From: Caenorhabditis remanei
Lineage: Eukaryota > Nematoda > Chromadorea > Rhabditida > Rhabditidae
Direction of reading: 5' to 3'
Length of the DNA stretch: 64,000 nucleotides
Assembly (NCBI RefSeq): GCF_010183535.1
Contig: NC_071331.1
Location: forward strand, 10,478,001 to 10,542,000
Of this stretch, positions 1 to 64,000 are shown piece by piece. A program made the position numbers and the translations under genes. Within the stretch, counting starts at the first letter, position 1, and each line of letters begins with the position of its first letter. The notes beneath the pieces are model-generated. The model was not told the DNA's origin, did no database searches, and worked only from the letters and a program-made list of their open reading frames with translations.

Positions 1-261
1 TGCACTTCAAAACTAGAAACGGCCCAAAAACTGAGTGATTCTCATCAATTTCACTACGAAATGGAGAAAAACTGGTCGGAATAATTTACAATCAACTTAT
101 GGAGATGCTTGCTCAAAAAAAAAAGAAGTTCAACATTTTTTGACGGTGAAAAATCATCAAAAATGAAAAGGAAGCACTTTCGAAATTATTACAGTTCAAA
201 GGCGCACACAATTGTACGACAGGGTCTTGCAACGAAAAGATTACAGAAAGTAGGCGGGGAT

Positions 262-572
262 TGAAACTTTAAGTTTCGAGAAATAATGGAAAACCCGATT
301 TTTCAGGCTAAAACTTTGATCTGTATCACCGCCTTTATTTTTGCTTCAAAAATAGTTTTCTTTTTTCCGAAATGTTGCTTTTGCCTTTCTCGTTATTTGT
401 TATGGACAATTTTCACTTTTTATTTCCTTTATTGATCGTAATTTAAATAAAATCAAAATTTTCAGTTGAAAAATTAATAAAAAATTATTTTTGACTGCTG
501 TAGCGCGCAGCCTTTGCGCTCCACTGAGAACTTTCGCTTGCAGTTGTTTTTCGGGGTTTGGGAGACTGTGCT
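262..572 (+). repeat. Dispersed repeat, inverted partner of 16175-16470
   Basis: Reading this stretch forward and 16175-16470 on the opposite strand gives the same order of words, for example the block around GTAGCGCGCAGCC and the block ending GGGAGACTGT. The similarity stops abruptly near 572. I see no open reading frame or terminal structure, so it is best called a copy of an unclassified dispersed family. The two copies face each other across about 15.6 kb. Confidence 0.7.
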
Positions 573-2190
573 CTAAACAATTAATTTATAGTCGCTTGAG
601 TTTCTAGACTCACCTCCTTATGTCACTGTGTTGACCTACGGACACGCACGCATTTCTCGACGCTCTTTTGTCAATTTCGCCTTTGAAATGAAGAAATTCG
701 GCACTCTTGAGTGCTGGCACGTTAGGTGCTACGTTATTTTCGTTAGTGAGTTTTTAGACCATATTAATCGTTTTCTTGGGTTTATTGTGCATTTTTAGTC
801 GGTTGGCTTGAAACAAACTGATTATTTCACCGAATGGCTGCGTTTTGGGTTGTGTTAGCGCGTTCCAGGTTCAGGTTTGAGTGGTTTTGACATAAATTAG
901 CGTATTTTTATCTTAAATGTATCGTTTTTCTTGCGCGTTTGGGTGTTTTCTCGTTTATTTTGCTAATAAGTGCTACTAATTTTTCGTGAATTCGTTTTAC
1001 TCCTGACCCCTAAATATGATTAATTCAGACGCGCTGCGGTAGAAGAAACAAACAACAGATGTCAATCCAATATTGACATGTCAACCAATTTTCACACTGT
1101 CTCACTCTCTTGTGTCGGTCATTCCTGTCCGACAAATACCACCTGCCGTGTTATCTTTTTGGGAAATCGGACCGAACGCAGCAAAGAAGACCCCGCACCT
1201 TACAAGATGAAGTTAGATGACTGGAATGCATTCAGTTGTCTCTTTCACTCCAACCGAGCAGTCCTCTCTTTTTGGGCTCTCTGTTTCTCATCGTATTCGA
1301 CCTATCCGTTCCCATTTATCTCTTTTTCTTTTCCCCCGCATCTTTTGAATTCTTTTCAATCTTTATATTCCTGAATTTCTAATTGGTACGTTTTCAGCCA
1401 CGTCTAACTGCACACAGCCAACGACACGTATCAATCAATTCCACGTGGACAACTCAGATGAGCAATAATGTTTCTGAACACAGGTTAGTGTTTTGTCCAA
1501 CAAGATCTCTTAGTCTCCAGATTCAAAAATATTCAAAACTTGGTACCTTCTCAATTTTCTCATTGGGGGAAACTTGGAACCTTGAACGGTCGGAATAGAG
1601 GACAGACCTGTCCTTCTCCAGATGACTGTTGTCTCATTTAATCCGTCTTCACTTTTGTTTGAATAGTTTGTATGACCTCATCAAACCCTTTACCCCGATG
1701 TCTTTTCCCAAGACATCATAAAATAGACAGACGCTTTCCTATTGTCTCATTACTGTTAACACAAACTACCTGTTCACTTATCTTGATGAGAAATCAGTCT
1801 TAATGACCGCCAGATGGCTACTATCTACTAGGTTCCGCCCACTGTCCCTCAGTCTCCTCAACTCATCTTCTTGCCTCAGTCGTCCACCATCTCTCCGTAC
1901 TGGATGGTGACTCTTCTATTTTCCCATTTTTGGCCATCATTGAGATATCTCCATAACCATGACTTATCTCGTAATTATATCCCCTATTTGCTCATTAAGT
2001 TTACAAATTAGTGTTTTCTTTTTCAGTGCTAAAGCAAAGTGGATCGAGAGGAATCCAGGATAAGGAATGGTCGAGTGCGACTAGCCGATCTCAAGAAAGC
2101 AACGGATCAAGAAGAATCACATGACGATCAGATTGACACACGTGAGTTATATCCCCAGAAATCAAGATACTTTGTCTCTTTTCCCTTTAG
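573..2190. other. Non-coding stretch with exon-like scraps
   Basis: No convincing gene. Two segments have nematode-style splice signals on both sides: about 1398-1483 (acceptor GTTTTCAG, donor GTTAGT) and about 2026-2141 (acceptor TTTTTCAG, donor GTGAGT). Their reading frames do not join into a credible protein, because stops appear soon after the second acceptor. They may be remains of a gene or retroelement. Bases 573-1077 hold nothing I recognise. Confidence 0.35.
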
Positions 2191-4715
2191 AATCCTCCCG
2201 GGTTAGAAAATATCAAAATTTCAAAAAAAAAAAAGTATGAAAATTGGGTAATATCTTTTCAATTAACTTCCCCCACCATTCTTATCTGTGTCGGTTCCGG
2301 TTAGACACGGTCAGTTACGCTGCGAGAGGTCTATACTTATCCGGGCTGAGGGATACCTCAGTAGACGCGGGTTTGAATCCTCCCGGGTTAGAAAATATCA
2401 AAATTTCAAAAAAAAACATAAAAATTGGGTAATATCTTTTCAATTAACTTTCCCCACCATTCTTATCTGTGTCGGTTCCGGTTAGACACGGTCAGTTACG
2501 CTGCGAGAGGTCTATACTTATCCGGGCTGAGGGATACCTCAGTAGACGCGGGTTTGAATCCTCCCGGGTTAGAAAATATCAAAATTTCAAAAAAAAAAAC
2601 ATAAAAATTGGGTAATATCTTTTCAATTAACTTTCCCCACCATTCTTATCTGTGTCGGTTCCGGTTAGACACGGTCAGTTACGCTGCGAGAGGTCTATAC
2701 TTATCCGGGCTGAGGGATACCTCAGTAGACGCGGGTTTGAATCCTCCCGGGTTAGAAAATATCAAAATTTCAAAAAAAAAAACATAAAAATTGGGTAATA
2801 TCTTTTCAATTAACTTTCCCCACCATTCTTATCTGTGTCGGTTCCGGTTAGACACGGTCAGTTACGCTGCGAGAGGTCTATACTTATCCGGGCTGAGGGA
2901 TACCTCAGTAGACGCGGGTTTGAATCCTCCCGGGTTAGAAAATATCACAATTTCAAAAAAAACCCAAAAATTGGGTAATATCTTTTCAATTAACTTCCCC
3001 CACCATTCTTATCTGTGTCGGTTCCGGTTAGACACGGTCAGTTACGCTGCGAGAGGTCTATACTTATCCGGGCTGAGGGATACCTCAGTAGACGCGGGTT
3101 TGAATCCTCCCGGGTTAGAAAATATCACAATTTCAAAAAAAACCCAAAAATTGGGTAATATCTTTTTAATTAACTTCCCCCACCATTCTTATCTGTGTCG
3201 GTTCCGGTTAGACACGGTCAGTTACGCTGCGAGAGGTCTATACTTATCCGGGCTGAGGGATACCTCAGTAGACGCGGGTTTGAATCCTCCCGGGTTAGAA
3301 AATATCACAATTTCAAAAAAAACCCAAAAATTGGGTAATATCTTTTTAATTAACTTCCCCCACCATTCTTATCTGTGTCGGTTCCGGTTAGACACGGTCA
3401 GTTACGCTGCGAGAGGTCTATACTTATCCGGGCTGAGGGATACCTCAGTAGACGCGGGTTTGAATCCTCCCGGGTTAGAAAATATCAAAATTTCAAAAAA
3501 AAAAGTATAAAAATTGGGTAATATCTTTTCAATTAACTTTCCCCACCATTCTTATCTGTGTCGGTTCCGGTTAGACACGGTCAGTTACGCTGCGAGAGGT
3601 CTATACTTATCCGGGCTGAGGGATACCTCAGTAGACGCGGGTTTGAATCCTCCCGGGTTAGAAAATATCACAATTTCAAAAAAAACCCAAAAATTGGGTA
3701 ATATCTTTTTAATTAACTTCCCCCACCATTCTTATCTGTGTCGGTTCCGGTTAGACACGGTCAGTTACGCTGCGAGAGGTCTATACTTATCCGGGCTGAG
3801 GGATACCTCAGTAGACGCGGGTTTGAATCCTCCCGGGTTAGAAAATATCAAAATTTCAAAAAAAAAAACATAAAAATTGGGTAATATCTTTTCAATTAAC
3901 TTTCCCCACCATTCTTATCTGTGTCGGTTCCGGTTAGACACGGTCAGTTACGCTGCGAGAGGTCTATACTTATCCGGGCTGAGGGATACCTCAGTAGACG
4001 CGGGTTTGAATCCTCCCGGGTTAGAAAATATCACAATTTCAAAAAAAACCCAAAAATTGGGTAATATCTTTTCAATTAACTTCCCCCACCATTCTTATCT
4101 GTGTCGGTTCCGGTTAGACACGGTCAGTTACGCTGCGAGAGGTCTATACTTATCCGGGCTGAGGGATACCTCAGTAGACGCGGGTTTGAATCCTCCCGGG
4201 TTAGAAAATATCACAATTTCAAAAAAAACCCAAAAATTGGGTAATATCTTTTTAATTAACTTCCCCCACCATTCTTATCTGTGTCGGTTCCGGTTAGACA
4301 CGGTCAGTTACGCTGCGAGAGGTCTATACTTATCCGGGCTGAGGGATACCTCAGTAGACGCGGGTTTGAATCCTCCCGGGTTAGAAAATATCAAAATTTC
4401 AAAAAAAAAAGTATAAAAATTGGGTAATATCTTTTCAATTAACTTCCCCCACCATTCTTATCTGTGTCGGTTCCGGTTAGACACGGTCAGTTACGCTGCG
4501 AGAGGTCTATACTTATCCGGGCTGAGGGATACCTCAGTAGACGCGGGTTTGAATCCTCCCGGGTTAGAAAATATCACAATTTCAAAAAAAACCCAAAAAT
4601 TGGGTAATATCTTTTTAATTAACTTCCCCCACCATTCTTATCTGTGTCGGTTCCGGTTAGACACGGTCAGTTACGCTGCGAGAGGTCTATACTTATCCGG
4701 GCTGAGGGATACCTC
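2191..4715 (+). repeat. Tandem satellite array, left part (about 14 units)
   Basis: The unit is 180-184 bp. The core word CTTATCTGTGTCGG recurs at 2281, 2462, 2645, 2828, 3008, 3188, 3368, 3551, 3731, 3913, 4093, 4273, 4457 and 4637. Cores are nearly identical; the A-rich linker varies in length and type. One type has AAAACCCAAAAATTGGG after TATCACAATTT, the others CATAAAAATTGGG or GTATAAAAATTGGG after TATCAAAATTT. The array is cut at 4715 by the BEL/Pao element and resumes at 12957. Units of exactly 180 bp leave one frame open through several copies, but this follows from the unit length and is not evidence for a protein. Confidence 0.97.
4711..4715 (+). repeat. Target-site duplication (left copy)
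   Basis: ACCTC immediately before the 5' LTR. The same five bases follow the 3' LTR at 12957-12961, and the two satellite fragments join into a normal unit when one copy is removed. Five bases fit the BEL/Pao group. Confidence 0.9.
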
Positions 4716-5260
4716 TGTCGTGGAATTAATAGGTCTTAATTCACGACCTTGAGTATTAAGCCTGGTCCATTGCCAGACTTACACAATTTACTCAAAATAC
4801 AATAAATAATAAAATGAACACTAACAACTGCGTGAAACGTGAACCGTGATCAACCATACTGAAACCAATACTGTTCTGGACGTGCCCTCCTAAACTCAAC
4901 CTGATGACCTTACGATAACAATCTGCTCTACATTCTGTGCATATAAGGAAGAGGAAGCCGTCAGAAGTCGTCGTCTCTCGATCATTCACTCACCGATGTT
5001 CAACCGTGTCTGCCGAAGGAACCTTGGAAAATGGCTGAGCGGATCTCTACAAGGAGTGCCGGCGGCTGAAGCTCACTAGCTTGGATCAGGGAGGAGTCCA
5101 ACACCTTCACCGTCAACTACAGCAGCTCTGGAGATGCCTAACTTCAAGGGCAAGAGAACTCTTTCTGGTATTCATGTTGATAAAGTTGTTAGTTTTCTCC
5201 TCTTTCTGTTACTCTCATATACTAAGTTTGACACGGGCCCACCGTCCCTCATGCGTGTCA
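4716..5260 (+). repeat. 5' long terminal repeat
   Basis: Starts TGTCGTGG and ends GTGTCA. The first 35 bases can form a hairpin (TCGTG-GAATTAA ... TTAATTCACGA). A TATA-like GCATATAAGG at about 4939-4948 would be the promoter. The left edge is fixed by the target duplication. The right edge is inferred by lining up the ACTAAGTTTGACACGGG region with CTTAGTCTGACGGGG of the 3' LTR, so it is less certain. Apart from the terminal hairpin and a few short blocks it is very unlike the 3' LTR. Confidence 0.75.
5134..5167 (+). CDS. Putative first coding exon of gag, inside the 5' LTR
   Basis: An ATG at 5134 opens 11 codons plus one base, ending at a donor (CTTTCTG|GTATTC). The next exon would start at 5854 after the acceptor CTTTTACAG, and 1+2 bases complete a codon in exactly the frame of the long gag frame. 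Together the exons give 741 codons including stop. The equivalent place in the 3' LTR (12727-12853) also has an ATG frame ending after 42 codons plus one base at a GTTAGT donor, so the arrangement is kept although the LTR sequences have drifted apart. Seen: frames and splice signals. Inferred: that splicing occurs. Confidence 0.55.
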
Positions 5261-5853
5261 TTTCATAATCCATTTACAATTCCATTACCATTCAATCATA
5301 CATACTACGATAATTCAGCACCTCATACTCTTTAAACAATTCTATTCCATTCCAGTCTCGTACCACTAGTGGAACTGTACGAGACCAACTACCATTCAGG
5401 TTGGAAGTTACGTAGACGAATTTATCCCAATCATTCTGCCAAGGGCCCAACGGCAGCCTGAAAAGGATACAATGACATCTAGTAATTCGATATTTCCTAC
5501 GACCATTGACAACCCCATTCTAAGTTCCGCAAAACATACTAGAATGAAAGGACACCATTGCTTTCATTGAGAGGACACCATTGCTCTCACATACATTCCA
5601 AGGCTTGTCAGTAAGCGCTCCGGAACGCTTATCAGGAATATCGGTCTTTTTGCGACAGGGAAACCCGCGAGGTTTCTCAAAGATTCCAACGTCTCCGACT
5701 CGTGCAAAGAGGGGAACCTCTAGGAGAAAATCATACTATAAATCATGCACGAAAAAATACTATATATACCAAGATTCACATAAGAATCCACTACCTATAC
5801 TGAACAAACAAAACACAAACAACACCCTATCATTAACGGTACACCTTTTACAG
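5261..5853 (+). other. Retrotransposon leader, probably intronic
   Basis: This lies between the 5' LTR and the putative second gag exon. It includes a hairpin at about 5354-5382 (GTCTCGTAC ... GTACGAGAC enclosing CACTAGTG) and a direct repeat of AGGACACCATTGCT at about 5550 and 5574. No TGG-initial primer-binding site for a tRNA 3' end is obvious right after the LTR. If the LTR exon is spliced to 5854, the 686-nt intron 5168-5853 removes this whole leader from the Gag mRNA but leaves it in genomic RNA. Confidence 0.5.
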
Positions 5854-8042
5854 ACCGGTCGAAAGGCTCCTCGGGTTCCAACCGTCGTTCTCGCTCTTCT
5901 CGTCGCAGCAACAAGTCGAAGAAACTCGGCGGACAACGGAAACAATCAAACAACTCCAAGTCATCCAAATCGTCAACTGTTCAGTCCAACGCTCAATGGG
6001 TGAACATTGGCCCTGCCAAGACAATTTTCACAAAAAGAGCTAAGAAAACTGCTCTTCTGATCGAAGGAATACAACTAATTCTTACTGAACCTCAACAACC
6101 AGATATGGTTGCAATCCTACAATCCAGCTACACAAAGCTAGCTAGCCAACTTGCCAAGCTCGACAACTCCGATAGCGAGGCTCTCACTCTCGTACTGAAG
6201 CACCCAGCACTGTGCTCCAGCTCCGAAATTCGCATCAAGAATGTTATGAAACTGGTCGATCACATCAAAGATCGTGGATATCCAGCTCTCATTGAAAAAT
6301 GCAAAGCGCTCCTTCTACATATTGAAGTCCTACTCAAACAGCTGGTTTCCACACAACCACTGGCAGTCAAACGCAAATCAACCAATTGTCTGGTTAAAAA
6401 ACCAGAAGTTCACTCAGCTCTCAAAGGGCTATCATCTACCAGTAGTTCGGACGGAAATAACTTTCAGTCCAACAGCGACAATGACCTTATTCACCATGAC
6501 ATTCATCATACACAAGATAAAGACGAACAGCACCGTTCATCCACCAACACGGAAAAACTCCAATTTCCCAAATCATTCGAACCAAATGGTCCAATTCTGA
6601 CCAAAAACACGAAGCAAGAGCCAATTGAACAAGCCAAGCGTAATCGCATTGATTCCGAAACCAGTCAACCCGCGTTGACAGTCGACGCAATGGAGGCAAT
6701 GCTAAAGAATTTCGGCGAACTCATGACGGCTAAATTCACTCATACAATCAACACAGCTGTTCAGAAGGTTGACATCAAAGTCGACAAAAACGCCAAGGCC
6801 ATGCAGGCCATGAGAACAAATCTGGAGATCGTTCAGGATCAACTAGAACAACAGCAATATCAAACACATTACGACCACTCCCTAGAGAGTATCAAATCAC
6901 AATCCGAACACGACACCAAACAGTTAAGTCTCAATAGCCCACAAGTGGTTAAAGAACACACAGAGACTACCAAGATTCCAGTTGGGGTCGAATCTCCGAC
7001 GGCTCCCAGCCCGTTAATTCAGAGTCCCAGTCCCACTCGCTGGTCGCCAGCCACTCACCACGGTAGTTTTTCAACCGACATCAGCACAATCTTGAGCACC
7101 TTGAAACCATTTTCGGGTGAGACTGATCAGTATTCGCTTTTCATCACGCGCTTCAATTCACTCGTACACAATAACCCATCAATTGACATCATCATGAAAC
7201 AGAACATGTTAATTAGCCTCCTCGAAGGTGGCGCAAAAGATTTAATCACATCTGATGACTTGTCGGAAGGGACATACGAAGAACTCCGTGCAAATCTGGA
7301 GAGAGTTTTCAACAGGAAGACCGATCGACGCAAACAGTTGATCGAGACCTACCGTAATCTCCCGTTCCATCAAACAGATTATGACCAGATGGAGAAAGAT
7401 ATGATGAAACACGTTTGCATCACCAATTCACTAAACAAACACCAAGTTTCCATTAACGATCCATTTCTGATCGATTCATTCGTCGACAAATTACCATACA
7501 ACATAATGAAATCAGTTATTACACAGATCCGTAACAAGACTCCATCATTCTTGGAGGTTTCAACCATAGTCCAAACGCTTATATCCGAGAATAGGGCACT
7601 GGACGATGCAGAACAACGCAAGAAAAACCGCACTCAAATCACTGAAGTCTGCACAGTGGACATCAACAAAATTTCGGTCCGCTCCCACACACCGAGACAC
7701 ACCGGAAATCAACGCAAGACGCCGACAACTCAACAGCAATCTCGATGGAGATCAGCTCCCTGTACTTTTTGCAATCAAAACCACCAGACCAACATGTGCA
7801 CAATCCCGACAAGTGAGAAAAGAGATTCAATCATTAAACAAAAGAAATGTTTGAATTGCTTCAGAAACAATCACACAGCCACGGAATGTCACTCAAGATT
7901 TGTCTGCAACAAGTGCGCCCAGAAGCACCACTCGGTCCTTTGTCCAGAAAAGGAAAAAAGTGATACACCGGTTAACCCCAATAGCGCCAATGAGGACCGA
8001 AAAACGTTTTTTCGGAACAACGGACTTAGTCCCCAAGCTTGA
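5854..8042 (+). CDS. Gag polyprotein (BEL/Pao), main exon
   Basis: Structural protein that would form the retrotransposon particle and bind its RNA. There is no ATG near the start of the open frame; the in-frame sequence runs back through basic, serine-rich codons to a good acceptor at 5853/5854, so the start is probably supplied by an exon in the LTR. In the middle (about 7095-7330) is a DUF1759-like domain (LKPFSGETDQYSLF and following). The C-terminal part holds zinc knuckles: C-x2-C-x4-H-x4-C near 7850-7890 and a second C-x2-C-x4-H-x3-C near 7907-7943. The frame stops at 8042 and overlaps pol by 188 nt in the +1 frame. Confidence 0.85.
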
Positions 8043-11000
8043 ACCCTACAACATACTGCACGAATCAACACATGAACCACATAATCATACACACATCAAC
8101 ACTATACCTACACCAATCAATCCAGATATCCCATCCTCACCAGGAAAGACGGGACACAACCTCGCTATAATAACATCACACAAAACAATTGAAACTATCA
8201 CAATTAATCTTTCAGTGGTTTCAGATCCACACTACACATTACCATTCCTCCAAATTCTAACACCATCTGGAGCAAGACTCAATGCATTGATCGACAGCGG
8301 AGCAACAACCTCACTCATCTCAAAACCAGCAGTACTCCGTTTACATTGCCCAGTACACTATCAAAAACTAGTAAATTTCAGAGGATTCATTTCATCCTCA
8401 GGTCCACAACAGGTGAAGTTCTACAAATTAGATATCCTCGACAAAACGGGAAAAACATGGAGCACCATCCTGCCTGAGTATCCTCAACTCCCAACCACCG
8501 TAAAAGCACCAAACTTCTCATCAGAGGATCTAACATACCTCATCCAAAGGAACTTTGACCCGCAACAACTCACGGTTCTCAAAAAATTCAATGGGAAACC
8601 AATTGATCTCATAATCGGAAACAATGTCCTACCCAGTTTACTCTCCACAAGCACAAGACACGTCTTACCAAGTGGTCGGATAGTGGAAGATACACAATTA
8701 GGAGTCATAACTCACCCAAGTCCGGTGCCAGACGCACTACAACGGAATACCACAACACAAGAGGAAAATTCAGACCAGAACTGTGACTACAACGAGTCAT
8801 ACATTAACACTATCGACATGTCCGAGTATGATCTCCCAGAAGAGTTAACAGTCGGAATCAGTCAGTCACCACAACTGACAAATGCACGCCTGGATTGGCT
8901 TCTTGAACAATCCTGGAAACTCGAAGTTCTAGGAATAGAACCACCAACAGCTATTCTACAAAGAGAACAGCTTAATCAAGATCTCATACTCAAGTACAAA
9001 AACACAGCTATTCTAGACAAAGACAACAAAATATATGTTCTATTTCCATTCAACGGAAAGGAGGCCTCACTCCACAACAACTACTTAGTCGCTGTCAAGC
9101 GTCTCATATCACTATTAGAAGTACAACTAGCTTCTATGACGGATCGGACAGCGTACAACGACATTATTCAGCAGCAATTAAATTCTGGCATAATTGAACT
9201 AGTTCCAGAAAATGAGCAACACATCGGCCCACATTATTACATCCCACACCGGGTAATCATCAAACCCGACGCTCAAAACACAAAACTTCGCATCGTACTC
9301 GATGCCTCCTCACACATGAAAAATGAGCAGTCACTGAATCAATGTATACACCCAGGCCCATCGATTCTGAAGTCGATTCTAGGTATCTTATTCAGAGCAC
9401 GGACCAAGCCGTTCCTCATGATTGCCGACTTGGAGAAGGCCTTCCACCAAGTCAGACTTCAACCTCAACACAGAAATTGCACCAAATTTCTTTGGTTGAA
9501 AGACCACACCAAACCGGCCACTCCAGACAATCTGGTCACTTACCGGTTCACACGACTGCCATTTGGCATAACCGCGTCACCCTTTCTCCTGGCGATCACA
9601 ATTCTCAGGTACATGGAACTTAACCCACATCCAATCCATGAAAAGATCACACAAAATCTTTATGTGGACAATGTTATGTTCACACCAGAATCCACAGAGG
9701 AACTCCTCAAAAACTACCAGGAATCCAAAGAGACCTTCTCATCAATGCATATGAAACTCAGAGACTTCTTGTGCAATAACAAGACAGTCATGAATACAAT
9801 ACCTGAACAAGACAGATCCAAAAGCACGACCTGTAAGCTCTTAGGTCACCACTGGGATGCCGAAAATGACACCTTTACCCTCAAGATAGCTCAGCCACCA
9901 GAGGGCATTCCAACGAAACGTCAACTCGCTTCGTTCATAGCTTCAACATACGATCCCCAAGGACTCCTCTCCCCAATCGGAGTAGCAAGTAAATCCTTGA
10001 TGGCGAAAGTATGGAAGGAAAAACTGAAATGGAAAGATCCATTACCAGCCCACATGTTACCTGACTGGGAAAAAATCAAGGTAGCAATCACAGAAAACTC
10101 CTATACTATCCCAAGGAGAATAACACCAGCACACGGATTCACCCAGGCATCACTCATCATGTTCTCCGATGCCTCGAAAGATCACTATGCGACATGCGCA
10201 TACCTCCGATTTGAGTGTCCAGATAACAATACACAAGTACAATTACTGTTCTCAAAAACTCGGATCAGACCAATCAACAATGAGAATCTTACCATTCCAC
10301 GAATGGAACTCCTAGGAGTACTCACAGCTGCCCACGCAGCATCAACCATAAGCAAGGAAGTGAACATTACACTTTCTTCACTCACTTTCTTCTGCGATAA
10401 CACCGCAGTACTCAATTGGATTATACACAAAAACCCAGCTGACAAATGGGTTAATAACCGTGTCAAAACGATAACATCACTTGAGCAAGAATTCACAGAA
10501 AAGAAACTCCCACCAACATTCCGCTATGTCCCAACAGATCAAAACCCGGCAGATATAGCATCAAGAGGAGCTACCTTACAGCAAATAAAAGATAGCAAAC
10601 TCTGGAATCACGGTCCAGACTTTCTTCTACAAGATCAGGCATTCTGGCCCAAGTCCCTGGAACAGTCTCCAGAGGATCCAAAAGAATTCCATTGTTACAC
10701 TCTGAAAATCACACCTCAACAATTCCCGCCTCACACAGGCTCACCGTTTGAACATCCACCACACCAATATGAATCAATAATACCATACGATAACACCAAC
10801 AGTCTGGTAAAGCTAACAACAATTGTTCAAAAGGTCATGAGATGGGCACACATTGTCCTTCGCAAACGTAACGAAAGATATCCACAACACCCATATTTGT
10901 GGCAATCCCAAACCATGAAAAACTTTGTTTTAGCACGAGTGAACAAAGACGAAGTTCAGCAACGAATAATCGCCCACCGATATATCATTCAAGACCACTA

Positions 11001-12402
11001 CGCAGACGCAAAGAATCAGCTAAACATCGAGATACCAAAGTCCTCACAAATCCAGAAAACAGAGGAAGGAATATACCTGTATCACAACACATATGTAAAC
11101 AAAAAACACCCTAACATGCCGAAATCATTGGTATACATCATACACAAACACCGACTTGCAAGACTAATTGCGCTAGACTCACACCGAAGTCTACTACACC
11201 AGGGTCCCAAAGACATGGCCACGGATATCCAACAGCGATATTGGATCAAACGAATCACAGCATTAACACGAAATATTCGGAAATCATGCGTAACATGTAA
11301 GCGCCGTCACGGGAATCCATACACCTATCCATTCGCCACCAGTCTTCCGTCAGTCCGCACACAATCTTGCAGACCATTCCAACACGTCGGATTGGACTAT
11401 TTCGGTCCAATAGGGTATAAAACCGAACCAGGACAAACAGGAAAGCTATGGTGCATGCTCACTACATGTCTCGTCACAAGAGCAGTTCATTTAGAAGTCG
11501 TCCCAGACAATACGACATCCAGCTTTCTCCTAGCCATGAGAAGATTAGTAGGCCGTAGAGGGTCCCCAAAAACCATCATATCCGATAATGCACCAGCATT
11601 CACGCTAGGATACACAATGATCAACGCTGACATCAGTACAATGATCAATTCAAGTCAAACACTTACCTCGTATCTCGCTTCGACAGAAATCGAAGTAAAA
11701 CAAATTACACCATTCGCTCCCTGGCAAGGAGGGGTGTACGAGAGAATCGTAGGCATAGTGAAAAACATGTTCTACAAAACTATCGGAAGACTCCAACTGT
11801 CGTTCCTCGAGGTAGAAACCTTGATAATAGAATGTGAAGGGATCATTAATAGCAGACCAATCACAGCCAATCCAATCAGCATCTCAGATTCAGAAGCAAT
11901 CCGCCCAGTGGATTTTCTCAGCCCACAAGCTGAACTATCATTTCCGAACCACACAGGATTCACACCAGGTACCCATATAGGGATAACCGAGAAACAGACT
12001 CGGGAGTACCTAAAACACCTTGATAATATCCGACTCCAATTATGGGACCAATTCTACAACGCAATGTACATAGGGCAACACGCCCCAACATACAAGACTA
12101 AAGCACATTGTACAATCACTCCACAGCCAAACCACGTAGTCCTCATACAAACCCCAAATCTTCCAAGGTACAGATGGCCTATAGCAAGAATTATAGAGCT
12201 TATCCCATCCAAAGACGGGAAAGTACGATCAGTACTCGTAAAATGCAAAAACAAGCTAATTGAACGAGCCGTAAATCAACTTATACCACTAGAACTATCG
12301 GCCGCCACTACAGATTCAACTCAAGGCGCCCCACATGTGCCTTTGGACACCCCAGACAGCGCTCAGAGCACCTTTTCGCCGCCCCCAGTGTCGCGGAATT
12401 AA
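7855..12402 (+). CDS. Pol polyprotein (BEL/Pao): protease, RT, RNase H, integrase
   Basis: This frame opens at 7855, +1 relative to gag, and has no early ATG, so it is probably reached by +1 frameshifting in the 7855-8042 overlap. Counting from the TTG at 7900: aspartic protease (DUF1758 type) with IDSGATTSLI at about residue 131; reverse transcriptase with IADLEKAFHQV, LPFG and active site YVDN at 588-591; RNase H with FSDAS near 756; integrase with a zinc-binding H/C region near 1090-1135 and catalytic D1166, D1229 and E1281; then a DUF5641-like tail. The second Asp of the usual YxDD is Asn. The stop codon lies 12-14 nt inside the 3' LTR. The frame is otherwise intact. Confidence 0.93.
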   Translation: MASETITQPRNVTQDLSATSAPRSTTRSFVQKRKKVIHRLTPIAPMRTEKRFFGTTDLVPKLEPYNILHESTHEPHNHTHINTIPTPINPDIPSSPGKTGHNLAIITSHKTIETITINLSVVSDPHYTLPFLQILTPSGARLNALIDSGATTSLISKPAVLRLHCPVHYQKLVNFRGFISSSGPQQVKFYKLDILDKTGKTWSTILPEYPQLPTTVKAPNFSSEDLTYLIQRNFDPQQLTVLKKFNGKPIDLIIGNNVLPSLLSTSTRHVLPSGRIVEDTQLGVITHPSPVPDALQRNTTTQEENSDQNCDYNESYINTIDMSEYDLPEELTVGISQSPQLTNARLDWLLEQSWKLEVLGIEPPTAILQREQLNQDLILKYKNTAILDKDNKIYVLFPFNGKEASLHNNYLVAVKRLISLLEVQLASMTDRTAYNDIIQQQLNSGIIELVPENEQHIGPHYYIPHRVIIKPDAQNTKLRIVLDASSHMKNEQSLNQCIHPGPSILKSILGILFRARTKPFLMIADLEKAFHQVRLQPQHRNCTKFLWLKDHTKPATPDNLVTYRFTRLPFGITASPFLLAITILRYMELNPHPIHEKITQNLYVDNVMFTPESTEELLKNYQESKETFSSMHMKLRDFLCNNKTVMNTIPEQDRSKSTTCKLLGHHWDAENDTFTLKIAQPPEGIPTKRQLASFIASTYDPQGLLSPIGVASKSLMAKVWKEKLKWKDPLPAHMLPDWEKIKVAITENSYTIPRRITPAHGFTQASLIMFSDASKDHYATCAYLRFECPDNNTQVQLLFSKTRIRPINNENLTIPRMELLGVLTAAHAASTISKEVNITLSSLTFFCDNTAVLNWIIHKNPADKWVNNRVKTITSLEQEFTEKKLPPTFRYVPTDQNPADIASRGATLQQIKDSKLWNHGPDFLLQDQAFWPKSLEQSPEDPKEFHCYTLKITPQQFPPHTGSPFEHPPHQYESIIPYDNTNSLVKLTTIVQKVMRWAHIVLRKRNERYPQHPYLWQSQTMKNFVLARVNKDEVQQRIIAHRYIIQDHYADAKNQLNIEIPKSSQIQKTEEGIYLYHNTYVNKKHPNMPKSLVYIIHKHRLARLIALDSHRSLLHQGPKDMATDIQQRYWIKRITALTRNIRKSCVTCKRRHGNPYTYPFATSLPSVRTQSCRPFQHVGLDYFGPIGYKTEPGQTGKLWCMLTTCLVTRAVHLEVVPDNTTSSFLLAMRRLVGRRGSPKTIISDNAPAFTLGYTMINADISTMINSSQTLTSYLASTEIEVKQITPFAPWQGGVYERIVGIVKNMFYKTIGRLQLSFLEVETLIIECEGIINSRPITANPISISDSEAIRPVDFLSPQAELSFPNHTGFTPGTHIGITEKQTREYLKHLDNIRLQLWDQFYNAMYIGQHAPTYKTKAHCTITPQPNHVVLIQTPNLPRYRWPIARIIELIPSKDGKVRSVLVKCKNKLIERAVNQLIPLELSAATTDSTQGAPHVPLDTPDSAQSTFSPPPVSRN

Positions 12403-12956
12403 TAGGTCTTAATTCACGACCTAGCAAGATATACCAAAGCCACACTAGCTCACTCACTACACTATAGTCTCCACTAGACACATCGCATTTACAACACTTA
12501 CAAACTACTCTAACTATCGACGTGACCCTTCCATCTCCCTTCTGGCAAAGGAAACTTCTGGCAATTCTACCGTATGACCGTGCCATTGGCCTTCGACCAA
12601 CCGACCCGTCCTCTCGATGACCAGCTGCCCTACTTCTCAGTGCTTATAAGGAAGGAGAAGCGACGGAATCACCACTCTGCTCTGCTTTGCTCAGAAGCCA
12701 TCGACTGCAACCGCCGTCAACGCTCAATGGTGTCTACCGCTCCCACTACCGTCTCGGCTCCCAATCCAACTCCGAAGTCTACATCCGCTGGAAACGTCCC
12801 GATGGAGATCGACGAAGTCAAAGAGGTCAAGAAAACGAAAGCTTCCTCTGATGGTTAGTACGATTGTTTGTGTAATAAATGTGTTGACTCTATTCCTCTG
12901 TTCTGTTCTCGCACTCTTAGTCTGACGGGGTTCACCGGCCCTTTAACGTCGGAACA
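12389..12956 (+). repeat. 3' long terminal repeat
   Basis: Starts TGTCGCGG, with the same hairpin-forming first 35 bases as the 5' LTR, and ends GGAACA; both edges are fixed by the terminal motif and the target duplication. It is 568 bp. GCTTATAAGGAAGG at about 12645 matches the TATA region of the 5' LTR. AATAAA at about 12872 is a candidate polyadenylation signal. A 42-codon frame from 12727 ends at a donor-like GTTAGT at 12854. The bases in front (GCCGCCCCCAG) are not a purine tract. Confidence 0.88.
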
Positions 12957-14094
12957 ACCTCAGTAGACGCGGGTTTGAATCCTCCCGGGTTAGAAAATAT
13001 CAAAATTTCAAAAAAAAAGTATGAAAATTGGGTAATATCTTTTCAATTAACTTCCCCCACCATTCTTATCTGTGTCGGTTCCGGTTAGACACGGTCAGTT
13101 ACGCTGCGAGAGGTCTATACTTATCCGGGCTGAGGGATACCTCAGTAGACGCGGGTTTGAATCCTCCCGTTCTAGAAAATATCAAAATTTCAAAAAAAAA
13201 AACATAAAAATTGGGTAATATCTTTCCAATTAACTTCCCCCACCATTCTTATCTGTGTCGGTTCCGGTTAGACACGGTCAGTTACGCTGCGAGAGGTCTA
13301 TACTTATCCGGGCTGAGGGATACCTCAGTAGACGCGGGTTTGAATCCTCCCGGGTTAGAAAATATCAAAATTTCAAAAAAAAGTATAAAAATTGGGTAAT
13401 ATCTTTTCAATTAACTTCCCCCACCATTCTTATCTGTGTCGGTTCCGGTTAGACACGGTCAGTTACGCTGCGAGAGGTCTATACTTATCCGGGCTGAGGG
13501 ATACCTCAGTAGACGCGGGTTTGAATCCTCCCGGGTTAGAAAATATCAAAATTTCAAAAAAAAAGTATGAAAATTGGGTAATATCTTTTCAATTAACTTC
13601 CCCCACCATTCTTATCTGTGTCGGTTCCGGTTAGACACGGTCAGTTACGCTGCGAGAGGTCTATACTTATCCGGGCTGAGGGATACCTCAGTAGACGCGG
13701 GTTTGAATCCTCCCGGTTTAGAAAATATCAAAATTTCAAAAAAAAAGTATGAAAATTGGGTAATATCTTTTCAATTAACTTCCCCCACCATTCTTATCTG
13801 TGTCGGTTCCGGTTAGACACGGTCAGTTACGCTGCGAGAGGTCTATACTTATCCGGGCTGAGGGATACCTCAGTAGACGCGGGTTTGAATCCTCCCGGGT
13901 TAGAAAATATCAAAATTTCAAAAAAAAAAGTATAAAAATTGGGTAATATCTTTTCAATTAACTTCCCCCACCATTCTTATCTGTGTCGGTTTCGGTTAGA
14001 CACGGTCAGTTACGCTGCGTGAGGTCTATACTTATCCGGGCTGAAGGATACCTCAGTAGACGCGGGTTTGAATCCTCCCGGGTTAGAAAATATC
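12957..14094 (+). repeat. Tandem satellite array, right part (about 6 units)
   Basis: Continuation of the left array. The core word CTTATCTGTGTCGG recurs at 13065, 13248, 13429, 13611, 13793 and 13976. The first 5 bases (ACCTC) are the right copy of the target duplication. Only the GTAT(A/G)AAAATTGGG and CATAAAAATTGGG linkers occur here. The ACCCAAAAATTGGG type, common on the left, is absent. The last unit carries several substitutions, as is usual at an array edge, and the repeat ends after TATCAAA. Confidence 0.96.
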
Positions 14095-15774
14095 AAATTC
14101 GATTTCGGAAAAGAGGTTCAAAACCAGCACATGCTTGAAGAGTGTAGATTGTTGTTAATGTTGAAAAGAATCAGAATTTCTAGTCAGAAACTACTCGCGC
14201 AAACTTTTTCAATCTTAAAAAGTTTAAACAAGTTCTGGGAATTTCAAATTTGCTGAAAAATAAAATAACACGCGAAATCGCATTCCCACAGGTTTTTTAT
14301 AATTTAATTTTATCTCAAAACTTCAATTCCGTCGATTCAAGTCGAATTTCGGGAGTATTTAAAATGGATGACGTCATGGAGGTGAGTTATGATGGTTTGT
14401 TTTTTGGAAATTACTAACTGTGTGAATTATGAGAATATCAGCTCTGATGGATTAATTTTTCGCAACTGTGCACATGATTCCGTGTTTTACAGATATTTGC
14501 TTTTAAATTGTTCTTTGTTTCTCGAAGTCGCTTAGAAGAAAATTAGTTTTTTTATGCACTGTTTGACGGCTGGGTGAATCAATGATTTATGAAAGAAACT
14601 CAAATAATTTAAATTTTTCTTTCCTAAATCATGCTTCCATCGTGCAAAAATCTGGAAAAAAGTGGAAAATTCAATACTGAATAAAAGCAAACGCACTCCA
14701 CTGTACAAGAGTTCCACGGAATGATCACGGAATTGAACAACGGACACGGTGTGTGGTCTTCTTTCTCAAATTTTCATGTTTAAGGGACCAGGAAGCGCCG
14801 AAAAATGTGTGATCTCTTTTCTTCTTAGCAGGGTTATTTTTGTTTCAGAGAATCGAAATGATGACAATCCAAGAGAAGAATTTTTTCCAGTTTCACTTCT
14901 AGCTAAGATTGGACTTCGGCATCTTTGAAACAATTGAAAAGAAGACAATCTGATGTTTTAGAAACTAGTAAAGTAAAGGGTATGTACTTTCGATTTGGGA
15001 TAGTATATTTTTCATCAGTATTTACTGAACTTACAGTGTAAAAATAGTTTTGACTCATTCACATATCTATTTGTGTCATTGCTTCAAATATCTATTAATT
15101 CGTATTACTTCTGACATGTATCCTCAAGATTCCAGTTTGAAGTCAAAGTCAGATACATTTTGTTTGTGATTTACGTCAATGGGAAAGGATGGTTGCGAAT
15201 TTAACAAGACATATTTTTATTTAACAATTTCCCAGAACGATGAATCAGATAATCAGAAGAACATGTTCTGGTGTTGAAACATATTTTAAGAATTGCAAGA
15301 TTTGAGAGAGTCACAGTCCGAACTCAACAATATGGCCTTGAGCGAACTGATAAGTGTTGTCAAGACTGTTTCCAGCGTAAAAATTCAGCTGATTTTCAAA
15401 AAAATTATAACTCGGACCATTGCAAAGAATGGACTGAAAAAATACAAAACCGGGTAAAATGTTTGCCATTTTGCAGAATGTGATTAATTTTTATATTGAA
15501 ATCAGCTCTCAATTGTGATTCCACGAATCTCATACTGAGATCTCACGAATAAGCTTTTTTTACTTTGTCAAGACGATCGGCGGAACTGCAAAACATGATC
15601 ATGTGTCTGAAAAAACATATCTCTGTAATAAATGCTGTTTCAATTATTTGTAAAACGAGATTGAGAAATATTGCTCAGATTTCAATGAGTACTATGCCTC
15701 TACATTTCAATTTTTCTTGTTTCCGTTACATTCAAAATTACAGGTGTATCAGCATTGTGATAATCTCAACCCTC
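14095..15774. other. Intergenic stretch, no clear gene
   Basis: AT-rich, without a recognisable gene or repeat. One short exon-like segment, ATG at about 14364, gives six codons that overlap a CRE word (TGACGTCA) and end at a strong donor (GAG|GTGAGT). A TTTCAG acceptor near 14849 would continue in frame to a TAG after 18 more codons. I do not call it a gene. Confidence 0.3.
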
Positions 15775-16150
15775 TGCTATGACAATCTTCGATCTATTTT
15801 AAGCACCAAAACTCTTACATCCATTAACAAGAACTCAAATCCAAGAGATTAACGGGAGATTTGTGATTCCATAAGCATGTTTTTCACAAGTGTTTCCCCC
15901 CACAGTGATGTTTTGTAATCTCGTTTTCTATTCTGCTAATTTGAATAACAATGGGATAATCTGTGACACAAATGATGATAAGTTCATAACAAGAACAGAT
16001 TAGCTATGGGAGATCAAAGAATTTCAAGATCTTGCACGTTTTCGGATCGACAGAACACGATGGAAAGATTACAAAAGATCGAAGAACTTCTGAAATTTTT
16101 CACATTTCAGAACAGAAATCCATTAAATTTGGTTCTGGAATGCAGTCTAC
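15775..16150 (-). repeat. Inverted copy of a block also at 24040-24480 and 26690-27130
   Basis: Read on the minus strand this matches both plus-strand copies over words such as TCGTGTTCTGTCGATTC, CACAAATCTCCCG and CTTGTTAATGGATGTAAGAG. The three copies are clearly related but diverged. No reading frame is kept between them. It carries a CTGTTTCA octamer at 15635-15642 just outside its edge. Confidence 0.75.
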
Positions 16151-16174
16151 ACTTTTGTAAAATATACTCCGTTT

Positions 16175-16470
16175 TACAGTCTCCCACACAGCCAAAAAAG
16201 ACTGCAAGCAAAAGTTCTCAGTGGAGCACAAAGGCCGCGCGCTACAGTAGTCAGAAATAATTTTTCAATTGAAAATTTTGATTTTTTCAAAATTACGAAC
16301 AATAAAGGAAATAAAAAGTGAAAATTGTCCGTAACAAAAAGCAAGAAAGGCAAAAGCAGTATTTCGGAAAAAAGAAAACTATTTTCGGAGCAAAAATAAA
16401 GGCGCTGATACATATCGAAGTTTTGGCCTGAAAAATCAGTTTTTTCATTATTCTTCGAAACTTATTCGGC
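16175..16470 (-). repeat. Dispersed repeat, inverted partner of 262-572
   Basis: Its reverse complement follows 262-572 with scattered differences over roughly 300 bp. It directly adjoins the inverted block 15775-16150, but that block has no counterpart next to 262-572, so the two are separate families or the junctions were rearranged. Confidence 0.7.
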
Positions 16471-16874
16471 GAAAAAATGACCCATCCATAATAAATGAAG
16501 ATCTATTTATTGCGGATTTTTTGAGCTATATTTGAGATGGAAACGTCAAAAAATAGAGAGCTGGATAAAGTTTGAAATCGAGAATTCGAAAAAAATTCTT
16601 CGCATTAACCTTTATTGAAGTGACCTTTCCGACCTTGAGCTTTAAGCTAAAAATAAAAATAAAACACTTTTAGACCTGCAAATGTTTCAAATTTTTTGTT
16701 TCTTGAGGGGAGATCAAAATTTTCTTTGCAGTTCTTTTTCGGACTTTGGCATACCGTTCGTTTCTTAATAAGGTTTACTAGACATTTCGAACGTCGAATA
16801 ACAGTACCTGGTATAAGGTGTACATATACCGAGAGTGAAACTGTGAATTTGTAAATTAATATTTTTGTTCCGAG
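16471..16874. other. Intergenic stretch, nothing recognised
   Basis: AT-rich sequence without a gene, terminal repeats or piRNA octamer that I can see. Confidence 0.4.
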
Positions 16875-17845
16875 ATACGTTTTCACTCGGTTTTTTGAAA
16901 ACATCTTCACCGTTCGATGTGATTATCTGAACATCCGCTTAAACCAAATATTCAATTTTTTGAAGTTGTTTTCATCGCACTTTTTGATCTTCTTGTATGG
17001 ATTATGGTTTTAGAATCCTGCCAGGATTTTGATTCTGGAATTTAACCGTTCTAAGATTATCCGTTTTTCAAAATAAGAAGACGTCGTTCAGAGCAACCTA
17101 CATTCAATTGAATTCCTGTACTATGCGAAAAATTCCTGTAAGACGCAATGCATTCTGAAAATGTTCCCATTGAAACAGACAAAGTTAAAGTCCTAAAAAC
17201 AATGAGAGCTCATAGAAAAACATCGGTACTTTGTGTTAATTTATTCAGTTTCTCATCCATTGAACTTCTGATTCTTCTCATTGGTTTAGATTAATCACAG
17301 CTTACCGCATTAGTCATTTCAATGTTTTGCCTTTTCTGAGTAATTCGATGATAAAGGTTTCTTGGAATAACATTTTGAAAGATTACTAAACCAAACATTT
17401 TCTTCTTCTTCGATAACCTCGAGCATATAGTCATCGTGAGTTTTGGTCTTTTGGCTATCGAACTAAGCAGCTAGCTTGTGTGATAGAAAAGCCATGCACG
17501 AAACAGTCCCCTATAACTCTCCTTCCTCTTAAAAATTCCAGTTATCCCATATTCGAGGAGATGTCAAACGTCAGTATCATTTGACGTAGGTAGAAATCTG
17601 GAGCGTGAAAATAAAATCAAATGTTCTGTTTTAAACAGACATTCCCGTTAGAAAAATAAACACAAAACAACATGTTTCACCGAATATGTTTTTAATTGCA
17701 TTAACCAGCAAGCATATTGTTTTCAAGATTGCTCTTTGTTTCACATGGTACACCTGAAACTGCAATGGTTATTGGTGGAAGAACGAATCATAAAACCAAA
17801 ACTTCTGTTATTCTTCGATCACCTCAAGCCTATAATTTTTGGTTG
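16875..17845 (+). repeat. Large direct duplication, copy 1
   Basis: This segment reappears at 18083-19165 in the same order, beginning GTTTTCACTCGG and ending near CCTATAATTTTTGG. Long stretches are almost identical, for example the run after CTCATCCATTGAACTTCTG. It contains an ACGTCA-N8-TGACGT pair at 17568-17587 and a minus-strand octamer at 17171-17178 that lacks a YRNT at the normal distance. No reading frame is conserved. Confidence 0.88.
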
Positions 17846-18082
17846 AAACTCACTATGTCGCCCATCGAAAAACCGTTTCTGAAATGAGGTTTATACTGAC
17901 AGTGAAACTGATGAAAAACCCAGGAATAAAAATAATTTTGAAAAATCTTGAACAAGAACCGTAATTTCAGATTACCCATTTTTTGTCAGATTCTTCATAC
18001 CACAGAAAATCTGTTTAGTGCAGAGCTCATGTTTGCAACAATATTATCTGTTCAGAAATTTCATTATTCATGCTCCGAGTTC

Positions 18083-19165
18083 CGTTTTCACTCGGTTTTT
18101 TTGAAAACTTCTCCGTTCGATGTCATTATCAGTACATCCGCTCAAACCAAATATTCAAAGTTGTTTTCATCGCACTTTTTGATCTTCTTGTATGGATTAT
18201 GGTTTTAGAATCCTGCCAGGATTTCGAGTTTAGAATAAGAATCTCTAAGATAAATATCCTTTTTCAAAATAGTAGACGTCGTTCAGAACAAACTACATTC
18301 ACCATCTTGTAATTCATTCCTGTAGTTCACGATGCACTCTGAAAATGTTTCCATTGAAACAGACAAAGTTGAAATCCTAAAAACAATGAGTGCTCATAGA
18401 AAACGCTCCAGTAATTTGTGTTAATTTATTCAGTTTCTCATCCATTGAACTTCTGATTCTTCTCATTGGTTTAGATTAATCACAGCTTACCACATTAGTC
18501 ATTTCAATGTTTTGCCTTTTCTGAGTAATTCGATGATAAAGGTTTCTTGGAATAACATTTTGAAAGATTACTAAACCAAACATTTTCTTCTTCTTCGATA
18601 ACCTCGAGCATATAGTCATCGTGAGTTTTGGTCTTTTGACTATCGAACTAAGCAGCTAGCTTGTGTGATAGAAAAGCCATGCACGAAACAGTCCCCTATA
18701 ACTCTCCTTCCTCTTAAAAATTCCAGTTATCTCATTTTCGAGGAGATGTCAAACGTCAGTGGCATTTGACGTAGGTAGAAATCTGGAGCGTGAAAATCAG
18801 AATCTCTTTATTGTGGTCAGAAGACATCATCGAGGATACAACATGGGTTGATGTGACGAAATGAACCAGAAGGTTGAATCAAACTAGATATATGAGTTGA
18901 GTACACTAAAAGGAAACTAGAGCAGTTTCAAATGTTTTGTTTTAAAAACAGACATTCCCGTTAGAAAAATAAACACAAAACAACATGTTGTATCGAATAT
19001 GATTTTAACAGCATTCACATATGTACAACAAGTGTAACGTTTTCGAGATCACCCTCTGTTTCACATCGTACACCTGAAACTGCAATGATTTGGTGGAAGA
19101 ACTTTCGAATCATAGAACCAACACTTCTGTTATTCTTCGATCATATCCAACCTATAATTTTTGGT
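18083..19165 (+). repeat. Large direct duplication, copy 2
   Basis: Partner of 16875-17845, offset by about 1.2 kb. It differs by an extra segment of about 135 bp at roughly 18796-18930 and by scattered changes. The ACGTCA-N8-TGACGT pair lies at 18753-18772 and the minus-strand octamer at 18355-18362. Confidence 0.88.
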
Positions 19166-19538
19166 AGGTTTATGTGAGAAATTGAAAAGTGAAAAAACGA
19201 AATTCATAGAATGAAATCAACCAGAACCTGCAAATGACATGAGATCTTTCATTTTTTGAACTGGAAGTTTGATCGAAGAAAACGTGAAGGAAGAATTTTC
19301 AGTTTCATGAAATACTTAACAAAATAAAAATAATTAATCACTTATTGGATTTGGCGCAAAGAATACAGTTTTTGAAATATATGCAAAAAGAGAATATTAG
19401 GTGGTTCTAATTGGTCTAGTGAATTGGTCTAACAAGAGAACATATTTTACTATAAAACTAAAATAACGAATAACGTCACGTATCCGGGCTCGGGATTTTG
19501 TTTTTCAAAATGAAAAATATGCCCTCTTTCTCCCCTTA

Positions 19539-19600
19539 GAAAGTGCACATGACTCGGTGTGCTCATGACAAAACACGTGCCCTTCTATAGTATAAAAGTC
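19539..19600 (+). promoter_or_regulatory. Promoter-like module, copy 1
   Basis: GAAAGTGCACATGACTCGG, then CACGTG at 19574-19579 and AGTATAAAAG with the TATA word at 19591-19598. The same order and spacing recur at 22153 and 24942. The TATA box is perfect and a transcription start would fall near 19620-19630. No protein frame follows, so the product, if any, is a non-coding RNA or a lost gene. Confidence 0.6.
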
Positions 19601-19949
19601 GTGGAGAAATTGACTTTGATCAACACTTTTTGCGCTCTTCTTTTTCAGTTGATTAAACAATAACGTAGCTCTGGATTTATTACCGTGACAAGCTTTTTAC
19701 TGAAAATGCTATCCAACTTTCACAGCTACTTGAAGAGCGATCGAAACAATCGTTTTTAAATAGATCTTTAAACATTTCAAAACAGTGCATTTTTCTGGAA
19801 CGTTGTTCGATGTTTGTTGAGTATTCATTGTTTTCTGGAGACAGGACACTATCCAAGATTCTATTTCAATAGTTCATCTGACTAGTGAGTTTCAAATAAA
19901 ATCCCTGTTTCTTTTAGCGCTGATTATCTGAAATGTTCCACCATCTTCA

Positions 19950-20070
19950 CCGGTCGGCCTTCAATTTCCAATGTATTTATTTTTTCCCATACCTGTTGAC
20001 TCAAAACCTTTTCCAAAGAGATTTCAAGACCACTGAAAATGTAGCCTAAATGTATCTTGGAGCATATTGA
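19950..20070 (+). repeat. Downstream block of the triplicated region, copy 1
   Basis: Shares ACCGGTC, a TGACTCAAAACCTTTTCC-like word and the AAAATGTAGCC run with 22790-22950 and 25935-26095. It lies about 350 bp after promoter-like module 1. Confidence 0.6.
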
Positions 20071-20509
20071 AGAGCCCCAATCATCTTGGTGTTCGAGAGT
20101 TCTTTGAAGTATGCAATCAGATAAATAGTTTTATTTCCATTTTGAAAAGGGGGAAACACGGATGGAAAGTAATCACGTAAGATTCAAAAATGCTTACAAA
20201 AAAGATTTATTATCAACTATGGCAATTTTAGAGTTTTGATGAAACTTCGAAACAGGAAACTAATATATTTTTAAACTTAAATTCTCGTATGCAAAAAAAA
20301 GTTATGACACAGCTTTTTGTATTGAAAAATTTGAAATAGATCTTCATATTTCACTTCAAGAAGGTTTTTAAACCATACCTCAAATTAAATGTCTTCAATG
20401 TTCTTCCAACCCTCACCAGTCTAAATAAACCATTCCACATTGTTAATGAAAACGGCAAAATAAAACTGTTTCACTTTATACATAATAGAGGAAATGAGCT
20501 GTTACGTAG

Positions 20510-20530
20510 TTGCTTTGTTTGGGTTTGCTT
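20510..20530 (+). ncRNA. Predicted 21U-RNA (piRNA)
   Basis: Octamer CTGTTTCA at 20466-20473; YRNT = TAGT places the first U 37 nt after it. It lies between duplicated blocks. Confidence 0.4.
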
Positions 20531-20599
20531 TTTGTAACCAATGATTTATAAATTTGTCAGGGAACTTGAATTCTCAATTGCTTGAAATCCCCATATCTT

Positions 20600-20800
20600 C
20601 TCAATTCTATTTCATTTTAAAAGATTTCTGTTATTTTTGTTTCCAAGAGGAACTCAAACGTCAGTAACCTTTGACGTAAGCCGGAATATGAAGCGTGAAA
20701 GTCAGAAGATTGCATCAGAAATACAATATATTCTGATGTAACGGATTCGTTGAGAAAGAAAAGAACCAAACTCTATCTATATGAACACTCGAATATTGAA
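20600..20800 (+). repeat. Diverged third copy of part of the 16.9/18.1-kb duplication
   Basis: It keeps the ACGTCA-N8-TGACGT pair at 20658-20677, the flanking GAAGCGTGAAA word and a degenerate form of the copy-2 insert (TCAGAAGA...CATCAGAA). The rest is too diverged to align by eye. Confidence 0.5.
20745..20765 (-). ncRNA. Predicted 21U-RNA (piRNA)
   Basis: Minus-strand octamer at 20805-20812; YRNT = TGGT, first U 40 nt downstream. Confidence 0.45.
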
Positions 20801-21074
20801 AATCTGAAACAGTTGAAAAAGTATGTATTTAAATCCGAAGTACTTGTCATTTTAATGTACATTGGAAGACAAGTTGAAGATTTTCGTTTGATACTGTCTT
20901 ACAATCGCCTATAGGCAATAAAAATTTCACCAATCTGTTTCTGGTGGTTTCAATACGAACGCTGCCAAAAATGGGAATAATAATTTAAGCGATGCTCCAT
21001 TTTTCTTTGAATGATCTGTTTTTCGAAACTGTTTCAAATCTTTTGTAAAAATATGCGCGAGTCTGGTGAATCAA

Positions 21075-21095
21075 TGTTGTTAACTGACACTTGTG
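21075..21095 (+). ncRNA. Predicted 21U-RNA (piRNA)
   Basis: Octamer at 21029-21036; YRNT = CAAT, first U exactly 39 nt downstream. One of the best-formed loci. Confidence 0.6.
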
Positions 21096-21315
21096 CTAGT
21101 TTCTCTTCGTTTCCCACATGTGCTTTAAAAATCGATTTTCTCGAATATGTCAACTCAAATTCAAAGTTCCACACAAAATAACGAAGTTTCCGACGGTCGA
21201 TTATCTTTACTACTCATTTACATACACATCGATGTTAATATTAAATCGTTAACATCACCAAGATATTTTCTGTTTCAAAACGTGAATCTGAACCTGGGAT
21301 GTTTGATTTTCCTGG

Positions 21316-21336
21316 TGCAAGAACTTTTGAATGATC
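21316..21336 (+). ncRNA. Predicted 21U-RNA (piRNA)
   Basis: Octamer at 21270-21277; YRNT = TGGT, first U 39 nt downstream. Only 241 bp from the previous octamer on the same strand. Confidence 0.6.
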
Positions 21337-21715
21337 ACTGAACCGAAAATTCTGTTATTCTTCGATCACCTTTTTCTTCGAAACATATAATTTTTTGGAA
21401 GGCTTATGTGAGAAATTGAAAAAAATGAAAGAGCAAAATTCACGGATGAAGCGAACCAGAACCTGCAAATGGCATGATGTCTTTCTTTTTTTGGACTGGA
21501 AGTTTGATCAAAGAATCTCTAAAAAAGCGAAATCTGATGTGAAACTATTGGGTTTTACGAAAAAATGAAACATCTAAACAATCATCGCATTGTATTATAA
21601 AATTTCTAAAACTGTAAATGACTTTTCTAATTAATTATCTCAAAAACATACAGTTTCTGGAATACGTGAAAATAGAGAATACTCGCTGGCTCTAATCTTT
21701 CGATTGAGTATTTTT

Positions 21716-22112
21716 CATACTTGTCAACGGGACGAAACGGGCCGACACGGGCCGACACGGGCCGACACGGGCCGCCGCGTAACTCGCTTCAAACTCAATA
21801 TTATGAGCTCAAAAATATACCAAATTGTAGATCTCGACGAGTTTTATGTCCGTGACCTACTACGGGCCGGATGGCGATTCGTTAATGTACCGCGGGCCGG
21901 GAAAAAGTGCCAAAAAACGCGAAAATGGCCAAAAAAGCCATTCTAGCCCGGCCCGCGGCATATTAACGAATAGACATCCGGCCCGTAGTAGGCCACGGAG
22001 ATAGAACTCGTCGAGATCTACATTTTGGTATATTTTTCAGCTCATAATATTCATTTTGACGCGAGTTACGAGCCGGCCCGTGTCGGCCCGTTTCGGCCCG
22101 TAGACAAGTATG
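21716..22112. mobile_element. Palindromic element, probably hAT-like non-autonomous
   Basis: Begins CATACTTGTC and ends GACAAGTATG, and is almost self-complementary along its length (arms about 190 bp). Arms carry a decamer run of ACGGGCCGAC. Flanks GTATTTTT (21708-21715) and GTATTCTT (22113-22120) look like an 8-bp target duplication with one change, which fits hAT. It has no transposase. It was inserted just upstream of promoter-like module 2. Confidence 0.7.
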
Positions 22113-22152
22113 GTATTCTTTAAAAGTAAGAACAAGCTATCCCTTCCCCTTA

Positions 22153-22214
22153 GAAAGTGCATATGACTCGGTGTGCTCATAACAAAACACGTGTACTTCA
22201 GCAGTATAAAAAGA
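22153..22214 (+). promoter_or_regulatory. Promoter-like module, copy 2
   Basis: GAAAGTGCATATGACTCGG, CACGTG at 22188-22193, and TATAAAAAG from 22205. It lies about 2.6 kb after copy 1. The sequence after the TATA box shows no coding frame and is not obviously alike between copies for the first few hundred bases. Confidence 0.6.
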
Positions 22215-22789
22215 GCGGAGGAGCACTTTTCTATTACATTTTATGAAAATTTTATCAAGTTTCAATTGCTATAAAGAATTTATCAATTAATATATTCGCC
22301 ATGATGACAAATTTCACGACTGAATTAAAAAAAACAATTTTCGCTGATAAAGATTGACCGATTAATGACAAAATAATTCCATATGATTTATAACGTTTCG
22401 AAACAGTAACATATTACAGCAAGATAAATCCACATTCACTTTTCTAGAAAATGTAGTATCTCTATTTGAGTGTGTTTATTGGTTCTTTCCGATGCAAAGC
22501 TGTTCACAACCGGGCCGCGGCCGTCCGTTTAAGTAGGTCACTATCAAAATCCGGGCCTTCTTTTGAAATATGAATTCTACGCCCCCAAAAAATTGCAGGG
22601 CCTCCAGACCGCCATATAATTTTAGACTTTCAAGTACCCTAAACAAAAACCCGTGGTTGAACATCCTGGTCCAGATGACTTTTTTTTCAAATGTATTTTT
22701 CAACATTACCTTTTCCCCTTTCCATTTTTTCTGATATTTGGACCACTCAAAAATTTGACATTACTTCTTTTCACTCCTATCGTATAATT
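22215..22789. other. Non-coding stretch after promoter-like module 2
   Basis: No gene seen. It contains a GC-rich patch near 22505-22535 (CCGGGCCGCGGCCG) that looks like a scrap of one of the GGGCC-rich elements. Confidence 0.35.
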
Positions 22790-22950
22790 TTCCCCAAAAA
22801 TTTTTCCGGTCAACCTGCAATTTCAGGTTTGTTTACTACTTTCCCACACCTTCTGATTAAAAAACCTTTACCAAAAGATTTTGAAATCACAAAAAAATGT
22901 AGCCGCGAAAATGTAGTTCGGAGCATTTTGCAGAAATGCACCTGACTTTT
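22790..22950 (+). repeat. Downstream block of the triplicated region, copy 2
   Basis: Related to 19950-20070 and 25935-26095 (TTTCAGGTTTGTTTACT, CCCACACCTTCTG, AAAATGTAGCCG). It sits about 580 bp after promoter-like module 2. Confidence 0.6.
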
Positions 22951-23104
22951 TTCAAGATATGAACAAAAACAAGGAAGTTCATGATTGTTGAGTGAAAAAA
23001 AGAACAGTGATGAAGAAGGAAACTCAGAAGACGGTTCAGAATAAACTATTCTTGAATTGGATGTTCTTTGGTGAGGATACGACCAGGAAATTTAGTGACT
23101 GCTA

Positions 23105-23434
23105 ACAAGGGAATTGACTTTCCGTACCCTTTCAGAATTTTCTATAAATTTGCACACTGATAGTTTCGAGTCAGCTCTAAACAATGGTAATAGTCAAAAA
23201 GTGCAAAACTCCCGAAAAGTTGGAATTTTTCGCTCCGAAAGTTTGCTCACTGTTCATCATAGAAAACACGAACGCCAATTCGAGAGGACTGTCCGGTTCT
23301 TAAAGACAAAAAATTCCAACTTTTCGGGAGTTTTGCACTTTTTGACTATTACCATTGTTTAGAGCAGACTCGAAACTATCAGTGTGCAAGTTTATAGAAA
23401 ATTCTGAACGGGTACGGAAAGTCAATTCCCTTGT
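23105..23434. mobile_element. Palindromic element (330 bp)
   Basis: ACAAGGGAATTGAC at the left is matched by GTCAATTCCCTTGT at the right, and the arms (about 130 bp) pair almost perfectly around a central part near 23245-23300. No coding capacity. No clear target duplication seen, so the superfamily is unknown. Confidence 0.75.
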
Positions 23435-23689
23435 AAGTGCTGAAAGATGATACCTAATTTTTGATACCTAATAAAACAATTGAACCATTGATGATACCAA
23501 AATTCGAATCGACTATATAACATTTCTGAAATTGTAACTTTTCATAAAACTCAGAAAACCTCCGTCGTCACTTCGACTTGTTGATCTTACGGTAGCGATG
23601 ACTCAAATTCAAATTTACTACCTGGAATTTCACAAAGCTGTATTTCATACCAATCCTCATATCTCAAATCTCTAATGACTTTGATACTG

Positions 23690-23900
23690 CCATCTAATAC
23701 GGCCAGATCAATTTCTTAGCAGAATTCTGAAATCATCAAAATCCAAACATGGAGATCCGAAAAAAGAAGTGCAGAGTAAACAGTTTAGTAAATTCGAAAA
23801 AGCTCTTCTAAGCGGATCGAATGTACTGGGAGATTTCGAATAGTGAAGCGGATTTCGAATTATAAAGAGTCCTAAATAAAACAGTGTCTGACTCATCTTT
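23690..23900 (+). repeat. Duplicated block, copy 1 (partner 26400-26590)
   Basis: Shares with 26400-26590 the run CATCA(A/T)AATCC, GAAGTGC(A/G)...GTAAACA, TCTTCTAAGCG/TCTTTTAAGCG and the following region. Diverged and non-coding. Confidence 0.55.
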
Positions 23901-24039
23901 AAATTGTAAACTGCAAAACCTTATTAAGAAACGGTATATATTTTACAAAAGTGTAGACAGAATTTCAACTTTTCGAACGCGAGATCTCTGATTGTGTCTC
24001 AATACCATAAACTTTTCATGGTTCTGAGGTTATCTATGT

Positions 24040-24480
24040 ATAACTTCCAGGACAGGCATGCTCCAAGAAGAATCCCATCTCAGAACCAAAATTGTTTGAT
24101 TTCTGCTCTGAAAATGACTTTTGTTTCCTACTTTCCATCGTGTTCTGTCGATTCCAAAACGTGCAAAACCTCGAAATTCTTCGATCTCCCATAGCTAATC
24201 TGCTCTTATCATGAACTTATCATCGTGTGGGTCATGGATTATCCCATTGTTATTCAAATTAACAGAATAGAAAACGAGATTACAAAATATCACTGAGGCG
24301 AGAAACACTTGTGGAAAACATGTTGATGAAGTCACAAATCTCCCGCTAATCTCGAAGATTGGAGATCTTGTTAATGGATGTAAGAGTTTCGATGACTGGT
24401 GTAGATTGAATACAGTATGAAAATGGACGACATAGGGGAAGATATGTCCATAATTCTCAATACACTTTCAATTTTCTGAA
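24040..24480 (+). repeat. Duplicated block, copy 2 (partners 26690-27130 and inverted 15775-16150)
   Basis: Long similarity with 26690-27130, from ATCCCATCTCAGAACC through CATAATTCTCAATACACTTTC. The same block lies inverted at 15.8-16.1 kb. A minus-strand octamer (24477-24484) marks its right end. Confidence 0.8.
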
Positions 24481-24558
24481 ACAGCGATAAATCGAAAAAA
24501 AGGCTGTATAACACTGTTTCAGCACTGTTTGAAACCGAAACAATTTTTTATTCATTAT

Positions 24559-24579
24559 TACCGAACTTTTTTTTTTTCA
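24559..24579 (+). ncRNA. Predicted 21U-RNA (piRNA)
   Basis: Octamer at 24514-24521; YRNT = TATT, first U 38 nt downstream. The predicted RNA runs into a T-rich tract, which lowers confidence. Confidence 0.4.
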
Positions 24580-24941
24580 TACTTTTAAGTTGCACTAACT
24601 TTTTCTTGTTCATTCTCAGAGACTATATGTCAAGGGCAAAAATTTCTGAGAACTGAGAAATCCAAATATTCAGATCTCCACCGATTCTATAATTTTTTGG
24701 TAGAGTCATTAGAGAAATAAACAAAAACAGGCAACAATAATCACTTGATGGTGTAAATGACTTTAGTTCATGACTCTGACATTCCATTTTGAACTACGAA
24801 GAGAGTTTCTGATACTTTCTTTCCGAAATCACCACAAACTGAAAACTTAAGCACATGTGGTGTCTCTAAAAATGAGTGATGTCATGCAATCCGTGCTCAG
24901 AAACCAATTTTTCTAAAGAAATATTCCATCCTCTCCCTATT

Positions 24942-25003
24942 GAAAGTGCACATGACTCGGTGTGCTCATGACAAAACACGTGTGCTTCGAAGTATAAAAA
25001 GTA
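24942..25003 (+). promoter_or_regulatory. Promoter-like module, copy 3
   Basis: GAAAGTGCACATGACTCGG, CACGTG at 24977-24982, TATAAAAAG from 24993. Closest to copy 1 in sequence. A 618-bp palindrome begins about 70 bp after the TATA box, so a transcript from here would read straight into a long hairpin. Confidence 0.6.
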
Positions 25004-25069
25004 GCGGAGACGTTCTTTTTCAAATATTTTTTCATTTTGATTCTGAGAAATCTAGAATGTGAAGTCCTA

Positions 25070-25687
25070 ACTAGGGAAGGATCCCGAGTCAAGATGGAGT
25101 TACAGGTCGAGATATATATCACTAGAACCGAAATTTTGCGTTGATTTCAAATCTGTATTCCAATTTTGCTAAACGATCTCGTAAAAAAAAGTTATACGCG
25201 TTTTTGTGGCTTCTCAGTGCAAAAATGAGCATTTTCAAGACTTCCAAAATTAACATTTTTCTTATTTTTTCCAAATTTTTGTGTTGTACGTGCAGTTCCA
25301 ATTATGTAAATTGTATTGTTTGTGTTGGAACTTCAGAAAACTTTCAGACAAATTTTTTGTAGATGGGTCATTTTAAAAAATTTAAGAAACTCCACAAAAA
25401 TTTTTCTGAAAATAATTTCTGAAATCAAACTATGCCAAATTTTACATCCGTAGTCATACGTACGAAACAAAAAAATTTGAAAAAAAATGAGAAAAATGTT
25501 AATTTTGGGAGTCTTGAAAATGCTCATTTTTGCACTGATAGTGAGAAGCCACAAAAACGCGAATAACTTTTTTTACGTGATCGTTTAGCAAAATTGGAAT
25601 GCAGATTTGAAATCAACCCAAAATTTCGGTTCTAGTGATATCTATCTCGACATGTAACTCCATCTTGACTCGGGATCCTTCCCTAGT
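25070..25687. mobile_element. Palindromic element (618 bp)
   Basis: ACTAGGGAAGGATCCCGAG at the left pairs with CTCGGGATCCTTCCCTAGT at the right. Arms of about 200 bp match almost fully, around an unpaired centre. Short frames in the arms are mirror images and not genes. Confidence 0.8.
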
Positions 25688-25897
25688 AAGTTTTTCTCCA
25701 AAAAAATTAACTCAAATTCTCAAATAGAGCTGTTTCAAGTTGACTACGGTAATATCTCTTTTGTCACTTCCACGACCATGGTAATATCTCTCTTGTCACT
25801 TCCTATTAAACCGTGTTTTGAGAAACATTAACTTTTGTGTTCATTCTGTAATTCCTGTTTCAGAAAAATTATCAAATTTCAGTTCCTTCCAACCCAA

Positions 25898-25918
25898 TCG
25901 GCGTTGATTTCATTTGAC
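25898..25918 (+). ncRNA. Predicted 21U-RNA (piRNA)
   Basis: Octamer at 25855-25862; YRNT = CAAT, first U 36 nt downstream, a little short of the usual distance. Confidence 0.35.
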
Positions 25919-25934
25919 CATAATCCAATTTCAG

Positions 25935-26095
25935 AAAAAAAAAACTCTTTTCACCGGTCACCCTACATTTTTCAGTTTGTTTACTGCTTTCCCACATCAT
26001 GTGACTCAAAACCTTTTCCCAATAAATTTTAAGACCACAAAAATGTAGCCGGAATTTAGTTCGAAAGGTTTTTGCAAAAATTAAGCGACCAACCA
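25935..26095 (+). repeat. Downstream block of the triplicated region, copy 3
   Basis: Shares CACCGGTC, TTTTTCAGTTTGTTTACTG, CCCACATCATGTGACTC and AAAATGTAGCCGG with the copies at 19950 and 22790. It is further from its promoter-like module because of the palindrome. Confidence 0.6.
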
Positions 26096-26399
26096 CATGA
26101 CTTTTTGGAAGTTTTGAAGGTAAACAACCTCTATGACATGAGAAAAACAGAAAAACATTCGAGAGCTCTTTGATGAGAATCTGATTTAAAGAAACGTGGG
26201 GCTGAAGTTTGAACCTATTGAACGAGACTTATTTGCAATAGAATTTTTGCATAATAAGCCACGAACGCCTCTCCATTCTGAGTTATGACTCAGAACAACT
26301 GTTTTTATAACTGGTGTTGTATCCAATCGCTCTTCAAATCAAATACGTTTTTTTAGATCTCAAAATACATTACTCCCGAAACAGTCACCATCTCAAAAC

Positions 26400-26590
26400 G
26401 AAATTCAAAATCCTTCTAGGGTTCTGAAACCATCATAATCCTGAAATGGAAATATAGGAAGTGCGATGTAAACAATCTCGCATACTCGAAAATCTCTTTT
26501 AAGCGAATTGGTTTCACTGTGAAAGTCGATAGTATTGGACCTTGAGAAGGATTTCGGAATGTTATTCTGAAATTTGCGACCGAAAATTGC
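26400..26590 (+). repeat. Duplicated block, partner of 23690-23900
   Basis: Same order of words as the earlier copy, with many substitutions. Confidence 0.55.
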
Positions 26591-26689
26591 CATATCATAT
26601 AAAGGAACTTGCAATTTACTTTTTAGAAACAGAACACACACAACAACGGTTCTATTTTTGACCTCCAACGCTTTCAGTTTTCTCGAGCT

Positions 26690-27130
26690 TCCTTACTATT
26701 AGAGAGGAATCAGGGAACTAAAAATCCCATCTCAGAACCAAATTTAATTGATTTCTATTCTATCTCTTACTTTGCTGAACTTCCAATCGTGTTCTGTCGA
26801 TTCCAAAACGTGCAAGATCTCAAAATTCTTCGATCTCCTGCATCTAATCTGCTCTCGTCATGACCTATGAATGTGTGTGGCACAGATTATCCCATTTTCC
26901 ATAGAAAAACACAATAGAAAATGAGATTATAAAATATCACTGTGGGAGGGAAACACTTGTGAAAAACATGTTGATGAAGTCACAAATCTCCCGTTAATCT
27001 CTAAGATTGGAGTTCTTGTTAATGGATGTAAGAGTTTTCGTGACTGGTGTAGATTAAATACGGTATGAAAATTGACGTCATAGGGGCAGAGATGTCCATA
27101 ATTCTCAATACACTTTCAATTTTCTGTCAC
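26690..27130 (+). repeat. Duplicated block, partner of 24040-24480
   Basis: The order 26400 block then 26690 block repeats the order 23690 block then 24040 block, so a unit of about 2.7 kb was duplicated in tandem. Confidence 0.8.
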
Positions 27131-29940
27131 TCCGGTGAAATAAAAAAATTAACTCTCTTGGGTTTTCGAGTTTTCGTGGCTGGTACGGGTTCCAGACAGT
27201 GAGGATGGGTGGTTGATCTGAAAGGTGGAATAAAAATCGCAGCTACATTGATTGTAATTATGTCTTTTTTTATTTATATTCTTTTCTGCTCTCACTAATG
27301 CCCTGACTATCCAACGAGAAATAATCAGGAGGGAAAACAGTAAAAAATGAATTCTATCGGTCTACAGATATTTCCGATCCTCAACTCCCAATAAAAACTG
27401 CTACGGAAAGAAACAGGGACCCTTTAAAAATGTCCATCTTCAAAATGTCCACTTCAACTGTCAATTACAAAATTTTCCAGATAACAGTTAGGTTTTCTGA
27501 AACCTACCGTACCCACCTGTTTACTTCCTTGTTTTCTGTTTTCGATCTCTAAAACAAAAATCTTAGAAATGTAACATGTTTTGTCATCTTCTGACTGGAA
27601 GTCATTCTTCCAGATCAGTTATTCTTCCGATTGAATGCCACAAAAATCTCTAAATACATTTTTTCGACCCATATCATCACAGTTGTTATCAAGACCAAGT
27701 CAGAAGAGTGATTCAGATGGAATTTCTATTTTTGGTGGTAACACAGATGGATAGGCAGCGTGAGCAGTAATTGTAATGTCATAACAGTAATAACACCATT
27801 ATTTTTTAACACCCAAAACTTTTGAAATATTCGATACCGCGTTTCATCGGAAACTTTTCAGTTTCCTGATTTCTACAAATAAGCATTTAATTGGAAAAGT
27901 ACTGATGTGATGTTAGCTTGATCAGTATTTTTCATATGGACCGAACATAAGTCTGAAAATAGGTCTAAAAGAAAGGGGCTAGAAAAAAGCGTTTCGTTGT
28001 GCACATTTCAAGGGGGAAAAATTAACGTCGTGTACGTGAAACTGTAGTGCCATCATCTATCAATTTGACTTCATTACGTGCACTCTTATCTTTTGAAATC
28101 TTTGTTTGCGAATAACTTATCCTATACCGATTTTCAGGCTTACCAATCCAAAGTGCTGTTTCAAATTTGTGATATACAGAATCTTTTTTTTTGAAAACTT
28201 AATGACCACTTTATATTGTCAATTGAATTCTCTGGGATCAGGATTCGTAAAAAAGTCACAACAAACATGCAGCGACCGTTACAGTATCCGGGATCATAAT
28301 AATCTGTAAACGATGATAAATCGAAAAAACACATGAAATCTTAAACTTCTTATAGTATTATACGCTTCGAATTCTTTGCACTCCGTAAAATCTCCTGAAA
28401 TCTGGATTACTGTGTCCTTGATCTCTTGATGTTGATGTTCGAACCAACTCACAATCTCACAATCAGAACTATTTATAAATTCTCAAGAATATCACGAAAT
28501 ATTCCAGAAAGAATTCAATACACTAATCCAATCCATTGTACTCGTCATTATCTCCATTCTCTGTTACAAGAATAGAATTGTTGGAGGGTGAAAAGATATC
28601 AAATCTCTTTCTCGGTGCTTCCTGATCCCTGAAACATGAAAATCGAAAAAGAAGCCCACACACCGTGTCCACGTCACAAGATTTTGCATGAAACAAGAGT
28701 GTAGGAGACATTTCATGCGAAAAACTTGTTTACTACGAGTCCAGGCTAGAAACAAAGTAACAGAAACGGGAAAATGTGACAGATGTTTCAGGTTTCCAGG
28801 TGTTGGTGTACTAATTGTCTATGAATCATACTTAGAGTCAAGCCTTCCAGGGGTTTTCAGATTTCAGGTAGCCAAGTTGTTCACTACTACAGTACAACAT
28901 GGATTCAGCAATTGGCGGAGGACGATCATCAAGGAAAGATTGACATGACAAGCGGGGTTTATTAAAAACCGATGTTCTTCTGGAGGGATAAAAATGAATA
29001 ATTTTATTAGAAAATTGTGGTAAGAAACGTTTCAATCAACATTTTTTAAATAAGTGTCTACGGTAGTTTCAATTCCGGTCGTTCGTTTTTCTACCATTAA
29101 CTGTATGAAAAACGTAGGAAGCAAATTGAAGTCATTTAGCTGCAACCGAATCATTGTCATTATCTTACTTTTTGATCGGTTTCTTAATCAGTTACAATCA
29201 AAACAGTGAAATGAACTAAAAAGCAAGTAGTATATTCCGGCCAGTTTTATGGTTCAAACGAATTAGAGAACGGATCATTCTCTCGACAAGAGTCCGTAAC
29301 GACTTTTTTGTTCGGCCTGGGTACGAGGTGTGGGTCTCGTTGCGGAGTTTCGATTTACGGTGACTCTCTACCGTATCTTACCTATAAAATGTTTTAAAAG
29401 TACCGTAGTCGCCACGAGACCTCCTTCCACACCTCCTCTCGAGCCAAAGCGGTCACCCACCGACGAACGGGTAATAGTTTTGATGTGTATGTATATTAAT
29501 TCATCGTTGGACACATTGAAATGAATTATCTCTCCATAAAAAGTTCTGATTCAGGAACTCCGTAAGAACTTTATCTCAATTTACAAATGATTGTTCTGAT
29601 GATACGTTCTGTCTTCTACAAAGCTCGCTCATGTAACATCATTCATAATATTTCCAAGAAAACACTTTAGATTTGAAGTCGCTGTTCTTTGTGTTAACAG
29701 TCCCAACGAAACATAACCAGTTCGTTCCAAACCTCTCCCAAATCTATCATTAGATTTTTCTGATAATTCTGCTCAAAACCACCCATTCCATCCTCCCATC
29801 ATCGTGTAATCTTCTGAATCATCTCTGATCTTCCCATTTTTGGACTTGATCTCAAAATGGGCGGGGGTATGATGAGAACAACATTTGTACCGGAAAATGG
29901 GAGGAGTCTTACCCTCGACATTTCCCAATCTGAAATTTGG
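27131..29940. other. Intergenic stretch upstream of the secreted-protein gene
   Basis: No protein gene seen. At about 29310-29465 an imperfect inverted pair (ACGAGGTGTGGGTCTCG against CACGAGACC...CACACCTC) with a CGATTTACGG word looks like a degraded transposon end. One predicted piRNA lies at 28203. Confidence 0.4.
28203..28223 (+). ncRNA. Predicted 21U-RNA (piRNA)
   Basis: Octamer at 28156-28163; YRNT = TAAT, first U 40 nt downstream. Confidence 0.45.
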
Positions 29941-30005
29941 GCGGAGTTCAGAGTCGGAAAGGGGCGGGGCGTACCGGTATAAAAAGGCGAATCTGCCCAC
30001 TGATA
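29941..30005 (+). promoter_or_regulatory. Core promoter of the secreted-protein gene
   Basis: TATAAAAA at 29978-29985, preceded by a GC box (GGGGCGGGGC, 29961-29970) and other GGGCGG-like words. The ATG follows about 115 nt after the TATA box, which leaves room for an ordinary, non-trans-spliced 5' leader of roughly 85 nt. Confidence 0.65.
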
Positions 30006-30096
30006 ACTCATCAGATCATCCATCTGCTCCTCTTCTTCCCTTGAAGCCCCCTTGGAACCCTCGGAACTTCCTTTGAAACCCTTCGAACCTTCTACG

Positions 30097-30572
30097 ATGA
30101 ACCCCAAAGTGATCTTCGCCTTCTTCTTGGCCCTCAACATGGCCGTCCCACTCTTCGGACTGTCGTGCAACTTGGTGAATGACTGGACCACCTCGGTCGT
30201 GCATGACCGCAAATTCTGCACCGCCTACTTCGAGACCGGAGCCGGACACGCCTCGTTCGGAGGATCCAAGGCTCACCCGAAGGATCTCATTACCTTCCGT
30301 TACGACTTCTTGAACGAAGCCGACGATTGCCAACTACAAGTAAGTTGAATTTTAAAAGAAACCAAAACATCTCTATAATTTCCATTTTTCAGACCGGAAT
30401 TCCAATCATGGACAACTCCGGAGACACAACATCCATATGGGCCTGCGTTTGCTATGAAAGCAACTGTAACTTCCCGTTCAGCTACGAGGAGTTCGTCCGA
30501 CGTGGCCACACACTCCGCCCATCCTTCCGCCCATCGGTCATGCCTGCTGAGGATGCTACCGGACACCACTAA
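30097..30572 (+). CDS. Secreted cysteine-rich protein, two exons
   Basis: Exons 30097-30339 and 30393-30572 with a 53-nt intron (GTAAGT ... TTTTTCAG, phase 0) give 140 residues. The first about 22 residues (MNPKVIFAFFLALNMAVPLFG) form a signal peptide, so the product is probably exported. The mature part has cysteines at the start (LSCN), in KFCTAYF, in DDCQ and in a closing WACVCYESNCNF. That C-x-C-x4-C-N ending resembles nematode ET-module or three-finger families, but I cannot assign it. Codon choice is strongly biased to C-ending codons, which in Caenorhabditis goes with high expression, as does the strong TATA promoter. AATAAA lies at 30714-30719. Long frames on the opposite strand only mirror this codon bias. 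Confidence 0.85.
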
Positions 30573-30713
30573 CTTCTCGCTCTCATGGACCCCATCGCCC
30601 TCTCTCTCGTCTCTCGTCATGAACTCTCGTCGTAATGTGCAAGCAAGCAACTGATCTCATCATCTAACCTCTCTTATCTAACCTCTCACTCTGTCATTTA
30701 ACCTCACCGCTTG

Positions 30714-30719
30714 AATAAA
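30714..30719 (+). terminator. Polyadenylation signal of the secreted-protein gene
   Basis: AATAAA 142 nt after the stop codon, following a 3' UTR with repeats of CTAACCTCTC. Confidence 0.7.
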
Positions 30720-30724
30720 GCCTG

Positions 30725-33200
30725 TTGACCAAGCCCGTGTTTCGGTGTTATTGAATTTCAGATGGGGGACTTCAGAATTCTTCGGCTCTCTCCTTCGTTT
30801 CGGCTTTTCTAGTTTCCTCCTTGGGTGGTCTTCTTCTGGTTAGAGACGCTGTAAGTGATATGGTCTTGCTCTCGTCGTCTCGCTACTCATGTTGCAATGA
30901 AGAACCTTGAATTTTTCCTCTCGCTGTCTGATGAGATTTGGGTTATGATGAGGATTGCTCTGTTTTCAGAGAAAGAGCTTCTTCATCAAACCAATTTCTA
31001 TCAAAGTTGGAAATGGTGTCTGGACGAGCCAACATGAGAGAGCTTGTATGTATCACTTTGAACTCAACTTGATGATCTAAGAAATTTATCAAAATGTACG
31101 TGTTGGCGAGTTCTTTGACACTCGGAACTCGGATGTCGGAAGTAAGGACCAACTTCGTATTGACGAAATGTGGTGCCAGTATTCGTTATTCACAAAAAGT
31201 ATGAACATTCTTCCTTCAAAAAAAACAAATAAAATCTCAAGAGATTTTCACCTTTCTGCTTGACTTTTTCTGATTCAACCCATCAATTTAAAAGATGTCT
31301 GATTAAATTATAGGTTAAACCTTCCTTTCTGGTAATTGAAAATGTTGTTAAATGCAGTAAAAACCTTTTTCGACAATTAAGGTTGACTCACAATCAGGAT
31401 GTCTTCAGTAAAAATGTGACCTTTTGAATCTAAGTATTCTAAAAGTACTTCTTGAAATGCTGTATAGTTCTTCGGTTTTATAGTTTAAAAACCTGTAATA
31501 CTGGTAATTTCAGATTAGAGACAGCAAGCATTCTCAGACGAGAATTGAAAATGTGTCTTCAACTTTTAAACATTTTTTCTGTTCTCTGTGAGTTATTAAA
31601 ACAGTAAAAACAATCATTTTAGATTTTTAACCAGTTTCATATTCTGAAACATCAGTAGCAAAAATCTGCTCATCATATTTCCTTCGTTCCTAGGTTCATC
31701 TGAAAGCTCAAATATTCGAAATTAAATCTGTTCACTCCACATGAACGATTCGGTTTATCATTGATGTAACTTTATGACTTCACTGAAGATGTATCGAATT
31801 TAGAATCAGAAGCTAGCAGGGAAAAGTCAGAATCAGTTCTTGAGATTGAAGATCAGAGAGGAGGACTTCAAGTGAAGTGCGTGATGGATTTAAACCATAA
31901 GAGATATCTGAAACAGATATATTTCTTAAAACTGGGTGAAAATGAACCCGAGTGAACAATTAAAGTTTCTTAAACAAGCTGTTTCTTTCAAAAATAGTTG
32001 AAACATGATTTCAGCAATAAACAGATGAAACTGTCAAAGAAATTGACACTGAAGATGAGATTTGTAGTTTTTTGCTCATCATTGTCATTGGAAAGTTCAA
32101 AGTCAGACTTTGCTCTATCAAAAAAAAACATTGTATCAAACTAATCTGACTTTCTGTTCCGTAGTATTATGATGAAAAAACTGAATCCAATATGAACAAT
32201 GAATTAATACATCATTCTTTCTTACCATTTCTATGTACTAAATTGTGCAAATTTGATACATCTACCTTTCATAATTAGTTCGTCCATAAGCTCTGCAAAT
32301 TTACAACAACAGTTTTCTGAATCTCTTAAAATGCAAAAACAGATTTGCGAAGTCACACGTATTACTAATGCCTGAGGTCTTTAATTTGATTAGATTAGTG
32401 ACTAATTTTTAAAGGGCGCCTCAAAGTCCAGTTTTTGCAAAATGTTGTTGTTCCGATTAGGATGATATGATTGAGATAACATGGAAATCTGTAATTCTGA
32501 GATATCAGACCAAAAGAGGAACTAGGTGTTCTAAACAGTCCCTTTTCATTTTGGAATGTTTTCTTACTATTCTTGAGAGGCAAATAGTCTCCGACCGCTT
32601 AATTCGTTGCCCTCTCAATAGTTGACGATATTCCGAAACAGTTATAGTTTGTACCCTTTCCACTCCTCTCTTATAATTCGTAGATTTTTTGACCGATTAT
32701 TGCTCGGACACATGTAAGAAAAAAATTATGCCTATTTTGTTCTAGAGATTTCTGAATGCCCAAAAATGTATCTGAAAGTCCTTCCACCAGAATGATTTGT
32801 ATTATCATTGACGCAAGTGGATGACTTGGTTCAAGATGTATCGGATTTAGAATCAGAAGCTGGAGTGGAAAAGTCAGAATTCGTTATTGGAGTTCTGAAT
32901 ATTCTTCATTGGAATGAAATAACTCAAACAGCTAGGAAGAAACATGATTTTTTACAACAGTGGGGTCATGTTTATGTTTTCAAGTCTGCTGTTTCTAAAA
33001 GCTCATATCAATTGATTTTTTCTATAAAAATGTTTCATCTTGATTGTATGTTAACGATAAATAACCCATATCATTATTTCAGAAATAAATCATTTCATTC
33101 CATTCAAAATTGTGATCTATTCATTTTTAAAAATACAACAAAAAGCTTAGAGCTTTCACCCGCCAAAAAGTAAACAATTGTTATCTCGTTTCTACAGAAA
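30725..33200. other. Intergenic stretch with an internal duplication
   Basis: No convincing gene. Two stretches, about 31755-31860 and 32800-32905, are alike (CATTGATGTAAC / CATTGACGCAAG, GATGTATCG, TTTAGAATCAGAAGCT). The second lies in a 121-codon open frame. They could be remains of a gene exon, but no splice partners are evident. Confidence 0.4.
31851..31871 (-). ncRNA. Predicted 21U-RNA (piRNA)
   Basis: Minus-strand octamer at 31909-31916; YRNT = CACT, first U 38 nt downstream. Confidence 0.5.
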
Positions 33201-33203
33201 AAA

Positions 33204-36200
33204 TTAGAAGTTGTTCATCATCGCATTGATTGCATAAGTGAATCCAACACCAGCAGTAATACCAAGAACCAGGGAGAGAGCTGACACTTGACCAGCTAAT
33301 TTTGAGTATTCCGGAGGGCAAACACTGAAAAAATACTTTTTTTTGAGTCAAGTCACTGATTATGAATTGATGAATGCTACATAAATAAAAATTTTGAAAC
33401 AGTGCAATTGTTTGTACAAAACTTTTCAAAGAAAAAACACTCACCGTGGCGCATACATCATTCCCAATGATGAGAAATATCCACTTGTGAATGCCATAAT
33501 AGTGTTACCGAAGAAGAAAACCCATTCATTTGAGTAGAGGACTGGCATTGATCGAGTGTCCGGAAGACAATTTCCAAACATGAAGAATGGAATGAAGATG
33601 AGACGGATAAGGCATGGAATTATGAGAAGACGTGGACCCGGCTGGAAAGTTTTTAAGATTTTAAGAAAGATTGTTAGAAACAGAATGGACTATATTTTTC
33701 AAAGCATTGAGAAACACAATAAAATTCCATTTTTTTAAACGCTGTTTCAAGAAGGGAATCTTTCGAATGTTTCGCTAACAAAATATTGCTCATATCTGAA
33801 ACATCTCCACATATAAATATGTTTTTCTACCAACTCTACATCCCTGAAACTCTTCTGCTGCTCAAATGCCATGTTTCACATTAATTTCAATTAACACAAG
33901 TGGTATACATTATAATAATAACTTATTTCGAGTTTAACTTACAATAGTCACAAATGTAGCACAGACATTTCCGATGGCAGCCAGCAGATTGAAATTCAAG
34001 AACGTTGTGATTCCATTATACACATTTTCTAAAATAAAATTATTCATATTTTCCAAAATACATCTTTAAAAACTCACTCGGAATCACTGAATTCCAGTCT
34101 CCATTCTTCGTTGTTGGTGAGAACTCGACGAGAACTGTTGGAAAGACGGAAAGTGTCACAAAATATACAAGAAATACACAGAGACATTGCAGCCAGCACT
34201 GGAAAGGTAAGATTGGAGTGGAGGGGAAACAAGTTGTCAAATTTATGTTCAATGTGAAACAGTGACTTACATATTTGAAAGTTTCCAGATATTGTCGGTA
34301 GTCAAATGAAGATTGAGCTTGAGCGGCACGAGCACGGTTTCCTTTTGACACGTGGTAGTTGTAGAATTCCTGTAAGAGGAGAATTGATAGTAGCGAGTAC
34401 ATACATATGATACTGACAATATATAGAAACGAAACTGAATTAATATTTCGTATCAATGCTAACTATTATCAGTTTTATCCAAAACATTAAAAAAATTCGA
34501 TTCGATGCAGTGTTCTATTTTTGAAAATCCAGTAAAATAACTTTCGTGACACAGTAATCCTATTGTTTTTTTCGATGTCATTTTCTAAGACTATCTTACA
34601 ATGGGTACCCACCTTCCCCCTGAAACCGTAAACTATTCCCCTGACTAACCTGTTTCTTACAGAACCACCACGAAATCAAACAGATAATCAGAATAGACAG
34701 TGAAATAGCAAAATAAATAAGAGCGACAGTCTTCGGCTGATTCGAGAATGCAAGTGTTGCAACGATCGCTAGCACACTAGTGAATGTTCCACAGATGTTA
34801 GTTCCAATGACAACTGCATTCGAGTATTGAGCTGGGAAGTCAGCAGCCAATCCGAAGAATGAGTTCTGATAGAGTCCATTTGATCCGTTCATTGCCATAA
34901 TGATGATGAGAGAGACGATGTAGAACCAGTTACGGGCTGAAAACATGGAATTTTGTTTCTTTTTCAAAGAAATGTTTGATAGACATATATGTTATGTAAT
35001 AACCGATAAATTCCAGGGTGTATTTTCTCTCAATATTTCAACCGTCCCCTTCATTCTATTCTAGCGCTCGAAATGGGACGAATTGGGACTTCCCGCGTCC
35101 CCGTCCCGCGCGTCCCGGATTGTTATAAAACGGTTGAAAATGAACGAATATTTTTGAAACTTTCGTCCCCAGCTATGTCTTCAGATTCTGTGAAAGTTTC
35201 ACAATCCTCCGTCAAAAACTGACAGTTTAAAAAAATTCCCGAAAAAAAGTGGGACGCCCCATTTCGAGCGCTATTCTATTTTACTCGAAAAATCGAGGCC
35301 TAAGTACATGGCTTGTTTGAAAGTAATTGGATGATTAAAAAAATGAGTCAAGTCTCCCAGAAAGCCACTATCCAAAATCCAGGCTGACTGAAACAGAACA
35401 AGTTCAGTAATTATTTTATCACGTTTCACATTCTCAATAATTTTTGTTTGAAATCCCCATCAGACGTTCCTCATTAGCAAAAGAAGGCAAATACTCACCA
35501 TCATCACTGGGTTGCTGGAAAATGACCAATGCCAAAATAACGATAATCAATAAACTATTGAATGCCAACGGAGCAAGAACTCGATAGATCAGAGGCCCCC
35601 TGATCAAATTCATCACATTAATCACAGCAATTATACAATTTGGGACTTGAGCGACAATTCCCATAGCAGACATGAAACTGTCGGCGTACGACGTTTTGGT
35701 GCCATTCACTGTGAACCAGTAGTCGACGTAGTACTGGAAGATAGAGGGATTGGAGTGAAACTTCTTACGGGAGAATCGGTGATATCAGAACGATTTCGTT
35801 CCCACAATACGTAGGCATATAATTTTTTGGAAACGGATTACTAGTATAACCATGGAGTGGAAGCAAAAATCTTTTCCTTAAATCAAATCAAGGATCTCGG
35901 TTTCAACATGATCAGATTTTCTATTTTTTTCCTTGAAAGATATTGTTGCGTTCTAAACTTTTGATTTATGTTTCTAGCAAAAATAACATTGAAAATCTGC
36001 TCCTTGCAATATATTAGAACTTTGTAACACGATTAATTTTCTAATTCTCTATCCAAAAACCACTTCCTCTAGAACCCTACCATCAAAGACTGATCACGTG
36101 TTCTTTATCAGCTCTCTCTAATTTTACAACCTGATTCAAGTTGTACTTTTGATGGAGAATACGAATACTGATAACGGAAATTTTTATTGTTACCGGATGA

Positions 36201-36764
36201 TTGGAAGTGAGAATGAAATAGTTCTCAAAACATTGTCGAAAATCCATGTACTGTTCCATGTTAATTTTTTCTGTTTCAAGAATACGACTTTACTGCTTCG
36301 ATATTTTTCAAAGCAATTCGCTTAATATTAGTTTAAAAATTCAGTAATTTTTAAAGAAGACACGTACCTCCGGTGCAATAGTGATGAACATATTCCATGG
36401 CAGAAGAACACCGATTCCATTGAGAAGAATAATCCAATAGACCATTCGTCCCTTGTCTTTTGGTACCAATTCACTCCGTTCACTCGAACAATCTGCTATA
36501 TCTGCGAGATCATCCATTTTCCGTTTTTCGTGTTTTTTTGGGTAGGTTTCTGCCTGAAAAATGTGTTCCATGGATTATGGAGTAATATTGACTTTTTATT
36601 GACAACCCCTAGAAAATAAAGGATATGAAACCGAAAGATTCTGGAAGATGGTTTTTCAGTTCTATTATATTGTGAACGAAATACCAATAATTTCAGTTGG
36701 AGTCGACAAAAACTTTTCCGAAATTTACCGTCGAGATCGATTGATAATTCCTGATGGCTACCAT
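33204..36764 (-). CDS. Equilibrative nucleoside transporter (ENT/SLC29 family), nine exons
   Basis: Minus-strand exons: 36764-36729, 36553-36368, 35733-35499, 34936-34650, 34369-34271, 34198-34078, 34028-33943, 33641-33445, 33324-33204. All junctions are GT-AG and phases agree; the sum is 456 codons including stop, the normal ENT length. ENT proteins move nucleosides down their gradient across plasma or organelle membranes. The first membrane segment has the family signature (NGIGVLLPWNMFITIAPE), followed by the variable YYVDYWF region, further hydrophobic segments, the FGLAADFP motif with flanking GLYQNS, and the C-terminal half with PGPRLL and GNTIMAFTSGYFSS. C. elegans has several ent genes; I cannot say which is orthologous. 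Start choice: ATG 36764 splices in phase to exon 2; an internal Met (36517) just before the conserved part is an alternative. Intron 3 holds a MITE, and several introns hold piRNA octamers. Confidence 0.93.
33335..33355 (-). ncRNA. Predicted 21U-RNA in last intron of the ENT gene
   Basis: Minus-strand octamer at 33395-33402; YRNT = CAGT, first U 40 nt downstream. Same strand as the host gene. Confidence 0.4.
33787..33807 (+). ncRNA. Predicted 21U-RNA in ENT intron, opposite strand
   Basis: Octamer at 33742-33749; YRNT = TATT, first U 38 nt downstream. Transcribed against the host gene. Confidence 0.5.
34197..34217 (-). ncRNA. Predicted 21U-RNA at an ENT exon edge
   Basis: Minus-strand octamer at 34255-34262; YRNT = CACT, first U 38 nt downstream. 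The predicted RNA reaches the acceptor of ENT exon 6 (34198), so constraint from the splice site could mimic the signal. Confidence 0.35.
35062..35273. mobile_element. MITE in ENT intron (212 bp)
   Basis: Terminal inverted repeats TAGCGCTCGAAATGGGACG and CGCCCCATTTCGAGCGCTA differ at one position. The outermost TA may be a duplicated target. No coding capacity. The centre is GC-rich at the left (CGTCCCGCGCGTCCCGG). Confidence 0.8.
36317..36337 (+). ncRNA. Predicted 21U-RNA in ENT intron, opposite strand
   Basis: Octamer at 36271-36278; YRNT = CAAT, first U 39 nt downstream. It lies in the intron between ENT exons 2 and 3. Confidence 0.55.
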
Positions 36765-38419
36765 TCAATTACTCCTAGCAGTGGAATACAGAAATAAGAA
36801 ATAGTGAAATGAAACAATGGAATTTTGAGCAGTGTTGCTTTTTTGTTTCTTATCAGTGCACTTTTTTGTGCATTTGGTGATAGATAACATGTCCTCAATA
36901 AAAGAGAAATGCTTAACTAGCTGGAACTTCGTAGGGATGGAATGGGAAGGAAGAAATGTGAAAGTTTGCAGTTTTCGAGTGAGTCAAAGAACTTTTTGTG
37001 GCTCAGTCCTCATTTCTTAATATCCGACAATCTAGATATGTAACTGTGGAAGAAGACTAACACATAACAAGAGAACTAGACCAAGATCAGTACATAAAAT
37101 ATTCTTGAAACTGTTAAAAGTTAGAACGGAAATCCTTTTTGGACACACCTGGACAATGATAAAAGCTTTTAATTTTGTAGTAATCAAACGTTTTTCTTTT
37201 CAAAATAACTGATTCAGAACGTTTTTGTCGATCAGGCAGACGATTTCAGTTGCTCGAACATATTAATCACACGTTTATCAACAAAAAAGTGAATTCATTA
37301 TAATTCTTAAGTATAATCCCAAAACCTCGATTCTGGTCAAATACCTAATCTCTGAAACGCTGATATTTCAAAAATTTTGCAAAAGACAATAACAAACATT
37401 AGCAACATAGGTGGTACGTCCTGAATATGCAAAAAATTTCCAGCCCGTTGAAAATCACGGTTTCAAAACGTTATCATTCATAAAATTAGATTACATAATT
37501 ATTTGTGATCTTCATCGTTCTTAAATTGTTTTACTGCTGATTCATATTGATAACTTGGAATATCTAATCACCTGGTAATACCGCATTTCTGAAACAGTGA
37601 TATCACATTAAATTTGCAAAAAAGGGGTTTACAATGTCGGTAAATAGACGCGTTGGGAAAAATTATTCGAGGCTCATTTGGCTTTAAAATAAATAAAAAT
37701 CAGTGTGAGAACGACCTACTCGAAGAATCTTAAAATCAGTAGAAGGGAGTATCTGAGCTGTAGGTTATCAAGTTCTTGAAACATGAACATTTTGTATAAC
37801 GGCACGTTACTTTCTAGTTTCCCAAAACGCAGAAATAGGAAAAGTGACTTGTAAAACCAATATATAAATTTGAGCATAGTTAGGGCGACTGTAAAATAGA
37901 GAAAAAACAGTTAGACTATTCAAAATTTCTGTTTCAGTACGTTCATATTGATACCGGTCATTTAGATACTGAGATATTGTGATTGGTTCAGAAAAAAACA
38001 CAAACCCATTTAGAAAAAAAGCAAATTCTCTTCAACAAATATAATTTAGGGTTAAGAATTAAAAAACGATGCGTACCTAATAATTTTCATGGATTAATGT
38101 TTCAACACAATGTTAAATTTAGGAATCTGAAAATATAGATAATTTGATAAAATTTCTCGTTTCTTTCAAAAATATTCGTTTCTTTCAAAAATCACCACAA
38201 CTCGTTCTCCCAATCGAATTTTCAACTTTCACCTGCTAAACATCCTTCATTGAAGCACTTCGGTAGGTGATAATCTCATTAAAAATAGACGGAACTAATG
38301 CGATAAACTAATAACTGGAAAAGAGTACGTATTTGCTTTCTGTGCTGTTCAACTTGGAATGAGATGACCATGACTGTTTCAGTTATGCTACTTGGGTTAT
38401 ACTTTTAAGAAAACGGTAG

Positions 38420-38440
38420 TTCTACGCTTTCGGATGCTAT
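38420..38440 (+). ncRNA. Predicted 21U-RNA (piRNA)
   Basis: Octamer at 38374-38381; YRNT = TAGT, first U 39 nt downstream. An alternative start three bases earlier (CGGT) is also possible. Confidence 0.55.
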
Positions 38441-38711
38441 GAAAAAAAAAGAGAACTTATATTTCAGCTCACTATTAGGCTATTTTTGTCATTTGATATG
38501 TTGCTTCTGCGATTCGAATAAATTGAGAATGCAGTTCCGAAACGAATGAACTTTGATACATGGTTTATTACCAAAGATAACAGCAGCATATGTTTTTAAT
38601 ATCAATCTAGGAAAAAACCTAATCCTAGATTCTGCAAAAACCATGACTTTCACAAGATCTACGAATTTTTTCATAAGCTTGCTTACATTGTCTTTAAAGC
38701 GCTTTTTGCAA

Positions 38712-38732
38712 ATATTCATTAAGATTGTCCCA
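38712..38732 (-). ncRNA. Predicted 21U-RNA (piRNA)
   Basis: Minus-strand octamer at 38772-38779; YRNT = TGAT, first U 40 nt downstream. Confidence 0.45.
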
Positions 38733-39072
38733 TCAAAAATTGAGTAAACCTACTTGAAAATTACGCTCTACTGAAACAGATTAAAAAAACTTATTGGGAA
38801 ATAAAGAAACACTTTGAAAATGAACTGTCTCTTAGAGGATTCCAATATCGTAAGGTTTCTAAAATCCGAACTTATGTATGTTCAACAGCTTGACAAAGTG
38901 AACACAAAAAACTGTTTTCGTTTGATCTGTAAAAATCTCGTCAACGATTCAAGATTCAAGAGTCCTTTGAAGCTGTTAAAAAATAATTTTCAAGAACCCA
39001 TACTGTTTCGATACCTCTACGTACATACAATTAATATTCTCAAAAACAGTATCTCATCGTTTCGCAACTCAC

Positions 39073-39131
39073 TTATCCAAATTTGAACGTGCTGGTTCTT
39101 GACGCCGTCGTTTGATTCCCGCAACCACTCC
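39073..39131 (-). other. Exon-like segment upstream of the ENT gene
   Basis: On the minus strand a CTTTACAG acceptor opens 59 bases of non-repetitive, less AT-rich sequence that end at a GTGAGT donor. Two of three frames are open (one reads GVVAGIKRRRQEPARSNLD). Joining it to the ENT first exon through a nearby acceptor gives early stops, so it could be a non-coding first exon, an isoform exon with an unseen partner, or chance. Confidence 0.35.
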
Positions 39132-39974
39132 CTGTAAAGAAAACTTTTATTGAGGGTACTATGGCAGATATTCGAGGCAGAAAACAAACGGTACAGTCAA
39201 GGTTTTCAAAACCAAAAAGTTTCTAAACTATAGGTTATCTTAGCTCAAAGAAACAGAAAAAAGAGAAGAAAAACGTGGGAGTGTTGTCAATATCAGTTGG
39301 ACGGTTGTAAACCCGAAATATGAAATAAAAAAAGGTGGAAACTTCTTCTCCGATGCAAACGCACGTTGGCACATTACTTATCATTTTAATGATAGATCAA
39401 AAACCTTATCAGTTTCATCTCTCTGCGCTTTCTCTCCGATGTACTGATGAATCCTTCTAGTATGCGGAGAGTATGTGTATCTATGGTTTTAATAACCCCC
39501 TCCGTTTGTCTAAATACTTTCCACCCGGTATAGCTTATTCACACTGATTGAGGGCATAGAAACCATGACCACGTGACTCTTTTCGTTGAATGTCATCAAT
39601 TTGATGCACACATACTCTTTTTTCCACGAATTTTATCGGTATGGCTGCCGATTTTCGAATTATTTGCAGTGGGGCTTGGTGTGTGTCAACGATAGAAATA
39701 ATCATGACTATCGGTTCGAGAAAGGTTGATGAATTTGCGTGTTTAGTGTAGGTGAATGACAAAATGACAAATACGTTTCCATGATTTATTGGTTGTTTTT
39801 TTTAATTGTATTCTATTTTTGTGAATGTTTAGAGTTTGAAATAGTTTTCGGTTTCAGTTTTCTATTAAATTCAACTTATCTATGGAACAATAATACTTGT
39901 CGCATATGTTTCTGAATTTTTCTTGATACCTGTTTCACCCTGAAAATAAGTGTTGTCTGGATTTTCGAAGTTAA

Positions 39975-39995
39975 TGCTAGCGTGGTTGTAAGTCG
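39975..39995 (+). ncRNA. Predicted 21U-RNA (piRNA)
   Basis: Octamer at 39930-39937; YRNT = TAAT, first U 38 nt downstream. The predicted RNA is GC-richer than its surroundings. Confidence 0.6.
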
Positions 39996-40474
39996 TATCC
40001 TGCCCTTTCATTGGTTGCTGGTTATTCTCTTTTTATTAAATTTCTAATATTTAGTGCGTTTCGTAGACAAATTTAAACGAAAAACGGAGTGCTACTCCTT
40101 CATCACATCATAAAGTGATGTTTTCGAAACAAGACTGTTCAAAAATACATAAATGACGATAAATGAAATCCTAATATCGCTCTCATTATGTCTTGAATCA
40201 ATATCTTGCATATTTGAAACATTTTTATGTTCTAGTAAGAAGCAATAATCTGAGCTAGCTATATTCGTTTTAGTTAATCAGATTCTGAAATTTGAATTTC
40301 CATGTTTTGAGTTGAAAATATTACTTTTCAAATATCGCAGCTGTCTGATTTGTCATAATTTTATCATCGACACTTTGCCAGATCAGTTGCTAGAAAGTAC
40401 TGCACATTTAGTTACCGAATTATTATACTATCAATCAGTGAACAAATACAACTCTCAGCTGAAATAGTATTCTT

Positions 40475-40495
40475 TTAGTTGGTATTTTTTTTCTA
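40475..40495 (-). ncRNA. Predicted 21U-RNA (piRNA)
   Basis: Minus-strand octamer at 40534-40541; YRNT = TAAT, first U 39 nt downstream. The RNA would be A-rich. Confidence 0.4.
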
Positions 40496-41179
40496 TTATA
40501 ACTTTCCGTACCACCATCTGGTTATCACCCCTTTGAAACAGTAGAATTTAGAATTGTTTTTTTTTCAGAACCAGGCTGAATAAAATGAGCATACAATAAC
40601 TTCTCGAATTTTTGTAATGCTGTTTTTTCCTCACTCCAAAACCCCTCTCAATTCCAACACACAAAACAAAAATTCGCATTGTTTCATAAGTTTTTGAGGT
40701 CGCCAGAAGTCTCCAACAGTCGTCAATTTGATTAATTGTTTGAAAGCAGCGACGTGCTGTGTGAAACAAGAAAAAGGTTTCATTCTATCACAGTGTTATA
40801 TGAATGTGTTTCTATCCAACTGTGAGATAGATGAAGAAGACGTGAAGAAGACGAAGAATGTGAAGGATGAAGAGGTGTAGATGAATGTGGGATACCAAAT
40901 ATTCGAAATGATTCCGGAAGATGAATGAATGATCATTCAACAAGAGTTTTCATGAAACCAAATGCTTCTGTTTTTGAAGAAAACATTGAAATGGCTGTCA
41001 GGAAAATAAATCAGTTCCAGACAAACGCTTGTAAATATTTTGAACATAGTAATGGTATTTGACATATCAAGGAAAAATATTTGAGGTCACATTTCAACAA
41101 TTTGTTGCAATTTGGAATGAGCTCAGTTTAACCAAACATCGAAATTTCAACTGTTTTCCGCATTTCATAAAACTCTTTA

Positions 41180-42500
41180 ACACAAAATAAGAATTTCAAT
41201 CACGTGCAAGTCTTCGGATATATCATTCTTATTCTTATATATAAAACGCGTGTGGGCTCTGTCTGTGGATTTGTCGGTGTGTTTTTCAGGATGTCCGCAA
41301 GATTTTTGAGAAATAAAGGGGAGAGCGCGCCATGGGCAAAAGTCGAACCCTCGCTCTTCACAGGTGAACCGCTGGGAATCCTATATGTGAAGGTGCCAGA
41401 ATAGCGCCCTATGTGTGTCCATAAATGAAAAGTGGATCGCGCGTGTGCCGCATATGTGCGGTCGTCTTTTCTGTGTACTGGCAGCGCGTGCACCCATATA
41501 GCTCCCATATGTATGGTCCATATTTGAGGGTGGCGGCCGGCCGCCGCAACGACACTCCGGAATTACACGTGGGCGTGTTGTTTACCGTAAATCGACGCGA
41601 CATTTTTTTCTATAAGTCCGGGCCCATTTTCTCCGTTTCTCGAAGTTTTTCACCTATTTTCTTCATTCTTTTTGCACAAAACAGATAATGGCAAACTTCA
41701 AAAATAAAAAGAAATCTATTCAAACTTGCGGAAACTTATTTTTTCAATACAAAAATTTTTATTTTCTCAAGAAACTAGAATTTTAAGTTTTTGTTGAGAA
41801 GTTCGGGTCTGATGTTCCGCTTCACTTCGGTATGATAAGAAATCATATTTTTATTTTTCCGGACTTCGAATTTCTTCGACGGGTATCATTTTCTTTCAGA
41901 GCTCAAAGAAAAGATTTAGAATCAATGATTGTGTTATAACCACCAAGCTAACATAAAATTTTCATAGGAAATCGTGTGTGATTTTCAATTTTTTTAAAGT
42001 ATTGCCATTATCTGTTTAAAAAAGGAAAGAACTTCGAGAAAAGAGGAGAAAATATACAAGTCCGAGAAATGGGAAGTGAACAAGTTGGAAAAAGAAAAGT
42101 GAAACAACATGATAACATTACATACCAATCACAACAATGAATTTGGCCTTTCTAGTGTTTCATACAGAATAATCAACCAAATGCGATTGGTAGAATTAAT
42201 GCTGATTATGCTATCCATATACGTTCCATATGCGCTCCACGTTCTCGGCCGACCGCGCGGTGATCCACATAGACACATATAGGGCCCAACCCTCATTCTT
42301 TTTAGCCGCACATACGCCACCGCGCGGTTACATATGTGTTCCCCAGCGGTTCACCTGTGTTTCAGCGACAGGCGTGAGCGTTAACCACTCGGCCACGTGA
42401 ACACTTCTATGAGAGGGTGAACAGGAAAATAAGAAGAGGCCAGCCGGATGAAGCGCCGAAGGCGCGGCAGCCAGGCTGGTATATATATATAAGATGAGTA
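41180..42500. mobile_element. Large foldback element with tRNA-like pieces
   Basis: Two inverted arms. CACAGGTGAACCGCTGGG at 41359-41376 is matched perfectly in reverse at 42342-42359, and 41609-41700 pairs imperfectly with 42003-42067. On the minus strand TGGCCGAGTGG at 42395-42385 is a perfect tRNA/Pol III A box followed by TTAACGC, and GGTTCGAC in the left arm resembles a B box. An intact tRNA cannot be drawn. It probably derives from a tRNA-related SINE or a composite. Flanks hold TATATATA runs and a GCGCCGAAGGCGC hairpin. Confidence 0.55.
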
Positions 42501-43234
42501 AACTGTTTCCTCATTGAACACTGACACAATTTTCCAAACAATTGTTGGAGAATAAGTACTCGAAAAACATGAACATTTGACAGAGTATGAATCATTTTCT
42601 CATTATTTTTTATACATACATCACTAAAAATAATTAAAATGACCTTACTTATGATGTTTCAAAAACTGCACAAATAATTTCAAGGTAGTCTTAAGTGGTC
42701 CTGCTCGGAAACAAATACCATCAGGAGAAACTGAGATTTAGGAGCAATTGAAACTCATCTATGCCAGAGCGAAGTACAAATAAGAGTTCTTTCGGAAAAA
42801 AAAGTATTTGAAACAACGCTTTTTTTCAGAAAAGTTTTCTTGACTTTTCTGACTAGTTGAAAATGTTTTCTTCATACAAAAAACTAGGTCAGTGCTCATA
42901 CAAGTCCATTACCGTAAGATTAGAACAATCAAGATGTCGTAGATCTTACAGTTTCTCGAAATTTTTAATTCAATTGCAGCTTTTTAGAGAGTAAAAGACG
43001 TTGTACTTGTTTACTGGGGTTTTGATTAACTTTTGATTAACTAAAAAACTATCACTGATTTCCGTATTTCATTTCTCCTGATTCGGAAACCAATAAGCAA
43101 TTTTTCGTAAATCTCTCAATAAATTCGAAGTGTAATACAAATGGCTTTATTCACATACGATGTGTCAAAAACTGCACAAATAACTTGCATTGCTAGTAGA
43201 GCGTAATGCATATTCCAAAAAATCTGAATTTATA

Positions 43235-43255
43235 AGATACCTAAATGTCGAAGAA
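43235..43255 (-). ncRNA. Predicted 21U-RNA (piRNA)
   Basis: Minus-strand octamer at 43293-43300; YRNT = TACT, first U 38 nt downstream. Confidence 0.5.
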
Positions 43256-44009
43256 GTACAAACAAAAGTTACATCGGAACAAAAAATGTATCTGAAACAG
43301 AAATTATTCCAAGAATTTTCTGAAATGCTTTTCCGTTTCTGCCTGGTTTTTTGAATGAAGACAAAAATAACCAGCCACTAACAGATTTAGTTCAAATTCG
43401 ACCGTCTCATCTATTTCAGAGTGTCATGACCAGTGGAACAGTCTCTATGATACTGATAGTGAGACTTTTTTCAGTTTCTCAGAGTTTATTGAACATCGGG
43501 TTCATGAATTTGAATGTTTTCTAACAATGGTAAAGCCACAAAGGATACCGCTCCCTGTAATTTTACCAGACCGTTCATTTCGGTAACATTAGCAAAATAT
43601 TCCTCTAAATTTTTCCTGTTTTTTGAAATTTTCAATTTGTTGATTATTTTTTGTTCAACAATGACATATTAGTCTTCCCTTCCACAACTACAAATAATGA
43701 ACCAAATAATGCACACCCCGGGCGTCTTCTTCTCACAATCTGATATTCCATAAAAGTTCAATCGTACTTTGAAAGAAAAAACAGCCATAACATATTATAT
43801 CTTAAGCCATGCAACCTAATTAGTACTTTTTATGGGAGTTCAGATAATTACTGATTTCCGGATTTTATTTCTAACGATTCGGCAATGTATGAATGATAGA
43901 CCGTGAACAATGTAATTTTAATTATTATATCATAGACAATGTTGAAAATAAGCTTAGAAATACTGTTTCAATAACTGCACATTTTATTTGTCCCGGTAGT
44001 CAAGAGTAT

Positions 44010-44030
44010 TCACACAGCAGCAATTCTTCA
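44010..44030 (+). ncRNA. Predicted 21U-RNA (piRNA)
   Basis: Octamer at 43963-43970; YRNT = TATT, first U 40 nt downstream. Confidence 0.5.
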
Positions 44031-46186
44031 AACTGTATACAATGTACGATTTTATCGTTTACTTACTCAATTCAATATTTTGAAAACTTTGGATAATATT
44101 TGTGGTGATACTCTAGAGTCAATCATGCCATTACCAATATGTGTCAGATTGTCTGTAAATATTTGAAGATGTAAACTAAAAAATTGGATACGGCATTTTC
44201 AAGAGCGTACTGACTCGAAAATGATAAAATGTGATAAACCCCATTAGAAAATTTGAATCTGAAACGGTTATTGTTTTCCCTCCACATGGATTTTTCTTGG
44301 AATTTGAAATCTTGATTCATTACTTAACATTTATTTTACTGTTTCTGTGGTACTCTTTTTTATGCAAAAAAGATTCAAATTAATATTCTCTCAAGTTTGT
44401 TAAGATGTCCAAATTGGTCAAGTTACGATATTGCTAGATGTATATTTTTCAGTTTTTCGATGTTACCAATGTGGTGTACGCTTCTTTTCAACAATAGGGA
44501 ATCGAAAAACAGTCGTAACTAATGAAACTGATTTTGTAACTTTTTGTGCTCTTGAACAGTGTCTAACTGTAAGTAACAATTACGGTAGCTAATATTTTTT
44601 CAGTTTCTCATAGTTTTCAAAATCATGTTAACTTTCCTTGTATTGGTGTTATCTTCCGCCTCATTCATTCATCTACAAATCCCCTCTGTCATCTTCTCCT
44701 CAAAATGTAATATTTCACCGAAACGGAAGTCTTTCCATTTCTTCTCTTACTCAAACATTGAGAGAACACAAGGGGAACTACTCCCCCTTGAGGGGTGCGC
44801 AATATTTCTAAATCATGCGACAATGATTAATGGTTGTGAAGAAAAGATACACACAGAGGCACCCTACTCTTCTCCCCGTCGTCGTCTTTTTCGTCAACCC
44901 GACACTTCTACAAAAGAAAGATGAAGATAGAATAAGATAAATATCTGTAAACGATTTTGAAATTGGCCCCTACGAAGATAGAAGAGATTGTTTATGTAGG
45001 TGGGGTTACCTTTGTTATTGAAGTGGGTGACACGAAGATGTGTGAAGTATGGCGAGATAAGAACAAAAAGAACGATGATGGTGATGTGGTTTACAAATTG
45101 GCATGTCTGGGTACTGTTGCAGGAAAATGTCAATAGATGAAAACTAAACTTCAAATTATTATTGGTTACATAAGAAATATGAAAAGTTACATATGAAATA
45201 GAATGAATGAATCGTCAAAAATAAAGACTTCTAAAATGATTGCATATCGAAACGAAAAATTTTCACAATAAAGCATATGCTTCATTCCGCTGTTGTAAAA
45301 TTTTAAAGTGAAATCTGTCTTGTTTTTCTGAAAATTCTGAGTATACAGGTCGGTCCGTTTGACAAATATGAAAATAAGTTGTCCAGCGTTTTCCGAAACA
45401 TTTGCATTCAATTTAATTGTAGTCTGAAACAATTCTTTAATCGGGCTAATTTCCTTAAAAATTGAAACACGTTAGAAACCTTTTTTAGATTCCAATGAGC
45501 AGTTTTGTTTTGTAGCAACTTTCTTCGTATTGGTTGATATTCTTTTCGAAATAAATTAACATAACTTTGAAACTTTGAAACAAACTTTCGGTTTCAATAC
45601 TAGGACATCATAGTCGTTTTTAATGCTCTTGATTACTTCTTCCGGCAATTACAAAAAACATTTTCTGTAATCTTATTTTTTCAGACAAATCTAGAATTCA
45701 AATGTATTTTTGTGAATCCAACACGTGATCAAGAGCAGATCTCTGATCAGTACTATCGGATAAGCTATTCTTGAAACATGGTTTTGATGGCAATAATAAC
45801 TGTAAGTACAAAATTAGCAATTGTAATTATCACCTGGATAAGAGATCGTTGAGCTTTTCATCAAATGAAAAACACGAAAAAATTATGAAAGTATGTATTC
45901 CCGGGTCTATAACTGTATCTAAAAGACAAGTTCTACCGAAACATAGTTTCATAAACTTTCCAAAATATAGGAAGTGAATGAAACACGAAAATTATCATGT
46001 TTCAATCTATAAATATGTTCATTGGTTCAAAATTATACGTTGATTATTGTATGTTATGGATTTTACAGCTTGAAATCTGAAAACATAGTTTTCAGCTTGT
46101 TCTTCTCTTCATCTCATTGTGGTTCGGATCTTTCCCTCGCCGCGATCATTTGGTAACTAAACGTAATCATCATGGGTTATAAGTAC

Positions 46187-46515
46187 CAGACTTGCAACGG
46201 GCCGGGCCGGGCCGGAATGAAAATTTCCAGGGCCCGGCCCGGCCCGGTCGGCCCGGAAGTTCAGTACTGAAAAAAATTCAAATTTTTTTTTCGAAAATTT
46301 CCCGATTTTTTTTGAAAAATATTTCTTAAAAACAATTTTTTGTAGGTTTCGAAGGTTTTTGAAAAATATACTTGAGGAAAAATATGAAAAATTTTCAGAA
46401 AATAAATTTTTGGACAAAAAATTGTAGTGAAAAAAGTTCAAAAATTCAAATCCGGGCCGACCGGGCCGGGCCGGGCCGGAGCTTTCTCGGCCCGGCCCGG
46501 AATCTTGCAAGTCTG
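46187..46515. mobile_element. hAT-like non-autonomous element, GGGCC-rich arms
   Basis: Ends CAGACTTGCA ... TGCAAGTCTG with a perfect 8-bp target duplication ATAAGTAC at 46179-46186 and 46516-46523. The arms contain repeated GGGCCGGGCC words and fold back. The middle is AT-rich and non-coding. The 8-bp duplication and the CAG start fit the hAT superfamily. Confidence 0.88.
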
Positions 46516-46885
46516 ATAAGTACGGACGCATTTTTCCAATCGTTAAAATGCATTTCCTGAAACCGAAAAATTCCAGAAAACTGAATCTCTCATATTCTTC
46601 TGAAAAAGGAAAAAGGAACTGGTACTCCTACTGAATATCATACAAACACTCTAAAACATAACTGTTCACGAAACAGACTTTTGAAAAATTGAGAAAAACT
46701 TTCTTCTTAACCTGGTAACAATAACTCGAAGAAAATACACATCACCTAAATTAATGTTGACTTCTTCTTCTGAAGTTCAAGAAACATATTTTTCCGAAAT
46801 TTAACTCTGTTCCATAATTGTTTCATTACTTCCTTTAAAATGTTCACTTCACTTGTTCGTCTTCATTCCGATCTCTTCTTCCCAT

Positions 46886-47223
46886 CAGAGGTTGGGAAAT
46901 TCCGGGCTGGCCCGGGCCGGGCCGGGCTGACAAAAAATTCTTCCGGCCCGGCCCGGCCCGGTCGGCCCGGATTCAAAAAATGTGCACCATTTTTTCACAA
47001 ATTTCTGCAAAATTTTCATTTAAAAAAAGTCAAAATTCTCAAAATTTCTCGTACGCTAATGTTTTTACCGATATTCTAAAACACAGTCGAAAAATCCACT
47101 TTTTTGCAAAAAAAATCAAAAAAATTTCAAATTTCTACAGGAGCCGGGCCGACCGGGCCGACCGGGCCGGGCCGGGCCGAGGAAAATTTCTCAGTCGGCC
47201 CGGCCCGGAATTTCCCAACCCTG
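46886..47223. mobile_element. hAT-like non-autonomous element, second GGGCC-rich copy type
   Basis: Starts CAGAGGTTGGGAAATTCC; the far end read in reverse starts CAGGGTTGGGAAATTCC. The 8-bp target duplication CTTCCCAT is at 46878-46885 and 47224-47231. It has the same internal design as 46187-46515 (GGGCC arms, AT-rich centre) but different outer termini. Confidence 0.87.
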
Positions 47224-48429
47224 CTTCCCATCACAAACCAACAGACAGTTGCTCACAGTCCCCCAGATATCATAAAGATTCCGTGGTGTCTCCCCTACCG
47301 TATATCATTCTCTTGTAACCCATCAACTTTTTATCTCCTGTCTATCTGACACTGCTGACACCTTATGGATTCTTTGTCTTCTTGCCGCAGTGACACAAAG
47401 GTAGGTCACTAAAAAGATCGATGTAGATATATATTCTGCAGCTGTCAATTTTTGATGGAGTACGGGAGGGGACAAAGAGGAAAAAGATAGAAGGAAAAAC
47501 GCGCGGGAGAAAAGGTGCGAAGAAGAAGAGCGGAATTCGTCAGGAGATACAAACATCCGATAATTTTTTGATGGCCTCTGAAGAGTTTTCGCGCTTGTCA
47601 AATGGTTGCGTCCAGATGTGAGGAAAGGTGGTTTTTTAGTGTTCCACATTAAATATGTTGTGTTTTCGGAAGAAAACGGTGAAAGATTGTAATCCGAAAG
47701 AAAAAAGGATTAGTAGTCCGGGTGAAGTGATTTATTTGGTTTTTTACTGTTTGAGACATTCCATAGAAGAGATGAGCGATGTTTTTTTTGATAAATAAAT
47801 GTCGGCCAGGTTAATTGCGATAGCATTCAAAAATGGTTATTTCGTGTTTGACCTTTATCGGAAACAGTGATAGAAAATTTCACACTTTTCAGACCAAAAC
47901 TGTTCCTACCGGGCTGCCCGTTCCTATCAGATTTTTCTAGGTCGGGCCAAGCAGGTTAAAAATTGCACCTACCGGGCTCTCGGAGCTGCTCGATTTACAT
48001 AAAACTCATTTGTAAGAAAGTGAATCGTTTTAGAAACAATCTCTCGGAAATGTCGAAGTTTATGTTAAAAACGGTTGAAATAGTTTGAAAATTTGAAGAA
48101 TTCGGGCAGTCCGTACAGGCAATGTTCTGAAAGCTGTCCTGTCCGGCCCGTCCCGTAGCAAGTCTGGTACAAAGTATGGTTCTTTCTCTCTAGTTTCATG
48201 AACGGTTGAGGTGAGACTTATCAATGCCTTCCATAATTTCATGCTTACAGTGACAAAGTTCCGTCTCGGTAAACTGTCTATTCATCCATAAAAGAGCAAT
48301 GATGAGTGGTTTGAAATTAACAACGCATTTTTGCAGAGCCTCAATTTGGTCTCTGCTAGTAATCAGCTGATTCTGACTGGAGAAACGGATTTCAGAAACT
48401 GTCGAAAAATATTTTTTCCATTTTTCCTG

Positions 48430-48450
48430 GATCACAAAAGAATACGAATA
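48430..48450 (-). ncRNA. Predicted 21U-RNA (piRNA)
   Basis: Minus-strand octamer at 48489-48496; YRNT = CATT, first U 39 nt downstream. Confidence 0.5.
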
Positions 48451-48912
48451 ATGTATTTTGTAAACTTGTATCTGACTTGAGCTTCACCTGAAACAGGTAT
48501 TCTTACTCATATTTCGTTAAAAGTTTTCGTGTTTCAAAATCATGATTTGTTTCTCTTTTCAACACGAGGAAGCTTCGTTAGTCAACTAGCCGACAATCTT
48601 TATTACAAGCTTAATTCTTCACTTGTTCGGCTCTGAGCGTGAAGAAAGTTATCAACATGTTTTGTGATATTTCTAATACAGTCTCACGTAGAACTCATAT
48701 TTATTGTTTCTGTTCAGCAAGGCTTTACGAGATGATCAGATAATACGTATCCTGAATATTGATTCCCTATTCAACACCTGCATGAACTCTGGGGTAGACC
48801 CAATTCGAAATTCCGAGCTAATTGTGCCATTTCAAAGAAGATTTTATAAAAAACCGAGGATTTAATATCGACACCCAACACAACCTATGTCTGATATAAA
48901 CAATTTGGAACC

Positions 48913-48933
48913 TAGTGATTTAAGAAATCAACA
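48913..48933 (-). ncRNA. Predicted 21U-RNA (piRNA)
   Basis: Minus-strand octamer at 48970-48977; YRNT = TAAT gives the first U at 37 nt; TGTT three bases on gives 40 nt. Confidence 0.4.
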
Positions 48934-49996
48934 TTACTGGTTTCTAGATCAAAAGTTATTATTATATACTGAAACAGGAAGTTTTGAAAAATTATTGTGT
49001 TTCTTACGCAGTTTTTGGTTTTCTTGCAGTAACGAGTATTGATAACGTGAAAAGTGTTCCACAGTTTCATCACTTCCGTTCATATTGGATCCTAGAGAAA
49101 GTTTTGTTACTCCTCCTTTTCCAGTGATCAGGTCCCTTAAAATCTGTCCAACCCGACACCCTCATTCAAAAATCCCCGCTCTTTCTCTCCAACATTGACA
49201 GGGTCATTAACACCCCCGTCATCATATTTACATCCTTTACCCTTTCAATGACCGTCTGCTCACCGTATTACGTATGGTCAAACAGACAAAGAAGGGCAAA
49301 TAAATTACGTGGGAACTGGAGATTAAGATCTGAAGGTGTCCGATGACAGGTACTTTATGGATTACCACTTATGTAGTAGTTGCGTCAGTAAGTCCGTCTG
49401 TCAACGTAACGTATCGTTTAGTGTCGTTGAGTGATAATTAGAGAGTAAGTCAAGTGTGGATTGAGTCATGAGTGGAATGACGAAAAGACAAAGAATCCGA
49501 TAAGCAGGAAGCAAAGTTTAGTGTAGCTTATAACAAACAGTGAAAACTGGAGAAATTTTAAAATTGATTGCAAGAAGATTGAAGCTATGGAATGCTACAT
49601 ACCGTATTAATCTTTTCTGAAAAATTGTCAAGTTCATGTTCCCTACCTTCGCCATTCCCCGAATCCCTCTTCGATTCCATCACAAACTATCAATTTCATT
49701 TCAAAAAGTTGAGAACAAATAGGCGAAATGGTCGGTTACGATAACCATCTATCGGTTTCATATTACTGCAACTTTTTTCATGTTACCGCTCACTAGGGGG
49801 GAACATTGCGTAACGCCGTCTTTGCCATGTCAACATCTGTCCACTATTATTTGTCCTTCTATCAATCATTCGCGTGTTCTTTTACCTGTCAAGAAATATG
49901 TTTGTTGCGTGGCATGTTGGATAAGATTTGGAGAGGCCAACGACAAAGGACTGTTTCAGAAAAGTGATAAAATGGGAAGTGGGATTTGTGGAACAG

Positions 49997-50017
49997 TAGA
50001 TGATCAGATGTTATCGT
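49997..50017 (+). ncRNA. Predicted 21U-RNA (piRNA)
   Basis: Octamer at 49951-49958; YRNT = CAGT, first U 39 nt downstream. Confidence 0.6.
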
Positions 50018-50226
50018 ATCTGAAATATACAATTTTTAGATTTAGATTTTTAGATTTTGTGAGTAGATCACTATTTTTTCTGTGATGAGCTCTAATTCAA
50101 AAGGTGCAGAAAATTTTCAAAATTTAGCTTGAAGTCATAAATTTGTGAATATTAATAAGGTTAAATATCTATTCAAGTAACTGTTTCAAAGAAGTGATAA
50201 GAAGTGAAATAGAAAGTGTGGAACGG

Positions 50227-50247
50227 TAAATACTATTAAATAAAATT
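50227..50247 (+). ncRNA. Predicted 21U-RNA (piRNA)
   Basis: Octamer at 50181-50188; YRNT = CGGT, first U 39 nt downstream. The sequence from octamer to start resembles that of the 49951 locus (GAAGTGATAA, GTGGAAC), so the two are probably duplicates with different RNA sequences. Confidence 0.6.
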
Positions 50248-50580
50248 TCTTATTGAAAATCATTTTTGACTATGCTGCAGCCACAGGAATGTCAGGGTAA
50301 TTAGAATCTTCACAAGAATCGATTCCAATTTCCCTATTCAGACGAAAAAATCAAGACACTCTTCTGTGGGTATTTTGTTAAGCGCCATGAAATTTCCAGA
50401 CCCAGCTTAATTAATTTTTTTTCAGTTTCTAAAGTTTGGGAAATAATTTGGATCCGAACAATTATTTATTAACTATTATTTATGAACTATTATTATCAAC
50501 AAAAATTCCAACCCGAACAGAAAAGAATTGAAACCGGAATTAATTTTCTGCGTAACAACATTTTTCCCGTCATGAAAGCT

Positions 50581-51301
50581 TTAAAGGCGTATTGTGGTCT
50601 GTTGTGATGTTTTCATATCATAATGTATGAGTTTCGGCGAGTTCATTTTCAATGGTTCAAGAATTTTTTAATTCGGTCCACAACCTGCTGAGAGCGAGCG
50701 CCGGAAAGTTTGGTCATTGAAAGGGTCGCAGAAAATTGGGGGCCGTGGCCTAGAAATTCGACTTCGAAAAAGTTGATTTTTTGAATTTTGACGGTATTTT
50801 CGATTATTTTTGTTGTATTTCTTTAATAATTTCGATAGAAAACGGCAAATATTGATAGAAAAACACTAAAAACTATAGAAAATAACGCCAGAAATAGCAG
50901 AATACTGAAAAAACCATCGGAAAGTTTGGCCAGCGAGAATTTTCTAGAAATTTTACTTTTGTAAAGTTGTTTTTTCAGTATTCTGCTATTTCTGGCGTTA
51001 TTTTCTATAGTTTTTAGTGTTTTTCTATCAATATTTGCCGTTTTCTATCGAAATTATTAAAGAAATACAACAAAAATAATCGAAAATACCGTCAAAATTC
51101 AAAAAATCAACTTTTTCGAAGTCGAATTTCTAGGCCACGGCCCCCAATTTTCTGCGACCCTTTCAATGACCAAACTTTCCAGCGCTCGCTCTCAGCGGGC
51201 TGTGGACCGAATTAAAAAATTCTTGAACTATGAAAATGAACTCGCCGAAACTCATACATTATGATATGAAAACATCACAACAGACCACAATACGCCTTTA
51301 A
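50581..51301. mobile_element. Long near-perfect palindrome (721 bp)
   Basis: TTAAAGGCGTATTGTGG at the left pairs with CCACAATACGCCTTTAA at the right. The two arms of about 330 bp match almost throughout, around a centre of roughly 50-60 bp near 50920-50975. Non-coding. TTAA at each end may mark the target. Superfamily unknown. Confidence 0.85.
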
Positions 51302-53039
51302 CATTCATAGCAAGCTTGATTTTGTTATATCTGAAAAGTAGACTAGTCTGAAAGTGAGAAACTCTCTCCATAAACATTTTATAGTTGTTACTAGCCAAGG
51401 TCCTAAAAAATTTAATTGGTATGAGCGACATCAGTGGTATAGGAACTAATGATACTTGAACAAATTATACTTCATCAGTGCTTGAAACGGAAACAAATAA
51501 TTTTTATGATGTTTTTGTCATGACGCTGTGCGCTTATTGAAATTATGAAATACATAAAGTTTCGACAGTGGCATGTAAGAAAGTTGAGTAGTCTTTTTTA
51601 ATAGGACTGCGCCATCAATACGTTCACTTTGGAAAACTCCATTGTAGGGGCTCGTCCAGAGTACTGAAATTTGGCAACCAAACTGATCGTAATTATTTTC
51701 GAATTAACTTGATCCAGCAAAGGCACGTTTTGCAACATTGGAAGTCTCACACAGGAACTTGTGAAGAAAATAAAAATCGGACAATGAAAAAGAGATCTCG
51801 ATCACTAACTTTCACTGTCAGATATGACAGATATGGAGATTTTGAAACCGGTAGAAAAGTGTAGTTTTTGAATTTTTTTTTTGATTATTACCGTTTGTTG
51901 TTTTAATTGCGCCATATCATATACAAGGTATCATGATGACGTGACTGCCAGATTTTTAAAGTTTGGTGTGCGATGTTAGCCAGAAACCCAAATCTTTCAA
52001 AAGTCTGACGTGATCACAACTAAAATGCTCTATTTGCAATACAACTCCCTGTTTCATATCATACTCAATTAGTTGCCGTTCTGAAACTGATATTTCGTCT
52101 CTAGTTAACCCTGATTATCTCAATCCCCCCTCTCATTTCCCTCACTTTAATTCTTCAAATCCCATTCCTCCACTTCCTCGAGACGATGTCCTCCCACAAA
52201 TTCAGAGTTAATCGTAGAACCCAATAAACCAGGCGTTTACGGTCTACGATAAAGTGTCGTAAACCGTATTTAGGTGCGCTACAACCCCTCTCTGGCGGTT
52301 ACCCCACACACACACAACTCTTAATTACATATTCATGTGATTCTGCCGACGACGACGCCGAAGACGTAAACGTTTGTCTTATCTCTTCAAACATGCCCCT
52401 TTTTATTATCCATCTGTCTTTCCGATAACAATAGGCGACGATGGAAAAGAAGAAGAAAACGACGACGACGACTGCGAAACCAATCAATTTATTATTCCAG
52501 ATTTAGAGGACAGATCAAAATTTTTGACATGTTTGATTTGAGATCTGACACTATTTACGATTAGGCAAAATGTTGTGTGTCGGACGGCGATATTTGAATT
52601 TATGGTTATTTGTAGGAAACTGACAAGATCTACATACTGGGGAAGGGGAGAACCAGAAATTTTTATTTCTTCACATTAACTAGGTCGTTAATTTTAGAGA
52701 TATGTAGCTGGAATAGTTTGGTTCCAGCTGGGAAATTCTTATCTCTAGAATGCAACGTTTGGTTTCAGAAGTCATTTGCCAAATAAATTTATCAGTGATA
52801 AAGAAAAGCGGTCAATATAACAATAGTGTGCAACATGAAAATTTTTTGAGGCGCTATGTGTGTTCGTGGATTCTTCATTTATTTTGATAATTTTTAATTT
52901 TACTTGAATTCATGTTTCAACAATTCAAGAAATCCTTAAGTCAAGCACAAGAAACTAGTTGGTCAGGGCATCGTACTCCAATATCATGACTTAGAAACAG
53001 AACCATCCATTTTTGTTAACAATATGTGGTTGATGATTT
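51302..53039. other. Intergenic stretch
   Basis: No gene seen. A patch at about 52110-52490 with clustered non-AT-rich words could be regulatory. One predicted piRNA. Confidence 0.35.
52094..52114 (+). ncRNA. Predicted 21U-RNA (piRNA)
   Basis: Octamer at 52049-52056; YRNT = TATT, first U 38 nt downstream. Confidence 0.5.
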
Positions 53040-53350
53040 ATCAAAACTTCATAACTAACACATCTTTAAGTTCTCAGTTTTTTAAACCGAATATTTTTTA
53101 AATGTCACATTGCTTCTGCTGATCAGATTCGAATAACTTACTAATGTCTAAGTAATCACTGAACGAAAAGCTCCCATTCTAATAGAAGTACTGTTTCACA
53201 ACGCTCATTCACCTTGTCAAAAAAGTTTATCCTCAATCACTGGAGGTCTTATCTTGGGCGAAATGACGAAACTTTAATGTCACTGTCCTAAATTCTTTTC
53301 ATGTTTCGGATTACTTTTAAACTTGAATTGCCTAGTCTAACATGTTACGA
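53040..53350 (+). repeat. Tandem duplication of about 310 bp, copy 1
   Basis: Shares TTCTCAGTTTTTT, GCTTCTGCTGATCAGATTCG and TTTATCCTCAATC...GGAGGTC with 53360-53672 in the same order, with scattered differences. Only this copy contains an octamer with a predicted piRNA. Confidence 0.85.
53237..53257 (+). ncRNA. Predicted 21U-RNA (piRNA)
   Basis: Octamer at 53191-53198; YRNT = CAAT, first U 39 nt downstream. The RNA falls in the part shared with the second tandem copy, where the octamer is missing. Confidence 0.6.
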
Positions 53351-53359
53351 CGTCAAATC

Positions 53360-53672
53360 TAAAAATTTTATGTTCTCAGTTTTTTTAACCGAATATTTTT
53401 AACATGTCATTGCTTCTGCTGATCAGATTCGAATAACGTATTTTCAGAACTCCTTTCTAAATAAACATTGCGCACAAAGCTTCGATTCTGAATTACTGAT
53501 ATTTGAAATTGGGAATTTTTCCAGAGTTTGAATTTGTCAAAAATGTTTATCCTCAATCTTAGGAGGTCTATCTTGGGCAAAATGACGAAACTTTAATCTC
53601 ACTATCCTAATTTCTTTTTGTGTTTCGGATTTCTCTTAAACTTGAGTTGCCTGGTCTCTCATGTTAACAATT
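53360..53672 (+). repeat. Tandem duplication of about 310 bp, copy 2
   Basis: Partner of 53040-53350. Its middle section differs, which removes the octamer. Confidence 0.85.
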
Positions 53673-56600
53673 GTGTAAAATAACTTATGCGTCTATTCTG
53701 GAAACATTGTATCAAATTTAAGTGGTGTTTACCATAATACCATGAAACAGTAATATCGTATTAGGTTAAGTGTTTCAAATTTTGCATTTTTGAAAATAAT
53801 GAAAGTTGAAGATAATTTAGGAGTCATTGATGGAGCACTAACTTCAAAACATGAAACAGAAACTAATCTGCTGAGCGAAACTCTCAGAGTACTGCTCAAG
53901 GCGATGGGCATTAGATCAATTTCAATGTCATCAGAAAAGTGGTCTAGGCGTACAGCCGGCACAAATTTTGAAACCCCGTTGCAAAGGGTTTCGGAAAAAA
54001 CTGTTTCGTGAACTCTTTTTGAAAAAGGCTTCTCTTGGTTTTTAATGGTTCCATGCACATTCGTCTCGAAATAGTTTTCTTGTAGGGAGGTTTTCGAAAA
54101 CCTATGTCAAAAAATTATGTTTCTTACTACCGATATTAGTAAAAGTTAATTTCGTGAATTGCTCTCCATACACTCTGTTCAAAAATAACCAGTATCATCA
54201 AGTTCCCAGAGTAATAAAACTGTATTGCGCCCCTCCATATCCATTTCTCTCCTCCATAATCCCTTATTCTTCACCCCTTCTCCGACCACCTAGTGAGCTC
54301 ATCAATCTCCGGAACAAAGAGAGGAAGAGAAGACACACCACACGCCACACATACTCACTCACACAGACATTGACAATTTTATTGCGTGTCTTGTCACCGA
54401 TAAATTCATCAATTAACACCATTTGGTGGAATGCCAACATGACATCAAAGGCTTTTGTGCCGCGCGAAAATGAGTCGACGGGTGGAAAAAGGAACAGAGG
54501 AAGTGAGGAAAATGTGTAATGTTTGAGAAGACTGTTTGAAAAAAGATTGGAGAAAGAGTTGCCAATTGGAATATCGAAGACGAATCATGAAAGGAACATT
54601 TCCAGAAAAAAAAAACAGTATTTTGAAGCAGTAGATTTCTGTTAAAGAGATCTAATAGAATTTACAAAATAATCACTCGGGAAGCAAAACTGGGACCTTT
54701 AAGAGGGTTGAGAAACTGTAATTAGATGTTGACCCTTTTCTATTAAAATGAGCCCGAAAACGATCATAATTGTTTTGCTCAAAGTTATCTACTGACTTCT
54801 TTGCAATTTGCTGACCTCGATTTTTCAGATGATGACTCGTTCTTAATAAATTTAATGTGCTTAAGAAACGTTTTCTAAACTCTGTGAAACATTAATTCGT
54901 TGTAAACTTCTACATGTATGTTTATTTCAAAATCTTATTTTCGAATTCCTATTTTCTGTTCATTTTGCAACTCAACATATCCGTTTTATCAGTTTTAAAT
55001 TGTATGTTTCGTCACTTCCATATATCTGATATGTTATTAAAAAGTTATTCGTTTGCGGTTATGCCACCTTGTGAAGCAGTATAGTACCAAAAGAGTCTAT
55101 TCGAGATTATTCAGCTTATTCCATCTGGAAGCCATCCTTTTTTGTTCCGTTTCTTCGCATCCCCAAAGCTCTTGCTGGTCGTTCTCTACGTTATGACACG
55201 ACCTCCGAACAACAAAATATATCAAACAATTTTTACAGTGAAAGTATGTTAATATTATGACACTAACCCGCTCATGTAGTGATAATGCTATCAAATCATT
55301 ATCATAATCTGGCATACTAGAACGTCAATGGTTTTCACTGATTTTTGTAGCAAGAATTATGTCAACATGTTCCCACAAGAAGGAGTCCAATGGATCAAAA
55401 ACTAATCACATAAACAATCATTGCCAAATTTGATTGTTACATGTCGGTAAAATAAGCCTAAGAGTTTCAGGTGTAGCGGATTAGGACTTGTAGTAGCGCA
55501 AATATCTAGGCAACCTGAAACTGCAAGGAACATTTTTAAAATTTTAAAATTAGAAGAGGGATAGCTCTGCAAACAGTGAAGTCTGTCCCCCTTGAAGTGT
55601 ACTTCTGGGTTCACACCTCCTAGAAGATGAGAACGAAAATTTCCAAACTTTCAGTTTATTTGCCACTGACTCGATTTTCTCTGCTTCTAACTTTAAGTTT
55701 TAAAATTTTTTTCGAGGTTTCAACCAGTGATTAAACACATGTATGAATAATTCATGACGTTAACGCGGATTTGTGAAACATATTGGCTAAAAATTATCAT
55801 AATCTGGGAAACCGGAACGTTTGGATTTTATTTTTCAGCATTTTTGCATAATCCCACTCTGTCAGTTCTACATTTTTGGAAGAAAGCACCAGTACGGTTT
55901 ATGAGATTTATTTAATAATCATCATGAAGCAGGAATATGCTAATATCCAATTGTGTTGTTAAGACGTTTATTAGAGACATGAAGTAAATGGGATTTGAAG
56001 AGCCATAGGATACTCTTCTTGGCAAAACTCATGCGGGAACGAATTTGTACGTTTCAACAATTCAAATCTAAATACAGTTTTTTTAAAGTTCAAGTTCTCT
56101 TTTAAAGTTCTTTTAAAGTTCTCAGTTTTGCTCCCAAAGTGATTATTTTCCCGATAAGTGCACTATTTTTCAATTTCAAAAAGTTATCAAGGAAAATGAA
56201 TAGTTTATGAATTTATTGGTACTTCTGCATTTCTCTGTTTCCAAAAATTAGAATAATCTGGAAAAGTAGAACGTTTAGATTTCATTTTTTTCATCGGTTT
56301 TGCATAATCGCACCTTGTCGCTTGGCGGTAGGAGAGAAATGATGCAGAAAAAAATTGAAAGCCAACGATTATTACGCTCCTGGAGGCATTCATAAAATTA
56401 TCATAATCTGGCAGACTGGGCTTTTAGTCTAGAAAAATCACCTGTTTTGTTGTTCTCACATTATCAGGTCTACGTGAGCATTTCTTCTGCAGGTTTGGAA
56501 TCAGGAGGGTCGAAAGTATCTAGGCTAGAAAATTCAGTCTCTGCTCTACCTGTAGCAAGTACTCCAACAGGGGAATACTGTACAAAAAAATGGAGAGCAG

Positions 56601-59535
56601 AATGATTTTGGTGGCACAGTTGAAAAAACCATTATTACTAGTACACTAACAAACGAAAGTTGACATTATGATAATACCAAACCGAAACTGGACAATTACA
56701 GTGGTCAAAAGGAGTAGATGAGCAGCAATCTTATTCACGTATGATAGCTCATACAACTGATCTGAAACTTTAAAAACCGGATTTTTTTGGAAGAGCACAA
56801 TTGAGAAAGTCAAAGAAAGATTCCGTTTCACCAGATCAAGAAATAGTTGTATTTTTTCCAAACGGGAATCAAAGCCTGATTCCCCCTTCTCCCCACTTCA
56901 TCATAATGTTTGTGCGAAACCCCTTCTGTGTCGAATCGAATCGACACAACTCAAAAATGTTTAATTTAGGTAATAAACCCATTTAGGATCCATAAAAGTG
57001 GTGTATGTGTGCGTGTATATGTGGCGTATCAGTTGCACATACACACATACTGCCCCAACGTCTCTCTTTTTATCACCCGATTTTATGGGCAGAGACGAAA
57101 CTCAAAGAGCCCCGACGACTGGTCGTAAATCGTGCATCAAATACCCCCATCTGATGATATGTGTTGTGTTGGAAAACTGACAGAAGACGGAAAATCAGTG
57201 TACCGTGTCTCTCGGTCTCTCTCGCTCGCCCAATTTTTTATGACTCTTGTCATAAGATAAAAAGGTTTTTGAATATATTTATTTGTTGCTATCAGAGAAG
57301 AAAAAGAGAAAAGGCGGCGGAATATTTGTGAGATGACAGGACATAAAATCGTTATATTACTCTATCTAAACATGTGTTTTTTTCTTGTTTTTCTAGAAGA
57401 AGCAGATGGTGAAATGAAATTTTATGAGTATGAGAATGGGCTACCTCAAAACGTTTATGACTTGCATTTTGACTTGATATTTGAAACGAGCATTCGGGTT
57501 TTAGTATGCTATAAAATTGGGAAGAGAGATAGAGGAGATTATTGTACAGGTGTCAAAATATTGGAATGGGGACAGGGGAAGGGAAGATTGAGAAGGGGTA
57601 ATGTAATCAGGTAGATGGAATAAAGCACCAATTCAGTATTTTTGATAGAAAATTTCACGAGAAATCGAAACAGTATTCATAAAATACATACATGCAACGG
57701 CCCGGCTAAAACACTTTGAGCTAAATTTTGAACGAAAATTTGATTTTTTTAAACATTTATTGACTATAATTTAGAATTCAATCAAAAGCTAGTAATTCAT
57801 CAAAAAATTGAATTTTTAATGTAAAATTTCTTAAAAATGTTCCTTTTTTGAAACCGGAAGTTTGTTTTTGAGTAATTTCCCAATGATGGAGCAGGATTGT
57901 TCTGCAAGATTCCCGAAACCAGATGAAAATAATCTGAAACAAAATTTTTTTGAAAACCTACAGTACTCCCTCTCCCCGAGCGGTCAGTGATAAATTCTAA
58001 GAGCACTTCAAATGCATTTTTTCCGGTTTCTTATCGTTTTCTTAGTTTCTCGATTTGATTTGGCTACACTTAAATGAGAAGGTAGTTACTCAAAAACAGT
58101 ACAGTGGGGAAAAAAATGAGAAAAATATCACCAATAATCAATCCTAAAATAGTCTTGACACGAACTGCTGAATTACCGAAAAATTTAAACCAATCTCATG
58201 GAAAGGATTGACATTGAGTTTCACCGAAATTGTTTTCATGGGAGTTTGAAACATTTTATTTTTTCATGTGAAAAAATGAGAGAAAACTCAAAACGGCTTG
58301 GAACAGTGTCGGATAACAGAACAATAGTAACAGAAAACTAGAACTTTCTTGGCATTAGGAAAATTAACACTCCCCCGAAAAATGGTTTTTATGAAACTTT
58401 AATTTTTCACATAACTACATAGATGATTCATCAACTTGACGAAATTCTGGAAACCGCGTTCTATTGATAGTGGATGGGGGCGTGAAGAACCCTACATAGG
58501 TAGATCACGGGTGATGGAACTCAGGGAGCATGCTAACCCGAATAAGTGATTGAACACTGTAGCCACATTATGAGAGATCTGAAACACTAATTCAAAGTGG
58601 CGATTTTTATAGCTGTAAGAGTAGAACTGTAACTGTTGGGCTAAACACGTCAGAAGTTTTATAAACTCAACGGAACAGTATATTTTTTTGAAATCTAATG
58701 TTCCAAGAATTCGATTTTAGAATTTGCATTTCCACTCAATTTGATGCAGCCTCCTAATTGATACTGCTTTAAAATGTTATGTTCCTTATCACTGCTAATC
58801 ACTCACCAATTGCAAATTCAATTGTCTACAGTACCCTTACGAAACCCATCCTGAATCGTTTCATCTCCTTTGCACGTCAAATCACATTGTCTTCTCGTTT
58901 GACAAACGTCTTCTCCTTTTTATTCTTCTGATCCTTTACATCAACACGACGACGACTACTGTCTTATATGTTTATGATGATTTTTGCAAGACGTGAATGA
59001 TTCGAAAAGTGTCAGTTTGTCTTTACCCATCACTCCATCTTGACCTGTCAAAACCATCCATCTAATGTTACCTCCCCCTTACCCCCTTATGTCGCGATGG
59101 CCCGCCGCGAAAGGCAACGGAGGAAGAAGAAGGAGAAGATTTGTTTGAGAAGAGATTCTCTCTATATATTTATATAATAAGTTGATGTGTAACGTTCTTC
59201 TTCACACCTACGTCTCCAAAGTCCTCACCTCATCTATCAAGTGACACATCATAAATTGCCTGTCATACGTTGGTTTCTCTCTTCTCTTCCCCCATATCTC
59301 TCAGATTGCCGCCTGTCAAACCTCCCACCCCGGGGGCCCCGCCCTCGTCATCATCCAACCGATTCACTTCGCCCCGCCTCCCCCCGTCAGTCTCTTTTCT
59401 TTTTGAACGTGCCGATAGGAGTGCCCCATTCCAACTCCGCCCTTCCCCACTCTCTCTTCTCTATTCACATTTAGTTTTGTTGCGCATCACTACTTCGTGT
59501 TGCTCATTTATTATTATTGTTACTATATAAAAAAC
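53673..59535. other. Intergenic stretch directly upstream of tlp-1
   Basis: No protein gene supported. Patches at about 54220-54500, 56860-57310 and 58840-59530 have more even composition and pyrimidine-rich runs typical of regulatory or 5' UTR sequence. The last one adjoins the tlp-1 start and probably contains its promoter. Confidence 0.4.
53686..53706 (-). ncRNA. Predicted 21U-RNA (piRNA)
   Basis: Minus-strand octamer at 53743-53750; YRNT = CAAT, first U 37 nt downstream. Confidence 0.4.
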
Positions 59536-61525
59536 ATGGTCTCCACACATTCTTCACAATATATTACGGATTTCACACCAACAACGGTAAGTTCATTTTT
59601 AATATTGTTCTGTTTTGATTTTATTTTAGTCTTGCTATTAGCTTTTTTGGTCAGTGAAGTCTTGCTATTAGCTTTTTTGGTCAGTGACCAGTGTTTTCTG
59701 AAATTTTCAAAAATTTTTGTCTGGAAATGTAAAACTTTGATTTTTAAAGTTTAATGTTCAAGTGAAGTTGTAGTTGAAAATGAGAAGTATTTATCTCAAT
59801 TTTTTCCGGTTTTCTGAAATTTTCATCAGTTTCAAATTATAGTTGAGCTTCACTAGACACTGCCAGTAATTTCTGAACTTAAAAAATTGAAATTTTGTTA
59901 AGATTCTGAATTTTTCACATTTGGTTGGTCTTAAAACTTCCGGTTTCGAAATGACCCCATTTTGAAATGCCCTGAACCTTTAAATTTTGAAATTGAGACG
60001 TTTTGAACCCCAGATATTTCGAATTTGAGTAATCGAAAAAGTTAGATTTTTGAAATTTTGAAAGGTTCCCGGGTTCGAAACGTCCCGGAACACACTATTT
60101 AAATTTCGTAGCTTTGAAACTTTTTATGTTTCATTAGTCTTTCATAACCAATGCTGAAACTTCGAAGAACAATGACCTCTTAATACTAGGTACTTAACAC
60201 CAAAAAACATGTTTTCATCAAAGTCGCCCATATAAATTTTATATCTTTCCAAGTTTCCAGGCTGAACCCGGCAAATCTCCACTGGCGCTGCTCGCCAAAA
60301 CATGCGAAACGATCGGTCTTCCCGAGAATTCTTCATCAAAAAAGAGTGGATCGCCGCAAGAGAAAAAAGATGAGAAGCCATCATCATCATCACATCGATT
60401 CGGTTCGCTGGATCATCACCAACAACAACAATCAAAAAAATCCGCATCGCCTCGATCGACTCCCCAATCAAAAGAGCCGACACTCACGTTCCCGGGTCTG
60501 CCGAAACCGCAATTTCCAATGGGAATGCCTGGAATGGGCTTCCCATTCTTCAATCCAATGATGTCTCCATATCAAATGCCCGGATGTTTTCCAGGAGCAT
60601 TCCCAATGGCTCACGGATTCATGGGTGCTCAACGGATGCCGTGTCCATTTGCAATGATGAGACAACCGTGTGCAAATCCAGGGTGTATGCAGTGTCCAAG
60701 CTCCTCGAATGCAGTGAAATCGGGACAAATGAACGCAGAGATGATGGCGCAGTTCGCAGCTCATCCATTGTTTTCAATGTATGCTCAAATGATGCCAAAT
60801 ATGACTGGGTGAGTGGTTTTTACCGTTTCGAAAGATTAATATAAAATCAAGAAGTAAATGTAAATCAGTCATCCCCAGATCTCGAGACTATGTCAAAACC
60901 GAATTTTGTAACTTTTCAACTAACTCCCATTTCTTTCCAGAGTCCCACCTGCCTCCTATCAAGCTCTTCTGGCTGCATCCGCCGCCGCGTCCTCTTCCGC
61001 TTCCAACATGCCAACTGATTATTCTAAACCATCAACCTCCACAGCCACCTCGGAGCCCAAGACAGTATCCCCCAAGTCACCAGCTACCTCGAAACCAAAA
61101 TCATCAACGGCAAAGTATCAATGCAATTGGGTGGATTCAGATGTGCCATGCGGAAAGTCGTTCGAGGATGAGAGCGAGTTGACCAATCATGTTAAGGTGA
61201 GATTTTTTAAGATACTGTTTCTCATAGTTTTCAAAAATTGAGCCTTTGGTCTCATCAACATTCTTGTTCATTTTCAATTTCCAAAATTTTCCAGAAAAGC
61301 CACGCCCCATCCCCATCATCATCCGCCTCATCGGAGCAGTCAACTTCCGGTGGAAAAGCCGCTCGCTCCGCCACCTCCACACCCCAACGATTCAACCCAT
61401 ACGGAAAAGCAATGGCCCCTCAAATGATGCTTCCACCCGGTATGAGCATGAATCCAATGGTTCTCCCATTTTCTCTTCAAGCAATGTACTCTAATCGGCT
61501 AATGCCTACTGTAGCTCATCAGTGA
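59536..61525 (+). CDS. NocA/Nlz-family zinc-finger transcription regulator (tlp-1 orthologue), four exons
   Basis: Exons 59536-59586, 60261-60808, 60941-61196, 61295-61525; phases agree and give 361 residues. Exon 2 opens with the family motif SPLALLAKTC (residues about 23-32). A Ser/Gln-rich stretch and a Met/Pro/Phe-rich region with cysteines (CPFAMMRQPCANPGCMQCP) follow. A single C2H2-type finger, C-x8-C-x12-H-x4-H (CNWVDSDVPCGKSF...HVKKSH), is split by the last intron, and RFNPY near the C-terminus resembles the family's Groucho-binding FKPY. In C. elegans tlp-1 acts in asymmetric T-cell division and male tail-tip shaping; NET-family proteins are mostly repressors. The large empty upstream region fits a developmentally regulated gene. 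A further upstream start cannot be excluded. Confidence 0.93.
59628..59687 (+). repeat. Perfect 30-bp tandem duplication in tlp-1 intron 1
   Basis: Two adjacent copies of a 30-bp unit starting AGTCTTGCTATTAGC, with no differences, so it is recent. Confidence 0.95.
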
Positions 61526-61891
61526 ATACCATAACCTCTTCTTTTGTATTTTATTTGTTGTTGTAGTCCCCTTAGTGTCCCCCTCTTTTGAATTCGTGGT
61601 AACTATATAAATAAGCACGGGTTCTCTCTCCAGTGTCCTCTTGTCTAGTGATTCGATTCCACACCATCACCTCCTGTTTTATTTTCGGTCCATCTATTTC
61701 CCTCTCTCAATTTTATTGTTCTCAATTTAATTGTACGAGTTCTTTCTCCTGTCTCTAATTTTCTAATTCCCCCCATTTCCATCTTTCCCATTTTTATACG
61801 CCTTTCGGTCATCTCGGTTGCTTTACGACACCCATAACAAAATATCGTTTTTTCCCCCCTTCGTTTTCACTGTGACAATCCGATTCTCTGT

Positions 61892-61897
61892 AATAAA
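61892..61897 (+). terminator. Candidate polyadenylation signal of tlp-1
   Basis: AATAAA 367 nt after the stop codon, following a T/C-rich 3' UTR. No nearer signal was noticed. Confidence 0.5.
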
Positions 61898-62302
61898 ACA
61901 CGTTGAATGGTTTTCTCTTTGTTTGCGTATGTTTTCTTGAGTGAAAAAGATGAATTTCGAAATTTAAGAAAAATGACAGAAAGATTGATGAACGGAGTGG
62001 AAGGGGGAGATGAAGAGACGCAGATGGATGAGGTCTAGTGGGACCAGAGGGGGGAGACAAAAAACATGAAGGAGCAATAATCAGACAATTTTCAGCATAG
62101 ATCTGTAACTTTGGTTTGAAAGTGAATCGGTTACCTACAAAAAAATCTACTTTTGATGTTTCGTACGTTGCAAATGGAATCGAAGCGATTTCTTCTTATG
62201 GTAACTAACGAAAATTCTATGATCTCTCACAATTTATTCAAGTTTTTACAAGAATTACTGTTTCAGATTGTGAGTTTAACTTTTCCAAGTTTTTACCTTC
62301 AA

Positions 62303-62323
62303 TACTGTTCCGAATAATTTACT
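62303..62323 (+). ncRNA. Predicted 21U-RNA (piRNA)
   Basis: Octamer at 62258-62265; YRNT = CAAT, first U 38 nt downstream. Confidence 0.55.
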
Positions 62324-62599
62324 ATTTCTCGATCATTACAAGACAATGATGAATTTACTACCGTGTTCAACAATATTTCAGAAAAAACTAGGACATCGGA
62401 CTGATTTCTTACAGTAACCCGCCCAGTGGAAACCCTCAGAATTAGTACGTCTTTCAGAGAATGTTATGTTTCACATTAACCAGATAAATTTATTTTTCGA
62501 GGAGTACTCCGATGTAATCACAAAACATTCTCACTTCTATGATCATAGCGCCTCTGTTTCAAGATGGAGATATTTGGAATTTGAAAATAAAACATACGT

Positions 62600-62620
62600 T
62601 AAAAGAACATTTACTATACA
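62600..62620 (+). ncRNA. Predicted 21U-RNA (piRNA)
   Basis: Octamer at 62554-62561; YRNT = CGTT, first U 39 nt downstream. It ends 30 bp before a hAT-like insertion. Confidence 0.5.
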
Positions 62621-62649
62621 CCAGTTTGATATCATGAAATGGTCCCAGG

Positions 62650-63330
62650 CAGTGTGTGTTTTTCGAAATTTCTTATTCGAAAATATGTATTTTCGAAAAA
62701 AAATTCGAATGATATTCGAATAATTTTTCGAATATTCGTTCGAACAGTTGTTCGAAATTTTAATCGAACAATTATTCGAACGAATTTTCGAACGAATATT
62801 CGAATGACTTTTCGAATATTCGTTCGAATATTCGTTTGAACATTTTTTTCGTTGAAGAGCTGGAAGATTTTGGATCCGAAGAACTTTAAAGATAAATATG
62901 AAATTTGAAATGATTTTCGTCCGTTTTTTTTTTTCAATTTATACTTATATTTTTGATTTAAAACTTTGCTCAACTTTAAAAAATGAAGATATGTGTCAGA
63001 ACTATTTCGAATGTTTTGAACAGTTCAGATGGAAATTTATCCACAAAACTAGCAATTCTTACGAAAATTTTCCGTCTCCCGACGGAACAATACTTTTTGA
63101 AAAACAGTAAAAATTTTTAAATTTTATTAGAAACGATATTCGAAAATTGTTCGAATAAAATTGCCTTCGAATACTGTTCGAACAATTATTCGAATAGTTC
63201 GAATAATTATTCGAACATATTCGAATAAGTATTCGAACAAAATATTCGAACAGTATTCGAAAAATGTTAGAATAATTATTCGAATAAATTTTCGAACAAT
63301 TATTCGAACGTTATCGAAAAACACACACTG
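62650..63330. mobile_element. hAT-like non-autonomous element with TTCGAA arrays
   Basis: Ends CAGTGTGTGTTTTTCGA, repeated exactly in reverse at the other end, with an 8-bp target duplication GTCCCAGG at 62642-62649 and 63331-63338. Both subterminal regions consist of ATTCGAA words every 10-12 bp; the centre (about 62860-63110) is ordinary AT-rich DNA. No transposase. Open frames rich in I and R are only the translated repeat. Confidence 0.9.
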
Positions 63331-63338
63331 GTCCCAGG

Positions 63339-64000
63339 TATGGAAATAAAGCCTTACTACAAATTTTTGTTTCAGACTGTTTATAAGTTAAGGAACACGA
63401 TTTTTTTATAGTTCAGCCTCTTCTATAATTTCTAGCAATTTCCGTTTCATCACGTTTTTAAAGGCATAAGTTGAAACGTGTCACTAATGCCAATCGGACT
63501 ATTTTTTTGGCCAAATTTCAATCAAATTTGCCTATGAAGAAATATCATTGAATTTCTCGAAACAACCATGCATTAAAACCAAAATCTGAAACTGAAATAA
63601 TCACGATAACTTAGACTTGACCATGTTTTCCCACTGTTTCACCAAAACCATATTTAAACCGATTTTTTCCTAATAGTACTGCCTCTTCATTCAATATGTT
63701 TTGTTTTATGTTTCCGGTCCAGTATCTGACAATATTTTGCATATATAAGATGTGTATCAGAACTAGCTCCTCATAACTCCCATTTATCTTCCTCACAAAA
63801 CCGTAATGTTTGAACTTGACCCCCACTCAACTCCATTTCTCCCGGATAAAAAATGTTCTCACCCACTCTCTCTCCAGAGGAATCATGAGAGAAGCAACAA
63901 TATATTTTTCCAGCTACTCGTTTTCCAAAATGCAACTGTCATTCCGAAACTCTCATAAATCACAGCTCAATGTTGCCCACTTCAGTGAGAAGACTTCTTC
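63339..64000. other. Intergenic stretch to the window end
   Basis: No gene seen. One well-formed plus-strand piRNA locus. Confidence 0.4.
63680..63700 (+). ncRNA. Predicted 21U-RNA (piRNA)
   Basis: Octamer at 63634-63641; YRNT = TACT, first U 39 nt downstream. Confidence 0.55.

Follow-up and report, generated by a model that had tools for sequence, protein, structure and literature searches.

The window analysed here, the whole 64-kb stretch of DNA, lies at 10.48-10.54 Mb of a C. remanei chromosome (C4) that we infer to be chromosome IV on a basis that includes contig order and a tlp-1-like gene. Most of its octamer-poor first 14 kb, which has almost no promoter-like sites, is occupied by a BEL/Pao retroelement (2187..14099, plus strand) with 182-bp tandem arrays at both ends. 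To the right of this element lies a field of predicted type I 21U-RNA (piRNA) promoters (15635..63700, both strands), comprising 38 exact copies of the octamer CTGTTTCA and 84 sites with LLR>2 in a whole-promoter model.

Type I 21U-RNA loci carry a Ruby core, or a close variant of it, upstream of the RNA, and the exact octamer is found 39 times (22 plus, 17 minus) in the full window, 38 of these (22 plus, 16 minus) between 15.6 and 63.7 kb; 100 dinucleotide shuffles of the window gave a mean of 4.21 and a maximum of 10. Measured against the genome mean (19,000 octamers per 130.47 Mb), the 49.7 kb beyond 14.3 kb would be expected to hold 7.2 octamers rather than 38 (Poisson p 8e-16). The excess described in a first-pass annotation of this DNA is therefore upheld, although its count of 37 (21 plus, 16 minus) is not, its chance figure of 2-3 per window was too low, and its statement that the first 15.6 kb held zero octamers was off by one, having overlooked that at 7195-7202(-). 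This lone left-end octamer sits inside the retroelement reading frame, and just 1 of 15 candidates in 1-14.3 kb scored LLR>2.

A second property of type I loci is a T at a fixed distance from the core (spacer ~35-42 nt), with a pyrimidine-purine (YR) initiator 3 and 2 nt before it. We scored a start as a YRNT whose T has offset 45-47 when the first octamer base is counted as 0, i.e., 38-40 nt past the last base of the octamer. Such a T follows 26 of the 38 octamers beyond 14.3 kb (background of 0.267 from later offsets, binomial p 9.8e-8), and when starts from 12 to 103 were scanned the best three-base stretch in the window began at offset 45 (26/39 octamers). The same start also came out top at 11 other rich stretches of chromosome IV, where 51 of 70 octamers carry the T (background 0.222, p 2.7e-19). 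The remaining samples yielded 8 of 20, made up of 5/7 at C4 20.5 Mb, 2/3 at C4 19.25 Mb and 1/10 elsewhere. The base at offset 19 is A or T for 92% and 94% of octamers. The earlier estimate of 25/37 octamers with such a T, at about three times chance, was right as to the excess and too high as to the fold, which is ~2.5 given a background of 0.267. Twelve of the 38 have no YRNT T at 45-47 (15635, 17171(-), 18355(-), 19056, 20466, 24477(-), 25730, 25855, 35389(-), 37590(-), 37929 and 53852(-)), and all nine octamers previously listed as lacking a good start are among them. Several one-base variants of the core are also enriched and show the same initiator excess; it is absent for CTGTTTCC (3/17), CTTTTTCA (10/36), TTGTTTCA (11/35) and CTGTTTGA (4/20).

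The predicted geometry of the window agrees with that published for C. elegans. With T at offset 46 the core G precedes the 21U by 44 nt, the commonest position in C. elegans according to PMC3597512, where 21U abundance is highest at a 39-nt spacer; the 37-39 intervening nucleotides of C. remanei compare with 35-42 in that species.

Could the octamers be mostly 3' splice sites (in a TTTCAG context) or coding words of an intron-rich region, with no promoter function? TTTCAG is indeed present, a G following the octamer in 15 of 38 cases, and two octamers read by eye as in-frame coding sequence: that at 17171..17178(-) is probably exonic, in a protein gene that is duplicated and whose second copy carries the octamer 18355-18362(-) (paired segments 89% identical, repeat family D10). 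The former, at LLR 2.3, is included in the 30 exact octamers that exceed 2, but is probably not a promoter and has no YRNT at 45-47. Against this, 23 of the 38 octamers have no following G, the initiator is about equally frequent in the window with (10/15) and without it (16/23), and splicing predicts neither a T at a fixed 45-47 offset nor concentration on a single chromosome. At the other rich loci the initiator was less frequent in G-followed octamers (8/14 vs 43/56), so a few of these may be splice sites. For the field as a whole we consider this explanation highly unlikely.

A promoter model trained on loci outside the window, the kind of full-motif position matrix that the first-pass annotation had called for, likewise supports the field, with 84 sites at LLR>2 in the 49.7 kb beyond 14.3 kb vs 6 in 110 kb of controls. 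These sites divide equally between strands (42 plus, 42 minus) with a median gap of 348 bp, and exact octamers account for only about a third of them (30/84). A mixture estimate puts ~114 promoters among 197 candidates in the field, and a model retrained without the control loci or flanking stretches gave 86 sites vs 3 in 50 kb from five other chromosomes. The initiator block of the model has C/T at -3 (0.90), A/G at -2 (0.94) and T (0.95); because the model was started from YRNT, it is the offset peak that constitutes the independent test of the YR initiator.

The outcome is a list of 21U start predictions with their scores, in which each unit runs from the octamer to the end of the predicted 21U and T is given as an offset from the octamer start. 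Units with T at 46 are predicted at 21029..21095(+) (LLR 4.2), 21270..21336(+) (5.2), 36271..36337(+) (7.5, the top listed score in the window), 37929..37995(+) (6.1, with AGAT rather than YRNT), 38374..38440(+) (3.0), 40475..40541(-) (5.8), 48430..48496(-) (2.6), 49951..50017(+) (4.9), 50181..50247(+) (4.5), 53191..53257(+) (2.8), 62554..62620(+) (4.3) and 63634..63700(+) (4.3). The second box is GTGATAA in those beginning at 40475, 49951 and 50181, and the latter two units look alike by eye. T is placed at 45 in 24514..24579(+) (4.7), 31851..31916(-) (6.0), 34197..34262(-) (6.5), 37532..37597(-) (3.3, with AGTT rather than YRNT), 39930..39995(+) (3.2), 43235..43300(-) (6.5), 52049..52114(+) (3.8) and 62258..62323(+) (6.0), and at 47 in 20745..20812(-) (4.2), 28156..28223(+) (2.0 when rounded, counted as >2), 33335..33402(-) (6.8), 38712..38779(-) (2.4), 43963..44030(+) (4.0), 48910..48977(-) (3.5) and 53683..53750(-) (4.9). 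Two further units have no YRNT at 45-47 and score 3.3 each, 20466..20534(+) with T at 48 and 25855..25925(+) with T at 50 (weak spacing). Within a nucleoside-transporter gene, the unit at 34197..34262 falls in a putative intron, a short one read by eye from GTAAGT to TTTCCAG. Another 54 promoter-like sites with LLR>2 (16777..63594) have an octamer with one mismatch, mainly ATGTTTCA, CGGTTTCA, CTGTTTCG, CAGTTTCA or CTGTTTCT. The 5' C of the core is kept in 68 of the 84 sites, from a candidate set that itself favours a 5' C; in C. elegans, this base goes with male-germline expression.

Since local duplications are present (16.9-19.1, 24.1-27.1 and 53.1-53.7 kb), and several matches to a strict promoter pattern elsewhere in the genome are near-identical copies, we also considered that a dispersed repeat family carries the octamers, so that their density would reflect repeat copies and not independent promoters. 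Among the 20 of 21 repeat families listed, copies of at least 40 nt account for at least 4 (17171, 18355, 19056, 24477) of the 38 octamers, and by eye, apart from a few local groups, the flanks of the 77 good-start octamers vary greatly beyond the core, second box and initiator; these observations make a repeat origin extremely unlikely.

Megabase-scale clustering on chromosome IV, which type I loci show in those Caenorhabditis species where they are clustered, is likewise apparent in this genome. The strict pattern (octamer, TGATAA box and YRNT) has 44 matches, 43 of them on C4 between 0.88 and 11.6 Mb, and a reversed control has 0; the 44 are not independent because they include near-identical copies. 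The 10-kb stretches flanking the window hold 8 and 5 octamers, and ten 10-kb samples of C4 spread over 3.0-13.0 Mb each have between 1 and 12, nine of them at least 4; the poor sample within this domain, at 11.0 Mb, has 1 octamer and 2 promoter-like sites. Density is down by 14 Mb (0, 1, 1 and 0 octamers in samples at 14.25-18.0 Mb). One 10-kb stretch from each of five other chromosomes, picked before any octamers were counted on them, gave 1, 1, 0, 2 and 0, i.e., the equal density outside clusters that had been named as grounds for rejecting a cluster was sampled for and not seen.

Enrichment, fixed geometry and concentration on chromosome IV, together with the architecture of the units, bear out the original reading of the region as part of a piRNA cluster, and on these sequence features we conclude that ~15-64 kb very probably belongs to a larger type I 21U-RNA supercluster on C. 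remanei chromosome IV. Type I loci lie in an H3K27me3 domain and are bound by USTC, and their mature RNAs are 21-nt, 5'-U, methylated and PRG-1-bound. P-type (Pristionchus-like) piRNA loci are dispersed over autosomes in introns of active (H3K36me3) genes; in the strict-pattern matches and the 10-kb samples the sites are concentrated on C4, in contrast to such an autosome-wide spread. For snRNA genes, with their SNAPc-motif promoters, neither the density of the field nor its concentration on chromosome IV is a fit, and no Rfam family reached its gathering score in the window.

Each predicted gene is a ~65-bp unit on either strand, in which the Ruby core is followed by a second box, A/T-rich and 14-20 nt on from the first core base, and by a pyrimidine-purine initiator. 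The T after the initiator, 45-48 nt on from that same base, would be the first base of the mature 21U-RNA. We infer that the field is transcribed and its RNAs processed and loaded on PRG-1, and we infer its chromatin state as well. If C. elegans is a guide, the USTC complex (PRDE-1, SNPC-4, TOFU-4 and TOFU-5) would occupy the core and position Pol II to start 2 nt upstream of the T, and the resulting capped precursor of ~28 nt would be trimmed to 21 nt before loading on PRG-1.

A decayed or silent cluster, with its architecture kept and little expressed, would account for the varying quality of units and for weak sequence signals beyond the start. An A/T signature downstream of 21U sequences has been reported for C. 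elegans and C. briggsae; here, 5-base bins downstream of T have A/T fractions of 0.58-0.71 for the 84 sites of the window and 0.62-0.68 for 187 of the 188 training sites, with no clear A/T signature and a small G/C rise only, at +5 to +9. Initiator and spacing are nevertheless about as sharp in the window (26/38) as at the other rich chromosome IV loci (51/70), which suggests continued selection or recent turnover. Moreover, C. remanei is reported, in a review, to express many 21U-RNAs, 2-3 times more than C. elegans, and we judge a silent cluster very unlikely.

The organisation of these genes is already known in Caenorhabditis, and the window is a clear example of it. According to PMC3597512, PMC6436959 and PMC11262695, C. 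elegans type I clusters share with C. remanei the core octamer, the YR initiator, the use of both strands and a location on chromosome IV in clusters of clusters, whereas the downstream A/T signal is weak in our window and the C. elegans clusters form two ~3 Mb blocks, in contrast to the nine of ten stretches rich in octamers across 3.0-13.0 Mb of C4. C. briggsae (PMC9683057) likewise has the Ruby core and YR initiator; its large chromosome IV block (0.02-7.1 Mb) takes in sequence syntenic with each of the two C. elegans clusters, another block there (13-15 Mb) has A/T-rich flanks, and there is a chromosome I cluster, for which our C. remanei comparison is one 10-kb stretch of C1 with 1 octamer, so that C. 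remanei may have such a cluster too.

Promoters of C. elegans type and geometry would thus, on sequence alone, fill much of chromosome IV in an outcrossing relative. The less ordinary features are the breadth of this domain and a small, separate AT-flanked array near C4 20.5 Mb with the extended promoter TTTTCACTGTTTCATCGAAATTT, both of which are relevant to the splitting, fusion and origin of piRNA clusters. Tentatively, and with some doubt, we propose that C. remanei type I genes form not two blocks, as in C. elegans, but one domain of ~10-12 Mb that takes in the left part and the middle of chromosome IV, plus this distinct array; if so, a fused single domain with a right-hand AT-flanked satellite would be a state common to the briggsae-remanei lineage. 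C. briggsae has a possible parallel to the 20.5 Mb array in its second chromosome IV cluster, likewise AT-flanked, and that 13-15 Mb block may or may not be the counterpart of the array.

Exact copies of CTGTTTCA, the Ruby core of the 21U-RNA (piRNA) promoter and hereafter the octamer, number 39 in the window (22 on the plus strand and 17 on the minus), against a mean of 4.21 and a largest value of 10 in 100 dinucleotide shuffles. All but one of them (38/39) lie within 15.6–63.7 kb, and the remaining copy, at 7195(−), sits inside a retroelement reading frame. The excess described in the first-pass annotation stands; its hand count of 37 was two short, its chance estimate of two to three octamers a little low, and its statement that the first 15.6 kb holds none overlooked the copy at 7195(−). 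With these small corrections the octamer field is confirmed, and its interpretation as part of a piRNA cluster, ordinary in kind, is supported at the level of sequence.

The octamer-poor start of the window is occupied by a BEL/Pao retroelement with tandem arrays at its ends (2187–14099), recognized by domain matches and repeat arrays. The domain matches (Peptidase_A17, reverse transcriptase, integrase, DUF1759, and DUF5641) fall in pieces across 7.0–12.4 kb, and arrays of a ~182-bp unit lie in direct orientation at 2187–4718 (~13.9 copies) and 12957–14099 (~6.3 copies); beyond these arrays, comparison of 1–5.8 kb with 12.3–15.7 kb turned up a single 34-nt match and no further long direct repeat. 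Elsewhere in the genome the ~182-bp unit forms opposite-orientation arrays a few kb apart (e.g., C3 ~3.395–3.400 Mb and C6 ~15.174–15.178 Mb), which look like a different kind of element. Insertion of the BEL/Pao element would account for most of the near-absence of promoters from the first 14 kb; this stretch is not the cluster border, since eight octamers lie in the 10 kb immediately left of the window. When up to five mismatches are allowed at positions 2–21, no more than one of them in the seed, four of the 84 predicted 21U-RNAs of the field match the plus-strand transcript of the element, against a shuffled mean of 2.75 (sd 1.87, 20 rounds), and five of 84 match its opposite strand (a count without shuffle comparison); there is no evidence in these matches that the predicted 21U-RNAs target their neighbor.

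The annotation had also proposed a T at a fixed distance after the octamer, and this is borne out. Counting the first base of the octamer as offset 0, 26 of the 38 octamers beyond 14.3 kb have at offset 45, 46, or 47 the T of a YRNT, the initiator whose T starts the predicted 21U-RNA (background at later offsets 0.267, p 9.8e-8), as do 51/70 octamers from 11 other octamer-rich stretches of C4, the chromosome that carries the window (background 0.222, p 2.7e-19). The best three-base stretch, with starts scanned from 12 to 103, begins at 45 in the window and in those 70 octamers alike. Twenty octamers from the remaining samples have a T at 45–47 in eight cases (5/7 in sample L026, 2/3 in sample L025, and 1/10 elsewhere). 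This peak was measured before comparison with the C. elegans geometry described in PMC3597512, where 44 nt is the most common distance from the core G to the 21U T downstream of it and 21U abundance peaks at a 39-nt spacer (range 35–42); a T at offset 46 in the window places the core G exactly 44 nt upstream, and offsets 45–47 correspond to spacers of 37–39.

Between core and initiator lies a second, A/T-rich box at offsets ~14–20, on whose composition octamer selection imposes nothing. C and G are nearly absent at offset 19, where A or T stands in 92% of octamers in the window and in 94% of the other 70; in some octamers the box reads GTGATA or CATAT. The pausing-linked A/T signal downstream is weak or absent in the composition profile after the predicted 21U T, which counts mildly against termination signals identical to those of the C. 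elegans model. Under that model (described in PMC6436959, PMC9683057, and PMC11262695), USTC would bind the core, Pol II would initiate at the YR, 2 nt upstream of the T, and stop after ~28 nt, and the precursor would be processed to a 21U-RNA bound by PRG-1; the whole mechanism would extend to the window sites by analogy.

The full motif, which the annotation had proposed to score with a position matrix, was scored with a mixture model whose candidates were octamers within one mismatch and whose features were core variant, flanks, spacing, and initiator (a freely run EM was discarded, as it drifted to pyrimidine-rich low complexity). A first model was trained on 11 C4 stretches with 412 candidates, namely nine of ten 10-kb samples taken at 3.0–13.0 Mb (L011–L020) and the two stretches flanking the window; octamer counts were already known when these training loci and six of the 11 controls were sorted, and the remaining five controls, a single stretch from each of C1, C2, C3, C5, and C6, were picked before counting. 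L009, L010, L018, L025, and L026 were in neither set, and L001–L008 (3,008 bases each around octamers) were left out of all counts. Above a model score (LLR) of 2, the final 49.7 kb of the window has 84 sites and its first 14.3 kb one, against six in 110 kb of control sequence; by the mixture estimate, 114 of the 197 field candidates are true sites and practically none of the 214 control candidates. A second model, trained on L011–L020 (poor L018 included) without control loci or flanking stretches and used to score L009–L035, gives 86 field sites against three in 50 kb on five other chromosomes, in stretches chosen before counting; nine of its ten training samples have 10–27 sites per 10 kb and the tenth (11.0 Mb) has two. 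Exact octamers above LLR 2 number 30/38, and the other 54 of the 84 sites are variants (chiefly ATGTTTCA, CGGTTTCA, CTGTTTCG, CAGTTTCA, and CTGTTTCT; counted separately, these too have an excess of initiators at 45–47), so that a list of exact octamers covers about a third of the field. No such excess is seen for CTGTTTCC (3/17), CTTTTTCA (10/36), TTGTTTCA (11/35), or CTGTTTGA (4/20).

Octamer density outside clusters, on which the annotation had made its reading depend, is not equal to that of the field: five 10-kb stretches on other chromosomes hold 1, 1, 0, 2, and 0. Genome-wide (130,466,896 bases in 186 contigs; C1–C6 of 17.2, 19.9, 17.9, 25.8, 22.5, and 21.5 Mb) there are 19,000 octamers against 6,781 of the reversed word. 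Along C4, where the window occupies 10,478,001–10,542,000, 10-kb samples hold 0 at 0.5 Mb and 2 at 1.75 Mb, then 7, 6, 7, 5, 4, 4, 12, 1, 5, and 7 at 3.0–13.0 Mb, and 0, 1, 1, 0, 3, 7, 1, and 0 at 14.25–23.0 Mb; the stretches flanking the window hold 8 and 5. Of the 44 places where a strict pattern (octamer, TGATAA box, and YRNT T at 45–47) occurs, C4, with 19.8% of the genome, has 43 (0.88–11.6 Mb) and C6 the other. The window contributes three. Because the set includes near-identical copies, fewer than 44 are independent; the reversed control occurs nowhere in the genome. This profile, coarse at 10 kb every ~1–1.25 Mb, suggests one broad piRNA domain rather than the two blocks of C. elegans, resembling the large left block of IV described for C. 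briggsae (0.02–7.1 Mb; PMC9683057). The seven octamers at ~1.7–8 kb of L026 (C4:20,500,001–20,510,000) lie within locally repeated DNA; three share the extended context TTTTCACTGTTTCATCGAAATTT almost exactly, and a fourth differs from it by three mismatches; the 18-base core of this context has four exact places genome-wide, all at 20.506–20.511 Mb. A possible counterpart is the second cluster on chromosome IV of C. briggsae, where A/T-rich motifs are described as surrounding the core (PMC9683057). At 5.0–7.6 kb of L017 (C4:10,250,001–10,260,000), the sequence that follows the core (GAATAGTCGGAAATTTACCACAAAC and relatives) is, by eye, common to four minus-strand units, as if a single piRNA gene had undergone local copying and later divergence.

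In the majority of Caenorhabditis species examined, piRNA regions map to C. elegans chromosome IV (PMC6436959), and more expressed 21U-RNAs are reported for C. remanei than for C. elegans (PMC6468775). The window therefore belongs to a known kind of locus. The main text of neither PMC6436959 nor PMC9683057 mentions C. remanei, and, judged by titles and the starts of abstracts, we recognized no published chromosome-scale piRNA map for the species.

Splice acceptors could in principle supply octamers, and a G does come next in 15 of the 38, yet the initiator fraction is alike in these (10/15) and in the others (16/23), and this explanation was rejected. At the other rich loci the fraction is lower in G-followed octamers (8/14 against 43/56), so a few there may be splice acceptors. 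An origin of the octamers in repeats was likewise rejected: by coordinates, four of the 38 exact octamers lie within the repeat copies shown. Those at 17171(−) and 18355(−) lie within paired segments 89% identical, with an in-frame protein reading by eye, and we regard them as coding. Duplicated segments spaced ~1.2 and 2.6 kb, among them a 300-nt pair (99%) and a 204-nt pair (88%), occupy 16.9–27.1 kb; on the minus strand, parts of them look protein-like.

At 34.0–35.0 kb on the minus strand, nucleoside transporter (PF01733) matches two reading frames, of which one passes the curated cut-off and the other falls below it; the gene, read by eye, probably spans 33.2–36.6 kb, a span with five exact octamers. 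At ~59.5–61.5 kb, exons read by eye form a C2H2-type protein gene with the motif SPLALLAKTC, one exon of which (204 aa) has 13 relatives, including C. brenneri (67% identity) and C. nigoni (72%). SPLALLA is a mark of the Noc/Elbow/TLP-1 family, and the gene fits the tlp-1 named in the annotation. In C. elegans, tlp-1 lies on IV; from assembly lengths, contig order, and this tlp-1-like gene we infer that C4 is chromosome IV. A 12-bp TTCGAA-type unit is imperfectly repeated in two arrays, at 62.69–62.84 and 63.18–63.31 kb, and GC-rich GGCCCGGCC repeats occur at 46.2 and 46.9 kb as two similar 58-nt copies, 76% identical.
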